From the NCBI RefSeq assembly GCF_017872555.1, contig NZ_JAEDOX010000007.1, forward strand, positions 1-64,000: a stretch of 64,000 bases of DNA, in the 5' to 3' direction. This DNA is from Ruegeria sp. HKCCSA071. Its GTDB lineage: Bacteria > Pseudomonadota > Alphaproteobacteria > Rhodobacterales > Rhodobacteraceae. Every line of letters starts with the position of its first letter. The stretch's first letter is position 1. A program made the translations under genes and the position numbers. Under the pieces are notes generated by a model. That model was not told where the DNA came from. It saw nothing but the letters and a program-made list of their open reading frames with translations, and searched no databases. Below are positions 1 through 64,000 of this stretch, one piece after another.

Positions 1-77
1 CTTTCGGCTGAATTACACCGGCAGCTATTCACTCTCTGTGTTCTTGAGCGTCAATGGTCAAAGTTTGCAACAGATCC
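1..77 (-). mobile_element. Left end of an IS6-family element running off the window
   Basis: Read on the minus strand from 77 down, this starts with GGATCTGTTGCAAA, a typical IS6-family terminal inverted repeat, and continues with the non-coding leader that normally precedes the transposase start. It is identical to 219-295, where the same leader is followed by a transposase start. The rest of this copy would lie left of position 1. It abuts a transposase cut after codon ~45 at position 78, so this copy probably inserted into, or recombined with, the neighbouring copy. Confidence 0.7.
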
Positions 78-211
78 GTGTGGTCCACCGAAACACCGCG
101 CTCACCCATGATTTCCTCCAGGTCACGGTATGAAACACAATATCGAACGTAAAAGAACACCGCGAATAGGATCACATCTTTCGGATATTGCGCACCCTTG
201 AAGGAAATCAT
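78..211 (-). pseudogene. IS6-family transposase, N-terminal fragment
   Basis: The minus-strand frame starting at ATG 211 encodes MISFKGAQYPKDVILFAV and then VSYRDLEEIMGERGVSVDHT, the classic N-terminus of IS6/IS26-type DDE transposases (the helix-turn-helix region before the catalytic core). The reading is cut immediately after VDHT at position 78, where another IS6 end begins. No catalytic residues are present, so the fragment is dead. Its left inverted repeat and leader are at 219-295. Confidence 0.8.
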
Positions 212-218
212 GAGCTGA

Positions 219-295
219 CTTTCGGCTGAATTACACCGGCAGCTATTCACTCTCTGTGTTCTTGAGCGTCAATGGTCAAAGTTTGCAACAGATCC
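219..295 (-). repeat. 77-bp direct repeat: IS6 terminal repeat plus leader (second copy)
   Basis: These 77 bases repeat positions 1-77 exactly, in the same orientation, 218 bp apart. On the minus strand the segment begins with the IS6-type end GGATCTGTTGCAAA at 295 and leads directly into the transposase start at 211. Its outer end at 295/296 is fused to the interior of an oppositely oriented IS6 transposase (296-648), which marks the insertion junction. Confidence 0.85.
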
Positions 296-648
296 AACCC
301 GCCGCCACCAAATTCTTCGCCCGGACGCTGGAGGTCAACGGCCTTCCGAGAAAGATTGTCATCGACAAAAGCGGAGCTAACACGGCTGGCATCAAGGCCA
401 TAAACAAGATGTTGAAGGGCTTTGGTTGCCCAGTCCAAATTGAGATGGTCAGGCGGAAATACTTGAACAACATTGTGGAACAGGACCACCGTTTCATCAA
501 AAGACGAACCCGCCCAATGCTGGGATTCAAAGCCTTCGCATCAGCAGCGGCAACGCTGGACGGAATTGAAGTGGCGCACATGATCCGCAAGGGTCAAATC
601 ACGCCCGGACTCTGTCCATTTCGCCAGTTCGCGGAACTCGCTTCTTAA
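296..648 (+). pseudogene. IS6-family transposase, C-terminal fragment
   Basis: The plus-strand frame reads AATKFFARTLEVNGLPRK, then VIDKSGANTAGIKAINKML, then RRKYLNNIVEQDHRFIKRR. This is the second half of an IS6-family DDE transposase: the D of IDKSGAN and the E of VEQDHR are the last two catalytic acids. The N-terminal half including the first Asp is missing, because the frame is interrupted at 295/296 by another IS6 end in opposite orientation. An in-frame ATG at 256 lies inside the other element's inverted repeat and is not the original start. Non-functional. Confidence 0.85.
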
Positions 649-680
649 ACCCGCTGCCACAGCCCGTTCTCTTCTTCCCA

Positions 681-701
681 CCGAAACTTCGCAACAGAGC
701 C
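681..701 (+). repeat. Right inverted repeat of the IS6 copy
   Basis: The sequence ends in CGCAACAGAGCC at 701. Its reverse complement GGCTCTGTTGCGAA resembles the left end GGATCTGTTGCAAA. It lies 33 bp beyond the transposase stop, as expected for an IS6-family right end, and marks the boundary between IS debris and the decayed sequence that follows. Confidence 0.65.
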
Positions 702-1156
702 GACGATACTCTCTCAGCTTGATGCGCGCGCGACATCTTGACGGCTGGCGGCGGAACTCTGACCCAAGGAACCATCGGTAGGCTTAGGGCCAAGGGCGCC
801 TGGATCGCTCCGGTTCCAGGTGCAGGCTGTCAAAAAGATCGAGGGACTCGTGGAAGAACTCTCATTCGGAGCATGTCATGCGGCGGATCGAAGTCCTGAT
901 TACTTAAAAGCTGGAAGACACGCCGGACAGGGTGCGTTGACAGAATACCCAAAGCGGAAGTTACGATACCGCAAAAAGTCCCGCACTGATGAGTTTAGCT
1001 CAATGAATGTAACATCAACTGAAAACACCAACGGCACAGTGTTGTCAGAACATTATGTTATTCAAATAGCCTGAAAATTAGACACTTCTTCCCAAGGCAG
1101 CATCCAACCAAGCCAGATTGACTTGAAAATTCTGACCTATGCGCGAAACTTAAAGC
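702..1156 (+). pseudogene. Decayed region with an aldo/keto-reductase-like remnant
   Basis: No intact gene is seen in these 455 bases. Around 740-830 one plus frame reads TQGTIGRLRAKGAWIAPVPG, resembling the C-terminal strand of aldo/keto reductases (typically ALAWLLAQ-x-WIVPIPGT). A shifted frame then gives KKIEGLVEELSFGA, compatible with the following helix. The change of frame and absence of the barrel suggest a pseudogene tail beside the IS6 debris. The part nearest 1157 (about 1010-1156) is AT-richer and probably holds the promoter of the Anbu operon, although no convincing -35/-10 pair was identified. The identification rests on one short motif. Confidence 0.3.
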
Positions 1157-2575
1157 ATGAGTGATTATTTTGATGAAATGTTCAACGGCGATGGATCACT
1201 CAGAGGTCCATATGAAGAGATCGGCCGCTGGTTCAATGCTGAAGACGCATCAAGACTTCGAGCGAAACAGCGCGAAGCCGAAGAAGTTTTTAGGCTGACA
1301 GGGATCACTTTTAACGTTTACGGCAAAGCCGAGGCCGAGGAACGGTTGATACCGTTTGATATTGTGCCACGAGTGATTTCAGCGCGGGAATGGCAGCGGC
1401 TGGAACGCGGCATCGAACAGCGGGTCCGCGCAATCAATGCTTTTCTCCACGACATTTACCATCGTCAGGAAATTGTCCGTGCCGGGCGTGTGCCAGCTGA
1501 GATGATTGCCGGAAACGAAGCGTTCCTGCCGCAGATGCTTGGTGTCTCACCACCCGGTCAGGTTTATACGCACATTGTTGGTGTCGATTTGGTGCGTACC
1601 GGTCCGGATGAGTTTTTCGTGCTGGAAGACAATGCCCGCACGCCGTCAGGGGTGAGCTACATGCTCGAGAACCGGGAAACGATGCTGAAGATGTTTCCCG
1701 AACTCTTTGGCGCCACAAACGTTCGGAACGTTTCCGACTACCCGCGCAGTCTCAGGCGGTCTTTGGCTGCCTGCGCTCCCACCTGCGCAGAGGGTGAACC
1801 CACTGTCGCTGTCCTGACACCCGGCATATACAACTCGGCCTATTACGAGCACGCGTTTCTCGCGGATCACATGGCTGTCGAGTTGGTCGAAGGGCATGAT
1901 CTGCGAGTTGTCGACGGGCGCGTCTGTATGCGCACTACGAAAGGTTACAAGCCTATCGACGTTCTCTATCGTAGGGTTGATGACGACTTCCTGGACCCAC
2001 TGAACTTTAACCCCGATAGTGCCTTGGGTGTGCCGGGCATTCTGGACGTTTATCGCGCAGGCGGCATTACGATTACGAACGCACCGGGAACGGGCATAGC
2101 CGATGACAAGGCGATCTATTCCTACATGCCCGAGATCGTTGAGTTCTACACAGGTGAAAAGCCTCTGCTACAAAATGTTCCTACGTGGCGTTGCAGCGAC
2201 CCCGAATCTTTGTCCTACGTACTGGACAATCTGTCCGACCTGGTTGTGAAAGAAGTGCACGGGTCTGGCGGCTATGGGATGTTGATCGGCCCGACTGCCA
2301 GCAAGAAAGAGATTTCAGCTTTCCGTGACAAGCTCAAATCGCGGCCAGCAAACTATATTGCTCAGCCGACATTGTCGCTTTCAACGGTTCCGATCTTCGC
2401 GCGTTCGGGGTTGGCCCCCAGGCATGTCGATCTGCGTCCTTTCGTTTTGGTGTCACCCGAAGGGATCAAGATCACACCCGGCGGCCTGACACGCGTGGCT
2501 CTAAAGAAGGGGTCACTGGTCGTAAACTCGAGCCAGGGCGGTGGGACCAAAGACACTTGGGTTCTGGAGGACTGA
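1157..2575 (+). CDS. Circularly permuted ATP-grasp family protein (DUF404/407)
   Basis: The 472-residue protein matches the circularly permuted type 2 ATP-grasp family (CP_ATPgrasp_2). Recognisable blocks are the N-terminal DEMF and the RAINAFLHDIYH segment, ENARTPSGVSYMLENR near residue 160, the central NAPGTGIADDKAIYSYMP block, and the glycine-rich VKEVHGSGGYGMLIG near 365-380. ATP-grasp enzymes ligate a carboxylate to an amine or thiol using ATP; the substrate of this family is unknown, though peptide-like ligation is often proposed. It is first of four tightly packed genes (ATP-grasp, alpha-E, transglutaminase, Anbu), an arrangement described for Anbu loci. The next gene begins 2 bp after its stop, so co-translation is likely. 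Cytoplasmic, no signal peptide. Confidence 0.9.
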   Translation: MSDYFDEMFNGDGSLRGPYEEIGRWFNAEDASRLRAKQREAEEVFRLTGITFNVYGKAEAEERLIPFDIVPRVISAREWQRLERGIEQRVRAINAFLHDIYHRQEIVRAGRVPAEMIAGNEAFLPQMLGVSPPGQVYTHIVGVDLVRTGPDEFFVLEDNARTPSGVSYMLENRETMLKMFPELFGATNVRNVSDYPRSLRRSLAACAPTCAEGEPTVAVLTPGIYNSAYYEHAFLADHMAVELVEGHDLRVVDGRVCMRTTKGYKPIDVLYRRVDDDFLDPLNFNPDSALGVPGILDVYRAGGITITNAPGTGIADDKAIYSYMPEIVEFYTGEKPLLQNVPTWRCSDPESLSYVLDNLSDLVVKEVHGSGGYGMLIGPTASKKEISAFRDKLKSRPANYIAQPTLSLSTVPIFARSGLAPRHVDLRPFVLVSPEGIKITPGGLTRVALKKGSLVVNSSQGGGTKDTWVLED

Positions 2576-2577
2576 CC

Positions 2578-3519
2578 ATGCTGGGAAAAACTGCTGGTGG
2601 GTTGTTCTGGATGTTCCGGTACCTAGAACGAGCGGAAAACACGGCTAGGTTGCTTGAAACAGGTCAGAGGATGGCGTTGACCCGGACTAAGAACTCCGCT
2701 GAGGAGTGGGGCTCGGTTCTGAAAACGGCCGGAGTTCTGGATGGATACCACGCCAAGTACGATGAAATTTCTAAGGACAACGCTGTTGATTGGGTGCTGC
2801 GGGATGCGGACAATCCATCCTCGATCAAGTCGGTCATCAAACAGGCAAGAGACAATGCGCGCCTTGTTCGGACCGCACTGACCCACGATGTTTGGAGCGC
2901 CGTAAACGCAACTTGGATGCAAATCGATGAGGTAATGAAGCGCCGCGTGAATGAGCGGGACTTGCCTGCGACGCTGGAGCTTATTCGCCAACAGGCGGCT
3001 CTGGTGCGCGGTGCTACATTGGGGACCATGCTACGCAATGACATTTTCGACTTCACCCGCATTGGCACATTCGTCGAGCGAGCCGACAATACCGGGCGTA
3101 TTTTGGACGTGAAGTACTACGTTCTCCTACCCACAGCCTTCTCGGTCGGCTCGTCGCTGGACAACATCCAATGGGAAAGCATCCTCCGTTCTGTCGGCGC
3201 TGGTGGAGGGTATCGAATGACCCATGGTGAGAAAACACGGCCGTCTGATATCGCGCAATTTCTGATCTTGGATCAGCGGATGCCTCGCAGCCTTCGCTTT
3301 TGCTGCAGAAAGATTCAAGAAAACCTGTCTTACCTGAAGAAAGATTATGGCTTTGCCGGGCCTTCGTGCGAGGCATCAAATGCTCTCTATGAAAAATATC
3401 TGGATCAGAAGATCTCCGATATTTTTGAGTTCGGTCTTCATGAGTACATTCAGGATTTTCTAACCGACCTCGGCAACTTAAGCTGTCAGATCGAGATTGA
3501 TTACCGATTCTACGAGTAG
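2578..3519 (+). CDS. Alpha-E domain protein (DUF403)
   Basis: The 313-residue protein starts MLGKTAGGLFWMFRYLERAEN, the signature opening of alpha-E (DUF403) proteins, and is predicted all-helical. Start 2578 was preferred over an in-frame ATG at 2557 because GGAGG at about 2566-2570 sits 7 bp upstream and it begins exactly at the conserved N-terminus. Alpha-E proteins have no established catalytic function; they almost always accompany the permuted ATP-grasp protein and a transglutaminase-like protein, and a scaffold or partner role in a peptide-modifying complex has been suggested. The gene lies between those two partners, with a 3-bp gap to the next. Confidence 0.92.
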   Translation: MLGKTAGGLFWMFRYLERAENTARLLETGQRMALTRTKNSAEEWGSVLKTAGVLDGYHAKYDEISKDNAVDWVLRDADNPSSIKSVIKQARDNARLVRTALTHDVWSAVNATWMQIDEVMKRRVNERDLPATLELIRQQAALVRGATLGTMLRNDIFDFTRIGTFVERADNTGRILDVKYYVLLPTAFSVGSSLDNIQWESILRSVGAGGGYRMTHGEKTRPSDIAQFLILDQRMPRSLRFCCRKIQENLSYLKKDYGFAGPSCEASNALYEKYLDQKISDIFEFGLHEYIQDFLTDLGNLSCQIEIDYRFYE

Positions 3520-3522
3520 ATA

Positions 3523-4320
3523 ATGAAACTGCACATTCGACACGAGACACGATACGATTTCGACGCACCAGTTTCCTTCGGGTTGCAACAACTGAGGAAG
3601 ACACCAAAGTCATTTCGCAATCAAAGAATTGAAAGTTGGAACACCGAAATCACCGGCGGGCACAAAGAGCTGACATTTGAAGACTACCATCGCAACACCG
3701 TGGAATTGATCAGTTTCGAAGCAAAAACCCAAAGTATCTCGTTGACCTCCGAAGGTGTTGTTGAGGTGGAAGACACCCACGGCGTCTTGGGGCGTCACGA
3801 AGGGTCATCGCCCTTGTGGCTGTTCATAAGGGGCACCGCGCAGACAACGCCGGGGAAAGGAGTTGCTGAACTGATAGGCGCGTTGCCCAAAGGCGAACCG
3901 CTGGAACAGATGCATTCTCTGTCTGAAAGAATTCGCACTCAGGTCGCGTACGAGATCGGAAGTTCGCACCCAGGCTGGAGTGCAGAAGATGCCCTCAAAG
4001 CTGGGCGCGGTGTGTGTCAGGACCACACTCATATCTTCATTACCTGCGCACGACAGATTGGAATGCCAGCACGCTATGTATCGGGTTACTTGATGATGAA
4101 CGAAACGGAACTTCAGGACGCGACCCATGCCTGGGCCGAAGTGCATTTGAACGGGCTTGGCTGGGTAGGGTTTGACATCTCAAATGGGATTTCACCAGAC
4201 GATCGATACGTACGGGTCGCAACCGGGCTGGACTATGCCCAAGCCGCACCGGTAATAGGGAATAGAATTGGGACAGCGGGCGAGCGATTGACAGTGCAGT
4301 TGCAAATCGCACAGCAGTGA
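3523..4320 (+). CDS. Transglutaminase-like cysteine protease family protein
   Basis: The 265-residue protein has a bacterial transglutaminase N-terminal beta domain (about 1-80) and a transglutaminase core (about 130-230). The triad is visible: Cys165 in GRGVCQDHTH, His202 in DATHAWAEVH and Asp218 in GFDISNG, so the enzyme looks active. The family includes peptidases and amidases as well as transglutaminases, and here an acyl-transfer or isopeptidase role on a small peptide is more likely than protein cross-linking. There is no signal peptide, so it should act in the cytoplasm. It lies 3 bp after the alpha-E gene and 11 bp before the Anbu gene. Confidence 0.92.
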   Translation: MKLHIRHETRYDFDAPVSFGLQQLRKTPKSFRNQRIESWNTEITGGHKELTFEDYHRNTVELISFEAKTQSISLTSEGVVEVEDTHGVLGRHEGSSPLWLFIRGTAQTTPGKGVAELIGALPKGEPLEQMHSLSERIRTQVAYEIGSSHPGWSAEDALKAGRGVCQDHTHIFITCARQIGMPARYVSGYLMMNETELQDATHAWAEVHLNGLGWVGFDISNGISPDDRYVRVATGLDYAQAAPVIGNRIGTAGERLTVQLQIAQQ

Positions 4321-4331
4321 CGGAGAGTTAA

Positions 4332-5081
4332 ATGACCTACGCTGTGGGCATGCGGCTGAATCGCGGGCTGGTGTTCATGTCCGATACACGCACGAATGCA
4401 GGTGTGGACAACGTTTCGACCTTCAACAAGATGTTCAACTGGGCAGTCGAAGGGGACCGGTCGATCACAATCCTAACGGCCGGAAACCTTGCCACTACTC
4501 AGGCCACGATAAGTCTTCTGGAAGAGCGCACAAAAGCGCCCGCAGATCGTTCGCCGTCGATCTTAGAAGCACCTACAATGTTCCAAGTCGCGCAACTGGT
4601 CGCGGCTACGCTGAACGACGTCATTCAGGAGCATGCCCGGTCCGGTCAGCAAGCTGACAGTGCCTTTCACGCGACGCTTATTCTGGGTGGTCAGATCAAA
4701 GGCGGCCCGTCTCGCCTGTTTTTGATCTACCCCGAAGGCAACTTTATCGAGGCTGGCGACGATACCCCGTTCTTTCAGATCGGTGAGACAAAATATGGTC
4801 GCCCAATTCTGGTGCGGGCCTATGATCCGGAAATGAGTTTTTCGGAAACCGTAAAACTCCTGCTGGTCAGCTTCGACTCCACGATTAAGGCCAATCTATC
4901 TGTCGGAGCTCCACTTGACCTATTTCTCTACGACGAAGACAGCTTTGAAGGCGGTACGCGGTCAAGATTCGAAACCGACGATCAATACTTTCGCATTGTT
5001 TCCAATAGATGGGGTGACGCGTTGAAATCGGCCTTGGCCAAACTTCCAGAATACAAATTGGGGCGAAAATCAAACGATTGA
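4332..5081 (+). CDS. Anbu-type proteasome-like peptidase
   Basis: The 249-residue protein begins MTYAVGMRLNRGLVFMSDTR. After Met removal Thr1 would be the N-terminal nucleophile, with the Asp of SDTRTNAG at about 17 and the Lys of STFNKMF at about 32 completing a proteasome-type active site. The family (Anbu, ancestral beta subunit; also annotated proteasome-type protease) forms self-compartmentalised rings related to HslV and 20S beta subunits. Length and lack of propeptide fit Anbu rather than HslV (about 175 residues, paired with HslU). No ATPase gene is adjacent. It ends the ATP-grasp/alpha-E/transglutaminase operon, suggesting turnover or processing of whatever peptide those enzymes make or cleave. 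Confidence 0.92.
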   Translation: MTYAVGMRLNRGLVFMSDTRTNAGVDNVSTFNKMFNWAVEGDRSITILTAGNLATTQATISLLEERTKAPADRSPSILEAPTMFQVAQLVAATLNDVIQEHARSGQQADSAFHATLILGGQIKGGPSRLFLIYPEGNFIEAGDDTPFFQIGETKYGRPILVRAYDPEMSFSETVKLLLVSFDSTIKANLSVGAPLDLFLYDEDSFEGGTRSRFETDDQYFRIVSNRWGDALKSALAKLPEYKLGRKSND

Positions 5082-5223
5082 GCGTCCGCTTCCGTCCACA
5101 AACTGTGAATTCGCCAGCTCCTGATTTCGCAGCGGTAGCGAAAGCCCGGTTCGGCGAAGCTGCAATGCGGCTGGCCACATCGATGCATGTCTCATGTGGG
5201 CCGCCAACGCCTGTTAACGTGCG

Positions 5224-6114
5224 TCAGTCGGCCGCCTCTAGCGCACGGTCTTGCCTGGGTGCTCTTCCGAACTTACGCGAATATTCCCGCGAGAACTGCG
5301 CGGAGCTTTCATAGCCTACAGCGAATGCTACTTCGGAGATCTTGGCACGGCTCGTCCGCAGGTCGTCTCTGGCCTTCAACAAGCGCAGGTCCTTTTGGTA
5401 TTGGAGCGGTGAAGTGCCGGTCACGGCTTTGAACTGCTCGAAAAACGCGGAATTGCTCATCCCGATCCTCGCGGCCAGATCCCCGACGGTGATGGATTCC
5501 GACAGGTTTGCCTGTATTTCCCGCGTCGCAAGAAAAATACGGCTGGCCGCGCTTTCATGCCAGAGAAGTCTTTGCAGGATCTGTGCGTGTCGCCCGATCA
5601 GAAGCCGTGCATGGATTTCGCGGGATGTGATCGGTGCCAACAGTTGCCTCGCCTCCTCGTCCTCGCACTGAAGGAAATAGCGGTGAAGCGCGTCTGTCAG
5701 ATCTGGATCGGTGTCACACAAGCAGATCGAGAATGGATCGGAAGACGGCGCGTTCAACACGGGTCGCACAGCGGGGGACAATGACCTGAGAAGGTCAAGA
5801 TCAAGTGGAAAGACCAAAGCCGTGTAGGGGGCCTCGCGCGACGCCTCTGTAATCCGTGAAATAACTGGGAGTGTATGGCTCACGATGAGGGATTGTCCAG
5901 AGCCCACCGTTAGTTTTCGGGTGCTGGACCCCACCTGCTTTGCGCCTTGCAGGATCAGACAAAGAAGTGGTCGATAAACGGTCGCATTCAGGTCGGTCGC
6001 TGCGTGATGCCGCAGGAGGTGGGTGCCGCTCTGCGTATGATGAAATGCGCCTTCAGCGACGCCTGCTTGATCAAGCAGCGCTGCAATACGTGATAACAGT
6101 TTTTCGTTCTTCAC
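5224..6114 (-). CDS. AraC-family transcriptional regulator (AraC_N type)
   Basis: The predicted product has about 296 residues: an N-terminal AraC_N domain (about 1-170) and a C-terminal double helix-turn-helix (about 200-290; ITVGDLAARIGMSNSAFFEQF and ISEVAFAVGYESSAQFSREY). I chose GTG 6114 because GGGAGG stands 8 bp upstream and the protein then has normal family length; an ATG at 6168 is possible. It is divergent from two short-chain dehydrogenase genes, a common pairing in which the regulator activates the oxidoreductase genes in response to an aldehyde or other small electrophile. That regulatory link is inferred from position only. Confidence 0.85.
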   Translation of the reverse strand: MKNEKLLSRIAALLDQAGVAEGAFHHTQSGTHLLRHHAATDLNATVYRPLLCLILQGAKQVGSSTRKLTVGSGQSLIVSHTLPVISRITEASREAPYTALVFPLDLDLLRSLSPAVRPVLNAPSSDPFSICLCDTDPDLTDALHRYFLQCEDEEARQLLAPITSREIHARLLIGRHAQILQRLLWHESAASRIFLATREIQANLSESITVGDLAARIGMSNSAFFEQFKAVTGTSPLQYQKDLRLLKARDDLRTSRAKISEVAFAVGYESSAQFSREYSRKFGRAPRQDRALEAAD

Positions 6115-6276
6115 GGCGTTGGCCTCCCAAAGGTCGCCTATCAATAGCATCATCACAAAATATGGCATAACAAATACACGCATTTGTGGAGGAATAGGCA
6201 AGTATTTTGGCCAATCGGAAAATATTGAAACGGCTGATGCGACTAACGTGATCAAGACACAACAAAGGAGGCCGAC

Positions 6277-7146
6277 ATGCAAAAGGTCATGATCACCGGC
6301 ATCGCCGGCGGGTTTGGAAAGCCTACGGCCCTCGCACTTCTCGAAAGGGGCTATCAGGTTGCAGGAAGTGTCCGAACCCGCGAGGGAAAGAACGCCGGTA
6401 CAGTTGCCGCACTTGAGGCGGCTGGGGCATCCATTGTCGAAATGGATGCAAAAGACACGACCAGTTCTGAGCGGGCGATCGCAGATGCGATCACACATCT
6501 AGGTGGCCTCGACGTCTTGTTCAACAATGCCGGGATTGGCTCCTACGGCATTCAGGAATTAATGTCGCCCGACGACATGGCACACGTTTTCGACGTGAAC
6601 GTCTTGGGTGTCCAGCGCGTCATGCGCGCGGCGCTGCCACATATGCGGGCGCGGGGGCAGGGGACGGTTCTCTACACCTCCAGTCTGATCGGCCGGATCG
6701 CGACGCCTTTCTACGGGACCTATTCCGCCTCGAAATGGGCGCTGGAAGCTATTGTAGAATGCTATCGGACGGAGTTGTCAGACTTCGGGATTGAGTCCTG
6801 CATCATCGAACCCGGCGCCATGCCGACGGCCTTTTTCGATGGCATGGTTGCGCCCAAAGACCCGGACCGCGAGGCACAATATGGAGAGTTTGCAGCTGTC
6901 CCGGCAATGTCTGCCGCCGGGTTGGCCCAGATGCTTGAAGCAACACCCGATCAACGCCCGGAGCGGATTGCGGAGGCGGTCGTCGCTCTTCTGGACAAGC
7001 CCTTCGGGCAGAAACCATTCCGCACTGTTGTCGATCACGTTGGCGTTGGCCCGCAGATCGAACGTTACAACAATGTGCTGCACGATGTGACGCGCAACGT
7101 CATGACCAGCTTCGGTATCGAAGACATGTTGAAACTCAACGCCTGA
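6277..7146 (+). CDS. Short-chain dehydrogenase/reductase (SDR)
   Basis: The 289-residue classical SDR has the nucleotide-binding motif TGIAGGFG near residue 7, NNAG near 86 and the catalytic YSASK near 150, with a Ser in the preceding YTSSLIG. It should use NAD(P)H to interconvert a carbonyl and an alcohol; the substrate is unknown. AAAGGAGG lies at 6264-6271, an exceptionally strong ribosome-binding site fixing the start. It is followed after 12 bp by a second SDR and is divergent from the AraC-type regulator. Confidence 0.88.
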   Translation: MQKVMITGIAGGFGKPTALALLERGYQVAGSVRTREGKNAGTVAALEAAGASIVEMDAKDTTSSERAIADAITHLGGLDVLFNNAGIGSYGIQELMSPDDMAHVFDVNVLGVQRVMRAALPHMRARGQGTVLYTSSLIGRIATPFYGTYSASKWALEAIVECYRTELSDFGIESCIIEPGAMPTAFFDGMVAPKDPDREAQYGEFAAVPAMSAAGLAQMLEATPDQRPERIAEAVVALLDKPFGQKPFRTVVDHVGVGPQIERYNNVLHDVTRNVMTSFGIEDMLKLNA

Positions 7147-7158
7147 CGGAGACTTTCC

Positions 7159-7971
7159 ATGAAAACTATTCTGATCACCGGCGCCTCCTCGGGCATAGGA
7201 GAGGCCACCGTGAGACATTTCCAAGCCAACGGGTGGAGCGTGGTCGCCACCATGCGCAACCCCGACAACGCGGGTGACCTGGCTGGTTTGGAAAACGTCC
7301 ATGTGGCGCAGCTCGATGTGACTGACCCGAGTTCGATCACCGAAGCTGTCACCGCTGGTATCGACCGGTTCGGGAAGATCGACGTGTTGCTCAATAATGC
7401 GGGCTATGGTGCCTATGGCGCGCTGGAGGCCTTTTCGATGGAACGCATCCGGCGGCAGTTCGACACCAATGTGATTGGCTTGATGGAGGTCACAAAGGCC
7501 GTGCTGCCGCATATGCGAGCGAACCGCACGGGCGCGATCATCAACATCTCGTCCATTGGCGGTCAGATCACCTTCCCGCTTGGCACGCTCTATCACGGTA
7601 CAAAGTTCGCGGTCGAAGGTCTGTCGGAAGCGCTCCATTACGAGCTTGAACCGCTTGGTATCCATGTCCGTATTGTCGAACCTGGAATGATCAAGACAAA
7701 CTTTGGTGGAAGCTCGTTTGACTTCGCCATGGACGAAGACCTTGCGGACTACGCGCCGATGGCCGAAGCCATGGGGCGGGTCTTTGGAACATTGGCGTCC
7801 AACCCGTCAGAGCCCGAAACCGTTGCAGAGGTTATCTGGGACGCGGCCAATGAAACCGGTCACCGCCTCCGTTACCGGGCAGGTTCAGATGCAGTGAAAT
7901 TGTTGGACAATCGCAAGGCACAGGACGACGCGACATTCATCGGCGGGATCAAACAGCTGATGAAGGCGTAA
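7159..7971 (+). CDS. Short-chain dehydrogenase/reductase (SDR), second of pair
   Basis: The 270-residue classical SDR carries TGASSGIG near residue 7, NNAG near 80, Ser in NISSIGG and the catalytic YHGTK near 144. It resembles SDRs annotated as oxidoreductases of unspecified substrate. It begins 12 bp after the first SDR and is clearly co-transcribed. The two are related but differ around the active site (YSASK versus YHGTK), so they are not a recent duplication. Confidence 0.88.
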   Translation: MKTILITGASSGIGEATVRHFQANGWSVVATMRNPDNAGDLAGLENVHVAQLDVTDPSSITEAVTAGIDRFGKIDVLLNNAGYGAYGALEAFSMERIRRQFDTNVIGLMEVTKAVLPHMRANRTGAIINISSIGGQITFPLGTLYHGTKFAVEGLSEALHYELEPLGIHVRIVEPGMIKTNFGGSSFDFAMDEDLADYAPMAEAMGRVFGTLASNPSEPETVAEVIWDAANETGHRLRYRAGSDAVKLLDNRKAQDDATFIGGIKQLMKA

Positions 7972-8053
7972 GGACTTGCGGAATCACAGCGACAGCAATC
8001 CGCTTTCGGGCAGCTGCGCTGCGGCATCGCTTGTAACGACGAAAGCCCGGATT

Positions 8054-8075
8054 GGGCCGTCCGTGAAGACGGCCC
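8054..8075. terminator. Candidate hairpin terminator between converging genes
   Basis: GGGCCGTC (8054-8061) pairs with GACGGCCC (8068-8075) around a 6-nt loop. It lies between the stop of the plus-strand SDR operon and the stop of the minus-strand hydrolase. No run of T follows on either side, so Rho-independent termination is only tentative. Confidence 0.45.
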
Positions 8076-8122
8076 GGTACGGTTAGATTTCAATCGTCTC
8101 AGCAATCGCTGTCGCCGCTTGA

Positions 8123-9349
8123 TCATCTACTGGCTTTGAGTCCTGAGCCTAGAAAACTGGAAATAGCTTGAATTGCAGCGCCCATATCATCGTCAGTTGC
8201 GAATTCTTCGGGCTTATGGCTAAGCCCATCTTTGCATCGGACGAACAGCATGGCAGTCGGGCAGAGATCGGCCATAGCCGATGCGTCATGAGTGGCGCCA
8301 GACGGAAGGCGTGTCGCGGTCTGGCCGATCGTGGCAATGGCAGCCTCCAAGTCGTCAACCATTTTGCTATCACACGGTACGGCGGGCTGTTCGTAGGTTC
8401 GTTCCATTGTAAACTCCACACGGCGCAGCCCCGAAATCCTGTCACCTGCCGACCACGCCAATCTTGCGAAGTTGTCTCGAACGGTGTCGTCCAGAGCCCG
8501 GATTTCAAGGGTCAGTTCCACGTCCCTCGGGATGGCGTTTACCACGTTGGGATGCAGGGACAACGCGCCAACGGTTGCACGCAGATTGGTTATCTTCAAC
8601 GCCGCGTTATGGATTGCAGAGATGAAGTCAGAGGCCGCCACCAGCGCATCGCGGCGGCTGTCCATGGGCACTGTCCCAGCATGGCCCGTGTCACCGGTAA
8701 ATGTGACTGTGTTTCGTTCAATCCCGCAAATTCCTGTGACGACCCCGAGTGCGGCATCCGCCGCCTGCAGAACCGGGCCCTGCTCGATGTGGATTTCCAG
8801 ATATCCCACTGTGGTGGAAGGATCGCGCGCGAGAGCCTCAACTCCGTCCGGATCGCCACCAAAGTCGGCAAGTGCGCGGCGCAGAGACACCCCATCGTTA
8901 TCCTTCATGGCCAGAACAGCCGGGTCAAACGTGCCGGCCAAAGCGCGCGGCCCCATCAGAGCGGTCGGGAAGCGGACGCCTTCCTCGTCGGCAAAGGCGA
9001 GGACTTCGACAGAAAAGGGCAGTTCGACTCCGTTTGCCGCAAGTTTCTCAAGTGCGAGACATCCCAGAACAACCCCCATGATCCCGTCGTATCGTCCACC
9101 ATTCTTCACAGAATCCTGGTGTGAACCGATCAGGAACGTTGGAGCCCCCAATGGCCCTTCCCTGCGACCGATGAGTGTGCCAGCGGCGTCCATGTGGACC
9201 TTCAGACCGGCCTGTGTCATCCATGACCGAATAACACTTAATGCAGCCTTGTGCTCGGGCGTAAACGGAAACCGTGTGACTCCGGTTTCATCGACACTGC
9301 ATTTTGCTATTTCCGACAGACGATCCTGAGCGCACTGTCCCCAGTTCAT
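8123..9349 (-). CDS. M20-family Zn-dependent amidohydrolase (allantoate / N-carbamoyl-amino-acid type)
   Basis: About 408 residues of the M20 amidase/hydantoinase subgroup: GSHQDSVKNGGRYDG (metal-binding His-x-Asp) and FADEEGVRFPTALMG (Glu-Glu, catalytic base and metal ligand), with the later GTVPMDSRRDAL and SGATHDASAMA blocks. Relatives hydrolyse N-carbamoyl-L-amino acids, allantoate or ureidoglycolate, releasing ammonia; which of these applies cannot be told from sequence. ATG 9349 was chosen because GAGGAAAGTG precedes it; an ATG 12 bp upstream overlaps that site. The gene is divergent from a GntR regulator, and its promoter region contains a TTTATCATGATAAA palindrome shared with the downstream peptide-transport operon. 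Confidence 0.85.
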   Translation of the reverse strand: MNWGQCAQDRLSEIAKCSVDETGVTRFPFTPEHKAALSVIRSWMTQAGLKVHMDAAGTLIGRREGPLGAPTFLIGSHQDSVKNGGRYDGIMGVVLGCLALEKLAANGVELPFSVEVLAFADEEGVRFPTALMGPRALAGTFDPAVLAMKDNDGVSLRRALADFGGDPDGVEALARDPSTTVGYLEIHIEQGPVLQAADAALGVVTGICGIERNTVTFTGDTGHAGTVPMDSRRDALVAASDFISAIHNAALKITNLRATVGALSLHPNVVNAIPRDVELTLEIRALDDTVRDNFARLAWSAGDRISGLRRVEFTMERTYEQPAVPCDSKMVDDLEAAIATIGQTATRLPSGATHDASAMADLCPTAMLFVRCKDGLSHKPEEFATDDDMGAAIQAISSFLGSGLKASR

Positions 9350-9359
9350 CACTTTCCTC

Positions 9360-9375
9360 ATTTATCATGATAAAT
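9360..9375. promoter_or_regulatory. Palindromic operator 1 (ATTTATCATGATAAAT)
   Basis: A perfect 16-bp palindrome 10 bp upstream of the hydrolase start on the minus strand. Three further copies or near copies occur at 9411, 11816 and 11842, all in the two divergent promoter regions of this island, and the only regulator gene encoded here is the GntR protein at 9440. It is the likely binding site of that protein. Confidence 0.6.
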
Positions 9376-9410
9376 TATCCTCTACACATAGGGCGCCTAG
9401 GTGTCTATGT

Positions 9411-9426
9411 TTTTATCATGATAAAA
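9411..9426. promoter_or_regulatory. Palindromic operator 2 (TTTTATCATGATAAAA)
   Basis: A perfect 16-bp palindrome directly before the GntR gene, its centre 51 bp (about five helical turns) from operator 1. Placement between regulator and divergent hydrolase fits autoregulation plus control of the hydrolase, with both sites on the same face of the DNA. Confidence 0.6.
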
Positions 9427-9439
9427 TATGAGGTGCAGA

Positions 9440-10201
9440 ATGGACGGCAGCGGGACCCCATCGACCAAGCCAAGACGATCGCGACCAGTTCTGGTTGCCG
9501 ACGAAATCAAACAATGGGTGGTGGAGCGCGATCTGAAGGCGGGTGACAAGCTGCCAAATGAAGGCGAGATGATCGAGCAGTTCGGCGTGTCGAAAGGGAC
9601 AGTTCGCGAAGCGCTGCGCATTCTTGAGGCTCAGGGCCTGATCGTGACCAAGACCGGTCCCGGTGGCGGCAGCATCGTAGGTCAGGTCTCGACCGAACGC
9701 GCCCGGTCCCTGTTGGCCAATTTTTTCTACTTTCAAGACCTGTCTGTCGCCGACATCTATCAGATGCGAAAGGTCCTGGAACCTGAACTGGCGGCCAGCC
9801 TGGCAGGCCATCTAAGCGAGAACCAGTTGGAAGAGTTGCACGATCTCGCGCTGCGCCACCCCGAACCGGCAACATCGGCCGAAGAAGAGAAAGTGCAGCA
9901 CATCACCTCGCTGGACTTTCATGCCCGGCTGTCGGATTTCGCGGGCAATCGGCTGCTTGGCTTTGTCATTGGGTTTATGGCGCAGGCGCTGACCGACTTG
10001 ACAGTCTATCGCAGGCTCTATGATCCGCCGAACGTGGAACTTTGGCGTAAAGGGAGAGCGCATCAATTGCAACTGGTTGAGGCGTTGCGGCAAGGCGAGC
10101 CGGAACGAGCCCGCAGCATCATGTATTCGCACATGCAGATCGCCGAAGAGTTGATGAGCGTTCAGGAAGCCCATCTGTTGCGTCGCTTTCTCGGAGAATA
10201 A
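9440..10201 (+). CDS. GntR-family transcriptional regulator (FadR/FCD subfamily)
   Basis: The 253-residue protein has an N-terminal winged helix (about 10-80: LPNEGEMIEQFGVSKGTVRE followed by ALRILEAQGLIVTKTGPGGG) and a helical C-terminal FCD-type ligand domain. ATG 9440 was preferred to 9428 because GAGGTG lies 4 bp before it. The gene is flanked by the palindromes at 9360 and 9411 and translationally linked to the glutaminase gene, whose GTG starts 1 bp after its stop. It probably represses its own operon, the hydrolase and the peptide transporter until a metabolite binds. FCD proteins usually sense organic or amino acids. Confidence 0.88.
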   Translation: MDGSGTPSTKPRRSRPVLVADEIKQWVVERDLKAGDKLPNEGEMIEQFGVSKGTVREALRILEAQGLIVTKTGPGGGSIVGQVSTERARSLLANFFYFQDLSVADIYQMRKVLEPELAASLAGHLSENQLEELHDLALRHPEPATSAEEEKVQHITSLDFHARLSDFAGNRLLGFVIGFMAQALTDLTVYRRLYDPPNVELWRKGRAHQLQLVEALRQGEPERARSIMYSHMQIAEELMSVQEAHLLRRFLGE

Positions 10202-10202
10202 A

Positions 10203-11114
10203 GTGGTCCTGACAGAGCGCATTCTGCAAGATATCCATGATGAGATTTTTCGTCTGGACGATTGGGGAACTCCTGCCCAATACATCCCGGAACTGGCCTG
10301 TATTCCACCGCGTCAATTCGCGATAAGTGTTTGCTTGGCAAACGGCGACTGCCTGAACGCGGGGGCCTCGGATCGCCCCTTCTCAATACAAAGTGTGTCC
10401 AAGGTTTTTTCCCTCGCGGCGACGCTGGGGCGGTTTGGTGACCAACTCTGGAGCCGTGTCGGGCGCGAGCCATCGGGCACGTCATTTGACTCCGTGGTCC
10501 TGTTGGAACGAGAGAATGGTCGCCCGCGTAATCCCTTCGTGAACGCGGGGGCCATTGTCACTACTGATGTCCTTCTTGCTGGGCGGCAGCCCAAACAGGC
10601 CCTCGCCGAGGTTCTTGGACTGATCCGTGCGATGGCGGAAACCGATGATATCCACATCAACGACAAGGTCGCAACATCGGAAAGGTTGACGGGTGCGCGG
10701 AACAAGGCGTTGGCACATTACTTGCAATCGCATGGCAATCTGCAAAATGAACCAGACCTGACCCTTGGCACCTATTTTCATCAATGTGCAATCGAGATGA
10801 CCACGCGGCAGCTTGCTCTTGCCGGAAGATCGCTTGCCCGCCTTCGAGCCGGCCCAAACGTGATTTCTCCGCGACATGCCCGACGCATCAATGCGCTCAT
10901 GATGACATGTGGTCACTATGATGGGTCAGGCGAGTTTGCCTATCAGGTCGGGCTGCCTGGCAAGAGCGGGGTCGGTGGTGGCATACTGGTGATTGCACCG
11001 AGGGTCGCTTCGATCGCTATCTGGTCACCGGGGCTGAACCTCTATGGAAACTCACATGCTGGCACCCGCGCCGCAGCGATGCTGGCCCAGACAACGTGTT
11101 GGTCGGTCTTCTAA
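10203..11114 (+). CDS. glsA: Glutaminase A
   Basis: The 303-residue protein is a serine-dependent beta-lactamase-fold glutaminase (L-glutamine to L-glutamate and ammonia). The catalytic Ser-x-x-Lys is Ser64-Val-Ser-Lys67 in SIQSVSKVF, followed by ERENGRPRNPFVNAGAI, a strongly conserved block of the family. Length is normal (about 305). It begins with GTG one base after the GntR stop, so regulator and enzyme are co-expressed. With the amidohydrolase and peptide transporter it points to a nitrogen-releasing scavenging module. A related amide might be the true substrate. Confidence 0.9.
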   Translation: MVLTERILQDIHDEIFRLDDWGTPAQYIPELACIPPRQFAISVCLANGDCLNAGASDRPFSIQSVSKVFSLAATLGRFGDQLWSRVGREPSGTSFDSVVLLERENGRPRNPFVNAGAIVTTDVLLAGRQPKQALAEVLGLIRAMAETDDIHINDKVATSERLTGARNKALAHYLQSHGNLQNEPDLTLGTYFHQCAIEMTTRQLALAGRSLARLRAGPNVISPRHARRINALMMTCGHYDGSGEFAYQVGLPGKSGVGGGILVIAPRVASIAIWSPGLNLYGNSHAGTRAAAMLAQTTCWSVF

Positions 11115-11123
11115 GGTCAAATG

Positions 11124-11786
11124 TTACTGCGGGGCGCAGACTTTGTTTTCGAGCACTGGGACTTCGGCAAGCCAATCAAAGTATGGTGATGTTCGGGTCC
11201 TGAGATAGAGCTTTTCAAGGTCCGCTATCGGATCGTCACTGTAATCGATGCGCAGGTCTAATGGTGGGCGATCGGGCGCAAGGACCAACATGGCCGCAGA
11301 TAACAGCCCGCGGCTGTCGCCGCCCGCCAGCCGGGCAGTATTCAAAACTTGGAGCATTTTCCGATCCGGCCCATCCGTGCAGGTTTGCGCTGCTGTCACC
11401 ATCGCCGCAAGAACCTCAGGTCCCTCGAGCATGTTTCCTGCAACCGCTAACCTTTGTTGCGTTAAGTGACCGGCATACGGCACGCTGTTCGCTCCAGTGA
11501 ACCCGTGAGTTGCGCCGCTGCGATCCAGGGCAATCAGTTGCCTATGCCCCTTCCCGGGATCATCTGACGTCACCGCCTCGACAGCATTACGGGCGGTCTG
11601 GCCGCGGTACATCGCGCGCACTGCATCGTCTCGCCAAAAGGTGCTGGGGGCGGTGCCCTGTGATGCCACAAGGCCCGATTCGATGTCACCCCGCAGGACC
11701 CAGCCACCCACGCAGAGACTTCCCGTTGCGGCGGCAGCGGCAAAAACGCCTGTTTTATTGTCGAAAGACAGAATCGAGAAGGTCAT
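11124..11786 (-). CDS. DUF1028 family protein (Ntn-hydrolase-like)
   Basis: The 220-residue protein starts MTFSILSFDNKTGVFAAAAA and contains GGWVLRGDIESGLVASQG, the hallmark of DUF1028. The family has an Ntn-hydrolase-like fold and is often encoded near peptide or amino-acid transporters; its reaction is not established, though a peptidase or amidase activity is a reasonable guess. It converges with glsA (9-bp gap) and is divergent from the peptide-transport operon, with two TTATCATGATAA-type sites in the shared promoter region. Confidence 0.85.
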   Translation of the reverse strand: MTFSILSFDNKTGVFAAAAATGSLCVGGWVLRGDIESGLVASQGTAPSTFWRDDAVRAMYRGQTARNAVEAVTSDDPGKGHRQLIALDRSGATHGFTGANSVPYAGHLTQQRLAVAGNMLEGPEVLAAMVTAAQTCTDGPDRKMLQVLNTARLAGGDSRGLLSAAMLVLAPDRPPLDLRIDYSDDPIADLEKLYLRTRTSPYFDWLAEVPVLENKVCAPQ

Positions 11787-11815
11787 TCTACTGCCCTAAC
11801 ACATTTTTCTTGAAT

Positions 11816-11827
11816 TTATCATGATAA
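11816..11827. promoter_or_regulatory. Palindromic operator 3 (TTATCATGATAA)
   Basis: A 12-bp perfect palindrome matching the core of operators 1 and 2, lying between the DUF1028 gene (minus) and the peptide-transport operon (plus). It supports control of both by the GntR protein encoded 1.6 kb away. Confidence 0.55.
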
Positions 11828-11841
11828 TTTGCATGAATGCA

Positions 11842-11857
11842 ATTCATCATAATAAAT
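11842..11857. promoter_or_regulatory. Imperfect operator 4 (ATTCATCATAATAAAT)
   Basis: Matches ATTTATCATGATAAAT at 14 of 16 positions. It lies 17 bp before the substrate-binding-protein start, where bound repressor would block transcription. Probably a weaker second site for the same regulator. Confidence 0.4.
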
Positions 11858-11873
11858 AACAGGGAGACACCTC

Positions 11874-13448
11874 ATGAAACTGCTGAAACTGTCCCGCCGG
11901 GCAATGCTGGCTGCAGGTGCAGCCACGGCACTTGCTCTCTCTCCACTTTTGGCCCAGGCACAGACGCCCGAAGATGTTCTGATCGTTGGGCAGATTGCTG
12001 AACCCAAGGCGCTTGACCCTGCGGCCGTAACCGCTGTTAACGACTTCCGAATTTTGATGAACGTCTATGACGGACTGGTCCGCTACAAGGACGGGACGCT
12101 TGAAGTTGAGCCTTCGCTGGCAAATTCCTGGGACATCAGTGAGGACGGAACAGTCTACACCTTCTCCCTGCGGGACGACGTGACGTTCCACGACGGAAGC
12201 GCCTTCAACGCTGATGCGGTCAAGTTCAACTTTGACCGGATGCTGGATGAAAACCATCCCTATCACAACACTGGCCCCTTCCCGCTGTCCTTCTTCTTCT
12301 CGGCTGTAGAGAACGTTGAGGTTGTGAATGACCTAACTGTGCGCTTTACGCTGAACGCGCCCTATGCACCATTCCTGTCCAACCTGGCTTATCCCACCGG
12401 GCTGATCGTTTCGCCCGCTGCGGTGGAACAGCACGGGGCTGAGTTTGGGCGCAACCCGTCCGGCACCGGCGCATTCAAATTCGCTGAATGGCGGTCCAAC
12501 GAGGCCGTGGTCATCGAAGCCAACGCCGATTACTGGGACGGCGCACCGGAGTTGCAGGCCGTTGTGTTTCGCCCAATCACGGACGCAAACACCCGCACCG
12601 CCGAGATGCTGGCAGGCGGTATCGACCTGATGGTCGAGGTTCCCCCGGTCGCGCTGAGCGAATTCCAAGGCGATACCTACACCATTCATGAACAGGCTGG
12701 TCCACACGTCTGGTTCCTCATCTTGAACGCCAAAGAAGGCCCGTTCGCTGACGTGCGTGTCCGCCAAGCGGCAAACTATGCCATCAACAAGGAAGCCATC
12801 GTCAACGACGTTCTGGAAGGTACGGCAGCTGTCGCTGCCGGTCCGACACCGCCGGCATTCGCCTGGGCCTATAACGAAAGCCTGGAGCCTTACCCCTACG
12901 ACCCCGACAAGGCGCGCGAACTGCTTGCCGAAGCAGGTGCCGAAGGCGCCGAGCTGACTTTTTATGTCACCGAGGGCGGTTCCGGGATGCTTGATCCCGT
13001 GGCGATGGGTACCGCGATCCAAGCCGATCTTCAGTCCGTTGGCCTGACCGTCAACATCGAGACCTATGAATGGAACACCTTCCTTGGCGAAGTGAACCCG
13101 GGCCTTGAAGGCAAGGCAGACATGGCCGAAATGGCCTGGATGACCAACGATCCGGACACGCTTCCGTTCCTCGCGCTGCGCACAGCTTCATGGCCGGATC
13201 AGGGCGGGTTCAACTCGGGCTACTACTCCAACCCGAAGGTTGACGAACTTCTGGAAGCCGCCCGCGCAGCAACCGATCAGACAGAACGCGCGCGTCTCTA
13301 TCAGGAGATGCAGGTCATCGTGCAGGAAGACGCGCCTTGGGTCTTCGTTGCCAACTGGAAGCAGAATGCGGTTACCTCCGACCGTGTCGAAAACTTCTCG
13401 CTCCAGCCGTCGTTCTTCCTGCTGCTGGATGACGTGGTCAAGAACTAG
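11874..13448 (+). CDS. Peptide-type ABC transporter substrate-binding protein (family 5)
   Basis: The 524-residue periplasmic solute-binding protein has a signal peptide (about 1-29, ending near ALSPLLAQAQ) and SBP family 5 features: LDPAAVTAVNDFRILMNVYD near the N-terminus and FSLRDDVTFHDGSAFNADAV near residue 100. Family 5 proteins bind di-/oligopeptides, nickel or glutathione-like ligands. It is the first gene of a transporter with separate DppB-like permease, fused permease-ATPase and second ATPase. A 9-bp hairpin follows its stop. Ligand unknown; the adjacent glutaminase and amidohydrolase suggest an amide-rich or carbamoylated peptide. Confidence 0.9.
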   Translation: MKLLKLSRRAMLAAGAATALALSPLLAQAQTPEDVLIVGQIAEPKALDPAAVTAVNDFRILMNVYDGLVRYKDGTLEVEPSLANSWDISEDGTVYTFSLRDDVTFHDGSAFNADAVKFNFDRMLDENHPYHNTGPFPLSFFFSAVENVEVVNDLTVRFTLNAPYAPFLSNLAYPTGLIVSPAAVEQHGAEFGRNPSGTGAFKFAEWRSNEAVVIEANADYWDGAPELQAVVFRPITDANTRTAEMLAGGIDLMVEVPPVALSEFQGDTYTIHEQAGPHVWFLILNAKEGPFADVRVRQAANYAINKEAIVNDVLEGTAAVAAGPTPPAFAWAYNESLEPYPYDPDKARELLAEAGAEGAELTFYVTEGGSGMLDPVAMGTAIQADLQSVGLTVNIETYEWNTFLGEVNPGLEGKADMAEMAWMTNDPDTLPFLALRTASWPDQGGFNSGYYSNPKVDELLEAARAATDQTERARLYQEMQVIVQEDAPWVFVANWKQNAVTSDRVENFSLQPSFFLLLDDVVKN

Positions 13449-13456
13449 AACGACTC

Positions 13457-13485
13457 GTGCAGCCGTGTGCATGGTGCGGCTGCAC
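13457..13485 (+). terminator. Intercistronic hairpin after the binding-protein gene
   Basis: GTGCAGCCG (13457-13465) and CGGCTGCAC (13477-13485) form a 9-bp perfect stem with an 11-nt loop, without a T run. It lies 8 bp after the binding-protein stop. Such hairpins usually stabilise the upstream mRNA or partly attenuate transcription, giving more binding protein than membrane components. Confidence 0.55.
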
Positions 13486-13502
13486 AATTCCGGGTGGGGG
13501 CA

Positions 13503-14450
13503 ATGACAGGGTACATACTCAAAAGACTGGTTTCCGCGATTCCGGTTCTGTTCGGGATATCGATTATTGTGTTTGTCATCATGGCGATGATCCCCGGCGA
13601 TCCGGCCACTGCGATCCTGGGGTCCTATGCAACCCCTGATAACGTAGAAAAGCTCAACCGCGACCTTGGCTTGGACAAGCCGATGGTGCAGCGATATTTC
13701 ATCTGGCTCGGGAACATGCTTCAGGGTGATTTCGGGCGCAGTTTCTCTCTCAACCGTGCCGTTCTGGACGAGGTGCTTGACCGTTTCGGGGCGACTTTGG
13801 TCCTTGCGGGTACGGCATTTGTCCTGTGCTCGCTCCTTGGTGTCGCGGCCGGGGTCGTATCCGCCGCCCGGCAATACGGTCTGGCTGACAAGGCCATCAC
13901 CTTTGCGGTTCTTCTGGGAATTTCCATTCCGTCCTTTTTCCTTGGCATGATGATGATCCTCATCTTTGCAGTGAAACTGCGCTGGTTTCCGGTGTCCGGC
14001 ATGTGGCCCATCTATGGCGCGCGGGACCTGTCAGCGCTGATCAGCCACCTGACCTTACCCGCGCTGGCGCTGGCGGTGGTGGCAACCGGGGTCATTGCAC
14101 GCTTGTCGCGCTCTGCCATGCTCGAGGTGCTGCGTCAGGATTTCATCCGTACCGCCCGCGCCAAGGGCGTTCATGAGCGTTCGGTTGTCTGGCGCCATGC
14201 CTTGCGCGCGGCCATGGTCAGCATCATTCCGGTCTTGGGGGTGCAGGCCGGGTTTGTTCTGTCAGGTGCGGTCTATATCGAGATGGTGTTCCAGTGGCCT
14301 GGCGTCGGGCGCATGCTGGTCGATGCCATCCTGAAACGGGACATCCTGCTGGTGCAGGGCGGCGTCGTCTTTGTCGCGGCCTGCTACGTCATGTTCAATA
14401 TCGCGGTCGACGTCGCGCAAAGCCTGCTCGACCCGAGGATCAAGACATGA
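13503..14450 (+). CDS. Peptide-type ABC transporter permease (DppB-like)
   Basis: The 315-residue inner-membrane protein starts MTGYILKRLVSAIPVLFGIS and shows the DppB/OppB pattern: first TM helix, PGDPATAILGSYATPDNVEKL, LGLDKPMVQRYFIWLGNML, and the EAA loop DFIRTARAKGVHERSVVWRH (residues about 210-230). About six TM helices are expected. Start 13503 follows GGTGGGGG; an upstream ATG at 13467 lies inside the hairpin and was rejected. Its TGA overlaps the ATG of the next gene (ATGA). Confidence 0.9.
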   Translation: MTGYILKRLVSAIPVLFGISIIVFVIMAMIPGDPATAILGSYATPDNVEKLNRDLGLDKPMVQRYFIWLGNMLQGDFGRSFSLNRAVLDEVLDRFGATLVLAGTAFVLCSLLGVAAGVVSAARQYGLADKAITFAVLLGISIPSFFLGMMMILIFAVKLRWFPVSGMWPIYGARDLSALISHLTLPALALAVVATGVIARLSRSAMLEVLRQDFIRTARAKGVHERSVVWRHALRAAMVSIIPVLGVQAGFVLSGAVYIEMVFQWPGVGRMLVDAILKRDILLVQGGVVFVAACYVMFNIAVDVAQSLLDPRIKT

Positions 14451-16330
14451 AGAACTTCCTTATGCTTTTGGCGCGCAACCGGCTGGCGCTTGGCGGGTTG
14501 GTCGTGATGGGCCTGGTGGTTCTTCTGGCCTTGGTGACGCCACTTCTGCCGTTAGCGGATCCGGACGTGACCGATACAGCAAACCGGTTCAAGCGGCCAT
14601 TTTCAGAGGGTGCCCTGCTGGGAACCGATCACCTTGGGCGCGATCTTCTCAGTCGTCTGCTCTGGGGCACACGCCTGTCGCTGGCCGTGGGATTTGCAGC
14701 GGCAATCATCGCGGCGACCCTGGGCGCGGCCATCGGCATCATCGCTGGCTACTACGGTGGGCGCACGGACAACATCATCATGCGCGGCGTCGATATGCTG
14801 ATGGCTTTTCCCTACATTCTTTTGGCACTTGCGATTGTCGCGGCTCTCGGGCCAGGTCTTATGAACGCGCTGATCGCAGTGGCTGCCGTCAACATCCCCT
14901 TCTTTGCCCGTAACATCCGGGGCATCACAGTTGGCATTGCACATAAGGAATTCGTCGACGCGGCACGGTTATCGGGCATGACGGATGCCCGCATCATCCT
15001 GACCGAAGTGCTTCCGAACGTGATCCCAGTGATCGTGATCGCCATGTCGACAACCATCGGATGGATGATCCTGGAGACCGCCGGGCTCAGCTTTCTCGGG
15101 CTGGGATCGCAGCCGCCGCAGGCCGATCTGGGTTCGATGCTGGGCGAAGCTCGCTCGGCCTTGATCACCAATCCGCATACCTCGATCGTACCGGGCGCAA
15201 TGATCCTGATCATCGTCATGGCGATCAACCTACTGGGCGACGGGGTGCGCGATGCGCTGGACCCTCGGCTGAAATCCGGCGCGCTCTCACGCCCGATGCC
15301 GGCCACCATGGTCCAGCGCGCCGGTCCGGTTCCTACCTCAGAAGGCGACACATTGCTGGCGTTACGCGGGCTGAAGACTCAGTTCCACGTCGAGGACCGT
15401 GTTTACAAGGCCGTTGGTGGTGTCGATCTACAGGTCAACCCAGGTGAATGCCTTGGGGTGATTGGTGAAAGCGGTTCCGGAAAATCGGTGACGGCGCTCA
15501 GCATCATGGGTTTGGTGGCTTCACCTCCGGGCGTTATCACGGGTGGCGCAGTTCACTACAAGGGTGAGGATCTGATCGGTGCACCCTATGAAAAACTGCG
15601 ATCACTTAGGGGAGACCGGATCGCCTATATCTTCCAGGATCCGCTGGCCACGTTGCACCCCCTTTACACGGTCGGTGACCAGCTGATCGAGGCCGTACGA
15701 GCGCATCACCTTTTTGACAGGAAAAAGGCCCGTGCCCATGCTATCGAGCTGCTGACATCGGTCCGCATTCCCAATGCCGAACAGCGCGTTGACAGTTACC
15801 CGCATGAGATGTCGGGTGGAATGCGACAGCGCGTAGGGATCGCTATGGCGCTGGCCAACGATCCGGAGGTTATCATCGCGGATGAACCGACCACGGCCTT
15901 GGATGTGACCGTGCAGGCGCAGATCCTGTCCTTGCTCGATGACCTGCGGCGTGAACGGGGATTGGCCATCATTTTCATCACGCATGATTTTGGTGTGGTC
16001 GCACAGCTATGTGACCGGGTCGCGGTGATGTATGCGGGCCGAATTGTCGAAGAGGGCCCGACAAAGACCATCCTGGATGCCCCGGCCCACCCCTATACCG
16101 CGCGCCTTATGGCCTGCGTACCTGAACTTGGGCAGGGCCGACGCGAATTGGCGGCCATACCCGGCCTCCCGCCAGTGGTAGACAGACTGCCCGAGGGTTG
16201 CGCCTTTGCGGATCGATGCCATAAGGCGGGCGATACTTGTCGGCAGGGGAACATAGAACTGGTCCGGCACGGTGCCGAGAGCTTGGTCCGTTGCGTTGCT
16301 CCAGAAACGCCACCGCAGGAGGCATGCTGA
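14447..16330 (+). CDS. Fused peptide ABC permease and ATPase (DppC-DppD fusion)
   Basis: One uninterrupted 627-residue frame contains two proteins that are usually separate. Residues about 1-285 are a DppC-like permease (LLGTDHLGRDLLSRLLWGTR; EAA loop EFVDAARLSGMTDARIILTE). Residues about 300-627 are a DppD-like ATPase with Walker A GESGSGKS, signature MSGGMRQRVGIAMAL, Walker B VIIADEPTTALD and the C-terminal oligopeptide-transporter Cys-containing tail. The linker (about 285-300, SRPMPATMVQRAGPVPTSEG) lacks stop and frameshift, so this looks like a real fusion, a known but minority architecture. It overlaps both neighbours by 4 and 1 bp. Confidence 0.88.
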   Translation: MKNFLMLLARNRLALGGLVVMGLVVLLALVTPLLPLADPDVTDTANRFKRPFSEGALLGTDHLGRDLLSRLLWGTRLSLAVGFAAAIIAATLGAAIGIIAGYYGGRTDNIIMRGVDMLMAFPYILLALAIVAALGPGLMNALIAVAAVNIPFFARNIRGITVGIAHKEFVDAARLSGMTDARIILTEVLPNVIPVIVIAMSTTIGWMILETAGLSFLGLGSQPPQADLGSMLGEARSALITNPHTSIVPGAMILIIVMAINLLGDGVRDALDPRLKSGALSRPMPATMVQRAGPVPTSEGDTLLALRGLKTQFHVEDRVYKAVGGVDLQVNPGECLGVIGESGSGKSVTALSIMGLVASPPGVITGGAVHYKGEDLIGAPYEKLRSLRGDRIAYIFQDPLATLHPLYTVGDQLIEAVRAHHLFDRKKARAHAIELLTSVRIPNAEQRVDSYPHEMSGGMRQRVGIAMALANDPEVIIADEPTTALDVTVQAQILSLLDDLRRERGLAIIFITHDFGVVAQLCDRVAVMYAGRIVEEGPTKTILDAPAHPYTARLMACVPELGQGRRELAAIPGLPPVVDRLPEGCAFADRCHKAGDTCRQGNIELVRHGAESLVRCVAPETPPQEAC

Positions 16331-17295
16331 TGATCACCGCTCTCAAACTGACCGAACTCAGCAAGGTCTTCCCCGTCGGCAAGCGCATGTTTGGCCCACC
16401 ACGGGCGCTGGTGCGTGCTGTTCAACCGCTGTCGCTGACCGTCGAAGAGGGCGAAACACTTGGGATAGTTGGTGAATCCGGCTGTGGAAAATCCACGCTC
16501 GCGCGAATGCTTGTTGGTCTCCTGCCACCCAGCACCGGAACAATTGAAATCAATGGGGAGCCGCTCGACAATGCCGATCCGGCCTTGTTTGGCCGCAAGA
16601 TCCAGTATGTGTTTCAGGACCCGATCAGCAGCCTCAACCCGCGTAAAACCATCCGGCAGATCATGGAAGCGCCGCTTAAGCACTTGCACGATATGCCCGC
16701 GGCTGCCCGCGCGGACCGCATACGGGAGATTTTTGCCGCGGTGAACCTGCGCGAAGAGTTTCTGGATCGCTATCCGCATGAGTTTTCGGGCGGGCAAGCA
16801 CAGCGGATCGGGATCGCGCGAGCCTTGGCGGCAGAAGCGCGTATCCTCGTTCTCGATGAACCCGTTTCGGCACTGGATGTGTCTGTGCAGGCGCAGGTTC
16901 TGAACCTGCTGGCCGACTTGAAGGAGCAGTTTGGGCTGACCTATCTGTTCATCAGCCACGATCTTGCTGTCGTCGAAGCTGTCAGTGACCGGGTCGCGGT
17001 GCTGTATTTTGGTTCAGTGGTTGAGGTGGGTCCAGCCGATGAGGTTTTTGCCTATCCCAAACATCCGTACACCAAACTTCTGGCTAACAGTGCGCCGGTG
17101 GTTGGGCGTCCGTTGACTGCACCAGAGGGACGTGAAACCGAATTGCCCGATCCGCTAAACCCGCCGCAGGGATGTGCATTCCGCGCGCGCTGCGCATACG
17201 CCAGTGATCAATGTGGGAGTGAGGCGCCACGTCTTGAGAAATGGTCGGATGGTGTGGGGGTAGCCTGCCACCACCCGATTGCCTACGCATTTTAG
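16330..17295 (+). CDS. Peptide ABC transporter ATP-binding protein (DppF-like)
   Basis: The 321-residue ATPase has Walker A GESGCGKST near residue 53, Q-loop YVFQDPISSLNPR, signature FSGGQAQRIGIARAL, Walker B ILVLDEPVSALD and the C-terminal oligo/dipeptide domain (PPQGCAFRARCAYA). Start 16330 was chosen over ATG 16324 because AGGAGG at about 16317-16322 is correctly spaced only for 16330. It overlaps the fused permease-ATPase by one base and completes the transporter. IS debris begins 25 bp after its stop. Confidence 0.9.
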   Translation: MITALKLTELSKVFPVGKRMFGPPRALVRAVQPLSLTVEEGETLGIVGESGCGKSTLARMLVGLLPPSTGTIEINGEPLDNADPALFGRKIQYVFQDPISSLNPRKTIRQIMEAPLKHLHDMPAAARADRIREIFAAVNLREEFLDRYPHEFSGGQAQRIGIARALAAEARILVLDEPVSALDVSVQAQVLNLLADLKEQFGLTYLFISHDLAVVEAVSDRVAVLYFGSVVEVGPADEVFAYPKHPYTKLLANSAPVVGRPLTAPEGRETELPDPLNPPQGCAFRARCAYASDQCGSEAPRLEKWSDGVGVACHHPIAYAF

Positions 17296-17526
17296 ATAAC
17301 AAGTGTCTCGGAACCTCTATTGGATGTGTCTCAAACTTTTGGAACGACCATAGGCACTCAATTACTGGACACACCTATCCTGCGATCTCGGCAAACATCC
17401 GAAAGCCCAAGGTCGTAGCGCTGGGGCGTTGCTTTTTTTTGGATCATTTTGGCCACCTCAATGCTATCCAATGTGGCTGAGGCGGATTCGAAGGCTTACA
17501 TCCACACATATGCCGAACACGCCGTT

Positions 17527-17793
17527 TTATGACCTGATGATCATGTTGTTCCGATACTTGGACCTGATTGTCTGTACTTTGGCGGGGCATCCAAACCACC
17601 TTAGAAATCTGTTCAATTTTCGAGTACCTGCCGCATTAGCGCCGCTTTTATCGATGACAATCCTACTCGGGATTGCATTTGTCGACAGCGTTTTGGTAAC
17701 AAACCTAGCTACTGCCGGACGGTTCATTCGCTCAGGCAGGAAGAATTCAATGGTGTTTCCTGCCATTTCGACTGCACGATAAAGATACTCCTA
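17527..17793 (-). pseudogene. IS6-family transposase fragment, degenerate
   Basis: The minus frame reads EYLYRAVEMAGNTIEFFL, then IPSRIVIDKSGANAAGTRKL, then RSKYRNNMI: the core of an IS6 transposase around its second catalytic Asp (IDKSGAN). It diverges clearly from the fragment at 296-648 and ends before the VEQDHR glutamate. Truncated at both ends, it lies within the IS3-type remnant. Confidence 0.75.
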
Positions 17794-18068
17794 TTTGCCG
17801 CGAACCCGTATGAAGGTTCTTTAATTGAGCAGCAGCTCTCGGTGACTTTTTTCCAGTATCGACCACCTGCAAGGTTCTTTCCGACGTCATCCTGTTGGAG
17901 CTCCATCTTGGCGTTCAAGGCACCACCCCCCAAAGGTCTAATACGCGGTTTGGTTCAAAGAGCCGCAAGTAGATCTCACGGGTTCGGTCGACAGCCTGCC
18001 GTGTTGGTCGGTACGGCAACTCGTGTTCGGTTAATCCACGTTACTCTGATTGTGCCTCAATCATTTGA

Positions 18069-18293
18069 AAGGTTGTTCTGTTGGAATACTACTTCCTGTC
18101 CGGCGACCTGGAACGTGAGATCGGCGTCTTAGTTGACCACTACAACAACCACGGCTACCACGAGAGCTTGGACAACCTGACCCCCGCCGACGTCTATCAC
18201 GGCCGCGGGGCAAAGGTCCTGAAGATGAGAGAGGAGATCAAGAAACAGACAATCAGAAAACGCCGGTTGCAGCACCAAGCCGCGGCTGCCTAG
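18069..18293 (+). pseudogene. IS3-family transposase, C-terminal fragment
   Basis: About 74 codons reading LLEYYFLSGDLEREIGVL, then YNNHGYHESLDNLTPADVYH and KMREEIKKQTIRKRRLQH. This matches the last part of IS3-family OrfB transposases (integrase catalytic region, after the DDE core). A stop precedes it in frame at 18066, and the catalytic region is absent. The right terminal repeat lies about 95 bp beyond its stop. Confidence 0.85.
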
Positions 18294-18451
18294 ACAGAAA
18301 CAGAAACCGAACCAGAGCCTCCGTTATTGTTCAGCCTCAACTCTCCGAAAAACCCTGACGACGGACAATCTACAGCCTCGTCAATCCGGTCCCAAAGTTA
18401 GCGACACATCCATTTTTTGCCTCAACCTCGTCTAGACAATAGGAGTTTGTG

Positions 18452-20896
18452 TTACGATTTGATGCGGTCCATTTTGGGATCGTAAAGCGGTTGAAGTGTC
18501 ACGTCGCAGGGGACACGTTGGGTCGCAACCTCCAACTCAAACGTGCCGGACGTAACAAATTCCGCGTCGACGCCGCCCTGATTTCGAACATAGCCGTAAC
18601 CGATGGATTTGCCGGTCGTGTAACCATAGCCTCCCGACGTTAGCCAACCCACACGTTCTCCATTCCGGTATATTGTTTCGCGGCCCAACAACACCACATC
18701 GGGGTCGACAGTGAAGCAGGCCAGCATCTTTTTGACACCCTCGGCCTTTTGCTTTTCGCTTGCCACGCGGCCCTTGAAGTTTATGTTTTTGCGCAGCTTC
18801 ACAGCCCATCCCAGACCGCATTCAAACGGTGTGTGATCGGGCCCGATATCAGACCCCCAGGCCCGGTAGCCCTTTTCTAACCGAAGAGATTCAATTGCGC
18901 GGTAGCCTGCATTTACCAGTCCTTGCGGCTGCCCTGCTTGCATCAGCGCAGAATAGACTGTTTGCGCGTATTCAACAGGCAAGTGCAGTTCCCAGCCAAG
19001 CTCGCCCACATATGTCACCCGCAGTGCCCTGACAGGGCAACCGGCGATGCCGATTGTCCGGATCGTGCCAAACTTGAACCCGTCATTTGACACATCGTCG
19101 CGGGTAACTGCCGCCAGAATATCTCGTGCTTTCGGCCCCATCAGCGACAATACTGCGTTTGAGGAGGTGATATCGAACAGCTGGCAGTTCAGCCCGTCCG
19201 GAATATTGCGGCTGATCCAGTCGAAGTCGTGGGTGGCAAAGCCGGTGCCGGTGACAATGTAGAATTCATCATGCGCTACGCGGCCCACGGTCAGGTCGCA
19301 TTCAATTCCGCCCTTATCATTCAGCATCTGGGTATAGACCAGAGTGCCTACCGGTTTATCCACATCGTTGGCACATATCCAGTTCATCGCCGTCAGGGCG
19401 TCGGGGCCTTTCAGCGCGAATTTGGCAAACGACGTTTGATCGAACAGCACCGCTGCTTCTCGGGCCGCTTTGTGTTCGCGGCCAACGGCGGCAAACCAGT
19501 TCTGGCGGCCAAAGCTGTATTCGTCCTTGGGTGCCTCGCCCAGCGATGCGTCGGCAAACCAGTTCGGGCGCTCCCAACCCAGTTTTTCACCAAAGCAAGC
19601 ACCCTGATCCTTAAGCAAATCGTACAGCGGTGACTTGCGGCAGGGGCGGCCGGATTCGTGTTCTTCGTGTGGCCAGGCCATGGTGTAGTGTTTGCCATAT
19701 GCTTCGACTGTGCGGGTGCGAACCCAATCGGTGTCGAAATGCGGGCGGCCAAAACGGCGAATGTCGGCAGACCACAAGTCAAAGGGCGGCTCGCCCTTGG
19801 CGGCCCATTCTGCCAACACCATTCCGGCGCCACCGCCAGAGGCGATGCCAAAGGCGTTGAAACCAGCACCAACAAAGAAATTCTTCAGCTCTGGTGCTTC
19901 ACCCACAATGAAGTTGCCATCCGGAGTAAAGCTTTCTGGGCCGTTCGTCAGTGTCTTAATCCCCGCGGTTTCCAACGCCGGCACCCGGCCCAGCGACAGC
20001 TCCATAATCTGTTCGAAATGGTCGAAATTACTGTCAAGCAAGGTGTAGTGGAAACCTTTTGGTATTCCATTCACTGCCCATGGGATAGGGTTCGGCTCAT
20101 AGCCTCCCATGACGAGTCCACCGACCTCTTCTTTGTAATAGGTCAGCCGATCGGGATCCCGTAGGGTTGGCAGGTCGCCGGGCACGCCAAATGGTTCTGT
20201 GACCATGTACTGGTGTTCCATAGGCACCAGCGGCACATTCACGCCGAACTTGGCGGCAAAGTCGCGCGTCCACTGACCGGCACACACGATCACCTTTTCG
20301 CATTCGATACGGCCATGTTCAGTGATTACGGCGCGGATCTTGCCGTTCTCGATCTCAAGATCGGTGGCCTTGGTATCTTCGAATATCTTCGCGCCTGCCA
20401 TGCGCGCACCCTTGGCCAGCGCCTGGGTAATGTCCGAGGGGTTTGCTTGACCATCGGTGGGCAGGAACGCCGCACCGATGACGTCACCGATATCCATCAG
20501 CGGCCAAAGATCCTGCGCTTCCTTCGGAGTCAGCAACTGCATGTCCAGACCAAAGGAATGGGCTGTGGTGGCCTGCCGTTTGACCTCGGTCCAGCGTTCC
20601 TCGTTGCAGGCAAGGCGCAAACCACCATTCATTTTCCAGCCCGTTCCCAGACCGGTTTCTTCTTCAATCTTGTTGTACAGATCGACTGAATATCCCAGCA
20701 GCTGAGTGATATTGGCGTTCGAACGCAGCTGCCCCACCAGGCCCGCCGCGTGGAATGTGGTGCCCGAAGTCAGCTTTTTGCGTTCCAGCAGCACCGTGTC
20801 GGTCCAACCCAGCTTAGCAAGGTGATAGGCGGTCGAGCAGCCGATGATGCCGCCGCCGATGATGACGGCTTTGGCTGTATTTGGAAGGTCGGTCAT
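18452..20896 (-). CDS. DMGDH/sarcosine dehydrogenase-like FAD oxidoreductase with GcvT domain
   Basis: The 814-residue protein has an N-terminal FAD-binding DAO domain (AVIIGGGIIGCSTAYHLAKL, residues about 9-30), with His49 in SGTTFHAAGL at the position of the histidine that holds FAD covalently in dimethylglycine and sarcosine dehydrogenases, and a C-terminal aminomethyltransferase (GcvT) part (about 430-814). It should oxidatively demethylate an N-methylglycine and pass the C1 unit to tetrahydrofolate. ATG 20896 was chosen because GAGGAC lies 4 bp upstream. It is the last gene of a betaine/choline-type ABC operon. Exact substrate (dimethylglycine, sarcosine or another methylamine) is uncertain. 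Confidence 0.88.
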   Translation of the reverse strand: MTDLPNTAKAVIIGGGIIGCSTAYHLAKLGWTDTVLLERKKLTSGTTFHAAGLVGQLRSNANITQLLGYSVDLYNKIEEETGLGTGWKMNGGLRLACNEERWTEVKRQATTAHSFGLDMQLLTPKEAQDLWPLMDIGDVIGAAFLPTDGQANPSDITQALAKGARMAGAKIFEDTKATDLEIENGKIRAVITEHGRIECEKVIVCAGQWTRDFAAKFGVNVPLVPMEHQYMVTEPFGVPGDLPTLRDPDRLTYYKEEVGGLVMGGYEPNPIPWAVNGIPKGFHYTLLDSNFDHFEQIMELSLGRVPALETAGIKTLTNGPESFTPDGNFIVGEAPELKNFFVGAGFNAFGIASGGGAGMVLAEWAAKGEPPFDLWSADIRRFGRPHFDTDWVRTRTVEAYGKHYTMAWPHEEHESGRPCRKSPLYDLLKDQGACFGEKLGWERPNWFADASLGEAPKDEYSFGRQNWFAAVGREHKAAREAAVLFDQTSFAKFALKGPDALTAMNWICANDVDKPVGTLVYTQMLNDKGGIECDLTVGRVAHDEFYIVTGTGFATHDFDWISRNIPDGLNCQLFDITSSNAVLSLMGPKARDILAAVTRDDVSNDGFKFGTIRTIGIAGCPVRALRVTYVGELGWELHLPVEYAQTVYSALMQAGQPQGLVNAGYRAIESLRLEKGYRAWGSDIGPDHTPFECGLGWAVKLRKNINFKGRVASEKQKAEGVKKMLACFTVDPDVVLLGRETIYRNGERVGWLTSGGYGYTTGKSIGYGYVRNQGGVDAEFVTSGTFELEVATQRVPCDVTLQPLYDPKMDRIKS

Positions 20897-20904
20897 ATCT
20901 GTCC

Positions 20905-21786
20905 TCAGGTGTTTTTGTAGTCGGTCAGGGCCGTGCGAAACCGTGCGAGATTTTCGCTTGTGTAGGCTGCGTAGTCGAAGTCGATTTCCGAGGTGATCTC
21001 GGACACCATGCTCCACATGGTTTCACGAAGCAGCGAGGCACATTTCATCGCCGTATAGCGATGACGTAATTGGTTGGTGACGGGTGCCTGGAAATAGGTT
21101 TCCAGAACCCAGTCCTCTTGTTCATTGGAAAGAGAGTTGTTCGAGGCCAGCCCCCCCAAGTCAAATAATGGCGAGTTGAATCCCGCGTAGTCGAAATCGA
21201 TCAGCCACAGGCGGGTGCCATCGTCCAGAAAGTTGCCGCAAAGCAGGTCGTTATGGCCAAACACGATGTCGAACGGCCCGGCCTCGGCTTCCAGGTCATT
21301 TCCAATTCGAACAAGTTCCGGGATCAGGTCCGTGTGCGAACTTCCACGCTCGGTGAGAGTGGCGGCATAGTCGCGGATGACGTGAAAGACCCAGAATACC
21401 AGCGACGGACCGCGCAGGTGCTTGGGCACCTCAAGGTGGCAGGCTTTCACGAGTTCCAGCACCCGAGGCAGCATACTGGGGTCGCGTACGTCTTCTTCGG
21501 TCAGAGTGCGGCTTTCGACGAATTCCAGCACTGTTAGTTCGTTGGACGAAAATACTACAGCGGGTGACAGACCTGCAGCATGGGCGGCCTTACTGGCGGC
21601 CAGTTCGTTAAAGCGCATCACCTGGTGCAAAGGGATGTCGTCACCGACACGCACCACATAGGATCCACTGCTGTCAGTGACCTTGTAGTTCACATTTGTA
21701 ATCCCACCCGTCAACGGGGTGGCTTTGATCTCGCCCTGCCAGATCGGTAGCTTGCGAATGCGGGTCATCAGGTCGGATTGGGTCAT
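20905..21786 (-). CDS. Choline/ethanolamine-kinase-like phosphotransferase
   Basis: About 293 residues of the choline kinase / aminoglycoside phosphotransferase superfamily: LTGGITNVNYKVTDSSGSYV near the N-terminus, the catalytic FGHNDLLCGNFL (Brenner motif) and metal-binding LIDFDYAGFN. It should phosphorylate the hydroxyl of a small molecule such as choline. ATG 21786 follows GGAGAG; an upstream ATG at 21804 lies inside the permease gene. It is 1 bp from the permease stop and 8 bp from the dehydrogenase start, so all are co-translated. A choline-type kinase between a betaine-type transporter and a demethylating enzyme is unusual. Confidence 0.82.
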   Translation of the reverse strand: MTQSDLMTRIRKLPIWQGEIKATPLTGGITNVNYKVTDSSGSYVVRVGDDIPLHQVMRFNELAASKAAHAAGLSPAVVFSSNELTVLEFVESRTLTEEDVRDPSMLPRVLELVKACHLEVPKHLRGPSLVFWVFHVIRDYAATLTERGSSHTDLIPELVRIGNDLEAEAGPFDIVFGHNDLLCGNFLDDGTRLWLIDFDYAGFNSPLFDLGGLASNNSLSNEQEDWVLETYFQAPVTNQLRHRYTAMKCASLLRETMWSMVSEITSEIDFDYAAYTSENLARFRTALTDYKNT

Positions 21787-21787
21787 A

Positions 21788-23779
21788 TCAACTCTCCATT
21801 CCAAAGCGGATGCGTGCCTGACGAGCGCTTGCGTTGATCAGCCTATCAGCGATGATGGCAATGAATGCGATGGACAGCCCTGCCACCAGACCTCGACCAG
21901 TGTCAGCCTTTGTCAGGGCAATGTAGACTTCCTGCCCCAGATCGCGGGTGCCAACGAGGGCAGTGATAACCAGCATGGACAGCGCCAGCATGATGGTCTG
22001 GTTAATACCCAAAAGGATTTCGGGCAGGGCCATGGGCAAGCGAATATGGCGCAGGAGTTGCGTGCGTGTGCACCCAGAGACCAATCCGGCCTCGATCAAT
22101 TCCTCACTGACCGAGCGCACGCCATGGGCCGCATAACGTACGGCCGGGGCCAGTGCGTAAAGGACTATGGCAATCAGCGCAGTGAAATCGCCGACGCGAA
22201 ACAGCATCACAACCGGGATCAGATAAACAAAGCTGGGCAAAGTCTGCAACGTATCAATCAACAGGTTGATCACCGTCCCGGCGCGTTTGTTCAGTGCAGC
22301 CACAACACCCAGTGGAACACCGATCAGAGTCGCAAGAAACACAGAGGCTCCGCAGAGATAAACTGTCACCATTGCCTTGGCCCACAGTCCTGAAATGAGG
22401 ATCAGAGACGCCAGTCCTCCGCACAGCAGTGCCAGCCGCCAGCCCCCTGCATGCCAACCCAGCAAGGTCAGCATGGCAATGGCCCAAGGCCATGGAATTC
22501 CCAGCAAGACCGTTTTGATCGGGATCATGAACCACGTCAGAAAGAAGATCTTGATCGCCTCGAACGTGTCGAAATAGTTGATGTTCAGGTATTTGACCGT
22601 GTCATCCCAGAACCCGCCAGTGGTGATCGTCTGACTTTCAGGATATTCCAGCAACAGGGGTGAGAACTGCCCCAGAACCCAGGTCAAAATCAGCAGGATC
22701 AATACCAGAATTGTCCGGCGATGGCGGGTGAGCCACGAGCCGGGGAGCTCGTGATGGACCTGCCCCATACGCTCGGCGAAAGCCTGACTTAGGCGATCAA
22801 CCGCAATGGCCAGAACGACAATGGCAATACCGGCCTCGAACCCTGCACCGATATCCAGTCTGCGCAGCGCGGCAAGGACGTCGAACCCCAATCCTCCGGC
22901 CCCGATCATCGAGGCGATGATGACCATGTTCAGCGTCAGCATGATCACCTGATTGACACCCACCATCAGACTGTGGCTGGCGGAAGGAACCAAAACGCGC
23001 CACATCAACTGTTTTTGCGTCGTGCCTGCCATGCGCCCGAAGTCCAAAATCTCGGGGTCGACGGCTCTCAAGGCAAGCGTGGTGATCCGCACCATAGGCG
23101 GCGTCGCATAGATGATCGTGGCGACCAGCGCCGAAATCGGTCCAAAGCCGAACATGAACAGAATTGGTACCAGATAGGCAAAGATCGGGATTGTCTGCAT
23201 CAAGTCCAGAATGGGCGAGATGATGCGATCGAAAGTCAGGTGGCGATAGGCCAATATCCCCAACAACAGCCCACCGCCCGCGCCAATGGGCACCGCAATC
23301 AGGACCGAGGCAAGCGTAACCATCGCGCTGTCCCATTGGCCAAAGACGGCCAGATAGGTAAAGCAGCCGCCGACCAACGCCGCGAGCCCCCAGTCCCGGC
23401 AATACTGTCCCAAAGCTACTACGGCGGTGATCACTACAATCCAGCTGATCGCAGGTAGAATGACTTGCGCATCATTGCCTTGCCCGGTGACAAAACCTTC
23501 GGCCAGCAGAGACAAAACAAGGTCATAGGGCTGTTCTATCAACCAAGCAGCAGCGCGGGTAACGTCGGTGAACGAAACTGGGCCGATTGCAGCATCCTCG
23601 ATCAGCCAGGACATTGCGGATGAGATATAAGTTTTGAACGGGACGACCCAAGCCGACGGGAATTTGGTGATCCAGCGCGCATCGAGCGCTTTTCCCAGGT
23701 TACTGCCGAAATACCCCAGCAGGATCGTGAGTCCGACAAGCAGCAGAATGACAAGTTGGCTGCGGGACAGGCGGCTCAT
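21788..23779 (-). CDS. Glycine betaine/proline-type ABC permease, two permease domains in one chain
   Basis: The 663-residue inner-membrane protein holds two ProW-like permease units: residues about 90-320 with an EAA loop DFGRMAGTTQKQLMWRVLVP, and about 440-650 with a second EAA loop EAGLVSGCTRTQLLRHIRLP. The middle (about 320-440) contains extra TM segments and a conserved-looking loop. The two halves are clearly related to each other, so a single polypeptide can form the whole membrane channel that ProW normally forms as a homodimer. It overlaps the ATPase gene by 4 bp. Confidence 0.88.
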   Translation of the reverse strand: MSRLSRSQLVILLLVGLTILLGYFGSNLGKALDARWITKFPSAWVVPFKTYISSAMSWLIEDAAIGPVSFTDVTRAAAWLIEQPYDLVLSLLAEGFVTGQGNDAQVILPAISWIVVITAVVALGQYCRDWGLAALVGGCFTYLAVFGQWDSAMVTLASVLIAVPIGAGGGLLLGILAYRHLTFDRIISPILDLMQTIPIFAYLVPILFMFGFGPISALVATIIYATPPMVRITTLALRAVDPEILDFGRMAGTTQKQLMWRVLVPSASHSLMVGVNQVIMLTLNMVIIASMIGAGGLGFDVLAALRRLDIGAGFEAGIAIVVLAIAVDRLSQAFAERMGQVHHELPGSWLTRHRRTILVLILLILTWVLGQFSPLLLEYPESQTITTGGFWDDTVKYLNINYFDTFEAIKIFFLTWFMIPIKTVLLGIPWPWAIAMLTLLGWHAGGWRLALLCGGLASLILISGLWAKAMVTVYLCGASVFLATLIGVPLGVVAALNKRAGTVINLLIDTLQTLPSFVYLIPVVMLFRVGDFTALIAIVLYALAPAVRYAAHGVRSVSEELIEAGLVSGCTRTQLLRHIRLPMALPEILLGINQTIMLALSMLVITALVGTRDLGQEVYIALTKADTGRGLVAGLSIAFIAIIADRLINASARQARIRFGMES

Positions 23780-24798
23780 ACCGCGTCCCCTTCACCGAAT
23801 AGCACATGGGCCACAGCCTTGCGATCAATGGCGCCAATAACCAGACCTTTGCCGTCTGTCACGGGAATTGGTGCATCTGCGGTGATGATCCGTTCCGCCA
23901 CGGCCGAGACGCGGGTGGATTGCACAATGGGCTCACCTTCACCCGCAGCGCCGACGGTCATTACACCACCAACCGTCAAAACCTTGGAGCGCGGAATATG
24001 GCGCGTGAATTCAGCAACATAGTCGGTCGCAGGATTCATCACCAGTTCCTCCGGGGTGGCAATCTGGATGACTTCACCGTCCTTCATAATTGCGATGCGG
24101 TCGGCCAAGCGAACAGCTTCTTCAAAGTCGTGCGTGATAAAGACAATTGTTTTATGCAACCGTTCCTGTAGTCGCAGAAACTCGTCCTGCATTTCGCGAC
24201 GGATCAGCGGATCGAGGGCCGAAAAAGGTTCGTCCAGAAACCACAGATCGGGCTCTGTCACCAATGATCGGGCAATCCCCACACGCTGTTGCTGACCACC
24301 TGAGAGCTCTCGTGGATAGTAGTCCTCGCGCCCCTTCAGGCCGACCAGTTCCACCACGTCTCTCGCTTTTGCTTCGGCCTCGTGTTTGGGCGTAGCCTGA
24401 ATGGTCAAGGGGAACATCACATTCTGCAACACGCTCAGGTGCGGCAGCAGGGCAAAATGCTGAAACACCATGCCCATCTTGTGCCGGCGGATTTCAATCA
24501 TTTCTTTCTCGCTGGCGCGCAGCAGATCGGCGTCGTCGAACAGAACCTCACCGCTTGTGGGTTCGATCAACCTGGACAGACAACGAACCAGGGTTGATTT
24601 GCCTGAACCGGACAGGCCCATGATGATGAAGATTTCTCCTTCAACGATCTCAATATTGGCGTTGCGTACCGCTCCGATCACACCCGCATTTCGAATGTCA
24701 TCTGCCGATGGGTTCGGGTTTTGCGCCAGAAGGGTCTCGGCGTTTGGACCGTATAGCTTCCAAACGTTTCGGCAGGACAGTTTTGTTGTGGGGGTCAT
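23776..24798 (-). CDS. proV: Glycine betaine/proline-type ABC ATPase
   Basis: The 340-residue ATPase has Walker A GLSGSGKST near residue 61, Q-loop MVFQHFALLPHLSVLQN, signature LSGGQQQRVGIARSL, Walker B LWFLDEPFSALDP and switch His in VFITHDFEEAVRLADR. The C-terminal extension (about 270-340, VTDGKGLVIGAIDRKAVAHV) is like the CBS-type regulatory region of ProV/OpuAA. It energises uptake of quaternary amines through the two-domain permease. It lies 76 bp after the binding-protein gene, with a terminator-like hairpin in that gap. Confidence 0.88.
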   Translation of the reverse strand: MTPTTKLSCRNVWKLYGPNAETLLAQNPNPSADDIRNAGVIGAVRNANIEIVEGEIFIIMGLSGSGKSTLVRCLSRLIEPTSGEVLFDDADLLRASEKEMIEIRRHKMGMVFQHFALLPHLSVLQNVMFPLTIQATPKHEAEAKARDVVELVGLKGREDYYPRELSGGQQQRVGIARSLVTEPDLWFLDEPFSALDPLIRREMQDEFLRLQERLHKTIVFITHDFEEAVRLADRIAIMKDGEVIQIATPEELVMNPATDYVAEFTRHIPRSKVLTVGGVMTVGAAGEGEPIVQSTRVSAVAERIITADAPIPVTDGKGLVIGAIDRKAVAHVLFGEGDAV

Positions 24799-24828
24799 CT
24801 GTAGTGTCCGGTACTAAGACGGAAAAAG

Positions 24829-24866
24829 ACCGAAGCGGCAGAGGAGAGCGGGGTAACCGCTTCGGT
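24829..24866 (-). terminator. Attenuator-like hairpin between binding-protein and ATPase genes
   Basis: ACCGAAGCGG (24829-24838) and CCGCTTCGGT (24857-24866) form a 10-bp perfect stem with an 18-nt loop. Read on the minus strand the stem is followed by CTTTTTCC, a short T run, so it looks like a leaky Rho-independent terminator. It would lower expression of ATPase and permease relative to the binding protein. Confidence 0.65.
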
Positions 24867-24874
24867 CAAGCAGA

Positions 24875-25822
24875 TTATTTAGAGATCCAACCGGACCAAC
24901 GGTCTTTGTTCGTCTCCATCCAATCCGCGACAACTGCATCAATTTCAACACCGTCCAGATCGGCTTTGCCGACCATAGCGCTCATCTCGTCGTTATTGAT
25001 GTTGTAGGCTTCGATGATGTCATACGCGCCCGGCCACTTCTCTTGCAGGCCAGACCAAGCAGCCTTCCAGATCGGACCGCGCGGTTTTCCGCAGTCATAG
25101 GCCAAATCCGGGTTCACACCGACTGACGGGTCGCTGTAGCATTCGGCCGAAAATGGCGGAAACTCCACGAATTCGCCGTCATATTTGGCCGGGGCCCAGT
25201 GCGGAACATAGACCCACAGCATGATTGGATCTTCGCGCTGATATGCGGATTCCAGCTCAGCAAAAAGCGCAGCATCCGTGCCTGCGTGGACAACTTCAAA
25301 CTCCAATTCTAACGCTTCGACACGTTCTTCGTCGAAACCGCCCCAGGTCACGGGCCCGCCGACATAGCGCCCATTTGGCGAGGTTTCAGCGGTGGCGAAT
25401 TCCCCTGCACAGTCTTTCAGAGCTTCCCAGTTTGGCAGGCCGGGGCAGCGCTCTTTCATATAAGTCGGGTACCACCATTCTTCGATCGCCATCAGACCGG
25501 TTTCACCAACGTTCACCACATTGCCAGAGGCGGTGGCTTCGTCCAGTGCTTCACGCCCGGTGGTTTCCCAGATTTCCATTGCCAGATGTAGATCACCTGT
25601 CTTCAGGCCCGCAAACTGAGCGATATAGTCCGCCTGAACATATTCAACGTTGTACCCTGCCTCTTGCAGGATTGATCCCATTATCTTGGTGTTGATCAGC
25701 TGTCCTGACCAATCATGCAACGTCAGTTTGATTGGGTCCGTCGATTCGGCGGCCCAAGAAGCCGAAGCAGTTACGCCAGCGACTAATGCCATTGCGTGTA
25801 GTGCATTGAATTTCCTGATCAT
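24875..25822 (-). CDS. Glycine betaine/choline-type ABC substrate-binding protein (OpuAC/ProX)
   Basis: The 315-residue periplasmic protein has a signal peptide (about 1-25, ending near SWAAES) and an OpuAC fold: IKLTLHDWSGQLINTKIMGS near the mature start, then ETTGREALDEAT and WWYPTYMKERCPGLP, a pattern of choline/betaine binding proteins. It contains several Trp residues of the kind that form aromatic boxes for trimethylammonium groups. GGGAGCGCAAC precedes the start. It is first in a minus-strand operon and divergent from a DeoR regulator. Confidence 0.87.
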   Translation of the reverse strand: MIRKFNALHAMALVAGVTASASWAAESTDPIKLTLHDWSGQLINTKIMGSILQEAGYNVEYVQADYIAQFAGLKTGDLHLAMEIWETTGREALDEATASGNVVNVGETGLMAIEEWWYPTYMKERCPGLPNWEALKDCAGEFATAETSPNGRYVGGPVTWGGFDEERVEALELEFEVVHAGTDAALFAELESAYQREDPIMLWVYVPHWAPAKYDGEFVEFPPFSAECYSDPSVGVNPDLAYDCGKPRGPIWKAAWSGLQEKWPGAYDIIEAYNINNDEMSAMVGKADLDGVEIDAVVADWMETNKDRWSGWISK

Positions 25823-26026
25823 GTTGCGCTCCCTGAATGTGGCTTTTTGAGTGTTTTTCTTTTATTACACTTCCATGCTGCGCCAATCTGACGAGTACGT
25901 CAATAAAAACCACACTTCGCCACGAATAATGGTTATAATTCACACAAAAAGCCCCGATCAGAACTGAATTGGGCGCAATATTGTTTTATTGGGATGACTG
26001 CCGTATCCCCCCTTTCAGGAGGTCGC

Positions 26027-26812
26027 ATGCTAAAGCCACGAAAAACCACAAATCAGCGCGAGGAAGAAATCCTTCGCGAACTGCAACATGCGGGCGGGTC
26101 GTGCAGAGTCAGCCTCTTGGCTCAAAAACTGAATGTTTCCAATGAAACGATCCGTCGCAACGTCAAGGCGCTGGAAGAGCGCAAGATCGTGCGGAAGGTT
26201 CATGGCGGCGTACACCTTAGCGAAGACGCAATAGAACCACCTTTTGAAAACCGCTTGGGAACGCAAGCGCATGCGAAAGAAGCAATAGCCCGGGCAGTCG
26301 CAAACACTATAAGCGACGGGGATTCCTTATTTCTGGATATTGGTTCGACAACCGCTTACGTCGCGCTTGCACTGCGGAAACACAAAGACCTGTTTGTTGT
26401 CACAAATTCGGTTTTCGTCGCTTACACATTGTCAAAGCACAACAACAACCGGGTGTTTCTGGCGGGTGGAGAACTGCGCGCCCATGATGGGGGTGCTTTC
26501 GGTGCAGAGGCATTGGATCTTGTAAAGCGTTTCAACGTACAGCTGGCAGTGTTCTCGGTTGGAGCCGTGAATGGCGACTTGGGTTTCATGCTTCATGATC
26601 TTGAAGAAGCCAATATCGCACGTGCGGCGGCAGAAAATGCGCAGGTGCGCATCGTCGTCGCCGACAGCGGAAAATTCAACAAGCGGGCTCCGATATCTCT
26701 GCACAACATGGCTGGAATTGATGTTTTTTTTACCGATCGCCTTCCTCCTGCAAACATCCAGGACATGCTCAACAAAAATGATATCGAAGTTGTTGTCGCA
26801 GGGTCGGACTAA
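26027..26812 (+). CDS. DeoR-family transcriptional regulator
   Basis: The 261-residue protein has a DeoR winged helix (about 8-65: GGSCRVSLLAQKLNVSNETI, then KVHGGVHL, the typical DeoR end of the wing) and a sugar-isomerase-like DeoRC sensor domain (DSLFLDIGSTTAYVALAL; FNVQLAVFSVGAVNGDLGF). AGGAGG 4 bp before ATG 26027 fixes the start; an ATG at 25994 was rejected. DeoR proteins usually sense phosphorylated metabolites. It is divergent from the betaine-type operon, which contains a small-molecule kinase, so the kinase product could be its signal. That is an inference. Confidence 0.88.
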   Translation: MLKPRKTTNQREEEILRELQHAGGSCRVSLLAQKLNVSNETIRRNVKALEERKIVRKVHGGVHLSEDAIEPPFENRLGTQAHAKEAIARAVANTISDGDSLFLDIGSTTAYVALALRKHKDLFVVTNSVFVAYTLSKHNNNRVFLAGGELRAHDGGAFGAEALDLVKRFNVQLAVFSVGAVNGDLGFMLHDLEEANIARAAAENAQVRIVVADSGKFNKRAPISLHNMAGIDVFFTDRLPPANIQDMLNKNDIEVVVAGSD

Positions 26813-26898
26813 AGCGTTTTGTGCTTAGTCAGAGACCTGTTCGTTAGCCTTGAGGAAGGTCAGACAGCCGTACCGTGCTACCTGCGGATTTGGCCACC

Positions 26899-27552
26899 TT
26901 ACATGGCTTCCAAGGTGTGGGCGAGGCCATTTCTGATGTGATCTTCCAACAGTTTCTTGGCTGTATCAGCGTCTTTGGCCAACGCGGCATCGAACATGCG
27001 TTTGTGTTCTTGGGCTGCAACCTCACCTCGGTAGGTCAGTACGAGCATCTGATAACGAAGGTACTTGTCATAAATGATTGAGTGAAGAGATAAGAGGTTC
27101 TTGGAATTACAGGCTGCAATCATCGCTTGATGGAACTCTGAATCGTACCTCTTCCAGGTTTCCTTCTCAGAGTCATCTCCCTTGAGAAGCCGTTGCTCCA
27201 TCAAATGCAGCTTATGATGCGCAGCGACCAGGTTGCCTTCCCAATCCGTGTCGCCATTCGCAATGGACAACTCCAGCGCGTGGCATTCCAGCAGAACGCG
27301 CAGCTCTGAAATCTCGGTCAGGTCTTCTCGTGAAACTGGGGTGACCAGGAAACCCCGTTGCTCAGGAGCTTCGACAAATCCGTCGCTGGCGAGCCTGTTT
27401 AGCGTTTCACGAAGTGTCGAAAGGCTTGCCGAGTAGCGTTCCTTCAAGGCGTCCAGCTTCAGTTTGGAGCCGGGCTGCAGCTCCCCGAAGATGATGTCCC
27501 GCTTGATGCGCTGATAGGTGCTTGCACCTATCGTAGACGGCTGTTTCGCCAT
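26899..27552 (-). CDS. GntR-family transcriptional regulator (FCD subfamily)
   Basis: About 217 residues: winged helix (about 5-70: TYQRIKRDIIFGELQPGSKL, LKERYSASLSTLRETLNRLA) and FCD ligand domain with the metal-type motif EFHQAMIAACNSKNLLSLHS. ATG 27552 was preferred to an in-frame GTG 9 bp upstream. It is divergent from a Gfo/Idh gene and the TRAP-linked cluster. Palindromes of the AAAATATCTGATATTTT type at 27639, 28841 and 38535 are candidate binding sites, making it the probable local repressor of that cluster. Confidence 0.85.
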   Translation of the reverse strand: MAKQPSTIGASTYQRIKRDIIFGELQPGSKLKLDALKERYSASLSTLRETLNRLASDGFVEAPEQRGFLVTPVSREDLTEISELRVLLECHALELSIANGDTDWEGNLVAAHHKLHLMEQRLLKGDDSEKETWKRYDSEFHQAMIAACNSKNLLSLHSIIYDKYLRYQMLVLTYRGEVAAQEHKRMFDAALAKDADTAKKLLEDHIRNGLAHTLEAM

Positions 27553-27638
27553 GCGTTTCACCCGATATTTTCAGTTTCCTCGTTCAATTAGCATTTTTCA
27601 GAGACATCAGCAATCCAAACTGATGTATGGTAAAAATA

Positions 27639-27655
27639 AAAATATCATACATTAT
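27639..27655. promoter_or_regulatory. Candidate operator, degenerate AAAATATC-type site
   Basis: AAAATATCATACATTAT agrees with the perfect palindrome at 28841 in its whole left half and several right-half positions. It overlaps ATGTATG (27623-27629) / CATACAT (27646-27652), an inverted repeat with 16-bp spacing, in the divergent promoter region between the GntR gene and the first Gfo/Idh gene. Confidence 0.4.
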
Positions 27656-27759
27656 TGCGGAATCGCGAAAACCCCAATACGGTCGTGGCCAAGTTGGGCA
27701 AGCAGCCCGATCGCAATCATCGGTTTCGGGATTCGCCGGGCCCTCCAGAAGGAAGCAAA

Positions 27760-28851
27760 GTGTCTAAGAACTTTCGCATTGCCATTGTCGGCATTGGTCT
27801 TGTTGGACGCCGCCACGCAGACGCTATCCGAGCGTTGCGCCATGTTGATCTCGTCGCGGTAGTCGACCCCAGCGATGAAGGTCGCGCCTACGCCGTTGAG
27901 CACGGGGTCGCATGCTACGAGACCCTCGAGAAAATGTTTGCCAATCAGACGCCGGACGGAGCTGTTCTTGCGACCCCGACCACGCTTCATGTTGAACAAG
28001 GCCTAACGTGTGTTCGACATGGTTGTCCTGTTCTTGTCGAAAAACCGATCGCCGTAGAAGCCACCGCTGCACTTGAGCTTGTTCAAGCTGCGGAGAAGGA
28101 CAATGTGCCACTGATGGTCGGACATCATCGTCGACACAATCCTTTGATCCGGTCGGCTAAAGAAGCCATTGTCGATGGAAAGATTGGAGATGTGCGCGCT
28201 GTCCATGCGAATTGCTGGTTTTATAAGCCAGACGAGTATTTTGATGCTGCGCCTTGGAGAAAGAAACCCGGTGCAGGGCCCATCTCGGTCAATCTTGTCC
28301 ACGATGTGGATCTGCTGAGGTACCTGGCCGGAGAAGTTGTGACCGTGCAGGCTCAGTCGGCTGCATCGCAGCGGGGTTACGACAACGAAGATGTTGCCGG
28401 TGCTCTGTTGACGTTCGAAAGCGGGGCGATAGGGACCATAAGTGTGTCCGACAGCATCGTTGCTCCATGGAGCTGGGAGATGACGTCTCAGGAATATCCA
28501 ATCTATCCTTCAACCACAGAGAGTAGCTATATGATAGGTGGCTCTCATGGTTCGTTGTCCGTTCCCGATCTTCGCCTGTGGAGTTACCAGAGTAAGCTAC
28601 GGGACTGGTGGACGCCTATCTCATCGACCGCGCTGAAGAAGGGTGCGTCTGACCCTTTGGTCAATCAGCTCAGGCACTTTGTTGAAGTAGCTCGGCACGA
28701 AGCAGAGCCGATTGTGTCTGGATGGGAAGGTCTCAGAACGCTTCAAGTTATTGAAGCTATTCAGAGTTCCTGCAGAACAGGTGAAACAGTCAGGATCAAA
28801 AACTTGCAAAAAACACCAATGGTAGATATGGCGGCAGTAAAAAATATCTGA
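27760..28851 (+). CDS. Gfo/Idh/MocA family oxidoreductase (first of three)
   Basis: The 363-residue protein has an N-terminal Rossmann domain (IAIVGIGLVGRRHADAIRAL, residues about 6-25), the conserved Lys in VLVEKPIAV near 97, and a C-terminal domain with VNLVHDVDLLRYLAGEV containing the catalytic Asp/His pair. These enzymes oxidise or reduce sugars, inositols and related cyclic polyols with NAD(P). GTG 27760 is taken as start because AGAAGGAAG precedes it and the Rossmann fold begins a few residues later. It is the first plus-strand gene beside the GntR regulator and 91 bp upstream of the TRAP operon. Confidence 0.83.
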   Translation: MSKNFRIAIVGIGLVGRRHADAIRALRHVDLVAVVDPSDEGRAYAVEHGVACYETLEKMFANQTPDGAVLATPTTLHVEQGLTCVRHGCPVLVEKPIAVEATAALELVQAAEKDNVPLMVGHHRRHNPLIRSAKEAIVDGKIGDVRAVHANCWFYKPDEYFDAAPWRKKPGAGPISVNLVHDVDLLRYLAGEVVTVQAQSAASQRGYDNEDVAGALLTFESGAIGTISVSDSIVAPWSWEMTSQEYPIYPSTTESSYMIGGSHGSLSVPDLRLWSYQSKLRDWWTPISSTALKKGASDPLVNQLRHFVEVARHEAEPIVSGWEGLRTLQVIEAIQSSCRTGETVRIKNLQKTPMVDMAAVKNI

Positions 28852-28857
28852 TATTTT
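28841..28857. promoter_or_regulatory. Perfect palindromic operator (AAAATATCTGATATTTT)
   Basis: A 17-bp perfect palindrome overlapping the stop of the first Gfo/Idh gene, 85 bp before the TRAP binding-protein start. A close relative lies at 38535 before another transcription unit of the cluster, and a degenerate one at 27639. Spacing and symmetry fit a GntR-family dimer site; the GntR gene at 26899 is the nearest candidate. Confidence 0.6.
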
Positions 28858-28942
28858 GCAAAAAATCTTGCAAAAATTCCAAAATAGGTCAAAACTCTGA
28901 ATCGCAAAAAAGAAGCATCATGATGTCTCAGGGAGGAGCAAA

Positions 28943-29953
28943 GTGATTACCAAACTTACCCGCCGGGCTGCTGTATCAGCCCTTGTTGCAACCGGTGTTC
29001 TGTTTGGCGCAACAAGCGGTGCGCTGGCGGAAGACAAAGTCCAACTTCGTCTCGCAACATCAGGATCGGAGACCGACCAACGCTCGGTCGCTATGGCAGA
29101 AGTTTTTGCGCCGATGGTCGCCGATTTCGCAAGTTATGAGCCCAGCTACAATGGCACCATCTTCGCACAGGGAACGGAGTTGGATGCCATCAGTCGCGGC
29201 AATCTGGAAATGTCGATCACCTCGGCGCAGGAACTGGCGCAGTTCTTCCCCGAGTTTTCGATCTTTACTGCAGGCTATGTCCACCAGGATGCCGCGCATC
29301 AGGTGGCAGTCTTCAACGATCCCTTGATGGATGCCTTTAAGCAGAAGGCCGAAGAAGAACTAGGCGTCAAACTGCTGTCGGTCATGTATCTGGGCCGTCG
29401 TCAGGTGAACCTGCGCCAACCCAAGGACGAACTGACCGTCAGAACTCCGGCTGATCTGGAGGGTGTGAACCTGCGGATGCCGGGCACCGATGCGTGGCAG
29501 TTCCTTGGCAAAGCGCTAGGTGCTGCCCCGACACCAATGGCGTTCTCAGAGGTTTACACAGCTCTGTCGACCGGTGCCGTTGACGGTCAGGACAACCCAT
29601 TGCCGACCGTGGTTGATGCCAAGTTCTATGAAGTGACCAATCAGATCATCCTGACATCGCACTTGGTCGACTTGAACTATATCGCAATCAGCAAAGAGGT
29701 TTGGGACGGGCTGACACCGGAACAGCAAGCCAAGGTTCAGGAAGCTGCGGACGCAGCAGCTGAATCAGGCCGTCAGAAGCAACTTCAGAAAGAAGAGGAT
29801 CTTGTCAGCTTCCTGAAAGAGCAGGGCATGGATATTTACGAACCCGATCTCGCTGCGTTCCGCGATCAGGTACAGTCTATGTATCTGGACAGCGAGTTCG
29901 CTGGCTCATGGCCCGAAGGCGTTCTGGATCAGATCAACGCTCTGGGCAACTGA
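28943..29953 (+). CDS. dctP: TRAP transporter substrate-binding protein DctP
   Basis: The 336-residue periplasmic protein starts at GTG after GGGAGGAG, has a signal peptide (about 1-30, ending SGALAEDK) and DctP-family features: LRLATSGSETDQRSVAMAEV, LRMPGTDAWQFLGKALGAAP (the conserved Arg that binds the ligand carboxylate lies in the NLRMPG segment) and VYTALSTGAVDGQDNPLPTV. TRAP proteins bind organic acids, so the ligand should carry a carboxylate. It heads an operon with DctQ, DctM and dehydroshikimate-type enzymes, pointing to a quinate/shikimate-like or sugar-acid ligand. Confidence 0.9.
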   Translation: MITKLTRRAAVSALVATGVLFGATSGALAEDKVQLRLATSGSETDQRSVAMAEVFAPMVADFASYEPSYNGTIFAQGTELDAISRGNLEMSITSAQELAQFFPEFSIFTAGYVHQDAAHQVAVFNDPLMDAFKQKAEEELGVKLLSVMYLGRRQVNLRQPKDELTVRTPADLEGVNLRMPGTDAWQFLGKALGAAPTPMAFSEVYTALSTGAVDGQDNPLPTVVDAKFYEVTNQIILTSHLVDLNYIAISKEVWDGLTPEQQAKVQEAADAAAESGRQKQLQKEEDLVSFLKEQGMDIYEPDLAAFRDQVQSMYLDSEFAGSWPEGVLDQINALGN

Positions 29954-29983
29954 ACCCAGTAAGACACGGGAGGGAGAACCATA

Positions 29984-30559
29984 ATGAAAGCCTTTATCAA
30001 GGGGTTTTCCCGACTGACCGAAGCGATTGCCGGCGGGATGCTGGCGGCAATCTTCCTGATCTTCCTATTGCAAATTCTCTTGCGCTACTTCTTTACCCCC
30101 GCCGGATGGACACTTGAACTCATCGGCATTCTGTGGGTCTGGGTGATTTTCTTCAGCTGCGCTTTCATCGTGCGCGAACGGGATCACGTGAAGTTCGACA
30201 TCATCTATCTTTCGGTGCCGATGCGCGTGCGGCAGGTCTTTGCGATGCTGGCGGCCGCAGCGATCGTAGTCGGTATGCTCTACAGCTTCTTTCCGACGTG
30301 GGACTACATAGACTGGATGAAAATCCGCAAGACATCGACTGTCCGCAATCCGTTCTCCGGTGAGAAGATACCGCTGCGCACAGTATTCTCGATTTACGCG
30401 GTATTCATGCTGGTCGTAGCAGCGCGGTACGCGTGGCTATTCTTCGACGTCATGCGCAATGGCCCACCAAAGACAGAGTTGGAACTGGTCGTTGGGTACA
30501 ACGTGGTTGACGATCATCCCCGTGTCGACGTCGAAGAGAACGAGGAAGTTAAGAAATGA
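29984..30559 (+). CDS. dctQ: TRAP transporter small permease DctQ
   Basis: The 191-residue inner-membrane protein has about four TM helices and the DctQ pattern (LLQILLRYFFTPAGWTLELI; IFFSCAFIVRERDHVKFDII). A rather long charged C-terminal tail (about 165-191) is present. It partners DctM to form the Na+-driven membrane unit. It lies 30 bp after dctP and overlaps dctM by 4 bp (ATGA). Confidence 0.88.
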   Translation: MKAFIKGFSRLTEAIAGGMLAAIFLIFLLQILLRYFFTPAGWTLELIGILWVWVIFFSCAFIVRERDHVKFDIIYLSVPMRVRQVFAMLAAAAIVVGMLYSFFPTWDYIDWMKIRKTSTVRNPFSGEKIPLRTVFSIYAVFMLVVAARYAWLFFDVMRNGPPKTELELVVGYNVVDDHPRVDVEENEEVKK

Positions 30560-31851
30560 GTTTTGAACTTCTTTCCTGCCTGCTCGCTCTGTTTCTTCTG
30601 GCAGGCATCGGGACACCTATCGGCTATTCCATCCTCCTGGCCTCATTAGTGTACCTGGGCACGGCCGGACTGGACGTCGCCCTCGCGGGCGAGAAGATCC
30701 TGCAAGGCTTCTACAAAAGCACGATCCTGCTTGCCGTGCCTTTGTTCATCGTCGCCGCGAATATCATGAACGCAGGGTCGATCACGGACCGGCTGCTGAA
30801 CTTCTGCGTCGCTGCTGTCGGTCGTTTCAAAGGCGGCCTCGGGCACGTAAACGTGGTAGCGTCACTGATCTTTTCGGGTATGTCCGGCTCGGCCGTCGCG
30901 GATGCTGCGGGGATTGGGAAGATCATAATTGAAATGATGACCAAGGATGGCCGCTACAGCCGAGGCTACGCAGCTGCAATCACGGCGGCGTCGGCAACGA
31001 TCGGCCCTATTATTCCGCCTTCTATCCCGATGGTTTTGTACGCGCTCGTTTCCAAGGCCTCCATCGGGTCGCTGTTCCTCGCCGGTATTCTGCCGGGCCT
31101 GATCATGGGCGTCGTCCTCATGGCGATAAACTACTATCTGGCCGGAAAGCGGAACTTTGCATTGGAAGAACCTGTTCCACTGCGCGAATTGCCGGCTAAA
31201 ACCGCCAACGCATTTCCGGCTCTGCTGATGCCCGCAATCCTGCTCTACGGCATATATGGGGGTGTCACTACTCCGACAGAGGCCGCCGCAGTTGCTGCAT
31301 TCTACGCCCTGCTACTGGCAGCTCTGTTCTACCGCGCGCTGACCTTCCGTGGCCTTTATCAAGTGTTCGTCGACAGCGCGCGCTCTTCCGCAGCCGTCGG
31401 GGTTGTCATTGGCGGCGCGTTCATTCTGAACTTCATCGTCATTCAGGAGCAAATACCTCAGTCGATCTCGGCACTGCTGGAGGGTTCAGATGTTAGTCCG
31501 ATTGTTTTCCTGATCCTGGTTAACCTGCTGATCCTCGCGCTGGGTTGCGTGTTGGACGCGACAACGATCATTCTTGTGATCGTGCCCCTGTTCATTCCAA
31601 CCTGCGAAGCGCTTGGGATTGATCTGGTGCATTTCGGAGTGCTGGTCGTCGTGAACTCGATGATCGGTTTGATCACGCCGCCCTATGGCATTCTACTCTT
31701 TGTGATCAACGCCGTGACGGACATTCCGCTGCGTGAAATCATTTCGGAAATCTGGGCCTTCCTCGCGGTTCTGATCGTCGCCTTGGTGATCATGATACTG
31801 ATGCCGGATTTGGTCCTGTGGTTGCCGCGTATGTTTGGATATCAGGGATAA
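30556..31851 (+). CDS. dctM: TRAP transporter large permease DctM
   Basis: The 431-residue membrane protein of normal DctM length has about 12 TM helices and the family blocks AVPLFIVAANIMNAGSITDR, FSGMSGSAVADAAGIGKIII and ITAASATIGPIIPPSIPMVL. It carries out Na+-coupled import of the ligand delivered by DctP. Its TAA shares its last base with the ATG of the following dehydratase fusion (TAATG), so transporter and first catabolic enzyme are translationally coupled. Confidence 0.92.
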   Translation: MSFELLSCLLALFLLAGIGTPIGYSILLASLVYLGTAGLDVALAGEKILQGFYKSTILLAVPLFIVAANIMNAGSITDRLLNFCVAAVGRFKGGLGHVNVVASLIFSGMSGSAVADAAGIGKIIIEMMTKDGRYSRGYAAAITAASATIGPIIPPSIPMVLYALVSKASIGSLFLAGILPGLIMGVVLMAINYYLAGKRNFALEEPVPLRELPAKTANAFPALLMPAILLYGIYGGVTTPTEAAAVAAFYALLLAALFYRALTFRGLYQVFVDSARSSAAVGVVIGGAFILNFIVIQEQIPQSISALLEGSDVSPIVFLILVNLLILALGCVLDATTIILVIVPLFIPTCEALGIDLVHFGVLVVVNSMIGLITPPYGILLFVINAVTDIPLREIISEIWAFLAVLIVALVIMILMPDLVLWLPRMFGYQG

Positions 31852-33737
31852 TGTGCCTTTCGGTTTCGACAACGTCGATCCCCGGTGATCTGGCCGAAAA
31901 GCTGAGTGCTATCGCTGACGCAGGATTCGGGGGTGTCGAATTACACGAACCGGATTTGACCGCTTTTGACGGACCGCCATCGCAAGTCCGAGAAATTGCA
32001 TCGGACCTCGGCCTGAAGATTTGCCTGCTACAACCTTTCCATAACCTTGAAGGCCAGCCAGAAGCCGGACGTGAGCGCGCCTTTGATCGACTGAAGCGCA
32101 AACTCGACCTGATGAGTGAGTTGGGAACAGAATTGCTGCTTATCGGATCTGCCGTTGATGTAGATGTCGCCCCGACCGAAGAACAGGTGATCGCAGATCT
32201 TGGCGAGGCGGCCGAGATAGCAAAGGTAATGGGGCTGCGTCTGGCCTATATGGGCTTGCCATGGTCGGATCTTATTCACTCGGATGAACAGGCGTTAAGC
32301 GTCGTTGAAGCTATCGACAACCCTCATTTGGGGTTGGCCTTGAATTCCTTCTTTTCGCTTGCCGACGGGTCCAAACCAGCGCGCCTTCGGGACATTCCCG
32401 GAGAGCGGCTGTTCCATGTGCAACTGTCCGATGCACCCCGGCTTGAGATGGATATACGTCGGCTCAAACGGCACTTTGGACTTCTGCCGGGGCTTGGGTC
32501 GCTGAACCTTACTGGCTTCGTACGCGTGTTGTCCCGCGCTGGGTACAAGGGGCCTTGGTCCATTGCGCGCGTCAACGAAGCAGCTCCTCAACCCGGCGGC
32601 CGAAATCTGGCCCGAGACAGTTACAGGTCGCTGGTGAACCTCCTAGATGAGGTATCCCGGACCGAGCCGGGAACCGATTTCGGCATCCCGGACCTGCCGG
32701 AACGCGTCTATGCGTCAGGCTTCGAATTCATAGAATTTACAGCCGACGAAACAAGCGGCGCGCAGTTGGCAGATATGCTGTCAGCAATGTGTTTTCGAAT
32801 GGAGCGAAAACATGTCACCAAATCTGTCGAGCTGTGGCGGCAGGGCGCGATAAACATTGTTGTGAACACCGAAAAAGAAGGTTTTGCCCATTCGGCGTTC
32901 CTGGGTCACGGTCCCTCCGTTTGTGACATGGGGTTGCGTGTCAAAGATGCGGATCAGACGGTTCAGCGAGCGACCGCGTTGGGCGCGCCGAATTTCTCAC
33001 AGCCGGTAGGGACCGGGGAACTGGACATCCCGGCCATTCGAGGTGTTGGTGGAAATGTTGTCCACTTCATAGATGAGAAATCCGATCTGCATCGGGTTTG
33101 GGACATCGAGTTTGAGCCAGTCGCCAAAACCAAAGCGATCCAGCCTGCCGGTCTGCGCCGCATCGACCATCTGGCGCAGACGATGCGTAACGATGAGATG
33201 CAAAGCTGGCTGCTCTATTACATTTCGACTTTTGAAATGGCAAAATCCCCGATCGTGAACGTTGCCGACCCATCGGGTGTTGTGCAAAGCCAAGCCATCG
33301 AAAGCCCCGAGGGCGAAGTGCGTTTAAACCTGAATGGTGCAGTTGGGCATCGAACACTGGCGGCTTCATTCCTTGAAGACGGTTTTGGCGCCGGTGTTCA
33401 GCACATAGCCTTCCAGTCGGACGACATATTTGAAACCTCAGCCCAAATGCGGAAGTCCGGCTTTCCCAGCCTATCCATCCCAGAAAACTACTACGCTGAT
33501 CTGCAAGCGACATTCGGGTTAAGTGAAGACCTGATCGACCAAATGCGCAGGGATAACATTCTCTACGACCGCGCAGCGGGTGCCGAGTATTTTCAGATCT
33601 ACAGCCGACCAATCTTTAACGGCTTCTTCTTTGAAATTGTTGAGCGCCGATCTGGCTATTCCGGCTATGGCGCGCGCAATGCTGCGTTCCGATTGGCGGC
33701 CCAAGCGCGACACCACATGGCGGAAGGAACAACCTAA
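31851..33737 (+). CDS. quiC: 3-dehydroshikimate dehydratase-type TIM barrel fused to an HPPD-like VOC domain
   Basis: The 628-residue protein has an N-terminal sugar-phosphate-isomerase/AP-endonuclease-2 barrel (about 1-265, CLSVSTTSIPGDLAEKLSAI at the start) and a C-terminal 4-hydroxyphenylpyruvate-dioxygenase-like VOC domain (about 290-620; RRIDHLAQTM, GAGVQHIAFQSDDIFET, FFEIVERRSGYSGYGARNAA). This architecture and length match QuiC-type 3-dehydroshikimate dehydratases, which form protocatechuate. ATG 31851 overlaps the dctM stop; an upstream ATG at 31818 lies inside dctM. No protocatechuate ring-cleavage gene is in the window, so the product must be used elsewhere or the substrate differs. 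Confidence 0.85.
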   Translation: MCLSVSTTSIPGDLAEKLSAIADAGFGGVELHEPDLTAFDGPPSQVREIASDLGLKICLLQPFHNLEGQPEAGRERAFDRLKRKLDLMSELGTELLLIGSAVDVDVAPTEEQVIADLGEAAEIAKVMGLRLAYMGLPWSDLIHSDEQALSVVEAIDNPHLGLALNSFFSLADGSKPARLRDIPGERLFHVQLSDAPRLEMDIRRLKRHFGLLPGLGSLNLTGFVRVLSRAGYKGPWSIARVNEAAPQPGGRNLARDSYRSLVNLLDEVSRTEPGTDFGIPDLPERVYASGFEFIEFTADETSGAQLADMLSAMCFRMERKHVTKSVELWRQGAINIVVNTEKEGFAHSAFLGHGPSVCDMGLRVKDADQTVQRATALGAPNFSQPVGTGELDIPAIRGVGGNVVHFIDEKSDLHRVWDIEFEPVAKTKAIQPAGLRRIDHLAQTMRNDEMQSWLLYYISTFEMAKSPIVNVADPSGVVQSQAIESPEGEVRLNLNGAVGHRTLAASFLEDGFGAGVQHIAFQSDDIFETSAQMRKSGFPSLSIPENYYADLQATFGLSEDLIDQMRRDNILYDRAAGAEYFQIYSRPIFNGFFFEIVERRSGYSGYGARNAAFRLAAQARHHMAEGTT

Positions 33738-33738
33738 T

Positions 33739-34611
33739 ATGAAGGCCGCACTAATCGGACAAGGGATTTCTGGCTCCATGACGCCTGAGATGCACGAGGC
33801 AGAAGGTCGGGCGCAGGGCATCGATCTGAGCTACGGTAGGATCGACACTGCAAAAGAGCCATTTCGTGGAATGTCGGTCGCTGATTTACTGCATTATTCA
33901 GTTGAATTGGGCTGTGCGGCGGTCAACGTGACACATCCCTACAAAGCATCAGTCATTGATCATCTTGATGAGCTTTCCAAGACTGCTGAGGAGCTTCAAG
34001 CTGTCAACGCGGTGGTTTTTTGTAATGACCGAATGGTTGGCCACAACACTGATTACATTGGCTTCCACGGTGCCTTCGGAGAATTTTTAGGATCATCGAA
34101 GACTGAAACGGTTCTCATGTTTGGTGCTGGTGGCGCGGGCAGTGCAGTCTCTTTGGCTTTGCTTGATTCAGGTGTTCGAGATCTGGAGATCATTGATCCT
34201 GACTTCCACCGAGCGCAGGCGCTGGTCAGTCGACTAGAGGTCTTGCGCCCTTATGCAAAGATTCAGGGTTCCCCTTCGATTTCGTTGGATCGGATCGAAC
34301 TTGTGGACGGAGTGGTCAACGCAACACCACTTGGAATGGACAAGTACCCCGGAACAGTCATTGAACCATCCCTGTTGCGGGCCGATGCATGGGTGGCAGA
34401 TATCGTATATTTCCCGCTTGAGACACACCTACTGAGCAGTGCCCGCACAACTGGGTTGAAAGTGATGAATGGTGCTGGAATGGCCGTTCATCAGGCTGCA
34501 GCGTCTTTTGAAATCTTCACCGGCTGCACCGCCTCAATCAGTCGCCTTCAAAACGTTTTCGATTCACTTCGTCAGCAGCGCATGCGCGAGTTTAGAGGTG
34601 CAACGGTATGA
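33739..34611 (+). CDS. Shikimate/quinate dehydrogenase family protein
   Basis: The 290-residue AroE-like oxidoreductase has the catalytic Lys69 (NVTHPYKAS) and Asp105 (GHNTDYIGF), an NAD(P)-binding GAGGAGSAV near 137, and the substrate-binding stretch near residues 9-20 in variant form (GISGSMTPEMH instead of the usual HSxSPxxHN). In context it probably interconverts shikimate or quinate with the dehydro-acid used by the adjacent dehydratase, a catabolic role rather than aromatic biosynthesis. ATG 33739 lies 1 bp after the previous stop; it overlaps the next gene by 4 bp. Confidence 0.85.
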   Translation: MKAALIGQGISGSMTPEMHEAEGRAQGIDLSYGRIDTAKEPFRGMSVADLLHYSVELGCAAVNVTHPYKASVIDHLDELSKTAEELQAVNAVVFCNDRMVGHNTDYIGFHGAFGEFLGSSKTETVLMFGAGGAGSAVSLALLDSGVRDLEIIDPDFHRAQALVSRLEVLRPYAKIQGSPSISLDRIELVDGVVNATPLGMDKYPGTVIEPSLLRADAWVADIVYFPLETHLLSSARTTGLKVMNGAGMAVHQAAASFEIFTGCTASISRLQNVFDSLRQQRMREFRGATV

Positions 34612-35423
34612 CAAACGACGAGCAAGCAATCCGCCAATGGTGGCGTACCTCAATCATCGACATGAAACCCGGCAAGATCGCGTTTCGTGGCAACGCCATA
34701 GAGGACCTGATCGGGAAAGTATCTTTCCCGCAAATGATCTGGCTGATGGTGCGGGGCGAATTGCCCAGTGATGCGCAAGCACGCTTGTTCGAGGCTGCTC
34801 TGGTCGCAGGTGTGGATCACGGCCCGCAGGCCCCCTCGATCGCGGCGGCGCGCATGGCTGCCACCTGCGGGGTGGGTCTCAATAATGCGATGGCGACTGC
34901 GGTGAACATGCTGGGCGATGTGCACGGTGGAGCAGGTGAACAATGCGCAGAGCTGTATTATGATATCGCGGTCCGCATGGATGCGGGAGCTTCGCTGAAT
35001 GACGCTGTTCGGGATGGCTTGGACAGCTGGCACGAGACGTATGGCAAGATCGTATCTGGCTTTGGCCACCGTTTTCACAAGCCTGTCGACCCACGCGCAC
35101 CACGATTGATGCAACTTGTTCGTGATGCGGCGACAGAAGGTACAGTTTCTGGCTGCTTTGCCGATATCGGAGAAGAGGTTCAGTCCGAACTCGGTCGTCA
35201 ACGCGGTGGTCGGCCCATTGCCATGAATATCGACGGCGCAACAGCTGTGATCTTCTGCGAGCTTGGCTTTCCCGCGCCCTTGTCGCGGGGGCTGTTCTGC
35301 CTGTCCCGCTCGGTCGGAATACTCGCCCACGCTTGGGAACAGATGAACCAAGGTGGCCGCAACAAAGGGCCCATGCCCCCGAATTACTTACCCCTCTACG
35401 AAGACAGGAATGATGACACGTGA
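34608..35423 (+). CDS. Short citrate-synthase-like protein (citryl-CoA lyase type)
   Basis: The 271-residue protein belongs to the citrate synthase superfamily but is about 100 residues shorter than citrate synthase. The triad is retained: His106 (GDVHGGAGEQ), His154 (GFGHRFHKP) and Asp209 (NIDGATAVIF). Short members are annotated citryl-CoA lyase and are often found with other catabolic genes; they may cleave or form a C-C bond in a CoA thioester. Its place between a shikimate-dehydrogenase homologue and a Gfo/Idh enzyme is puzzling, since neither makes a CoA ester; the acylating aldehyde dehydrogenase at 39496 could supply one. Confidence 0.75.
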   Translation: MTNDEQAIRQWWRTSIIDMKPGKIAFRGNAIEDLIGKVSFPQMIWLMVRGELPSDAQARLFEAALVAGVDHGPQAPSIAAARMAATCGVGLNNAMATAVNMLGDVHGGAGEQCAELYYDIAVRMDAGASLNDAVRDGLDSWHETYGKIVSGFGHRFHKPVDPRAPRLMQLVRDAATEGTVSGCFADIGEEVQSELGRQRGGRPIAMNIDGATAVIFCELGFPAPLSRGLFCLSRSVGILAHAWEQMNQGGRNKGPMPPNYLPLYEDRNDDT

Positions 35424-36600
35424 GACATCGAAATCCTTCCGGGTCGGCCTTATCGGTTGTGGTCGTATCAGCGATATCTATTTAAAAACAATATCTAAAT
35501 TCTCAAGTGTCGAGGTCGTGGCTTGTGCAAGCCTTGATCCTTCGGAAAGCCGCGCCAAAGCGGATCAATACGGCATCGCCAAGGCCTGCACGCCAGATGA
35601 AGTGTTTGACGATCCAACGATAGACTGCGTTCTGAATCTGACAATTCCGGCGGCGCATGCGGAAATCAGTTTGCGCGCGTTGGAGGCGGGCAAGCATGTC
35701 TATTCCGAGAAGCCGCTGGTTATGAATCGAACGGATGGTAAGGCGATCCTGCACATGGCCTCTGAAAAGGGGCTCCTGGTCGGTTGCGCGCCCGACACAT
35801 TTCTGGGCGGTCGCTGGCAGACCGTTCGGCGCTTGATCGAAGAGGGTGCCATTGGCAAACCGACAGGGGTTTTTGCCCATGTCGGGACCCACGGGACGGA
35901 GCGCCACCATCCCAACCCGGATTTCTACTATAAGGCGGGTGGTGGGCCATTGCTGGACTTGGGCCCCTATTACCTGACCGCGATGATTTTTTGCCTTGGG
36001 CAAATTGACCGGGTCGCCGGAATGGCGCGGCGCACGTTCGACAAAAGGATGATCGAAAACGGCCCTCGCAGCGGCGAATGGATAGATGTCGAGGTGGACA
36101 CGCACTCTCTAAGCCTGCTGCAGTTCTCTTCCGGAGCAATAGGGTCGATGACCATGAGCTTCGACGTCTGGGACAGCGAAACCCCACGGTTCGAAATCTA
36201 CGGTGAAACCGGCACCATCAGTATCCCTGACCCTGACCCGGTTCACGGAGCCAACATCTTTCAGGGGGATGTCTGCTTGAAGACGCGGGACACCTCGCGC
36301 TGGTCTCATCAGCCTCGTCCAACTGGTCGCGAAGACTGGCAGGTGGTCGAAAACAAACACGGGTTCAATGAAGACAGCCGCGGGCTCGGCCTTTTGGATC
36401 TGGCCCTGGCGGCGCAAGAAGGACGCCAACCGCGCGCAAGTGGTTCGCTGGCCTACCATGTTTTCGAGGTGATGGACGCGATTGAGCGGGCACCGAAATT
36501 CGGGGCCTATCAGACAATAGAAAGTCGTTGCGCGGCTCCGGAGCCTTTGCCGGTCGATTTTCTGAACGGTGAGAGGAAGGAGTCGGCCCATGCCGATTGA
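35413..36600 (+). CDS. Gfo/Idh/MocA family oxidoreductase (second of three)
   Basis: About 395 residues with Rossmann motif VGLIGCGRISDIYLKTISKF near residue 11, conserved Lys in VYSEKPLVM near 97, and C-terminal GGGPLLDLGPYYLTAMIFCL. In this last motif a Tyr stands where many relatives have His (DxGxH), as in a recognised Gfo/Idh subgroup. ATG 35410 and 35413 are adjacent starts; both lie inside the end of the upstream gene. Its stop overlaps the start of the unrecognised 224-residue gene by 11 bp, so they are translated together. Confidence 0.82.
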   Translation: MTRETSKSFRVGLIGCGRISDIYLKTISKFSSVEVVACASLDPSESRAKADQYGIAKACTPDEVFDDPTIDCVLNLTIPAAHAEISLRALEAGKHVYSEKPLVMNRTDGKAILHMASEKGLLVGCAPDTFLGGRWQTVRRLIEEGAIGKPTGVFAHVGTHGTERHHPNPDFYYKAGGGPLLDLGPYYLTAMIFCLGQIDRVAGMARRTFDKRMIENGPRSGEWIDVEVDTHSLSLLQFSSGAIGSMTMSFDVWDSETPRFEIYGETGTISIPDPDPVHGANIFQGDVCLKTRDTSRWSHQPRPTGREDWQVVENKHGFNEDSRGLGLLDLALAAQEGRQPRASGSLAYHVFEVMDAIERAPKFGAYQTIESRCAAPEPLPVDFLNGERKESAHAD

Positions 36601-37264
36601 GACACTCGACTTTGCCCAGCCATTCTTTCGCGTGCAGCACATAACTGACGAGCGCAGAATTTCTATCGAGGGTCGCGCCATCGTCCTTAACCTTGGGGGA
36701 CGAAATCTCTCTGTCGAGGATCAGACCATTGCACCGCTTTCGTCTGTGATCGTGCAAGACAGCGCGTTTGACGGCGTGGAACGTGCAGTCATTGTCCACG
36801 GTTTCGACGCCCATGCCGATGACAACGAGTTGTTCGCAAAGGTGAAAGATACGTGGCCATCTGCTTTTGATATCCGCCAAGAGGAGCGTCTGCGCGGTGT
36901 CAGCCATTACATGTCGCCAAAAGTCTTTGTGGGTAATGTTGGACTGACCATGTACCATTCCGGCTCGGTCCCTTTGAATGTCGGATTGCATAAGGATCAT
37001 CCGTTCTGCCCGGTACCGGGGTTTCGCGAAGTGCATACTCAAATCGTAGGCTTCGGCAAAATGCAGCAATGCCGTGAGCGGGATGTTGAAACCCTTTACC
37101 TCGAAGAATTCATGGCCCCTGGCACGACGCACAAACCGATGTATGACGCCGAAGGCAACTATCCCTGGCATCAGTACGAGACGATTACCCCCAGCATTTT
37201 CATGGCGGTAGAAATACTACCCGAGGGGGTATGGGTCCCGAAAATGGAGGTTCAGAATGGCTGA
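36590..37264 (+). CDS. Unrecognised 224-residue protein, possibly cupin-like
   Basis: I do not recognise this family. The protein is acidic, without signal peptide or TM helix, and predicted rich in beta strands. Its second half has a loose pattern of metal-ligand-type residues: LHKDHPFCPVPGFREVHTQI near 138-157 and PGTTHKPMYD near 180, followed by YPWHQYETITP. The His-rich spacing recalls a cupin or bicupin isomerase such as IolB, but no diagnostic cupin motif is present. It overlaps the Gfo/Idh genes on both sides (11 and 8 bp), so its product probably acts stoichiometrically with them, for example as an isomerase or lactonase of the keto-polyol they make. Confidence 0.6.
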   Translation: MPIETLDFAQPFFRVQHITDERRISIEGRAIVLNLGGRNLSVEDQTIAPLSSVIVQDSAFDGVERAVIVHGFDAHADDNELFAKVKDTWPSAFDIRQEERLRGVSHYMSPKVFVGNVGLTMYHSGSVPLNVGLHKDHPFCPVPGFREVHTQIVGFGKMQQCRERDVETLYLEEFMAPGTTHKPMYDAEGNYPWHQYETITPSIFMAVEILPEGVWVPKMEVQNG

Positions 37265-38447
37265 GAGACTATTACCAGAAAACCTGAACTTTGATGGTCC
37301 TTTCCCCCGCTTGTCTCGCCGTTTGCGGTTAGGCGTTGTTGGCGGAGGACGTATCTCTGTCACGCAAGCAACGGCCGCGCGGATGACCGACCGGTGGGAG
37401 GTCGTCGCAGGAGCGCTCAGTTCTGACGCAGCTCGCAGTAAGGCGCGTGGGGCCGAGTGGTTCCTGCCGGCCGACCGGTGCTACGCGTCGTTCGAAGAGA
37501 TGGCACAGGCCGAGGCGGCACGTACGGATGGCGTAGATGCCGTCATGATCACTACCCCGAACCACGTTCATTTTGAAGGTTCCAAAGCGTTTATGGAGGC
37601 AGGTATTGATGTACTGTGCGACAAGCCCCTGACCAACGAAGTTGCCGAGGCCGAGGGGCTTGAGGAGATCGCCGCGCGCACGGGACAGGTCTTTGCCGTC
37701 GGATATGCGATGTCGTGCTTTCCAGTGATCCGGCAAGCCAAGCAAATCGTGGCCGACGGAGCTATCGGTAAAATAAACCAAATCCACGTCGAGTTCATGC
37801 AAGACTGGATGACGCCCGAAGATGTGGCTGATGCGCCTCATGTAAAGTGGCGGCTGGACCCCAAGATTTCTGGTCCAACCAGCTGTGTCGGCGATATCGG
37901 CACCCATGCCGCGCATCTCGCCAGTTTTGTCTCGGGCTTGCCCTTGACCGACCTGCGGGCCGAGTTTCATGTCTGCGGCGCGCCAAAGCCTTTGGAAGAC
38001 ACGGTGTTGATGTTCACTCGTTACCAAAATGAGGTTCCGGGAACTTTGATGGCAACACGACTTGCCCCCGGAAATCGGGGTGGGTTGCGGTTGCGGATCT
38101 TCGGGAGCGAAGGAGGTCTGGAGTGGGACTTGGAGAATTCAGAACAGCTGAAATTCAATCGGTTTGGTGAGCCGGATCGTATCATCAGCCGAGGTCACGG
38201 GCACGGTATGGGACCCGGTGCGGAACGTCTGATTCGTACCGCGCGCGGCTTTCCTGAAGGGATTATTGAAGCTTGGGCTAATCTTTATACTGAGTTCGCA
38301 ATGGCCGTAGCCGCGCGTCGGGATGGCGTAACCGTTCCGACCGATTGGCTTGCTTATCCCAGTGTCGAACAAGGCGCAGACGGTGTCCGATTCATTGACG
38401 CCTCTGTGCGCTCTCACCAGTCCGGAGGGGGCTGGGTCACTCTCTAA
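37257..38447 (+). CDS. Gfo/Idh/MocA family oxidoreductase (third of three)
   Basis: The 396-residue protein has an unusually long N-terminal lead (about 22 residues) before the Rossmann motif RLGVVGGGRISVTQATAARM, then the conserved Lys in VLCDKPLTNEV (Asp replaces the common Glu before Lys-Pro), and SCVGDIGTHAAHLASFV with the catalytic Asp/His. It resembles large myo-inositol 2-dehydrogenase-like or glucose-fructose-oxidoreductase-type members. It overlaps the previous gene by 8 bp and is followed by a strong terminator, so it closes the operon that starts at dctP. Confidence 0.83.
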   Translation: MAERLLPENLNFDGPFPRLSRRLRLGVVGGGRISVTQATAARMTDRWEVVAGALSSDAARSKARGAEWFLPADRCYASFEEMAQAEAARTDGVDAVMITTPNHVHFEGSKAFMEAGIDVLCDKPLTNEVAEAEGLEEIAARTGQVFAVGYAMSCFPVIRQAKQIVADGAIGKINQIHVEFMQDWMTPEDVADAPHVKWRLDPKISGPTSCVGDIGTHAAHLASFVSGLPLTDLRAEFHVCGAPKPLEDTVLMFTRYQNEVPGTLMATRLAPGNRGGLRLRIFGSEGGLEWDLENSEQLKFNRFGEPDRIISRGHGHGMGPGAERLIRTARGFPEGIIEAWANLYTEFAMAVAARRDGVTVPTDWLAYPSVEQGADGVRFIDASVRSHQSGGGWVTL

Positions 38448-38472
38448 GGCTCTGCCTACACGAATGTAAAAC

Positions 38473-38500
38473 ACGCCCGGGCCGTTGCCCGGGCGTTTTC
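38473..38500 (+). terminator. Rho-independent terminator after the third Gfo/Idh gene
   Basis: ACGCCCGGGC (38473-38482) and GCCCGGGCGT (38487-38496) form a 10-bp GC-rich stem with a 4-nt loop followed by TTTC. It lies 25 bp after the stop of the last gene of the TRAP-linked operon and is the clearest terminator in the window. Confidence 0.85.
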
Positions 38501-38534
38501 ATTTCCTTCCTAGCATTAAAAGTTGATATTTTAT

Positions 38535-38551
38535 AAAATACCAGATATTTT
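38535..38551. promoter_or_regulatory. Operator-like palindrome (AAAATACCAGATATTTT)
   Basis: Differs from the perfect palindrome at 28841 at two positions. A further half site GATATTTT (38525-38532) overlaps it to the left. It lies 50-66 bp before the TIM-barrel gene and just after the terminator, so it marks a second promoter of the cluster, presumably under the same regulator. Confidence 0.5.
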
Positions 38552-38600
38552 TAATAACGTGTGATGAAATAAGATTCGCAGGCACGTGGAGCTGTCGTTC

Positions 38601-39515
38601 ATGGTGAAACCCGAAGAGGCAGGCGCAAGCCCCTCTCTCTATTCTTTGGCGCATCTGACGCTGATTGGCTGTACGCCGCCCGAGTTGGTCTATATCGCCG
38701 CACGGGCCGGTTACGATGCCGTCAGTCCCCGATTTATTCCGATGCATGTGCCCGGTGAATTCAGTCAATCCCCAATCGACAAGGCACAGGTGCAGGCTAC
38801 CAAAACTGCTCTCACTACCACCGGTTTGAAAGTCCTTGATGTCGAGCTTGCGCGCATCACCGAAGATGTCGATCCGCGCAGTTTTGAGCCTTCGTTGGAG
38901 ATCGGTGGGAAACTCGGCGCCAAACGTATGATCATGAGCGCGTGGACCAACACCCGCGATGATCGTGATTTCCTGATCGACGTATATTCCGAGACCTGCG
39001 AACTGGCGGCGCCGTATGGTCTAACTGTGGACCTAGAATTTCCAAGCTTCTCTCGCTTGCGCACTCTGGATGAGGCGCTGGACATAGTCCGCGCCTCTGA
39101 TCAGCCGAATGGAGGTATTCTGGTCGATACGCTTTATCTGCACCTCAGCCGTGTGGATTTGGGAGAGCTCTTGCACGTCCCCTCAGACCTGTTTCACTTC
39201 CTGCATATCTCTGATTGCCTGCCCGGCATCGCCGATACGCGTGAGGGCATGATCCAACTGGCCCGTGATGCGCGGCTATATCCCGGTGAGGGATGGATCG
39301 ATTTCACCGGCATCATCGAACGGATGCCACCCGTCGACTATTCAATTGAACTGCCCAACCAAAGCCGCGTGGCCGAGTTGGGATATGAAGAACACGCGCG
39401 TCGCTGTCTCAGCCACGCCAAGCGAACATTCGGCGAGGCGCGGTCACAGCGTCGTATGCCCGATGCTGCAATTCCAAAACACCAAGAGGATCATCATGGG
39501 CAAAGAGCTCACTGA
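38601..39515 (+). CDS. Sugar phosphate isomerase/epimerase family TIM barrel protein
   Basis: About 304 residues of the xylose-isomerase-like / AP-endonuclease-2 family: SLAHLTLIGCTPPELVYIAA near the N-terminus, ELARITEDVDPRSFEPSLEI, the metal-binding Glu in VDLEFPSFSRL near 143, GGILVDTLYLHLSR, and FLHISDCLPG. Relatives include IolE/IolH-type dehydratases and isomerases. ATG 38601 follows GGAG; GTG 38586 is an alternative. The last 20 bp overlap the aldehyde dehydrogenase gene, and the C-terminal tail looks like an extension read into its ribosome-binding site. It probably acts on a keto intermediate produced by the Gfo/Idh enzymes. Confidence 0.8.
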   Translation: MVKPEEAGASPSLYSLAHLTLIGCTPPELVYIAARAGYDAVSPRFIPMHVPGEFSQSPIDKAQVQATKTALTTTGLKVLDVELARITEDVDPRSFEPSLEIGGKLGAKRMIMSAWTNTRDDRDFLIDVYSETCELAAPYGLTVDLEFPSFSRLRTLDEALDIVRASDQPNGGILVDTLYLHLSRVDLGELLHVPSDLFHFLHISDCLPGIADTREGMIQLARDARLYPGEGWIDFTGIIERMPPVDYSIELPNQSRVAELGYEEHARRCLSHAKRTFGEARSQRRMPDAAIPKHQEDHHGQRAH

Positions 39516-40905
39516 AAACGACTGCAACATGGCGGCCGACATGCTGGCACGCGCCCGCGCCGCCATGGCCGAGATCGAGGGTTGGGATCAGGGCAGGTTG
39601 GACCGCCTGTCCCAAGCAATCGCGTGGTATGCGGGGAACGAGAAAACCTTCACGCGCCTGGCCCAGCAAGGCGTGGACGAAAGCGGCATCGGAGATCGCG
39701 AAGGGCGTCCAGCGAAACGGTTCAAAATCCACATGGTACTGCGTGATGTCTTGCGCACGCCCTCGACGGGGATCGTCGAAGTCGACGAAGAAAAGGGGCT
39801 CGTGAAATACGCCAAACCTGCCGGTGTGATCGCATCCTTGATTCCCATGACTAACCCTGCGATGACACCGCCAGTGACCGGCGTGTCCGCCGCGAACGCC
39901 CGGAATGCGGTCATCTTCAGCCCGCACCCGCGAACCGCCCATACCACCTTTGAGATGGTCGAGGTCATGCGCGCAGCCTGCCGCGCCGCCGGTGCCCCCG
40001 AAGACCTATTCCAGTCGATCCGCAAACCATCGATCCCGTTAACACAGCACCTCATGGAGATTTGTGACCTGACACTGGCGACGGGTGGCAAGCCCATGGT
40101 CAAAGCGGCATATAGTTCAGGGCGTCCAGCCTATGGCGTCGGCGCGGGCAATTCATCCATTGTCATCGATGAGACAGCCGACTTGGACATCGCCGCTCAG
40201 AACACACGCATTTCAAAGACCTCCGACTTTGGGTCGGGCTGCTCGGCCGACGGCAACATCATTATCCAGCGTTCGGTTTACGACGATATGGTCAAGGCGC
40301 TGGAGGCCGAAGGTGGATACCTGTGTTCGGACGAAGAGAAGGCCATGCTCGAAGAGGTCATGTGGGACGAAAAGGGCAACCGCACGTTCCCGACCATCGC
40401 CTGTCCGCCTCAGCAAACGGCCAAGGTAGCCGGGTTCTCGATCCCAGAAGATCGCAAATTCCTGATGGTTGAAAATCAGGGGCAAATCGGGCCTCAGCAC
40501 AAGTTTTCGAAGGAAAAACTGACCACGCTGATGGCGCTATATCACTTCGACACATTCGATGACGCGCTGGAAACGGTCAGCCAGATCTACAACACTGGGG
40601 GCAAGGGCCATTCCTGCGGCATCTACAGCCACAATGACGATCACATCGACCGGTTGGCGCGCCTGGCTCCAGTCAGCCGCATGATGGTTCGACAGCCTCA
40701 GTCCAAGGCCAATGCGGGTGCCTGGACTAACGGTATGCCTATGACCAGCAGCCTTGGTTGCGGCATCTGGGGCGGAAACATCACCAATGAAAATGTCACC
40801 ATGAAACACATGATGAACTACACCTGGGTCAGCCGTCCGATCCCCGAGGATCGCCCCTCGGAGCAGGACCTGTTCGGTGAGTTCTACGGACAGGAGGTCG
40901 CGTGA
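39496..40905 (+). CDS. CoA-acylating aldehyde dehydrogenase (sulfoacetaldehyde dehydrogenase, SauS-like)
   Basis: The 469-residue protein matches the acylating aldehyde dehydrogenase subgroup containing SauS: KYAKPAGVIASLIPMTNPAM, GVGAGNSSIVIDETADLDIA, the catalytic Cys in TSDFGSGCSADGN near 251, GHSCGIYSHNDDH, and the C-terminal RPIPEDRPSEQDLFGEFYG. It should convert an aldehyde, NAD(P)+ and CoA to an acyl-CoA. GAGGATC precedes ATG 39496. Sulfoacetaldehyde is the characterised substrate of the name-giving member, but no sulfonate transporter, sulfite exporter or Xsc-type gene is nearby, so another short aldehyde is at least as likely. Confidence 0.82.
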   Translation: MGKELTENDCNMAADMLARARAAMAEIEGWDQGRLDRLSQAIAWYAGNEKTFTRLAQQGVDESGIGDREGRPAKRFKIHMVLRDVLRTPSTGIVEVDEEKGLVKYAKPAGVIASLIPMTNPAMTPPVTGVSAANARNAVIFSPHPRTAHTTFEMVEVMRAACRAAGAPEDLFQSIRKPSIPLTQHLMEICDLTLATGGKPMVKAAYSSGRPAYGVGAGNSSIVIDETADLDIAAQNTRISKTSDFGSGCSADGNIIIQRSVYDDMVKALEAEGGYLCSDEEKAMLEEVMWDEKGNRTFPTIACPPQQTAKVAGFSIPEDRKFLMVENQGQIGPQHKFSKEKLTTLMALYHFDTFDDALETVSQIYNTGGKGHSCGIYSHNDDHIDRLARLAPVSRMMVRQPQSKANAGAWTNGMPMTSSLGCGIWGGNITNENVTMKHMMNYTWVSRPIPEDRPSEQDLFGEFYGQEVA

Positions 40906-42686
40906 TGGACGGAGCGAAACTGGACGGCAAAACCGTTGCCGAACATATCGTTGACTTTCTCGAACGCCGTGAGGTCAAGCACGTTTTCGGCCTGTGCGGG
41001 CACACGAACATTGCGGTTCTGGCTGCGCTGGCGGAAAGTTCCATCGATTTCGTCACAGTACGACACGAACAAATCGCCAGCCATGCGGCGGACGCTTATG
41101 CCCGCGTGACGGGCAAGGCCTCGGTGGTCTTGTCCCACCTCTCCCCGGGGCTGACTAACTGCGCCACCGGGGTCGCCAACGCGGCACTGGACTGTATCCC
41201 GATGGTGGTGATCGCAGGCGATATTCCCACGCATTACTACGGCAAACATCCGCATCAAGAGGTGAACCTGCACGCAGACGCTGCCCAGTGGGAGATCTAT
41301 CGCCCCTTTGTCAAACGCGCTTGGCGGGTAGATCGGGCAGACCTGATGGCCGAGATTCTGGAAAAGGCGTTTCACCTCGCCGAAAGCGGCCAGCCCGGGC
41401 CGGTGCTTGTCAATGTGCCGATGGACATCTTCTCCGAGGTGATCCCCTCGGACAGCTTCGACCGTATCCGAGATAACACGCGCGTGCTCAAAAAACCGTC
41501 GATTGACGATGAAACAGCGCGAGAGATTGTCGAAGCGTTGGCTACAGCCGAAAACCCGGTTGCTTACGTCGGCGGTGGTATCCTTCTGGCGAAAGCCAGT
41601 CAGGAGTTGCGCGAGTTCGTTGAACATTTGGGCTTGCCCGTCGCACATTCCCTGATGGGCAAAGGTGCGCTGCGGGACGACCACCCACTTGTGCTAGGAA
41701 TGACTGGGTTTTGGGGCACCGAATTGGTAAACCAATCCTGCCTGAATGCGGACTACATCTTTGCCGTGGGAACACGGTTTAAAGAGGCAGATTGTTCCAG
41801 CTGGTATCCTGGCTATACGTTCAACATCCCCGGGTCCAAGGTCATTCATATCGACATTGAACCGCAGGAGATTGGTCGGAACTATCCCACCGAGATCGGA
41901 GTCGTTGCTGACGCCAAGGCCGCGTTACGTGTCCTCAATCGGGTCGCCCGCGAGATGTATCCGGACGGTTTCAACCGCCCCGCGCTGGAACAGAAGATCG
42001 CAGACTTCCGAACGGACTTCAAAGCGCGCAACGTGGACATGGCGACCTCATCGGCCTTTCCGATGATGCCCGAGCGCATTCTGGCAGATACCCGCAAGGC
42101 ACTGCCCGAGGATGCCATCATCACCACGGACGTTGGGTGGAACAAGAACGGTGTCGGACAGCAATTTAATATCCTGACCCCCGGTTCAATCCTGACCCCG
42201 GGCGGGTTCGCGACGATGGGCTTTGGCCCTCCGGGAGCGATCGGCGCAAAACTGGCAGCCCCTGACCGTGTGGTGATAAGTCTTGTTGGCGATGGGGGGT
42301 TCGGTCAGAACCCGTCGATGCTGGCAACCGCGGTCGAGCTTGATCTGGGCATTATCTGGCTGGTTATGAACAACAACGCCTTCGGCACTATCGCGGGCCT
42401 TCAAAAGGCGCATTACGGTCTGACATATGGGACCACGTTCCCCGGATCAGCCGCAGCTCCTGCAAACGGACCGGGTTATGCAGACATTGCACGAGCTTAT
42501 GGTGCAGAAGGGCACAGGCTTAGTGCTGCTGATGAATTGTTGCCCGCATTGGAAGCGGCAATCGCCAGCGGCAAACCAACCGTTCTTGATGTCCCAATGA
42601 TCAACAATCCAACACCAACGACCGGGCACTGGAACATCTTGGACATTTACTCACCCGACAAAGAGATCTCTCACGTGGCGACCTGA
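40905..42686 (+). CDS. Thiamine-diphosphate-dependent enzyme (acetolactate synthase-like)
   Basis: The 593-residue three-domain ThDP enzyme has an N-terminal Pyr domain with the activating Glu in FVTVRHEQIASHAADAYAR near 53, a central domain (about 200-340), and a C-terminal PP domain with the cofactor motif GDGGFGQNPSM ... NNNAFG near 463-490. It resembles acetolactate synthase and 2-oxoacid decarboxylase/lyase families, not sulfoacetaldehyde acetyltransferase (Xsc). ATG 40905 follows AGGAGG with 7-bp spacing. As last gene after an acylating aldehyde dehydrogenase it may cleave a 2-keto or diketo intermediate to the aldehyde which that enzyme then oxidises, as IolD opens a diketone in inositol breakdown. 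Confidence 0.82.
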   Translation: MDGAKLDGKTVAEHIVDFLERREVKHVFGLCGHTNIAVLAALAESSIDFVTVRHEQIASHAADAYARVTGKASVVLSHLSPGLTNCATGVANAALDCIPMVVIAGDIPTHYYGKHPHQEVNLHADAAQWEIYRPFVKRAWRVDRADLMAEILEKAFHLAESGQPGPVLVNVPMDIFSEVIPSDSFDRIRDNTRVLKKPSIDDETAREIVEALATAENPVAYVGGGILLAKASQELREFVEHLGLPVAHSLMGKGALRDDHPLVLGMTGFWGTELVNQSCLNADYIFAVGTRFKEADCSSWYPGYTFNIPGSKVIHIDIEPQEIGRNYPTEIGVVADAKAALRVLNRVAREMYPDGFNRPALEQKIADFRTDFKARNVDMATSSAFPMMPERILADTRKALPEDAIITTDVGWNKNGVGQQFNILTPGSILTPGGFATMGFGPPGAIGAKLAAPDRVVISLVGDGGFGQNPSMLATAVELDLGIIWLVMNNNAFGTIAGLQKAHYGLTYGTTFPGSAAAPANGPGYADIARAYGAEGHRLSAADELLPALEAAIASGKPTVLDVPMINNPTPTTGHWNILDIYSPDKEISHVAT

Positions 42687-42692
42687 AGATGC

Positions 42693-42714
42693 TGGGCGCG
42701 GCCAACCGCGCCCA
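42693..42714 (+). terminator. GC-rich hairpin after the ThDP-enzyme gene
   Basis: TGGGCGCGG (42693-42701) and CCGCGCCCA (42706-42714) form a 9-bp stem with a 4-nt loop, 7 bp after the stop. There is no T run, so termination may need Rho or the stem may protect the mRNA end. It closes the catabolic cluster. Confidence 0.6.
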
Positions 42715-43306
42715 ACACTTGGAGTTAAAATGTGTCGCAGACTTTGGGCTAGGAATGACGAGAGTGCCTACTCTGAGCCTCTGGTCGACAGAGTAAGCTT
42801 GATCAGGCATTAAAATAGTCTTTTTCAAACGTCCGCACTTCCTGAACTAAGAAACCATGTAAGCCGTATACTTTTTTAGCGAAGTTCCTCTCTGACCGAA
42901 GCAGGGTCCTGTTCATCCAGTTCTTTTTTGCCGTTTACAGTATCCTGTTCTCTGAAATCGGGTCGAGCGCGAAGGTCTTTTCAATACTCGCTTGCATCAT
43001 TCGTCAATTGCTTTGTCACACACGTGGCAGTTAACACCGTGGCTCAGGCAGCGTTGGATCATGCGGTGCAAAATGAATGGCCAACTACCGCCATTGTCGT
43101 TCATCCGCGCAGGTACTTGGTGCACTTGGTTTATCGGGTGCCGCTGGTCCTGACAGCATTCAGTGCGTCCCGGCAGGTCTGACAGAGATCATTCTGAGTT
43201 ATGAGTGAAAAATACGCACTACCGACTTGAACGACATTGGCGAATGAAAGCACCGCATCTGCATTGCGTACTTTAAAGCGGTCTGTTGTTTCGTCGATCC
43301 GATAGC
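42715..43306. other. About 590-bp non-coding or decayed region with an IS-end-like sequence
   Basis: No intact gene is recognised. ATGTGTCGCAGACTTTGGG at 42730-42748 resembles the terminal repeat of the IS3-type remnant (TGTGTCGCTAACTTTGGG at its right end), suggesting a related element once ended here. An 84-codon frame at 42928-43182 contains a stretch (AQAALDHAVQNEWP followed by VVHPRRY) loosely like the part of IS3 transposases before HSDRGSQY, but it is too diverged to name. Base composition is AT-richer than the flanking genes. Confidence 0.3.
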
Positions 43307-44260
43307 TCAATCCCTTGTAACTTGATGATACCGCTCAAGATACGCAACCGCCAGTTCCTTGGCTTGCGCGATGAAACGTGCATTTCGGGTTTGTGTCGGA
43401 TCTTCGTCTGCGCGCGTGATATTCCAGCCCACATAGGTCGCGGCGCGAAGAGCGAGAAACAGCAGAAGGTGGTTTGTGTTCATTGGGCGAGTACGCGTAT
43501 ATCCGTCGATCATCGCAGCTTTGAAAGCCGGATAACCTGGGTCCCAGCGATGTTTCAGCAGCGCCGTGGCCAGTTCAAACACGCGGAAACCGAAGCCGCC
43601 ATCGTCAAAGTCGATGAGATGCAATGCGTCGGCCGAGCACATAACATTGCCAGGCACGAGATCAGCGTGGATGAGACCATAATCCAACGTTGCAGAAAGC
43701 CGCGTCAGATGATCCCGGGCTTTGGTTCTAAAGGCGAGGAAAAGCGCTTTCTCGTCAGGTGTGAGCCCTGGATTGTCCCAAAACCTGCCCCACATGGGAT
43801 CTTTGCCGACAAGTCCATCAATATCCCAATGCGGTCTGTCACATCCCTTAGCGCTCGGCCAATGGTCACTAGTGTCATGAAGTTGAGCCATGGTCTGACC
43901 GAGGCGAAAGAAGAGGTCACATTGTTGGGATAACGGCAAGGACAACAAAGCTACATCAAGAGTTTTACCATCCAGCCATGTCAGGATGTCGACTTGTGTC
44001 CCTGAGACAAACTGTAAATTTGGACCGGCAAGACTTGGAACCGGGGCGGGTACTGAGAGGCCTGCGTGATCCAGCCAAGCCATCCAAGCAAGTTCCGCTT
44101 GCAGCTGTGCGTCTGTTCGATAGCCTCGGCGGTGGAGTCGGAGGACATACCGATCCAACGGTGTATCAACGCGGTAGATGGCGTTTTCCCGTTCTGCGAT
44201 GAGCGTCGTTTCTGTGTTCTCGAGACCCCAGAGAGATAATGCGAGTTCAACATTGGTCAT
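43307..44260 (-). CDS. Small-molecule kinase, aminoglycoside/hydroxylysine kinase-like
   Basis: The 317-residue APH/choline-kinase-fold protein has N-lobe ENAIYRVDTPLDRYVLRLHR near residue 25, catalytic GLIHADLVPGNVM and metal-binding LIDFDDGGFGFRVFELATAL. Relatives include hydroxylysine kinase and homoserine-kinase-II-like proteins. It overlaps by 4 bp the upstream class III PLP enzyme, and such kinase/PLP pairs match the animal hydroxylysine system: phosphorylation of an amino alcohol followed by phospho-elimination. The substrate (5-hydroxylysine, ethanolamine-like or other amino alcohol) is not determined by sequence. Confidence 0.8.
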   Translation of the reverse strand: MTNVELALSLWGLENTETTLIAERENAIYRVDTPLDRYVLRLHRRGYRTDAQLQAELAWMAWLDHAGLSVPAPVPSLAGPNLQFVSGTQVDILTWLDGKTLDVALLSLPLSQQCDLFFRLGQTMAQLHDTSDHWPSAKGCDRPHWDIDGLVGKDPMWGRFWDNPGLTPDEKALFLAFRTKARDHLTRLSATLDYGLIHADLVPGNVMCSADALHLIDFDDGGFGFRVFELATALLKHRWDPGYPAFKAAMIDGYTRTRPMNTNHLLLFLALRAATYVGWNITRADEDPTQTRNARFIAQAKELAVAYLERYHQVTRD

Positions 44261-45546
44261 GGGTGCAGCGGCACCTCGTTCAGGACCAAGTCCAGCGTAT
44301 CGACCAACAAATCGGCGTTCTCTTTGGAAAATGGCATTGGCGGTCGTATCTTCAGTGTGTTCTTATAGCGCCCTAATCTGGACAACAGAATTCCATGTTG
44401 TCGCATCGCATTGATAACGCGGTCTGTGAATTCGGTCGCAGGTGTCTTGCTGTCGCGATCCATGACCATCTCGGTTCCGAAAATCAGGCCGGACCCACGG
44501 ACGTCCCCGATGACATCATGCCGTTTGGCTAACGCCCACAACCTTTCGTGGGCATAGTCCCCGACACGTTTTGCGTTTTCAATAAGTGCCCTATTCTCGA
44601 TCTCTTCGAGTACGGCCATCGCAGCGGCACAAGAGACGGGGTTTCCGCCGAAGGTGTTGAAATAACGATAACCCTTTCGGAAAGCCGCGACTGTATCTGC
44701 ATTCGCAACCACGCCCCCAACCGGATGACCATTGGCCATCGGTTTTCCCATGGTCACAATGTCAGGGATGACACCCATCTTTTCATGGGCCCACATATGC
44801 GTGCCTGTGCGGCCAAAGCCCGACTGAACTTCGTCACATATCAACATGCCCCCTGCGTTACGCACAATGTCCGCCACGGGTTTCAGCCAGCCATCCGGAT
44901 TGTTGGGAAAACCCTCGTTCAGGAAGTAGGGGCAAACGACAAGGGCCGCAAAACCGGTACCGTCAGCTTTCAGCTGTGCAATCTGGGCCGCTACTGTGTT
45001 GGCGAAGTGAACCCCGTTGGCGTCAGGTGAACGGTAACTGTCCGGGGCATCGACAAAGCGGAAGTACTTTTCCAGACCAAAGCTCACAGAGGGCAAGTTA
45101 GACTTACTGAGCTGGCTAACGAGTGAGGTATTTCCATGATAAGTGGCATCCGTGGCGATGATACCGCGTTTGCCGGTGACGGCCTCGGCCACCCGCAAGG
45201 CGATGTCATTGGCCTCGGACCCGGTGCAGGTCAAGATTGCCGTATCCAACGTAGCGGCCATCGTTCCAGTCAGACGCTCGATATACTCAAGGATTCCCTC
45301 GTGCAGATAGCGTGTGTGGGTGTTCAATGTGCTGGCTTGCTGACAAATCGCTTCGACCACCCGGGGGTTACAATGCCCGACATGCGGCACGTTGTTATAG
45401 CAATCCAGGTACTTGCGGCCGCCCGCATCCCAGAGCCACACCCCGTCGCCTTTCACAATGTGGACGGGTTCCTCATAGAATGTCGAAACATTTGGCCCCA
45501 TCAGCCGCCTGCGCGCGGCCACCAGATCTGCTGTACTGCGGGTCAA
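44257..45546 (-). CDS. Class III PLP enzyme (aminotransferase / amino-alcohol-phosphate phospho-lyase type)
   Basis: The 429-residue fold-type I class III enzyme has WLWDAGGRKYLDCYNNVPHV near residue 35, ILTCTGSEANDIALRVAEAV, LICDEVQSGFGRTG and the PLP Lys in VTMGKPMANGHPVGGVV near 280. It resembles the AGXT2L-type subgroup that contains ethanolamine-phosphate and 5-phosphohydroxylysine phospho-lyases. Start 45546 is TTG with GGGGATT upstream and fits the family N-terminus; the next ATG (45501) would remove conserved residues. Coupled by an ATGA overlap to the kinase, it may eliminate phosphate from the phosphorylated amino alcohol to give an aldehyde. Confidence 0.8.
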   Translation of the reverse strand: MTRSTADLVAARRRLMGPNVSTFYEEPVHIVKGDGVWLWDAGGRKYLDCYNNVPHVGHCNPRVVEAICQQASTLNTHTRYLHEGILEYIERLTGTMAATLDTAILTCTGSEANDIALRVAEAVTGKRGIIATDATYHGNTSLVSQLSKSNLPSVSFGLEKYFRFVDAPDSYRSPDANGVHFANTVAAQIAQLKADGTGFAALVVCPYFLNEGFPNNPDGWLKPVADIVRNAGGMLICDEVQSGFGRTGTHMWAHEKMGVIPDIVTMGKPMANGHPVGGVVANADTVAAFRKGYRYFNTFGGNPVSCAAAMAVLEEIENRALIENAKRVGDYAHERLWALAKRHDVIGDVRGSGLIFGTEMVMDRDSKTPATEFTDRVINAMRQHGILLSRLGRYKNTLKIRPPMPFSKENADLLVDTLDLVLNEVPLHP

Positions 45547-45694
45547 AGCTTAATCCCCATTCCGTCATGACCTGAGCTCAACGACGATGTTGTGGCCGTT
45601 GATCGCACGTGAGGTTTTTGGCGCATCGCGGTTCCGGCCCGGATCGCAGGTCTGCTATTTGCCCCCGGAAAGGCAATGCCGGTCTCGGGCACGC

Positions 45695-47050
45695 TTAGCG
45701 TTCCATTGCGGCTGTGAAACCGGCGTCAAGCGCGGCCAGGATTAAGCTGGCATCGCCCTCGGTCAGCACCAAAGGCGGTGAAAGGATCAAGTTGGGTCCC
45801 GAGACCCGTACCATTGCTCCGTTCTGATAGGCCACCTCCTGAACGGTTGACGCGGTTGGTGCGTCTATCGGTTTTTGGGTGTTACGGTCGCTGACCATTT
45901 CGACTGCAGTCATCAGGCCGTAGCCACCACGCACATCCCCGATGATGTCGTATTTCTTCATCAGTGCGATGCAACCCTCATAAAGCTGGGTGCCGCGTGC
46001 CGCTGCGTTTTCGACCACGTTGAGCCGTTTGGTTTCCGCAAGGCAAGCAAGCGCAGCGGCAGCCCCGACTGGATGGCCGGAATAGGTGTAACCATGGCCA
46101 ATCTTGGCGTCAGGGTTGTTTTCGAAGGCCTCGACCATCCGGTCGCCAAGCATCACCGCACCAAACGGGAAGTATCCGTTGGTAATCGCCTTCGCTGTGG
46201 CCATCATGTCTGGCTGGATGCCCCAAAGGCGGGCACCAGACCATGCGCCGGTACGGCCATAGGCTGTGATGACTTCGTCCGTGATCAGCAGGATCCCGTT
46301 TCGGTTACAAATCTCTTGCACTGCAGGAGCGAAGGACGGATGCGGCGGGATCACGCCACCCGCCCCAAGGATTGGTTCCATGATCATGGCTGCGATTGTG
46401 TTGGCTCCCTGAAACGCAATCTCGTCTTCCAATGCCTGTAGGCATAGCTGTGCCAGCTTCTCGGGGTCTGTTTCGTTGAAAGGGTTGCGATATGTGTAAG
46501 GCGCCGGGATGTGGAAACAGCCAGGCAACAAAGGCTCGTAAGCGTTGCGAAAATTCGCGTTTCCGTTGACAGAGGCCCCGCCGACATGCGTTCCGTGGTA
46601 TCCTTTCTTTAGGCTGAGGAATTTTGTGCGCCCGGCCTCACCCCGAAGCTTGTGGTATTGCCGCGCGAGGCGCAAAGTCGTCTCGACGCTGTCCGAACCG
46701 CCCGAGGTGAAGAACGCACGCGAAAGGCCGTCGGGTGCAAAGAATGCGTTTAGCTCAAACGAGAGCTCGATGGCGACGTCATTCGAAGTGCCGCGAAACG
46801 TGGAATAATAGGGGAGGGTGTCAAGCTGGGCAGCAATTGCATCTTTGACGGGTTGGCAAGAATAGCCGAGATTGACGTTCCAGAGACCGCCAACACCGTC
46901 GACCACCCGATGCCCGTCGACGTCAATAATTGATACACCTTCTGAACCGGTTATAATCTTCGGCGGATGGTCTGCACTGTCCTTCGGAGAGGTCATCGGG
47001 TGCCACATCAGACGACCGTTGTGTTCTTTCAGGAAATTTGAGTCTTTCAT
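45695..47050 (-). CDS. Class III aminotransferase (omega-amino acid:pyruvate type)
   Basis: The 451-residue class III PLP aminotransferase has IIDVDGHRVVDGVGGLWNVN near residue 40, FFTSGGSDSVETTLRLARQY, KKGYHGTHVGGASVNGN, LLITDEVITAYGRTG and the PLP Lys in MMATAKAITNGYFPFGAV near 285. The pattern is that of beta-alanine/taurine/putrescine:pyruvate aminotransferases, which turn an amine into a semialdehyde. It overlaps the IclR gene by 4 bp; about 150 bp without a gene separate it from the next PLP enzyme. The aldehyde dehydrogenase at 51062 could oxidise its product. Confidence 0.87.
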   Translation of the reverse strand: MKDSNFLKEHNGRLMWHPMTSPKDSADHPPKIITGSEGVSIIDVDGHRVVDGVGGLWNVNLGYSCQPVKDAIAAQLDTLPYYSTFRGTSNDVAIELSFELNAFFAPDGLSRAFFTSGGSDSVETTLRLARQYHKLRGEAGRTKFLSLKKGYHGTHVGGASVNGNANFRNAYEPLLPGCFHIPAPYTYRNPFNETDPEKLAQLCLQALEDEIAFQGANTIAAMIMEPILGAGGVIPPHPSFAPAVQEICNRNGILLITDEVITAYGRTGAWSGARLWGIQPDMMATAKAITNGYFPFGAVMLGDRMVEAFENNPDAKIGHGYTYSGHPVGAAAALACLAETKRLNVVENAAARGTQLYEGCIALMKKYDIIGDVRGGYGLMTAVEMVSDRNTQKPIDAPTASTVQEVAYQNGAMVRVSGPNLILSPPLVLTEGDASLILAALDAGFTAAMER

Positions 47051-47856
47051 GATGCAGGTTCCATTGCATTCGATTTCTTGACGGAGAGAGCCCAGGCCGC
47101 CTCGACATGGGCGGGAATTACTCCGCCCCAGTTTCGGGTAATCTCGCGTGCGGCGATGATCAGCTCTGCCAGGATCGTCTGCTCTAACTTCGGGGTGAAG
47201 CGCGTGGCGACAGAAGCAACAGCCACCGCGCCGGCGAATTGACCTGTTTGGTCAAAGACCGGGGCTGACAGCCCATAGGTTTCTTCCGCATAACTTTTAT
47301 ATGCGCGCCCAATTCCGGTTGCGCGGGCGGCGTCAACCAATGAGGTCAGGCCATCGGTATCAGTTGGTGTGTTCGCGGTGAATCTTTCAAGATCCTGTGC
47401 CGCGACACAGAGAAGATCTTCTGGCCCAAACGCCAGTGCGCACAGGCCGGATGCAGTCGCATGAAGGGGAAAGGTGTTCAGATCAATGACGGCACGGATC
47501 GCGTGGCGAGGGGATTCGCATTCGCATAGTCCATAAAGGGTTTGCCCGGAGAGTACCGTGGCATGCGCAGTCTCGCCCGTCGCATCCGCGAGGGCGGTAA
47601 GAGCGTGGCGTGCGCCTTCTTTACGGGGAACCGTGGCCTCGCGTATCTGCGCAAGTTGCATGACTGCGGGACCTAAGCGGTACTGCTTGGTAAGCGCATT
47701 TTGTTCAATAAACCCTGCATTTTCAAGGGATTGAAGATGTCGATATGTTGTCGCCTTGTCTCTTTTTGCAATCCGGCACAGCTGCGACAACCCGATTTCT
47801 GGGCGAGAGATCGAGAAGTAAGACAGCAGTTCAAGAGCTTTCTTTGCCGACGACAT
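47047..47856 (-). CDS. IclR-family transcriptional regulator
   Basis: About 269 residues: N-terminal winged helix (SSAKKALELLSYFS; IGLSQLCRIAKRDKATTYRH; AGFIEQN) and C-terminal IclR effector (GAF-like) domain (about 80-250; LPLHATASGL-type motif seen as FPLHATASGLCALAF). ATG 47856 has AAGG 6 bp upstream; an ATG at 47883 is less suitable. It is divergent from the TTT transporter operon and co-transcribed with the aminotransferase. A GGTTCGTTATATGAACC palindrome in the shared promoter region is a plausible operator. Confidence 0.88.
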   Translation of the reverse strand: MSSAKKALELLSYFSISRPEIGLSQLCRIAKRDKATTYRHLQSLENAGFIEQNALTKQYRLGPAVMQLAQIREATVPRKEGARHALTALADATGETAHATVLSGQTLYGLCECESPRHAIRAVIDLNTFPLHATASGLCALAFGPEDLLCVAAQDLERFTANTPTDTDGLTSLVDAARATGIGRAYKSYAEETYGLSAPVFDQTGQFAGAVAVASVATRFTPKLEQTILAELIIAAREITRNWGGVIPAHVEAAWALSVKKSNAMEPAS

Positions 47857-47934
47857 TGAGAACCTTTCAATTGCGGGGTGCAAAAAAAGTTTGACAGAAG
47901 TTCATTAACAAGGCAACCTTTTTTATAAAACAAC

Positions 47935-47951
47935 GGTTCGTTATATGAACC
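47935..47951. promoter_or_regulatory. Candidate IclR operator GGTTCGTTATATGAACC
   Basis: A palindrome with arms GGTTC/GAACC, 19-35 bp before the tctC start. It immediately follows a possible promoter TTCATT (47901-47906) - 17 bp - TATAAA (47924-47929), so a bound regulator would block transcription start. GTTC...GAAC arms are typical of IclR-family sites. The assignment depends on position next to the divergent IclR gene. Confidence 0.5.
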
Positions 47952-47969
47952 ACCAACTGGGAGCGCGAA

Positions 47970-48914
47970 ATGTTGAAACTAACCAAATCCGCAACGGCCA
48001 TGGCGATTGCGATTTCAGCGGTTGCTGGAGCAGCGCAGGCAGAATATCCGGAAAAACCCGTTGAGTTTGTTGTTCCATGGCCTCCGGGCGACCTGGAAGA
48101 TGTCTTGACGCGTATGATCGCCGAGGACTTCTCAGAGGCTTATGGCGTTCCCACCGCTGTCGTGAACAAGCCCGGTGGCGGCGGTGGTCCATTCCCCGGT
48201 GCGATTGAAGTCGCAAATGCCCCCGCTGATGGCTATACGATTGGGTCATTCATCATCGCCATCCCGGTTGTGGGCCCGCAAATCGGTATCCCAGAGCTGA
48301 ACCCCGACCCTTTCGTGCCGCTTGGCAACTTTCTAACCTATCCTTTTGTGATCGCGACGAGCGGTGACTCGGGCTATACGACTATGGAAGAACTGGCGGC
48401 CTACGCACAGGACAACGACGTTGTGCTCGGTCACTTCGGCGCGCCATTGGTTCCGACGCAGGTGACGCTTGGGCTGGCCAAGGAGATGGGTTTCTCCTAC
48501 GCCTCTGACGCCGCTTTTGACGCGCTTGACTGCAACACTCTGGCGTCGGGCGACGTCGATGTCATCAACACTACGCTGCAGCTGATCCTGCCCTGCCTCG
48601 AAGATGTGAGCGTTCTGGCATCCATCGGGTCCGAGCGCATCAATTTGACGCCGGACACTCCGACTGTGGCAGAACTTGCACCTACTCTGGACGTGTCTCT
48701 CTGGAATGGACTTTTTGTCCGTGCCGACACTCCTCAGGGCGTGCAGGACAAAATCATCGCAGTCGCGGAAAAGACCGTGATGTCCGACCGCGCCCAAGCG
48801 CTGGCTGCCGAGACTGGCGCATTGGTTTACTGGCAGCCTGCAGCGGACGTAGTCTCGCAAATTGAGAAGGATACGCAGACTCTGGCCGGAATCGAATCCA
48901 TGCTGTCCGAATAG
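47970..48914 (+). CDS. tctC: Tripartite tricarboxylate transporter substrate-binding protein TctC
   Basis: The 314-residue periplasmic protein has a signal peptide (about 1-25, ending AGAAQAEYP) and the Bug/TctC start EYPEKPVEFVVPWPPGDLED; later blocks include VVNKPGGGGGPFPGAIEVAN and DGYTIGSFI. TctC proteins bind carboxylates for a Na+-coupled secondary transporter. It is the first gene of tctCBA and divergent from an IclR regulator. The ligand is unknown; aminotransferase and aldehyde dehydrogenase genes nearby suggest an amino or keto acid. Confidence 0.9.
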   Translation: MLKLTKSATAMAIAISAVAGAAQAEYPEKPVEFVVPWPPGDLEDVLTRMIAEDFSEAYGVPTAVVNKPGGGGGPFPGAIEVANAPADGYTIGSFIIAIPVVGPQIGIPELNPDPFVPLGNFLTYPFVIATSGDSGYTTMEELAAYAQDNDVVLGHFGAPLVPTQVTLGLAKEMGFSYASDAAFDALDCNTLASGDVDVINTTLQLILPCLEDVSVLASIGSERINLTPDTPTVAELAPTLDVSLWNGLFVRADTPQGVQDKIIAVAEKTVMSDRAQALAAETGALVYWQPAADVVSQIEKDTQTLAGIESMLSE

Positions 48915-48928
48915 GGCTGGACCTGCCT

Positions 48929-48953
48929 GCTGGGCAGCATTGGACTGCCCAGC
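48929..48953 (+). terminator. Intercistronic hairpin after tctC
   Basis: GCTGGGCAG (48929-48937) and CTGCCCAGC (48945-48953) form a 9-bp perfect stem with a 7-nt loop, 15 bp after the stop, without a T run. As after the peptide binding-protein gene, it probably stabilises the tctC message or attenuates readthrough to tctBA. Confidence 0.55.
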
Positions 48954-48987
48954 CATCCACCTGCTTTCTCCTGGAACGGATAAATCC

Positions 48988-49527
48988 ATGTCGCGCGTCA
49001 AAACGCTCCAGTCGCTCTTCAAGCGCTACCGCAGGCCCGGCGATATTGTCTTCGCGTGGCTAGTTCTAGTCGTCTCGGTCTTTCTTCTGTCGCAACTGAT
49101 GGACCAAACCGCGTGGCGCAATGGCGGGAAACTGTTTGCGCAACCCCGGTTCTGGCCAGCGGTGTCGCTGAGCGGTATGGTCATCTTTGCCGCGTTTCAC
49201 CTTTTGGGATCCGCCTTGTCCGAGCGCTTAGATGGCCGCTGGCAAGAAGTTCAGCTCTGGCTCGCGTCGTTGGAATATGCAGGCTGGTTTGTCCTGTATG
49301 CTCTGGTCGTTCCGTATTTGGGCTATCTGCCGTCCACCGTCTTGTTCGCTTTGGCATTGTCCTTGCGTGCCGGTTACCGAAAGGTTTCTACCCTGATCGC
49401 TGCGACCTTTTCGGCGGTGGTGATCGTGCTTCTGTTCAAGACCTTTCTGAAAGTCAATCTGCCGTCAGGGCTGATCTACGAGAGCTTGCCCGAGGGTCTG
49501 CGGCAGATCATGCTGACGCATTTCTAG
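48988..49527 (+). CDS. tctB: Tripartite tricarboxylate transporter small subunit TctB
   Basis: The 179-residue inner-membrane protein has about four TM helices (for example FAWLVLVVSVFLLSQLM and YALVVPYLGYLPSTVLFALA) and the poorly conserved layout of TctB: a hydrophobic hairpin, a charged loop and a C-terminal hairpin. ATG 48988 was chosen; the longer frame from 48862 overlaps tctC and the hairpin. It lies 12 bp before tctA, its obligate partner. Confidence 0.82.
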   Translation: MSRVKTLQSLFKRYRRPGDIVFAWLVLVVSVFLLSQLMDQTAWRNGGKLFAQPRFWPAVSLSGMVIFAAFHLLGSALSERLDGRWQEVQLWLASLEYAGWFVLYALVVPYLGYLPSTVLFALALSLRAGYRKVSTLIAATFSAVVIVLLFKTFLKVNLPSGLIYESLPEGLRQIMLTHF

Positions 49528-49539
49528 AGGCCGCAAAAT

Positions 49540-51057
49540 ATGGAAAACCTGATTGCCGGACTGGAAATGCTTGCGCGCTGGGATGTCATGCTGGCCTTGC
49601 TCGTGGGTTCAATCGGCGGCGTGATTATCGGAGCAATTCCCGGCGTCGGACCGGCTGTCGCTATTGCGATTTTGCTACCGGCGACATTCTCCCTAGATCC
49701 AATCGTTGGTCTTACGATGCTGTTGGGAATTTACGGATCGTCAATGTACGGAGGTGCTATTCCAGCAGTTCTGATCAACACGCCAGGCACGGCGGTAAAC
49801 GCCCTGACCTCGTATGATGGCTATCCGATGACAGAACGGGGTGAGGCACACCGTGCGGTATCACTCGCATATTCAGCATCGTTCTGGGGTGGCATATTTG
49901 GCATTCTGTGTCTGATCCTGCTGTCTCCGGTGCTTGCTTTAATCGCGCCAATGTTTGGTAGCCGAGAAATCTTTCTTGCCGCTTTGTTAGGCATCATTCT
50001 AGTGATCCTTGCGCATCGGGGGCAGATCTTTGCAGCAGGTTTGTTGGCGATGTTCGGAATCTTCCTGCAGACCATTGGCCTTGACGCAGTGACATACACA
50101 CAACGCTACACGTTTGGGCTATCGTTCTTATCGTCGGGGGTGAACCTTATTGTGGTGGTGTTGGGTCTCTTCGCGCTCAGCCAAGCTTTTTTTCTATTAA
50201 CAACACCCGACAGCAGCCCCGACGCCCAGCCAGTTACCGGCCGGATGGGGGCCGGTATTAAGGAACTGCTGGGCCACAAGCGCGTAGCAACTGTTGCGTC
50301 GAGCTTTGGTGTCCTGTTGGGGATGATCCCTGGCACGGGCGAGTTCACAGCCCAGTTCATGTCCTACACTTATGCGCAAAAAACTTCGAAAGATCCGGAT
50401 AGTTTCGGCAAAGGATCACCGGAAGGTCTGATTGCTTCGGAGGCGGCCAACAATGCCGTTCCAGCTGCGGCAATGATACCGCTGCTTGCGCTTGGCATTC
50501 CGGGTGAGGCGCTGACAGCGATGATGCTGTCGGTCTTTTATGTTCACAATGTTATCCCGGGACCGCAGCTGTTCCAGAACAATATTGATCTGGTCTACGG
50601 CCTCTACTTTGCGCTGATCGCTCTGAACGTCATCGTTATGGTCTTTCTGCTGTTTTCGACAAACCTTATGACCAGGATTATCCGCGTACCGACTCGCTTT
50701 CTGGGTGTGATGATCTTGTTGTTGTCCTTTGTGGGTGTCTATTCGCTCCGCAATTCACTGACCGACTGCATGATCTCGGCAGGCTTTGGCGTGTTGGGCC
50801 TTGTTCTAAAGCGACTGAATTTGCCGATTGTCCCAATCATTCTGGGCATGGTCCTTGGTGGAATCATGGAGGTAAAGCTGCGCTCGGCTCTGCCGCGGTT
50901 GAAGACGCCACTGGACATGATCGACCGACCGATTGCGGCAATAATATTCGGTCTGATCGTCATTGTTCTGGCGCTGCACTTACGGACGCTGATCAAGGAA
51001 TGGCGCGCTCATCAGCCGGAAGAAGACCACGACATGCACGACAGCCATACGAGGTAA
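49540..51057 (+). CDS. tctA: Tripartite tricarboxylate transporter large permease TctA
   Basis: The 505-residue membrane protein of normal TctA length has about 11-12 TM helices and the two family signatures: GGVIIGAIPGVGPAVAIAIL near residue 22 and the related repeat FGVLLGMIPGTGEFTAQFMS near 255, followed by EGLIASEAANNAVPAAAMIP and LGIPGEALTAMML. It is the transport subunit for the ligand bound by TctC. It is followed 4 bp later by an aldehyde dehydrogenase, so uptake and oxidation are co-expressed. Confidence 0.92.
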   Translation: MENLIAGLEMLARWDVMLALLVGSIGGVIIGAIPGVGPAVAIAILLPATFSLDPIVGLTMLLGIYGSSMYGGAIPAVLINTPGTAVNALTSYDGYPMTERGEAHRAVSLAYSASFWGGIFGILCLILLSPVLALIAPMFGSREIFLAALLGIILVILAHRGQIFAAGLLAMFGIFLQTIGLDAVTYTQRYTFGLSFLSSGVNLIVVVLGLFALSQAFFLLTTPDSSPDAQPVTGRMGAGIKELLGHKRVATVASSFGVLLGMIPGTGEFTAQFMSYTYAQKTSKDPDSFGKGSPEGLIASEAANNAVPAAAMIPLLALGIPGEALTAMMLSVFYVHNVIPGPQLFQNNIDLVYGLYFALIALNVIVMVFLLFSTNLMTRIIRVPTRFLGVMILLLSFVGVYSLRNSLTDCMISAGFGVLGLVLKRLNLPIVPIILGMVLGGIMEVKLRSALPRLKTPLDMIDRPIAAIIFGLIVIVLALHLRTLIKEWRAHQPEEDHDMHDSHTR

Positions 51058-51061
51058 CTTG

Positions 51062-52546
51062 ATGGATCAGTCCAAGATTGATGCCCTGCGGGCCCGACCG
51101 GTGGCCGCGTTTGATCACTTGATCGACGGCAGGCATGTCGCCGCTTCCGATGGTGGGCGGATGGAGATAATCTCGCCAATCGACGGGACGGCCCTGACCA
51201 CGGTAGCGGCTGGTACACCTGCCGACATGGAAGCAGCAATCGCATCAGCCCGCGCCGCTTTCGACGATGGCCGCTGGGCGGGTCAACCACCAACCGCTCG
51301 CAAGAAAGTGCTGTTGAAATGGGCCGATCTGATCGAGGTCAATGCCTTGGAACTGGCTGTCCTTGGTGTGCGCGACAATGGAACCGAAATCAGCATGGCG
51401 CTGAAGGCCGAGCCCCTCTCTGCCGCCGCGACGATCCGGTACTACGCAGAAGCCCTCGACAAGATTTATGGCGAGATCGCTCCGACGCCTGGCGACATCC
51501 TCGGCATGATCTATAAAGAGCCTGTGGGTGTCGTGGGGGCAATCATCCCTTGGAACTTTCCGCTGATGATCGGTGCGTGGAAGCTGGGACCTGCTTTGGC
51601 GGTGGGCAATTCTGTGGTCCTAAAACCGGCCGAAACCGCGTCGCTGTCGTTAATGCGGATGGCGGACCTGGCGCTAGAAGCCGGACTGCCACCCGGTGTC
51701 CTTAACGCAGTCACTGGCAAGGGCCATGTCGTAGGCGAGACATTGGGCTTGTCGATGGATGTGGATGTCCTTGTTTTTACTGGCTCGGGGATGACGGGGC
51801 GGCGGCTGATGGAATATTCAGCGCGGTCCAATTTGAAACGGGTGTATCTGGAGTTGGGCGGCAAGTCCCCCAACATAGTCTTTGCCGACGCCCCAGATCT
51901 GGATGAAGCCGCCAAGGTTACGGCCGCCGGGATCTTCCGTAATGCAGGTCAAGTTTGCGTGGCTGGGTCGCGTCTGCTGGTTGAGGATGCGATCCATGAC
52001 GATTTTGTCGCCGCTGTCGTAAAGGTGTCCGAAGCAATGCGTGTGGGTGATCCGTTGAGGATCGACACTCAAATCGGGGCTGTAAATTCAGAAGCGCAGT
52101 TGCAAGCGAACCTTGCTTTCGTTGACACCGCAACACGGGAAGGTGGGCGGGTTGTCATGGGTGGATCCCGTGTTTTGCAAGACACGGGCGGCTACTACAT
52201 GGCCCCGACAATCGTGACCGGTGTGACCCGCGACGCGACTTTGGCACAAAAGGAAGTGTTCGGTCCGGTTCTGGGCGTTATCTCGTTCGCAACAGAGGAA
52301 GAAGCAATCTCATTGGCTAATTCCACAGTTTTCGGGCTTGCCGGGGCGGCATGGACCAGCAACCTCAGCCGCGCTCACCACATGGTAAAGTCCGTTCGAA
52401 CCGGGGTCATGCATATCAACACATATGGCGGGGCCGATGGTACGGTGCCATTGGGTGGTGTAGGGCAATCCGGAAATGGATCCGATAAGTCTTTGCATGC
52501 CATCGAGAAATACGTGAATCTTAAAACCGCGTGGATAAAGCTATGA
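51062..52546 (+). CDS. NAD(P)-dependent aldehyde dehydrogenase
   Basis: The 494-residue aldehyde dehydrogenase of the non-acylating superfamily has IIPWNFPLMIGAWKLGPALA, VLVFTGSGMTGRRLMEYSAR, catalytic Glu in LELGGKSPNIVFAD near 262 and nucleophilic Cys in FRNAGQVCVAGSRLL near 296. It should oxidise an aldehyde (or semialdehyde) to the acid. Resemblance is to 4-aminobutyraldehyde/betaine-aldehyde-type members but does not fix the substrate. ATG 51062 is preceded by GAGG; TTG 51059 was rejected. It overlaps the UPF0261 gene by 4 bp. Confidence 0.9.
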   Translation: MDQSKIDALRARPVAAFDHLIDGRHVAASDGGRMEIISPIDGTALTTVAAGTPADMEAAIASARAAFDDGRWAGQPPTARKKVLLKWADLIEVNALELAVLGVRDNGTEISMALKAEPLSAAATIRYYAEALDKIYGEIAPTPGDILGMIYKEPVGVVGAIIPWNFPLMIGAWKLGPALAVGNSVVLKPAETASLSLMRMADLALEAGLPPGVLNAVTGKGHVVGETLGLSMDVDVLVFTGSGMTGRRLMEYSARSNLKRVYLELGGKSPNIVFADAPDLDEAAKVTAAGIFRNAGQVCVAGSRLLVEDAIHDDFVAAVVKVSEAMRVGDPLRIDTQIGAVNSEAQLQANLAFVDTATREGGRVVMGGSRVLQDTGGYYMAPTIVTGVTRDATLAQKEVFGPVLGVISFATEEEAISLANSTVFGLAGAAWTSNLSRAHHMVKSVRTGVMHINTYGGADGTVPLGGVGQSGNGSDKSLHAIEKYVNLKTAWIKL

Positions 52547-53778
52547 ATGACGCAAAAACAATTCTGGTCATTGGCACTTTTGACACCAAAGATGATGAGC
52601 TTGGCTTTCTTTCGGGGGTGATCTGCGACCAGGGCGGCAAAGTCCTGACGATGGATGTCTCAGTACTTGGAGACCCGTCAAAACCTACGGACTACTCGAA
52701 ACATGATGTCGCCGCAGAAGGTGGCAGCACGATACAGGCCGCTATCGATAGCGGTGATGAAAACCACGCGATGCAAATCATGGCCCGAGGTGCCAGTCTG
52801 CTGGCGGCGCGCCTTCACGCCGAAGGACAATTTGACGGCATGATTGTGCTGGGCGGTACGATGGGTACGGATCTTGCGCTGGACGTGGCCTCGGCTCTGC
52901 CACTCGGCACCCCAAAATACATCGTCTCTACGGTATCCTTTTCGCCACTGATCCCTGCCGAAAGACTAGCTGCTGACACGCAGATGATCCTCTGGGCTGG
53001 TGGGCTGTACGGTTTGAACTCGGTCTGCAAGGCCTCCCTCAGTCAGGCTGCGGGCGCTGTACTAGGTGCTGCCAAGGCGGCGCAGAGGCCAAACCCTGAC
53101 AAGCCGCTTGTTGGAATGACGTCACTTGGCACCTCTGCACTGAAATACGTGATCCCGCTGAAACCCGCGCTAGAGGCGCGCGGTTTCGAAGTGGCTGTAT
53201 TCCATGCGACCGGCATGGGCGGGCGCGCCTTTGAAAGCCTCGCAGCACAAGGAGCCTTTGCCTGTGTGTTCGATTTCTGCACGCAGGAGTTGGGCAACCA
53301 TGTCAACGGATCAAACATCTCGGCTGGTGCGGATCGATTGACAAATGCCGGGTTGACCGGAACGCCACAGATCGTATCTCCCGGGTGCTATGATCTGGTC
53401 GATGTGGTTGGCTGGCAGCCTGTTGAAACAAAGTGGGACAGTCACCTCAAGCACGCCCACAACCGCCTGATTACTTCGGTCGTTCTGCAAGCCGCCGAAA
53501 CGAAACTGGTGGCGCTGGCCCACTGTGATCAACTCACCAAGGCGAAGGGGCCCACAGCGATCATTCTGCCTGAGCATGGCCTGGGGGAGTGGGATCGCGA
53601 GGGCGCGGACCTCCATAATCCAGATGGCCTTAAGGCGTTTCTAACAGGAATTGAAGCCAACTTGCCCAAGACGGTCGAGGCACACAGGCTGGCCTGTCAT
53701 ATCAACGACAAGGCATTCTCGGACAAGGCGCTGGAGATTTTCGACGGCTGGCGGGCCGATGGGACAATCTCTGTCTAG
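52543..53778 (+). CDS. Tm-1-like ATP-binding / UPF0261 family protein
   Basis: The 411-residue protein starts MNDAKTILVIGTFDTKDDEL and has the UPF0261/Tm-1 pattern: GGKVLTMDVSVLGDP, FDGMIVLGGTMGTDLALDVA, GTPKYIVSTVSFSPLIPA, and a second half with VGMTSLGTSALKYVIP. The N-terminal half resembles the inhibitor domain of plant Tm-1. Bacterial members often sit in catabolic operons, frequently with a PEP-hydrolase-like TIM-barrel partner that is absent here; the reaction is unknown. It is co-translated with the aldehyde dehydrogenase by an ATGA overlap and is the last gene of this operon. Confidence 0.87.
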   Translation: MNDAKTILVIGTFDTKDDELGFLSGVICDQGGKVLTMDVSVLGDPSKPTDYSKHDVAAEGGSTIQAAIDSGDENHAMQIMARGASLLAARLHAEGQFDGMIVLGGTMGTDLALDVASALPLGTPKYIVSTVSFSPLIPAERLAADTQMILWAGGLYGLNSVCKASLSQAAGAVLGAAKAAQRPNPDKPLVGMTSLGTSALKYVIPLKPALEARGFEVAVFHATGMGGRAFESLAAQGAFACVFDFCTQELGNHVNGSNISAGADRLTNAGLTGTPQIVSPGCYDLVDVVGWQPVETKWDSHLKHAHNRLITSVVLQAAETKLVALAHCDQLTKAKGPTAIILPEHGLGEWDREGADLHNPDGLKAFLTGIEANLPKTVEAHRLACHINDKAFSDKALEIFDGWRADGTISV

Positions 53779-54110
53779 TTGCACGCCGACCCTTAGAAGG
53801 CCAGAAGATCGATCGGTGCGGTATCGGTGGCCAAGGTTCTAGAATGCGCCTGCGGTGGCGGAACCTGAAGGTCGCAATCCAAATCCCCACACGCGCCTGA
53901 AGGGTTTCCGTTTTCCAAACTCGGTTAATCCCTATGCGATTCAGTTGCTTGACTGCTGATCCCCTCGTCTTCGCGACTATGGGGACCAGGTCAGCAGCTT
54001 CAGATATTGGGCCGCTACACCTTCCTTCGCTTACCTGTGACAGGTGACGATCCTGCTGCAATGGACCGCAGATTATCTGCGCTGAACCCTTCCGGATCGT
54101 CTTACGAAAA
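53779..54110. other. 332-bp intergenic region with an imperfect stem, no recognised gene
   Basis: No convincing coding sequence is seen. CTGCTGA (53953-53959) and TCAGCAG (53991-53997), with CCCC (53961-53964) and GGGG (53981-53984) nested inside, could form a structured RNA or bidirectional terminator for the upstream operon. A minus-strand frame across the area has a basic, low-complexity composition with no recognisable domain. Confidence 0.3.
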
Positions 54111-54114
54111 ATTT

Positions 54115-54147
54115 AATGTCCGACATTATAGTTTATTTTGTCGGACA
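54115..54147. promoter_or_regulatory. Tandem palindromic operators AATGTCCGACATT and TGTCGGACA
   Basis: AATGTCCGACATT (54115-54127) is a perfect odd palindrome centred at 54121. TGTCGGACA (54139-54147), extended to TTGTCGGACATTAA, is a second copy centred at 54143. The 22-bp spacing puts both sites on one DNA face. The whole also reads as a 13-bp inverted repeat, TTTAATGTCCGAC / GTCGGACATTAAA. It directly precedes a FadR-type GntR gene, so autoregulation of the downstream operon is likely. Confidence 0.65.
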
Positions 54148-54190
54148 TTAAATGTATCAATGATTGGACCATGATTCGGAGCAGTGGCAC

Positions 54191-54940
54191 GTGGAAACAA
54201 GAACACCTCCACAAGAAACGGCTGAGAGTGTCGGCAATTCCCTGAAGCCGCTGCCGCCTGGCAGTAGTAGCCGGGACGTTCTGGATGCTCTCTCTGGAAT
54301 GATCGAACTGGAAGGTTTGAAAGTAGGCGATCGCCTGCCGCCAGAGATCGAAATTGCAAATCAGCTTGGGATCGGACGGGCGAAGGTTCGCGAGGCCCTG
54401 ACAAGCTGGCAGAACATGGGCATCGTTGTGCGGAACAAGAAAGCCGGGACGCGATTGGCGGCCGAGGTATCTGCCAACACGATCCACCTTCCATTCACGC
54501 TGAAGCTCGAAGCCGAAAGCCTTTTGCGGACGCACGCCGTGCGTCGGCCACTGGAAATTGAGGCAGCAAGGTTGGCAGCACTGAATTGCTCAGACTCGCA
54601 GCGGCTTTTGATTTCGGCCCGCGTTGCAGAACTCATAGCTGTTCATTCTGCGGGTGAGGACTGGCGTCAGGCAGACTACCGGTTTCACGCTTCACTGCAC
54701 GAAGCCTGCGGAAACCCATTGTTCGGGCAGCTAATCCGGCAGATTCAAGAAGCCTTTAACGAAGTATACGAAGCACCATTCGGCCAGCCGCACTTGGGTC
54801 AGGCCACAATCCCAATGCACACGCAACTTGCCGAAGCAGTCGTCGCTGGCAGAGCAGAAGAAGCCGCAAGGATTGTCGGTGAGATCATGGACATGGTCGA
54901 AGCAGAAGTCCTGGAAATCATGGAAAGTCAGAATGTCTGA
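54191..54940 (+). CDS. GntR-family transcriptional regulator (FadR/FCD subfamily)
   Basis: About 249 residues: winged helix (about 25-95: LPPEIEIANQLGIGRAKVRE, ALTSWQNMGIVVRNKKAGTR) and FCD domain (RRPLEIEAARLAALNC; DYRFHASLHEACGNPLFGQL with the metal-type His/Asp residues). Start is uncertain: GTG 54191 has GGAG upstream, while TTG 54164 would add nine residues. Tandem TGTCnGACA palindromes lie just before it. It overlaps the PLP-enzyme gene by 8 bp and so is part of the operon it probably controls. Confidence 0.85.
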   Translation: METRTPPQETAESVGNSLKPLPPGSSSRDVLDALSGMIELEGLKVGDRLPPEIEIANQLGIGRAKVREALTSWQNMGIVVRNKKAGTRLAAEVSANTIHLPFTLKLEAESLLRTHAVRRPLEIEAARLAALNCSDSQRLLISARVAELIAVHSAGEDWRQADYRFHASLHEACGNPLFGQLIRQIQEAFNEVYEAPFGQPHLGQATIPMHTQLAEAVVAGRAEEAARIVGEIMDMVEAEVLEIMESQNV

Positions 54941-56084
54941 TTACAAAGACCTTGCAACGCGTCTTGCAGCAATCTTCCCGGACGCGGCAGGTTCGGTCAC
55001 GCCGCCTATTGTTCAAACCTCACTATTCACTTTCGACAATTATCAGAGTTTTGAAGACCGGATGGCGGGAAGATCAGAAACAGCCATCTACACGCGCGTG
55101 GAAAACCCGACCGTCGCCGCGTTTGAAACGCTCATGGCTGAAGCCGAACAAGGTCAGACAGCCGTTGCATTTGCTTCCGGGATGGCCGCAATTTCTTCGA
55201 CGCTGCTGGCATTTGTCAAACCCGGTGACCGGATTGCCTGCGTCGAACATGTCTATCCGGACACATTCCGGTTTATGGAGCGCATCCTGCGCCCGTTCGG
55301 GGTGCATATCGACTATCACGTGCCGGAGCGTTTCGAAAACGACCCCGAACTGCTTGCCGATGTAACGCTAGCCTATCTGGAGAGTCCCGGTTCCGTCGTT
55401 TTTGAGGCGATGGATCTGCGCCGCGTCGCAGAGCATGCCAGACGCCACAATGTGCTGACGATGATCGATAATTCATGGGCAAGCCCGGTATTCCAACGCC
55501 CCCTCACACTGGGCATCGATATCGTCATCCACTCAGCCTCGAAATATATCTCGGGGCACTCGGACACGGTTGCGGGCGTGGTGGTTGCCTCCAAAAACCA
55601 TATCGCCCGCATCCGTGATCTGACACTTCCTTTGCTTGGTGCTAAACTGGCACCTTTTGAAGCGTTCCTGTTGACGCGCGGCCTGCGTACTTTGCATGCG
55701 CGCATGATGCAGCATCAGGCGACTGCCAACATCTTCGTCGATCGCCTGGCCACTGCTTCGCAGGTGAGGCGAGTCAACTCACCCGGGGCCAACGACGTTC
55801 CCGGGTTGACGGGGCGGTCCGGACTTATGTCGGTTGAGTTTGATGACAGTGTCGACATCGCAAAGTTTTCTGATGCTTTGAACCTATTCCGCCTCGGCGT
55901 GAGCTGGGGCGGCTTCGAAAGTCTGATTCTGCCTGCGCGCGTTGGGCTTGCTCAGGCTGGCGAACAGAACTCAATGCAGAAATTTGGGGTCTCACCCAAT
56001 CTGGTGCGCCTGAGTTTGGGGCTCGAGTCGGCAGAAGATCTATGGGCCGATTTTGCTTCGGCTCTCGCCGAAAGTACGGCTTAG
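54933..56084 (+). CDS. Cys/Met-metabolism PLP-dependent enzyme (cystathionine synthase/lyase family)
   Basis: The 383-residue protein belongs to the trans-sulfuration family: TPPIVQTSLF-like start (SVTPPIVQTSLFTFDNYQSF), YTRVENPTVAAFETLMAEAE, FASGMAAISSTLLAF, LTMIDNSWASPVFQRPL and PLP Lys204 in SASKYISGHSDTVAGV. These enzymes catalyse gamma- or beta-elimination or replacement on amino acids with sulfur or oxygen substituents. It is encoded between a GntR regulator and a sugar ABC transporter, away from methionine genes, so a catabolic elimination on an imported conjugate is plausible. Confidence 0.87.
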   Translation: MSDYKDLATRLAAIFPDAAGSVTPPIVQTSLFTFDNYQSFEDRMAGRSETAIYTRVENPTVAAFETLMAEAEQGQTAVAFASGMAAISSTLLAFVKPGDRIACVEHVYPDTFRFMERILRPFGVHIDYHVPERFENDPELLADVTLAYLESPGSVVFEAMDLRRVAEHARRHNVLTMIDNSWASPVFQRPLTLGIDIVIHSASKYISGHSDTVAGVVVASKNHIARIRDLTLPLLGAKLAPFEAFLLTRGLRTLHARMMQHQATANIFVDRLATASQVRRVNSPGANDVPGLTGRSGLMSVEFDDSVDIAKFSDALNLFRLGVSWGGFESLILPARVGLAQAGEQNSMQKFGVSPNLVRLSLGLESAEDLWADFASALAESTA

Positions 56085-56119
56085 AACTGTTCGCTCAATA
56101 AAATCAACAGGAGGAAAAC

Positions 56120-57379
56120 ATGAAAAAACTACTATCAGGAATGACGGCTGCGGCCGTGTTCATGGGTTCGGCATCTTATGCCGAGACCACACTGAAACTG
56201 GTCGAGGTTATTACGAGCCCCGAGCGTACAGAGGTGCTTCAGGGGCTGGTTGATGAATTTGAAGCCAATAATCCCGACGTCACTGTCGAGATTGTATCGC
56301 TGCCGTGGGGCAACGCGTTCGAAAAGCTGGCGACAATGGTGGCAGGTGGCGACATCCCGGATGTGGTTGAAATGCCCGATACCTGGCAGGCTCTTTATGC
56401 CGGGTCCGATCAGCTGGTCAGCCTCAAGGACCATGTTGCTGGATGGGAACACGGGGTAACGCTGACAGACAAGACCGTTGCCATGGGCAGCCAGGCGGGT
56501 GATCTCTATATGATCCCGTACGGCTTCTACCTGCGGGCGATGTTCTACAACAAAAAACTGCTGGCCGAAGCCGGTATCGACACCCCTCCGACTACGATGG
56601 AAGAGTTCAAGGCTGCCTCTGCCGCGGTGTCCGAGCTTGACGGCAAGTACGGATACTGTCTGCGCGGTGGCCCCGGTGGAACAAATGGCTGGATCATGTT
56701 CGCCGCAGCCATGAACGGCACCAACGAGTTTTTCACAAAAGACGGTGTCAGCCGCATCAACGAGCCCGGTTCAGTCGAAGGCATCCAGTTCATGATCGAC
56801 ATGTATCAGAACGGATATGCTCCCAAGGATGCCGTCAGTTGGGGCTTTAACGAGATTGTGGCTGGTTTTTATTCCGGCACCTGTGCGTTCCTCGATCAGG
56901 ACCCGGACGCACTGATCGCTATTGCCGAGCGGATGCCTGCCGAAGATTTCGCGGTCATTCCGATGCCTGTTGGACCTTCGGGCAAAGCTTTCCCGACCAT
57001 TGGGTTCGCAGGCTGGTCGATCTTCAATGCAACTGAACATGAAGACGAAGCATTTGATCTGGTTGCGGCCCTGTCGACGCCCGAAGCCAACGCCACGTGG
57101 GCAAAGCGTGTTGGCGTCATTCCGATCCACAAAGGCGCCGATCAGGATCCTCATTTCCAGACCGAGCAATTCAAAGGCTGGTTCGAAGAACTGAACGGTG
57201 AGCAATATGTGCCGACAACAATGCCAACCAACCTGGAGCAGTGGGGCTATTTTGGCAGCACACTTCTGCTGGAAACCAGTCAGGAAGCCCTGTTGGGACA
57301 GCGCAGTGCGCAGGACGTCGCGGATGAGTGGGCAGAGTTCCTCACCGACGAGCATGCCAAGTGGAAGGCAAAACAGTGA
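56120..57379 (+). CDS. Sugar-type ABC transporter substrate-binding protein
   Basis: The 419-residue periplasmic protein of the MalE/UgpB type (SBP family 1) has a signal peptide (about 1-22, ending SASYAETT) and the pattern VLQGLVDEFEANNPDVTVEI, MVAGGDIPDVVEMPDTWQAL and FYNKKLLAEAGIDTPPTTMEE. GGAGG precedes the start. Family 1 proteins bind mono- or oligosaccharides or glycerol phosphates. Its TGA overlaps the GTG start of the first permease. Confidence 0.9.
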   Translation: MKKLLSGMTAAAVFMGSASYAETTLKLVEVITSPERTEVLQGLVDEFEANNPDVTVEIVSLPWGNAFEKLATMVAGGDIPDVVEMPDTWQALYAGSDQLVSLKDHVAGWEHGVTLTDKTVAMGSQAGDLYMIPYGFYLRAMFYNKKLLAEAGIDTPPTTMEEFKAASAAVSELDGKYGYCLRGGPGGTNGWIMFAAAMNGTNEFFTKDGVSRINEPGSVEGIQFMIDMYQNGYAPKDAVSWGFNEIVAGFYSGTCAFLDQDPDALIAIAERMPAEDFAVIPMPVGPSGKAFPTIGFAGWSIFNATEHEDEAFDLVAALSTPEANATWAKRVGVIPIHKGADQDPHFQTEQFKGWFEELNGEQYVPTTMPTNLEQWGYFGSTLLLETSQEALLGQRSAQDVADEWAEFLTDEHAKWKAKQ

Positions 57380-58311
57380 TTTCGCGCATTCAGAAAACTG
57401 TCAGGCCCGGGGAAACCCGGGCACGACGCTCGCTCTACCTGCAATACATGGTCGAGCCTTTTTTCTATTTGTCGCCCGCAATTCTTTTGATCGGTGCGGT
57501 GATCATGGTTCCGCTAATCATCGGAATCTCATATTCGTTCCAATCCATTGAGCTGTTAAAGCCTTTTGCGTCTGGTTGGATCGGGTTTGAAAACTACGTT
57601 GACCTGTGGCGAGACCGCAAGTTCTGGATCGCGATGGAGAACACGCTGTTCTGGACCTTTTGGTCGATAACGTTCCAGTTTCTGCTTGGCCTTGGCCTTG
57701 CCATGCTTTTGAACACGCAGTTCTTTGGAAAGAAGCTTTTTCAGGCGCTTGTTTTCCTACCCTGGGCTGTCCCGACCTTCCTTTCCGCGCTGACTTGGGC
57801 GTGGCTTTTTAACCCTGTCATCGGCCCGCTGCCGCATTGGCTGGCCGCGCTTGGCATTCTGTCAGAGCCCTACAATATCCTTGGCGACCCCAAGCTTGCC
57901 ATGTGGGGTCCGATCACGGCAAATATCTGGTTTGGCGTGCCGTTCTTTGCGATCACGCTGCTGGCGGCTTTGCAATCAATACCCGATGAGCTTTATGAGG
58001 CCGCAGAAGTCGATGGCGCGACCCCCTGGCAGACCTTCACCAAGATCACCTTGCCGTTTCTTGCTCCGATGATCGCGATCACCGTGATGCTGCGGACAAT
58101 CTGGATCGCCAATTTTGCCGACCTGATCTATGTGATGACCGGTGGCGGGCCTGCGAATTCGACGCAAATCCTGTCGACCTATATCTTCACCACCGCTTTT
58201 CGAAAACTGGACTTCGGCTACGCGTCTACCATTGCTGTGGCGCTGCTGCTGATCCTTCTGATCTATGCCGTTATCCTGCTCTGGCTTCGCAAGAAGCTGG
58301 TCAAGATTTGA
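57376..58311 (+). CDS. Sugar ABC transporter permease (MalF-like)
   Basis: The 311-residue inner-membrane protein has about six TM helices and the EAA loop ELYEAAEVDGATPWQTFTKI near residue 210, typical of MalF/UgpA permeases. GTG 57376 overlaps the previous stop. An ATG at 57328 would lie inside the binding-protein gene. A basic N-terminal cytoplasmic segment of about 30 residues precedes the first TM helix. Confidence 0.9.
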   Translation: MISRIQKTVRPGETRARRSLYLQYMVEPFFYLSPAILLIGAVIMVPLIIGISYSFQSIELLKPFASGWIGFENYVDLWRDRKFWIAMENTLFWTFWSITFQFLLGLGLAMLLNTQFFGKKLFQALVFLPWAVPTFLSALTWAWLFNPVIGPLPHWLAALGILSEPYNILGDPKLAMWGPITANIWFGVPFFAITLLAALQSIPDELYEAAEVDGATPWQTFTKITLPFLAPMIAITVMLRTIWIANFADLIYVMTGGGPANSTQILSTYIFTTAFRKLDFGYASTIAVALLLILLIYAVILLWLRKKLVKI

Positions 58312-58321
58312 GGAGTTGGCC

Positions 58322-59164
58322 ATGTCAGCTGTCAGGAAACCCAACCCCCTGCTGGTTGTGGGCAAATACGCGGCACTTGCGTTCTATCTGATCTTTGCGT
58401 TGTTCCCGCTTTACTGGTTGCTCAAGATCGGGTTGACCCCGGACGCGCTGATCTTTTCAGAGGGCACCCGGCTGTTTCCAAGCGAGGTCACCTTTTCAAA
58501 TTTCAAGACGGTCATTTTTCAGACCGACTTTGTGGCCTATTTCCGGAACTCTCTTGTGGTGTCGCTGGGGGCTGCGTTCTTTACGACTCTGTTTGCGGCT
58601 GGGGCGGGATATGCCTTTTCGCGCTTCGTTTTCGCGGGCAAACGCATCATCATTGCCTTGATGCTTATCACCCAGATGTTCCCGCTTCTGATGATCATTG
58701 CACCGATCTATAAGATCGTTGCCGACCTCGGACTGCTGAATTCGCTGACAAGTCTGATCGTTGTCTACACTGCGTTCAACATCCCCTTTGCAACATTCCT
58801 GATGCAGTCATTCTTTGACGGCATTCCCAAAGATCTTGAAGACGCGGCGATGATGGATGGCTGTACGCGGTTTCAGGCGCTGCGCAAAGTGGTGTTCCCA
58901 CTGACATTGCCCGGTCTCGGGGCGACGCTTGGATTTGTCTTTACTGCCGCATGGTCCGAGCTGTTGTTTGCGTTGATGCTGATTTCAAAGAACGACGCAA
59001 TGACATTCCCGGTTGGCTTGTTGACATTTGTTTCCAAATTCTCGGTCGATTGGGGGCAAATGATGGCGGCCGGCGTGCTGGCTCTGATCCCCAGTTGCCT
59101 CTTTTTCATCTTCATTCAACGCTATCTCGTGCAGGGCCTCACGTCCGGCGCGGTCAAAGGATAG
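58322..59164 (+). CDS. Sugar ABC transporter permease (MalG-like)
   Basis: The 280-residue inner-membrane protein has about six TM helices and the EAA loop DLEDAAMMDGCTRFQALRKV near residue 180, the MalG/UgpE pattern. ATG 58322 follows GAGG. It lies 10 bp after the first permease and 11 bp before the ATPase gene. Confidence 0.9.
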   Translation: MSAVRKPNPLLVVGKYAALAFYLIFALFPLYWLLKIGLTPDALIFSEGTRLFPSEVTFSNFKTVIFQTDFVAYFRNSLVVSLGAAFFTTLFAAGAGYAFSRFVFAGKRIIIALMLITQMFPLLMIIAPIYKIVADLGLLNSLTSLIVVYTAFNIPFATFLMQSFFDGIPKDLEDAAMMDGCTRFQALRKVVFPLTLPGLGATLGFVFTAAWSELLFALMLISKNDAMTFPVGLLTFVSKFSVDWGQMMAAGVLALIPSCLFFIFIQRYLVQGLTSGAVKG

Positions 59165-59175
59165 GAGGCCAGATC

Positions 59176-60243
59176 ATGGCACGTATCGAACTTCGTGATG
59201 TTGCAAAACGCTATGGATCCGTCGAGGTCCTGCGCAACATCAACCTTGAGATACAGGATGGTGAGTTCATCGTTCTGGTCGGCCCGTCAGGCTGCGGCAA
59301 GTCCACTTTGCTGCGTATGGTTGCTGGTCTTGAACCGATATCAAGCGGCGACTTTCTGATTGATGGTGAGTGTATGAACGATGTGAGGCCAAGAGATCGG
59401 GACATCGCGATGGTGTTCCAGTCCTACGCTCTCTATCCGCATATGGATGTCGCGCGAAACATGGGTTTCTCGATGGAAATCCGCAAAGCTCCGGTGGCTG
59501 AACGCATATCAAAGGTCGCCCAGGCGGCAGAGACGCTGGGGTTGACCAAATTGACGGATCGCTTGCCCAAGGCCCTTTCGGGTGGTCAACGTCAGCGGGT
59601 TGCCATGGGGCGGGCCATCATCCGGGACCCACGCGCCTTTCTGTTTGACGAGCCTTTGTCAAACCTTGACGCGGCTTTGCGTGTTGAGATGCGGCTGGAA
59701 ATTGCGCGGCTGCATCAAAAACTAGGTGCGACCATGATCTATGTGACCCATGATCAAGTCGAAGCGTTGACGCTGGCAGATCGGATCGTTGTTCTGAACG
59801 CAGGCGATATCCAGCAAGTCGGCAGCCCGCTCGAGCTTTATGAAAGACCGGCCAACAAGTTTGTTGCTCAATTTATCGGCTCACCCACCATGAATGTTGT
59901 GCCCGTTCTGGGAACCGAAACAGGTGTGAATGTCGGGAATGGGGTTGAAATCAGGATGCTCGATCAACCCCTTACCGCCCAGGCGAAAGAACTAGGTGTA
60001 AGGCCGGAACATATCGATGTTTTGGACAACGGTGCCGGTGATCTGTCGGCTGTGGCGGATGTTGTTGAACATCTGGGGTCGGACACGAACATCTACGTCA
60101 ATGCTGAGGGGATCGGCCCCATGATGGTGCGCAAGCATGGCAATATCCCCGTGAAATCCGGGGACCGTCTCGGTTTGCGCATTCAAGCGCAGAATGCACA
60201 TCTGTTTGCTTCGGATGGTACAGCGTTGCGACGGGCTTGCTGA
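59176..60243 (+). CDS. Sugar ABC transporter ATP-binding protein (MalK/UgpC-like)
   Basis: The 355-residue ATPase has Walker A GPSGCGKST near residue 36, Q-loop MVFQSYALYPHMDVARN, signature LSGGQRQRVAMGRAI, Walker B FLFDEPLSNLDA, His switch TMIYVTHDQVEALTLADR, and a C-terminal regulatory OB/TOBE domain (about 240-355). AGGAGGCC precedes ATG 59176. It completes a MalEFGK-type importer; the substrate should be a sugar or sugar derivative acted on by the isomerase encoded next. Confidence 0.9.
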   Translation: MARIELRDVAKRYGSVEVLRNINLEIQDGEFIVLVGPSGCGKSTLLRMVAGLEPISSGDFLIDGECMNDVRPRDRDIAMVFQSYALYPHMDVARNMGFSMEIRKAPVAERISKVAQAAETLGLTKLTDRLPKALSGGQRQRVAMGRAIIRDPRAFLFDEPLSNLDAALRVEMRLEIARLHQKLGATMIYVTHDQVEALTLADRIVVLNAGDIQQVGSPLELYERPANKFVAQFIGSPTMNVVPVLGTETGVNVGNGVEIRMLDQPLTAQAKELGVRPEHIDVLDNGAGDLSAVADVVEHLGSDTNIYVNAEGIGPMMVRKHGNIPVKSGDRLGLRIQAQNAHLFASDGTALRRAC

Positions 60244-60310
60244 GATGGTGGATAATTTGGAAGATCGGGCTTCGTCGCATGCGACAGAACTCCATCCGCG
60301 GGATCTTTAG

Positions 60311-61582
60311 ATGAACGAAAACCAGCTGTTGCTACCTGGGTCGCAGTCCGAAGCCGGGTTTTGGATTGAAACGCCAAGACATCGCGATTGGTTGATGAAC
60401 GAGGCCAAGCGGCAACTTACGTTCTTCAGCGCGAGTTGCCGGGATGAGCCCGGGTTCTATACACTTGGTCACGATGGCAGCCCGCTGCTCGGCAAGCTGC
60501 AGGAGCTGCACACGACAACCCGGTTGATTCATTCATATGCATTAGGACATCTGTCTGGTTTTCAAAGTGCTGAACGGATCATTGATTACGGCATGACATA
60601 TCTCGAAAGCCATCACCGAGATCGCGACCACGGCGGATATCTCTGGGCGTTGGATGGGGATCAGATCAAGGATGACCGCAAGCTTGCTTATGGGCATGTC
60701 TTTGTCCTTCTTGCTTCGGCAAGTGCGAAACTGGCGGGTCACCCCGATGCAGACAAGCTAATGACAGATGTCCGAAGTGTTCTGGAAAAACACTTCTGGG
60801 ACGAAGAAGCAGGCCTGTTTCGCGATGAATGGAACAGGGATTGGACGCTGTTTTCCACATATCGTGGAATGAATGCGAATATGCACGGCGTTGAGGCGAT
60901 GCTGGCGGCCTTTGAGGCCACAGGGGACGAGATTTATCTGTTCCGGGCTGGTCGCATTCTGGACTTCTTCATTGGTAAAATAGCACCCGGTGAAAACTGG
61001 CGGCTTCCTGAACACTATTCGTCTGATTGGCAGATCAACCGGGATTATGCGGGTGACCCGATGTTCAGACCTTCCGGAACAACGCCGGGGCATTCGTTCG
61101 AACTGGGGCGGCTTCAGCTTCAGCATTGGGATTTGTCGGGCCGAACCGACCCCAATGCTCTGGATAGGGCGCGCCGCTTGATTGCGCAGGCTTTGAATGA
61201 TGCGTGGCTGCCTGGCGGCGGTTTGGCCTATACACTCGATTTTGATGGCCGCGTTGCCAATGCATCGCGGTTCTGGTGGCCCATCACCGAAGCCATTGGG
61301 GCGGTTGCCGCTCTGATCGCGCTGGAAAGAAGGCCAGAAGACGAGGAGTGGTACAGAAAGCTCTGGACCTATGCGAATGGAACATTTGTGGATCATCAGC
61401 ATGGCGGCTGGTTTCCAGCAGTGGATGGGGCAGGCGCTGTAGTGACATCTATTTTTGACGGCAAGCCGGACATCTATCACTCGTTGCAAGCCTGTCTGTT
61501 TCCGCTGTCAGGACGTCTGTCGAGGATGATGCCGCTTGAGAATCCGGAATACTCCGACAAGCCTCAGACGCCGTTTTCTTAG
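60311..61582 (+). CDS. AGE-family sugar isomerase/epimerase (YihS/mannose isomerase-like)
   Basis: The 423-residue alpha/alpha-barrel protein of the N-acylglucosamine 2-epimerase family is closer in motif to YihS-type aldose/ketose isomerases. Residues matching the YihS active site are Arg71 (TTTRLIHSY), His192 (NANMHGVEA), His261 (TTPGHSFEL) and His390 (DIYHSLQA). It should isomerise mannose-, glucose- or sulfoquinovose-type aldoses to ketoses. It starts directly after TAG of a 21-codon frame with a weak ribosome-binding site, 67 bp after the transporter ATPase, and ends the operon. Confidence 0.85.
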   Translation: MNENQLLLPGSQSEAGFWIETPRHRDWLMNEAKRQLTFFSASCRDEPGFYTLGHDGSPLLGKLQELHTTTRLIHSYALGHLSGFQSAERIIDYGMTYLESHHRDRDHGGYLWALDGDQIKDDRKLAYGHVFVLLASASAKLAGHPDADKLMTDVRSVLEKHFWDEEAGLFRDEWNRDWTLFSTYRGMNANMHGVEAMLAAFEATGDEIYLFRAGRILDFFIGKIAPGENWRLPEHYSSDWQINRDYAGDPMFRPSGTTPGHSFELGRLQLQHWDLSGRTDPNALDRARRLIAQALNDAWLPGGGLAYTLDFDGRVANASRFWWPITEAIGAVAALIALERRPEDEEWYRKLWTYANGTFVDHQHGGWFPAVDGAGAVVTSIFDGKPDIYHSLQACLFPLSGRLSRMMPLENPEYSDKPQTPFS

Positions 61583-61920
61583 TCTGCTCAAAGGTTCACT
61601 TTGCGGGGTCTGTTGTGGTGAAACACACAGAATTGCCAAGAGCTTTGGTGGTGGTTGATCAATACATAACACCGCGTATGCCGGTTAGTGACCGGTTTTG
61701 GCAATCAAAAGGAGCGCGACATGACAGACACGTATCAGTGATGCACGCGGCTGGAATGCAGGCTGTCGTCTTCCAGACCTGCCGGGGTTGATTTTGCCTT
61801 GTAAGGAGCGCTTCTTTCACACCTTGAGTTAGATGCCCTTCATCACCCGATCTGCCACAGCTTTTCGCAGCGTCCCGTCTCATCTTCTAACCATGCTATG
61901 ATGCGCCGAAGCGTTCTCGT
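61583..61920. other. 338-bp region without a recognised gene
   Basis: Between converging operons. AAAGGAGCG at 61707-61715 is a good ribosome-binding site, but the ATG after it opens only six codons before TGA. No hairpin with a T run and no tRNA-like structure was seen. A 74-codon minus-strand frame at 61659-61883 has no recognisable motif. Confidence 0.35.
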
Positions 61921-62292
61921 TTATTCGAACTCTTCAAACGTCTCTCGCACAGCATCGTCAACGGCCCCGGCCAGCAACCTGCCACCATCGTTGTCGCAGG
62001 CGTCTTCAAGCTCTTCGACGAACTCGGTCTTGAGATCGCCCAGATATTCTTCGGGGACGGTGGCCACGACATCGATCTGACGGTTGTAGAGCGACACCAT
62101 CGCCATCAGACGCACGATCTGGTTTACCTGATCGGGGTCATCCTCATGCTCTGCAAGAACACTGGCGCAGCTAAGATGCATGAACGGTGCAGCTGTGGCG
62201 ATGATTTCGTCCATCTCCGCATCGGCAGAGGCAGTGCTCGCCAGCGCGGTCATGCATATCCCAAAAATGGCCGAATGGGGAACAAGTTTCAT
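61921..62292 (-). CDS. Small exported protein, HdeA/HdeB-like two-cysteine pattern
   Basis: The 123-residue protein has a clear signal peptide (about 1-23, ending STASADAE). The mature, acidic part has two cysteines, in MHLSCASVL and ELEDACDNDGG, about 51 residues apart, an arrangement like the HdeA/HdeB periplasmic acid-stress chaperones. The resemblance is structural in kind and not strong in sequence. It is followed on the minus strand by nothing recognisable and preceded by another small exported protein. Confidence 0.6.
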   Translation of the reverse strand: MKLVPHSAIFGICMTALASTASADAEMDEIIATAAPFMHLSCASVLAEHEDDPDQVNQIVRLMAMVSLYNRQIDVVATVPEEYLGDLKTEFVEELEDACDNDGGRLLAGAVDDAVRETFEEFE

Positions 62293-62340
62293 GTGATCTA
62301 CCTCATTTGTCTAATAGCGTTCGGCACGTGCAGCGTGGCC

Positions 62341-62559
62341 CTAGCGTTTTTTACGATAGCCGGCGATGGCTCCGACGACGGCTCCGGCCTTTGCCCCGTC
62401 ACTGCCGGAAACAAGATAACCAACACCAGCCCCCACGACCGCACCGCCAACTGTGTTCTTTGTTCGTTTTGACTGGGCCTCTGCTGGTAGTGGTAAGGCC
62501 AGGATTGCAGCCATCAGCAAGGCGAGTGCGGTGGCCTGTGACTTTGTTGAAAACGGCAT
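62341..62559 (-). CDS. Small glycine-zipper exported protein
   Basis: The 72-residue protein has a signal peptide (about 1-28, ending LPAEAQSK), then a glycine-zipper segment NTVGGAVVGAGVGYLVSGSD followed by AKAGAVVGAIAGY and a basic tail KKR. Such proteins are commonly annotated YMGG-like or glycine-zipper and associate with or insert into the envelope; function unknown. It lies 20 bp downstream of the DUF1254-type gene and 48 bp before the next small gene in the same direction. Confidence 0.7.
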   Translation of the reverse strand: MPFSTKSQATALALLMAAILALPLPAEAQSKRTKNTVGGAVVGAGVGYLVSGSDGAKAGAVVGAIAGYRKKR

Positions 62560-62579
62560 ATCTCGGTCTCCTTATCGGT

Positions 62580-63584
62580 TCAGTTGACTCGTTCGGCCGA
62601 TGGAAAGGTCCAAGTTCCATCCAGAATTTCGGCGCGCGGCTGGTACAGGCGGACGGTGTAGTTCCAGTTTGGCGGGGTCGGGATACAGTTGTTCCGGCCA
62701 TCGTTACATGCGCCGAAATTGATAGTGTATGACCCGTCCTCGTTGGGCTTGGCTGAAACGTTGTTGTAACTGTTGCGGCCAAGCTCGTTCGGCTCAAGAT
62801 AGCCGTCGGCATTGTAAACTGTGATCGACCAAAACGCGTCGACCGGGACGTCGCTGACCGTAATCGCATGGGGTGTTTCGCCATCATTTGCATCGACACT
62901 GGCGATAACGGCCGATGCCGTGCTCGCCGGTTGCCCGGCCCAACCAGCGATGGCGCCGACCAGGTGATCGATCGGGTCGACCTCGTCCTTGCGGCCAAAG
63001 GCATTGGCAGCATCAAAGCCGACCGCGCTTGCCAAATCGTTCACCGCCTTGCGCGCTTCGACCAGGCTTTCCATATCCCAGTCCGGAGCCTCGAACGGGC
63101 CGTTGCCACCGCCGCTGAGCACGATTCCATCCTGCGCCGCATGTGCCTTGGTCAGATCTTCTGCGTCAGCAGCATCAACAAATGTCCGGAATAGGATAAA
63201 CGCAAAGCGTGTGCCGACATTTTCCTCGGTCAGGTCATAGGTGCCCGGCGTTGCCTCGACAAAGGCATAGTGATCCTGGCTGATAGCTAGCATCGACTGA
63301 AAGCGACCATCGCTTTCGGGCAAAGTGATTTGAACCGGCTGGGATAGGTCTAGGATCACTGCGGAATAAAGCGTGTCCTGATTTGCGCGGATGATCGGCT
63401 GCGGAGCATCCGCTGAAACCAGCGCACGTTCGTGCACGATTTCGCCCACGCCTACCCCATAGGCGGCAAGATTTGCCCGGATCATCGTGTCAGATTCCGC
63501 TCGTACAAGGTTGTGGATGCGCACCTGTTCAGACACGGCAACAGAGGGCGCGCAAAGCGCAAGGGCAAAAAGAAGACGTCGCAT
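62580..63584 (-). CDS. DUF1254/DUF1214 domain exported protein
   Basis: The 334-residue protein has a signal peptide (about 1-19, ending SVAVSEQV), an N-terminal DUF1254 part (ANQDTLYSAVILDLSQPVQI; RFQSMLAISQDHYAFVE) and a C-terminal DUF1214 part (VPVDAFWSITVYNADGYLEP; NNCIPTPPNWNYTVRLYQPR; ILDGTWTFPSAERVN). The domains are widespread, exported or outer-membrane associated, with no settled function. It lies 15 bp after a second, homologous gene in the same direction, so the two are tandem paralogues of one operon. Confidence 0.85.
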   Translation of the reverse strand: MRRLLFALALCAPSVAVSEQVRIHNLVRAESDTMIRANLAAYGVGVGEIVHERALVSADAPQPIIRANQDTLYSAVILDLSQPVQITLPESDGRFQSMLAISQDHYAFVEATPGTYDLTEENVGTRFAFILFRTFVDAADAEDLTKAHAAQDGIVLSGGGNGPFEAPDWDMESLVEARKAVNDLASAVGFDAANAFGRKDEVDPIDHLVGAIAGWAGQPASTASAVIASVDANDGETPHAITVSDVPVDAFWSITVYNADGYLEPNELGRNSYNNVSAKPNEDGSYTINFGACNDGRNNCIPTPPNWNYTVRLYQPRAEILDGTWTFPSAERVN

Positions 63585-63599
63585 GAGAAATCCTTTCCG

Positions 63600-64000
63600 T
63601 TAATTCAAAAGGCGGGCCGGGGGGAAGCTCCACGTCCCATCCAGAACCTCGGGCCCGGGCTGATACATACGCACGGTATAGTTCCAGCCCTCCATGATCG
63701 GCAGGCAGTTGACCCGCCCATCTATACACCTGCCCAGGTGAATGGTCATTGATCCATCACCATTGCGCGCACCTGTCACCGAATTGACGTTATAGGCGCC
63801 TTGTGCGTTGGGCTGGAAAAAGCCCCTGGCGTTATAAAGGCTGACAGACCAGAAGGCCCCGACCGGCACCTCGGCGGGGACATCGATGCGATACTCGGCC
63901 ACTGGCAGATTGGGCTCGACACTGACGTAATAGGCCTCATGTTCGGGCAGCCCGCCCCAACCGCCAGCGGTGCCGATCAGATGCCGGACCGCCTGAACCT
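63600..64000 (-). CDS. DUF1254/DUF1214 domain protein, N-terminus outside the window
   Basis: The open minus frame continues to the window edge. It encodes at least 132 residues of a DUF1214 C-terminal domain: VGAFWSVSLYNARGFFQPNA, VNCLPIMEGWNYTVRMYQPG and VLDGTWSFPPARLLN, preceded by GTAGGWGGLPEHEAYYVSVE. It is clearly homologous to the next gene (same WNYTVR-YQP-x-x-E-LDGTW block). An internal Met near 63902 is not the start, because conserved sequence continues upstream of it. Confidence 0.85.
   Translation of the reverse strand, partial: VQAVRHLIGTAGGWGGLPEHEAYYVSVEPNLPVAEYRIDVPAEVPVGAFWSVSLYNARGFFQPNAQGAYNVNSVTGARNGDGSMTIHLGRCIDGRVNCLPIMEGWNYTVRMYQPGPEVLDGTWSFPPARLLN

Follow-up and report, generated by a model that had tools for sequence, protein, structure and literature searches.

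Whether the saturated ring of a hydroaromatic acid can be opened directly is the question raised by a cluster of 13 genes in Ruegeria sp. HKCCSA071 (positions 27,760–42,686 of the 64,000-nucleotide stretch of DNA analysed here, the window). Degradation of quinate and shikimate is usually described as feeding protocatechuate and an oxygen-dependent ring cleavage. How anaerobes use hydroaromatic compounds has, to our knowledge, been an open question since fermenting quinate degraders were isolated around 1990. Here we propose, with a probability of roughly one half, that the cluster is a regulon, probably GntR-controlled, that serves to import quinate and related hydroaromatic acids and to degrade them by a non-aromatic route. 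The computed basis is a shared operator motif, a conserved gene set, conserved catalytic residues and mutually exclusive lyases; from these we infer the substrate and every step of the pathway.

All families named in a preliminary description of the locus were recovered by Pfam and NCBIfam searches. The genes lie on the forward strand, mostly overlapping or adjacent, and encode a Gfo/Idh/MocA oxidoreductase (Gfo1; 27,760–28,851); a TRAP importer (28,943–31,851) made up of DctP (28,943–29,953), DctQ (29,984–30,559) and DctM (30,556–31,851); a QuiC-type fusion of a TIM-barrel domain and an HPPD-like VOC domain (31,851–33,737); an AroE-family quinate/shikimate dehydrogenase (33,739–34,611; PRK12549, 312.6 bits against a threshold of 235); a short citrate-synthase-like protein of the citryl-CoA lyase family (ccl; 34,608–35,423; NF004864, 433.9 against 261 bits); two accessory Gfo/Idh/MocA oxidoreductases, Gfo2 (35,410–36,600) and Gfo3 (37,257–38,447), flanking a 224-residue bicupin (36,590–37,264; assigned by predicted structure and fold search); a second TIM barrel of the IolI/IolE/DSD superfamily with an intact metal-type site (tim; 38,586–39,515); a SauS-like acylating aldehyde dehydrogenase (ALDH; 39,496–40,905); and a thiamine diphosphate (ThDP) enzyme with three TPP domains (thdp; 40,902–42,686). 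Divergent from the cluster, on the reverse strand, is a GntR/FCD-family regulator (26,899–27,561; Pfam FCD 71.1 and GntR 54.5 bits). The bicupin, this regulator and three operator copies were missing from the preliminary description.

A scan of the contigs of named genomes yielded 597 stretches, and the best 80 of 577 relatives were kept for locus counts, with the distant loci L004–L007 counted apart. Within these 80, group A (63 loci) comprises those with a ThDP enzyme at least 75% identical to that of the window and group B the other 17. The ThDP enzyme occurs in 80 of the 80, the ALDH in 79 and the TIM barrel in 73; such recurrence of the core in 80 named loci of other genomes argues that the cluster is not a chance arrangement. 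Judged by species names and titles, hosts of the best 80 appear to be mostly marine, with some from invertebrates. The ThDP enzyme was detected in 5 of 398 sampled Pseudomonadota genomes, including its own and all within its own family, and in 19 of 394 genomes sampled from that family, again including its own.

Expression of the cluster appears to be unified. A palindromic operator, in a pattern derived from these sites and from related ones, occurs with at most one mismatch at three sites in the whole 4.1-Mb genome, all before the cluster's three transcription units: upstream of gfo1 (27,640–27,657), of dctP (28,839–28,858, an exact palindrome, AAATATCTGATATTT) and of tim (38,536–38,553). 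The reversed control pattern gave no match in the same genome search, and with up to three mismatches the window holds four further matches away from the three sites. Across group A loci the operator precedes tim in 52 of 54 cases, dctP in 17 of 22 and gfo1 in 14 of 19, compared with 3.0% of random windows, a count in which the reverse-oriented genes of L057 and L067 may distort a few rows. A GntR/FCD homologue is present in 26 of the best 80 loci, divergent in many, and the protein is the likely regulator, presumably through binding to this operator. An intrinsic terminator-like hairpin of 10 pairs (9 G–C) lies between gfo3 and tim (38,473–38,496, forward strand); hairpins of this class are not enriched as a whole (16 found, 16.8 in shuffles). 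The 13 genes thus look like one regulon with one shared operator motif, and the earlier treatment of the locus as a single unit, rather than several unrelated ones, holds.

The proposed pathway would begin with uptake of the acid by the TRAP importer and oxidation of the C3 alcohol of quinate to 3-dehydroquinate by the AroE-type enzyme or Gfo1. The metal-dependent TIM barrel at 38,586 would then remove the C5 hydroxyl by β-elimination, as IolE and dehydroshikimate dehydratase do, to give 1-hydroxy-3,4-dioxocyclohexane-1-carboxylate. Hydrolytic cleavage between the two carbonyls by the ThDP enzyme would release the aldehyde OHC-CH2-C(OH)(COOH)-CH2-CH2-COOH, which the acylating ALDH would convert to homocitryl-CoA, and the citryl-CoA-lyase homologue would split this into acetyl-CoA and 2-oxoglutarate, running the homocitrate synthase condensation backwards. 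Central metabolism would receive all seven carbons, with no need for oxygen and no aromatic compound formed on the way. The sequence put forward in the preliminary description (ring oxidation, dehydration or isomerization, ThDP cleavage, acyl-CoA) is supported as a predicted order of steps, with a terminal lyase added and a dehydratase role for the QuiC-type protein dropped.

A lyase gene is found in 70 of the best 80 loci, of the citryl-CoA-lyase type in 55 and the HMG-CoA-lyase type in 15, never together. Group A has 54 of the former and none of the latter, and group B has 1 and 15, respectively; the remaining 10 loci, several of them on cut contigs, have neither at 80 bits (11 with an HMG-CoA-lyase threshold of 120 bits, the L088 match being a 94.7-bit fragment). 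The two families are unrelated, and both split 3-hydroxyacyl-CoAs substituted at C3 into acetyl-CoA and an oxo product. The window ccl matches the solved citryl-CoA lyase 6hxp at 146 bits, and His106, Asp209 and His154, which we take to be the catalytic residues of that family, are invariant in 55 sequences. A single representative of the group B lyase (L080) scores 290.7 bits with the HMG-CoA lyase model (threshold 246), ahead of homocitrate synthase NifV at 101, and 207 bits against solved HMG-CoA lyases. This replacement in relatives by an HMG-CoA-lyase-like enzyme indicates the reaction type of ccl, which is likely to catalyse the terminal step and which we propose, from its sequence, to be a homocitryl-CoA lyase.

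In the intervening enzymes, catalytic positions are conserved. The ThDP enzyme, proposed to be a ring-cleaving 1,2-dione hydrolase, has Glu56, Gly463-Asp464-Gly465 and Asn491 invariant in 85 sequences; that it is closer to acetolactate synthases (255.8 bits) counts against this role, cyclohexane-1,2-dione hydrolase being not its nearest solved relative (rank 36, 176.8 bits). Cys251 of the ALDH is invariant in 77 sequences. A role in sulfoacetaldehyde metabolism was considered and rejected: the ALDH misses the SauS cut-off (NF047625, 428.6 against 600 bits) and no other sulfonate-type family is among the Pfam matches of the cluster. The TIM barrel, with Glu151, Asp181, His/Gln207 and Glu255 conserved, is proposed to be a 3-dehydroquinate dehydratase yielding the 1,2-dione. 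By E-value, its model lies nearest to the isomerase IolI (1i60), followed by Lmo2234 and QuiC1 (5hmq); the proximity to IolI counts against the dehydratase step, and the fold search did not separate dehydratase from isomerase.

The same resemblance to IolI favours an unlikely but substantial alternative in which the C5 hydroxyl is kept. Here a double oxidation would give a 3,4-dione, the TIM barrel would be an isomerase resembling IolI, and the lyase would yield acetyl-CoA and 4-hydroxy-2-oxoglutarate, which an aldolase would cleave to pyruvate and glyoxylate. The presence in the window of AroE and three Gfo enzymes suits two oxidations, and 9 of the best 80 loci have an HpaI-type aldolase gene after thdp; such an aldolase would have no role with 2-oxoglutarate as product and suggests 4-hydroxy-2-oxoglutarate. 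However, 71 of the 80 show none, some of them on cut contigs, and the TIM superfamily also includes dehydratases. Moreover, among the homologues searched, in loci where not every flanking gene is annotated, the sole ring-type oxidoreductase is Gfo1 in L029, L037, L038, L042 and L046 and AroE in L076, L081 and L085. These loci fit the dehydration scheme, which needs just one such enzyme.

The adjacency of AroE and a QuiC-type protein raises the second alternative, that these two perform ordinary conversion of quinate or shikimate to protocatechuate while the remaining operon serves another substrate. Five of the ten active-site residues listed for QuiC in PMC7442255 were scored (Glu134, Asp165, His168, Gln191 and Glu239), and at these positions the window protein has Met, Asn, Phe, Gln and Ala. 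Among 69 sequences compared, the Glu134 equivalent is lost in all 53 from group A, the window included, whereas group B proteins, for example from L072 and L076, retain the dehydratase residues. The window protein also misses the curated QuiC cut-off (533.6 against 1,200 bits), a strict value that the L006 (585.0) and L079 (367.2) proteins fail too. The QuiC-type fusion named in the preliminary description is therefore confirmed as to family, and its barrel is probably no working dehydratase. Among 50 carrier genomes of unstated completeness (49 of the 80 locus genomes and the Ruegeria genome), PcaH is above its cut-off in 23, LigA occurs in 6 of the 27 without PcaH, and 21 have neither. The Ruegeria genome is one of the 23, with its PcaH gene on the same contig as the cluster, which counts against our reading. 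Nevertheless, one operator motif precedes all units. Loss of the dehydratase residues, together with the 21 of 50 carriers without PcaH or LigA, makes it improbable that the cluster exists to form protocatechuate; on these two grounds we rejected the plain protocatechuate route, and we consider the divided operon very improbable.

The HPPD-like domain of the fusion has its H-H-E triad, presumably catalytic, intact. Its function in QuiC is described as still unknown in PMC7442255, and that it persists beside a decayed QuiC barrel is relevant to this question. Neither the domain nor the Gfo2–bicupin–Gfo3 trio has a step in the proposed pathway, a point against it. The trio co-occurs in the same 32 of the best 80 loci, and among 289 sampled genomes of the class the bicupin is found in its own and one other. 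Gfo3 scores 96 bits with the levoglucosan dehydrogenase model (cut-off 650). The bicupin matched no Pfam or NCBIfam family, and a sequence search of the PDB gave two chance-level matches only; its AlphaFold model (pLDDT 88.7) retrieves cupins and bicupins, best BacB and OxdC, and TM-scores near 0.3–0.37 make the resemblance to BacB/AerE a hint.

As to substrate, the preliminary description left a choice between a cyclic polyol and a cyclohexane carboxylate. The best PDB match of AroE is 3jyo, labelled quinate/shikimate dehydrogenase (221.4 bits), and Lys69 and Asp105, which we take to be the catalytic pair of the family, are invariant in 30 sequences; this closeness favours quinate or shikimate over inositol-type polyols as the inferred substrate. 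AroE falls below the NCBIfam quinate/shikimate cut-off (NF010631, 234.7 against 515 bits), and the genome holds a second, separate AroE-family copy. Among the best 80, 34 of the 54 group A loci with ccl show no AroE, leaving a subset of loci, plus Gfo1 as a candidate dehydrogenase, to carry the quinate link. Gfo1 is likely to be a ring-alcohol dehydrogenase; its best solved relatives are 3q2i and 3q2k, and it is below the cut-offs of all NCBIfam models listed, including IolG (142.9 against 355). The genomes of L065 and L075 encode two and three shikimate dehydrogenases, with none shown in the loci, contrary to the pattern of the other nine.

A minimal locus without need for AroE would also suit another marine tertiary-alcohol carbocycle, such as 4-deoxygadusol, on which mycosporine-like amino acids are built; cleavage of such a ring would give a 3-hydroxy-3-substituted glutaryl-CoA. 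The marine hosts are consistent with this, and the lyase swap requires only a tertiary 3-hydroxyacyl-CoA, but the idea explains neither the 32 of the best 80 loci that contain AroE or AroQ genes nor the distant relatives. In Azoarcus KH32C, shikimate dehydrogenase and 3-dehydroquinate dehydratase (AroD) adjoin the ThDP gene, and a Streptomyces and a Nonomuraea likewise carry the ThDP enzyme, the lyase and AroE; we regard this origin as a long shot. An Iol-like pathway for an inositol-type polyol, suggested by the Gfo/Idh/MocA enzymes, the IolI-like barrel and the ThDP enzyme, was rejected as barely credible, given that no protein passes an Iol cut-off among the matches listed (IolE and IolD models are not among them, counting the best 25 of 52 for the ThDP protein), that IolB-, IolC- and IolJ-type Pfam families are absent from the cluster genes, that a citryl-CoA/HMG-CoA-type lyase has no place there and that uptake is by a TRAP importer.

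The three distant loci L004–L006 (Azoarcus KH32C, Streptomyces and Nonomuraea) have a CaiB-type CoA transferase and no ALDH match within the 32–38 kb examined, which supports an acyl-CoA step made by either enzyme; the Azoarcus protein scores highest with the succinate–glutarate CoA-transferase model. A CaiB homologue also accompanies the ALDH in 5 of the best 80 loci, so the swap is not strict. Returning to the dehydration scheme, we propose, at a little short of even odds, a new oxygen-independent quinate/shikimate route through a 1,2-dione and homocitryl-CoA to acetyl-CoA and 2-oxoglutarate, with two lyase families recruited independently and the thioester made by either ALDH or CoA transferase. 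If correct, direct opening of the saturated ring would lose no carbon, be independent of oxygen, explain the carriers in which no protocatechuate dioxygenase was found and point to a function for a subfamily of citryl-CoA lyases; the same route may serve hydroaromatic degraders that ferment or denitrify.

Keyword searches of the open-access literature found no description of such a cluster, in keeping with the earlier view that it matches no single described pathway. With the QsuABCD/QuiABC systems it shares the AroE-family quinate/shikimate dehydrogenase and the two-domain QuiC-type protein; it differs in the degenerate dehydratase site of group A and in the addition of a ThDP enzyme, an acylating ALDH and an acyl-CoA lyase, by which a ring dioxygenase would be unneeded. 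The myo-inositol enzymes IolG, IolE and IolD carry out Gfo-type oxidation, TIM-barrel dehydration to a 1,2-dione and ThDP-dependent hydrolytic ring cleavage, a likeness in logic and not in model scores, and the end proposed here is CoA activation and retro-Claisen cleavage in place of IolB/C/J/A. Cyclohexane-1,2-dione hydrolase of Azoarcus 22Lin, a ThDP enzyme that forms an oxo acid by opening a cyclic 1,2-dione, is a solved relative with no sign of orthology. The citryl-CoA and HMG-CoA lyases provide the same families and catalytic residues, whereas the genomic setting and the proposed substrate, homocitryl-CoA, are different.

The cluster on the plus strand at 27,760–42,686 comprises gfo1, dctP–dctQ–dctM (a TRAP importer), a QuiC-type fusion gene, an AroE-type dehydrogenase gene, ccl (citryl-CoA-lyase type), gfo2, a bicupin gene, gfo3, tim (TIM barrel), aldh (acylating aldehyde dehydrogenase, ALDH) and thdp (ThDP enzyme), gfo1–3 encoding Gfo/Idh/MocA oxidoreductases; a GntR/FCD regulator gene (26,899–27,561) is divergent from it. 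A conserved palindrome with the core AAATATCWGATATTT lies upstream of gfo1 (27640), dctP (28839) and tim (38536). With an operator pattern fitted to these window sites and their relatives, matches with at most one mismatch occur at just these three places in the whole 4.1-Mb genome; two mismatches add five more, one of which is the dctP copy read on the opposite strand, and a reversed control pattern has no match in this genome. Between gfo3 and tim lies a strong hairpin followed by a T tail, in a region in which terminator-like matches as a class are not enriched. The likeliest reading of the cluster is three transcription units that share one operator motif, for which we infer the GntR protein as the binder. 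This shared motif answers the first refuting condition of the preliminary description, that the genes prove to be several unrelated units. Genes beyond 43,300, mostly on the opposite strand, seem to belong to something else; those at 43,307–48,914 encode an APH-like kinase, two class-III aminotransferases and an IclR regulator, followed by a plus-strand gene for a TctC-type binding protein.

Named genomes were scanned with a four-sequence ThDP alignment, and the best 80 of at least 577 relatives were compared: 63 loci with a ThDP protein at least 75% identical to that of the window (group A) and 17 others (group B). Among the loci listed, Ruegeria species are the nearest named relatives (ThDP proteins 95–97% identical). 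The ThDP gene is rare: among 398 Pseudomonadota sampled, 5 carry it, as do 19 of the 394 genomes examined from its own family, and both counts include the window's genome. Across the best 80 loci, ALDH is found in 79, the TIM barrel in 73, the QuiC-type protein in 65, dctM in 59, ccl in 55 and a window-like AroE in 27; gfo1 is present in at least 28, upstream-gene counts being lower bounds because the flanks end at 10 kb. A compact form (for example, L029, L037, L038, L042 and L046) reads GntR, divergent from gfo1–dctPQM–quiC–ccl–tim–aldh–thdp, and a group B form (for example, L076, L081 and L085) reads aroE–TRAP–HMG-CoA-lyase type–tim–aldh–thdp–quiC. Where the upstream region was covered, the operator (at most three mismatches, within 220 bp) precedes tim in 52 of 54, dctP in 17 of 22 and gfo1 in 14 of 19 group A loci, against 379 hits in 12,600 random windows (3.0%, a figure that includes the true sites); the corresponding group B counts are 0/14, 0/4 and 0/4. 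In Aliiruegeria lutimaris DSM 25294, one genome has ThDP loci of both groups (L049 and L072).

The lyase gene differs between the groups. In these 80 loci, the citryl-CoA-lyase type occurs in 54 of group A and 1 of group B, the HMG-CoA-lyase type in 0 and 15, respectively, and both together in none; neither was detected at 80 bits in ten, several of them on cut contigs. One group B representative scores above the cut-off of the NCBI HMG-CoA lyase model; among solved structures, HMG-CoA lyases match it best. Using unrelated folds, citryl-CoA and HMG-CoA lyases act on one kind of substrate, a 3-hydroxyacyl-CoA substituted at carbon 3, from which each releases acetyl-CoA and an oxo compound. Their mutual exclusion beside a constant tim–aldh–thdp trio argues that the CoA thioester of the pathway is of this kind. 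A looser, second swap agrees with this: loci of Azoarcus KH32C, a Streptomyces and a Nonomuraea (L004–L006) have a CaiB-type CoA transferase alongside ccl and thdp, with no ALDH match in the locus DNA examined. The Azoarcus transferase scores best against a succinate–glutarate CoA-transferase model, below its cut-off (311.9 versus 750), and the swap is not strict because 5 of the 80 loci hold both ALDH and a CaiB homologue.

Quinate has a tertiary C(OH)COOH flanked by CH2, as a citryl-CoA-type thioester needs. AroE or AroQ genes are found in 32 of the 80 loci; in Azoarcus, a shikimate dehydrogenase and a type I 3-dehydroquinate dehydratase lie immediately 3′ of thdp. The window AroE, a second copy in its genome (the other is on contig 27), matches 3jyo (221.4 bits; labelled quinate/shikimate dehydrogenase) and 2nlo (221.1 bits; labelled shikimate dehydrogenase, probably the same enzyme), the next structure scoring 131.1. 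Among 11 tested genomes with a locus in which no AroE is seen, nine have a single shikimate dehydrogenase (L011, L012, L029, L037, L038, L042, L046, L055 and L073); the exceptions, L065 and L075, have two and three. The L065 locus (SAR324) has a tandem pair of AroQ dehydroquinases and another TIM barrel after thdp (12019–13744).

We propose a non-aromatic breakdown of quinate-type acids. AroE or Gfo1 would oxidize quinate to 3-dehydroquinate, which Tim would convert to 1-hydroxy-3,4-dioxocyclohexane-1-carboxylate by the C4-H/C5-OH elimination that dehydroshikimate dehydratase performs. The ThDP enzyme would cleave this to OHC-CH2-C(OH)(COOH)-CH2-CH2-COOH, a reaction analogous to those of cyclohexane-1,2-dione hydrolase and IolD; the aldehyde dehydrogenase would yield homocitryl-CoA, and Ccl acetyl-CoA and 2-oxoglutarate. 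By our application of the priority rules, (1R)-3-dehydroquinate would give the (R) homocitrate configuration. Loci with a single recognized ring-type oxidoreductase among the annotated flanking genes fit this one-oxidation scheme. Gfo2, the bicupin and Gfo3, which always occur as a set (in 32 of the 80 loci), may bring another substrate into the pathway. The bicupin (36,590–37,264) has no Pfam or NCBIfam match; its modelled fold weakly resembles BacB and AerE, which act on prephenate-derived rings.

An ending other than 2-oxoglutarate is favoured in some loci. An HpaI/GarL-type aldolase gene follows thdp in 9 of the 80, directly and within about 30 bp in eight (L021, L022, L027, L029, L036, L037, L038 and L060) and after one intervening gene in L030; possibly marking a 4-hydroxy-2-oxo acid product, it favours, at least there, a route that keeps the C5 hydroxyl and gives 4-hydroxy-2-oxoglutarate. 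For the TIM barrel, the nearest folds of the predicted model by E-value are IolI (TM 0.73), Lmo2234 (0.74–0.75), QuiC1 (0.70–0.71) and IolE (0.64–0.65), so both an isomerase and a dehydratase are possible. Its metal-type ligands are kept (Glu151 55, Asp181 55, His/Gln207 56 and Glu255 56 of 57 aligned rows, the rest gaps).

Protocatechuate formation by the window QuiC-type protein is unlikely, judging from its changed dehydratase residues. The protein aligns over its full length with QuiC1 (5hmq; 487 bits) of P. putida, for which ten active-site residues have been listed, including Glu134, Asp165, His168, Gln191 and Glu239 (PMC7442255). At these five of the ten, the window has Met, Asn, Phe, Gln and Ala, four being changed. 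Among 53 group A proteins, the Glu134 equivalent is kept in none and that of Asp165 in one, and Glu239 is Glu in none and Asp in two. The His-His-Glu triad of the HPPD-like half (window 32,700–33,737) is intact in 53 of 53 group A proteins and 67 of 69 overall; as the dehydratase half decays in group A, selection seems to maintain the HPPD-like half. At the five dehydratase positions, group B keeps E-D-H-Q-E/D in 7 of 13 and shows E-G/S/N-H-H-E in 6. G199, a small alphaproteobacterial genome and apparently the one to which L055 belongs, has the cluster's genes minus quiC and aroE. The QuiC-type C-terminal domain is not found elsewhere in the genome of L055 and is missing from those of L065 and L073, but the genomes of L058, L080 and L083 have it at another place. 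Of 50 carrier genomes, 23, the window's among them, have a PcaH scoring above the cut-off, and LigA, which is not specific to protocatechuate, is present in 6 of the 27 others; scored for these two proteins, with some genomes perhaps incomplete, 21 of 50 have neither. A triad-keeping HPPD-like half on a decayed barrel offers a lead on what this domain does across QuiC enzymes.

Word-based searching of the open-access literature returned no description of such a cluster. Among the points against the proposed scheme, the window ThDP enzyme shows no special closeness to cyclohexane-1,2-dione hydrolase. The parts belong to known families; what is new is their assembly and the proposed terminal retro-Claisen step.
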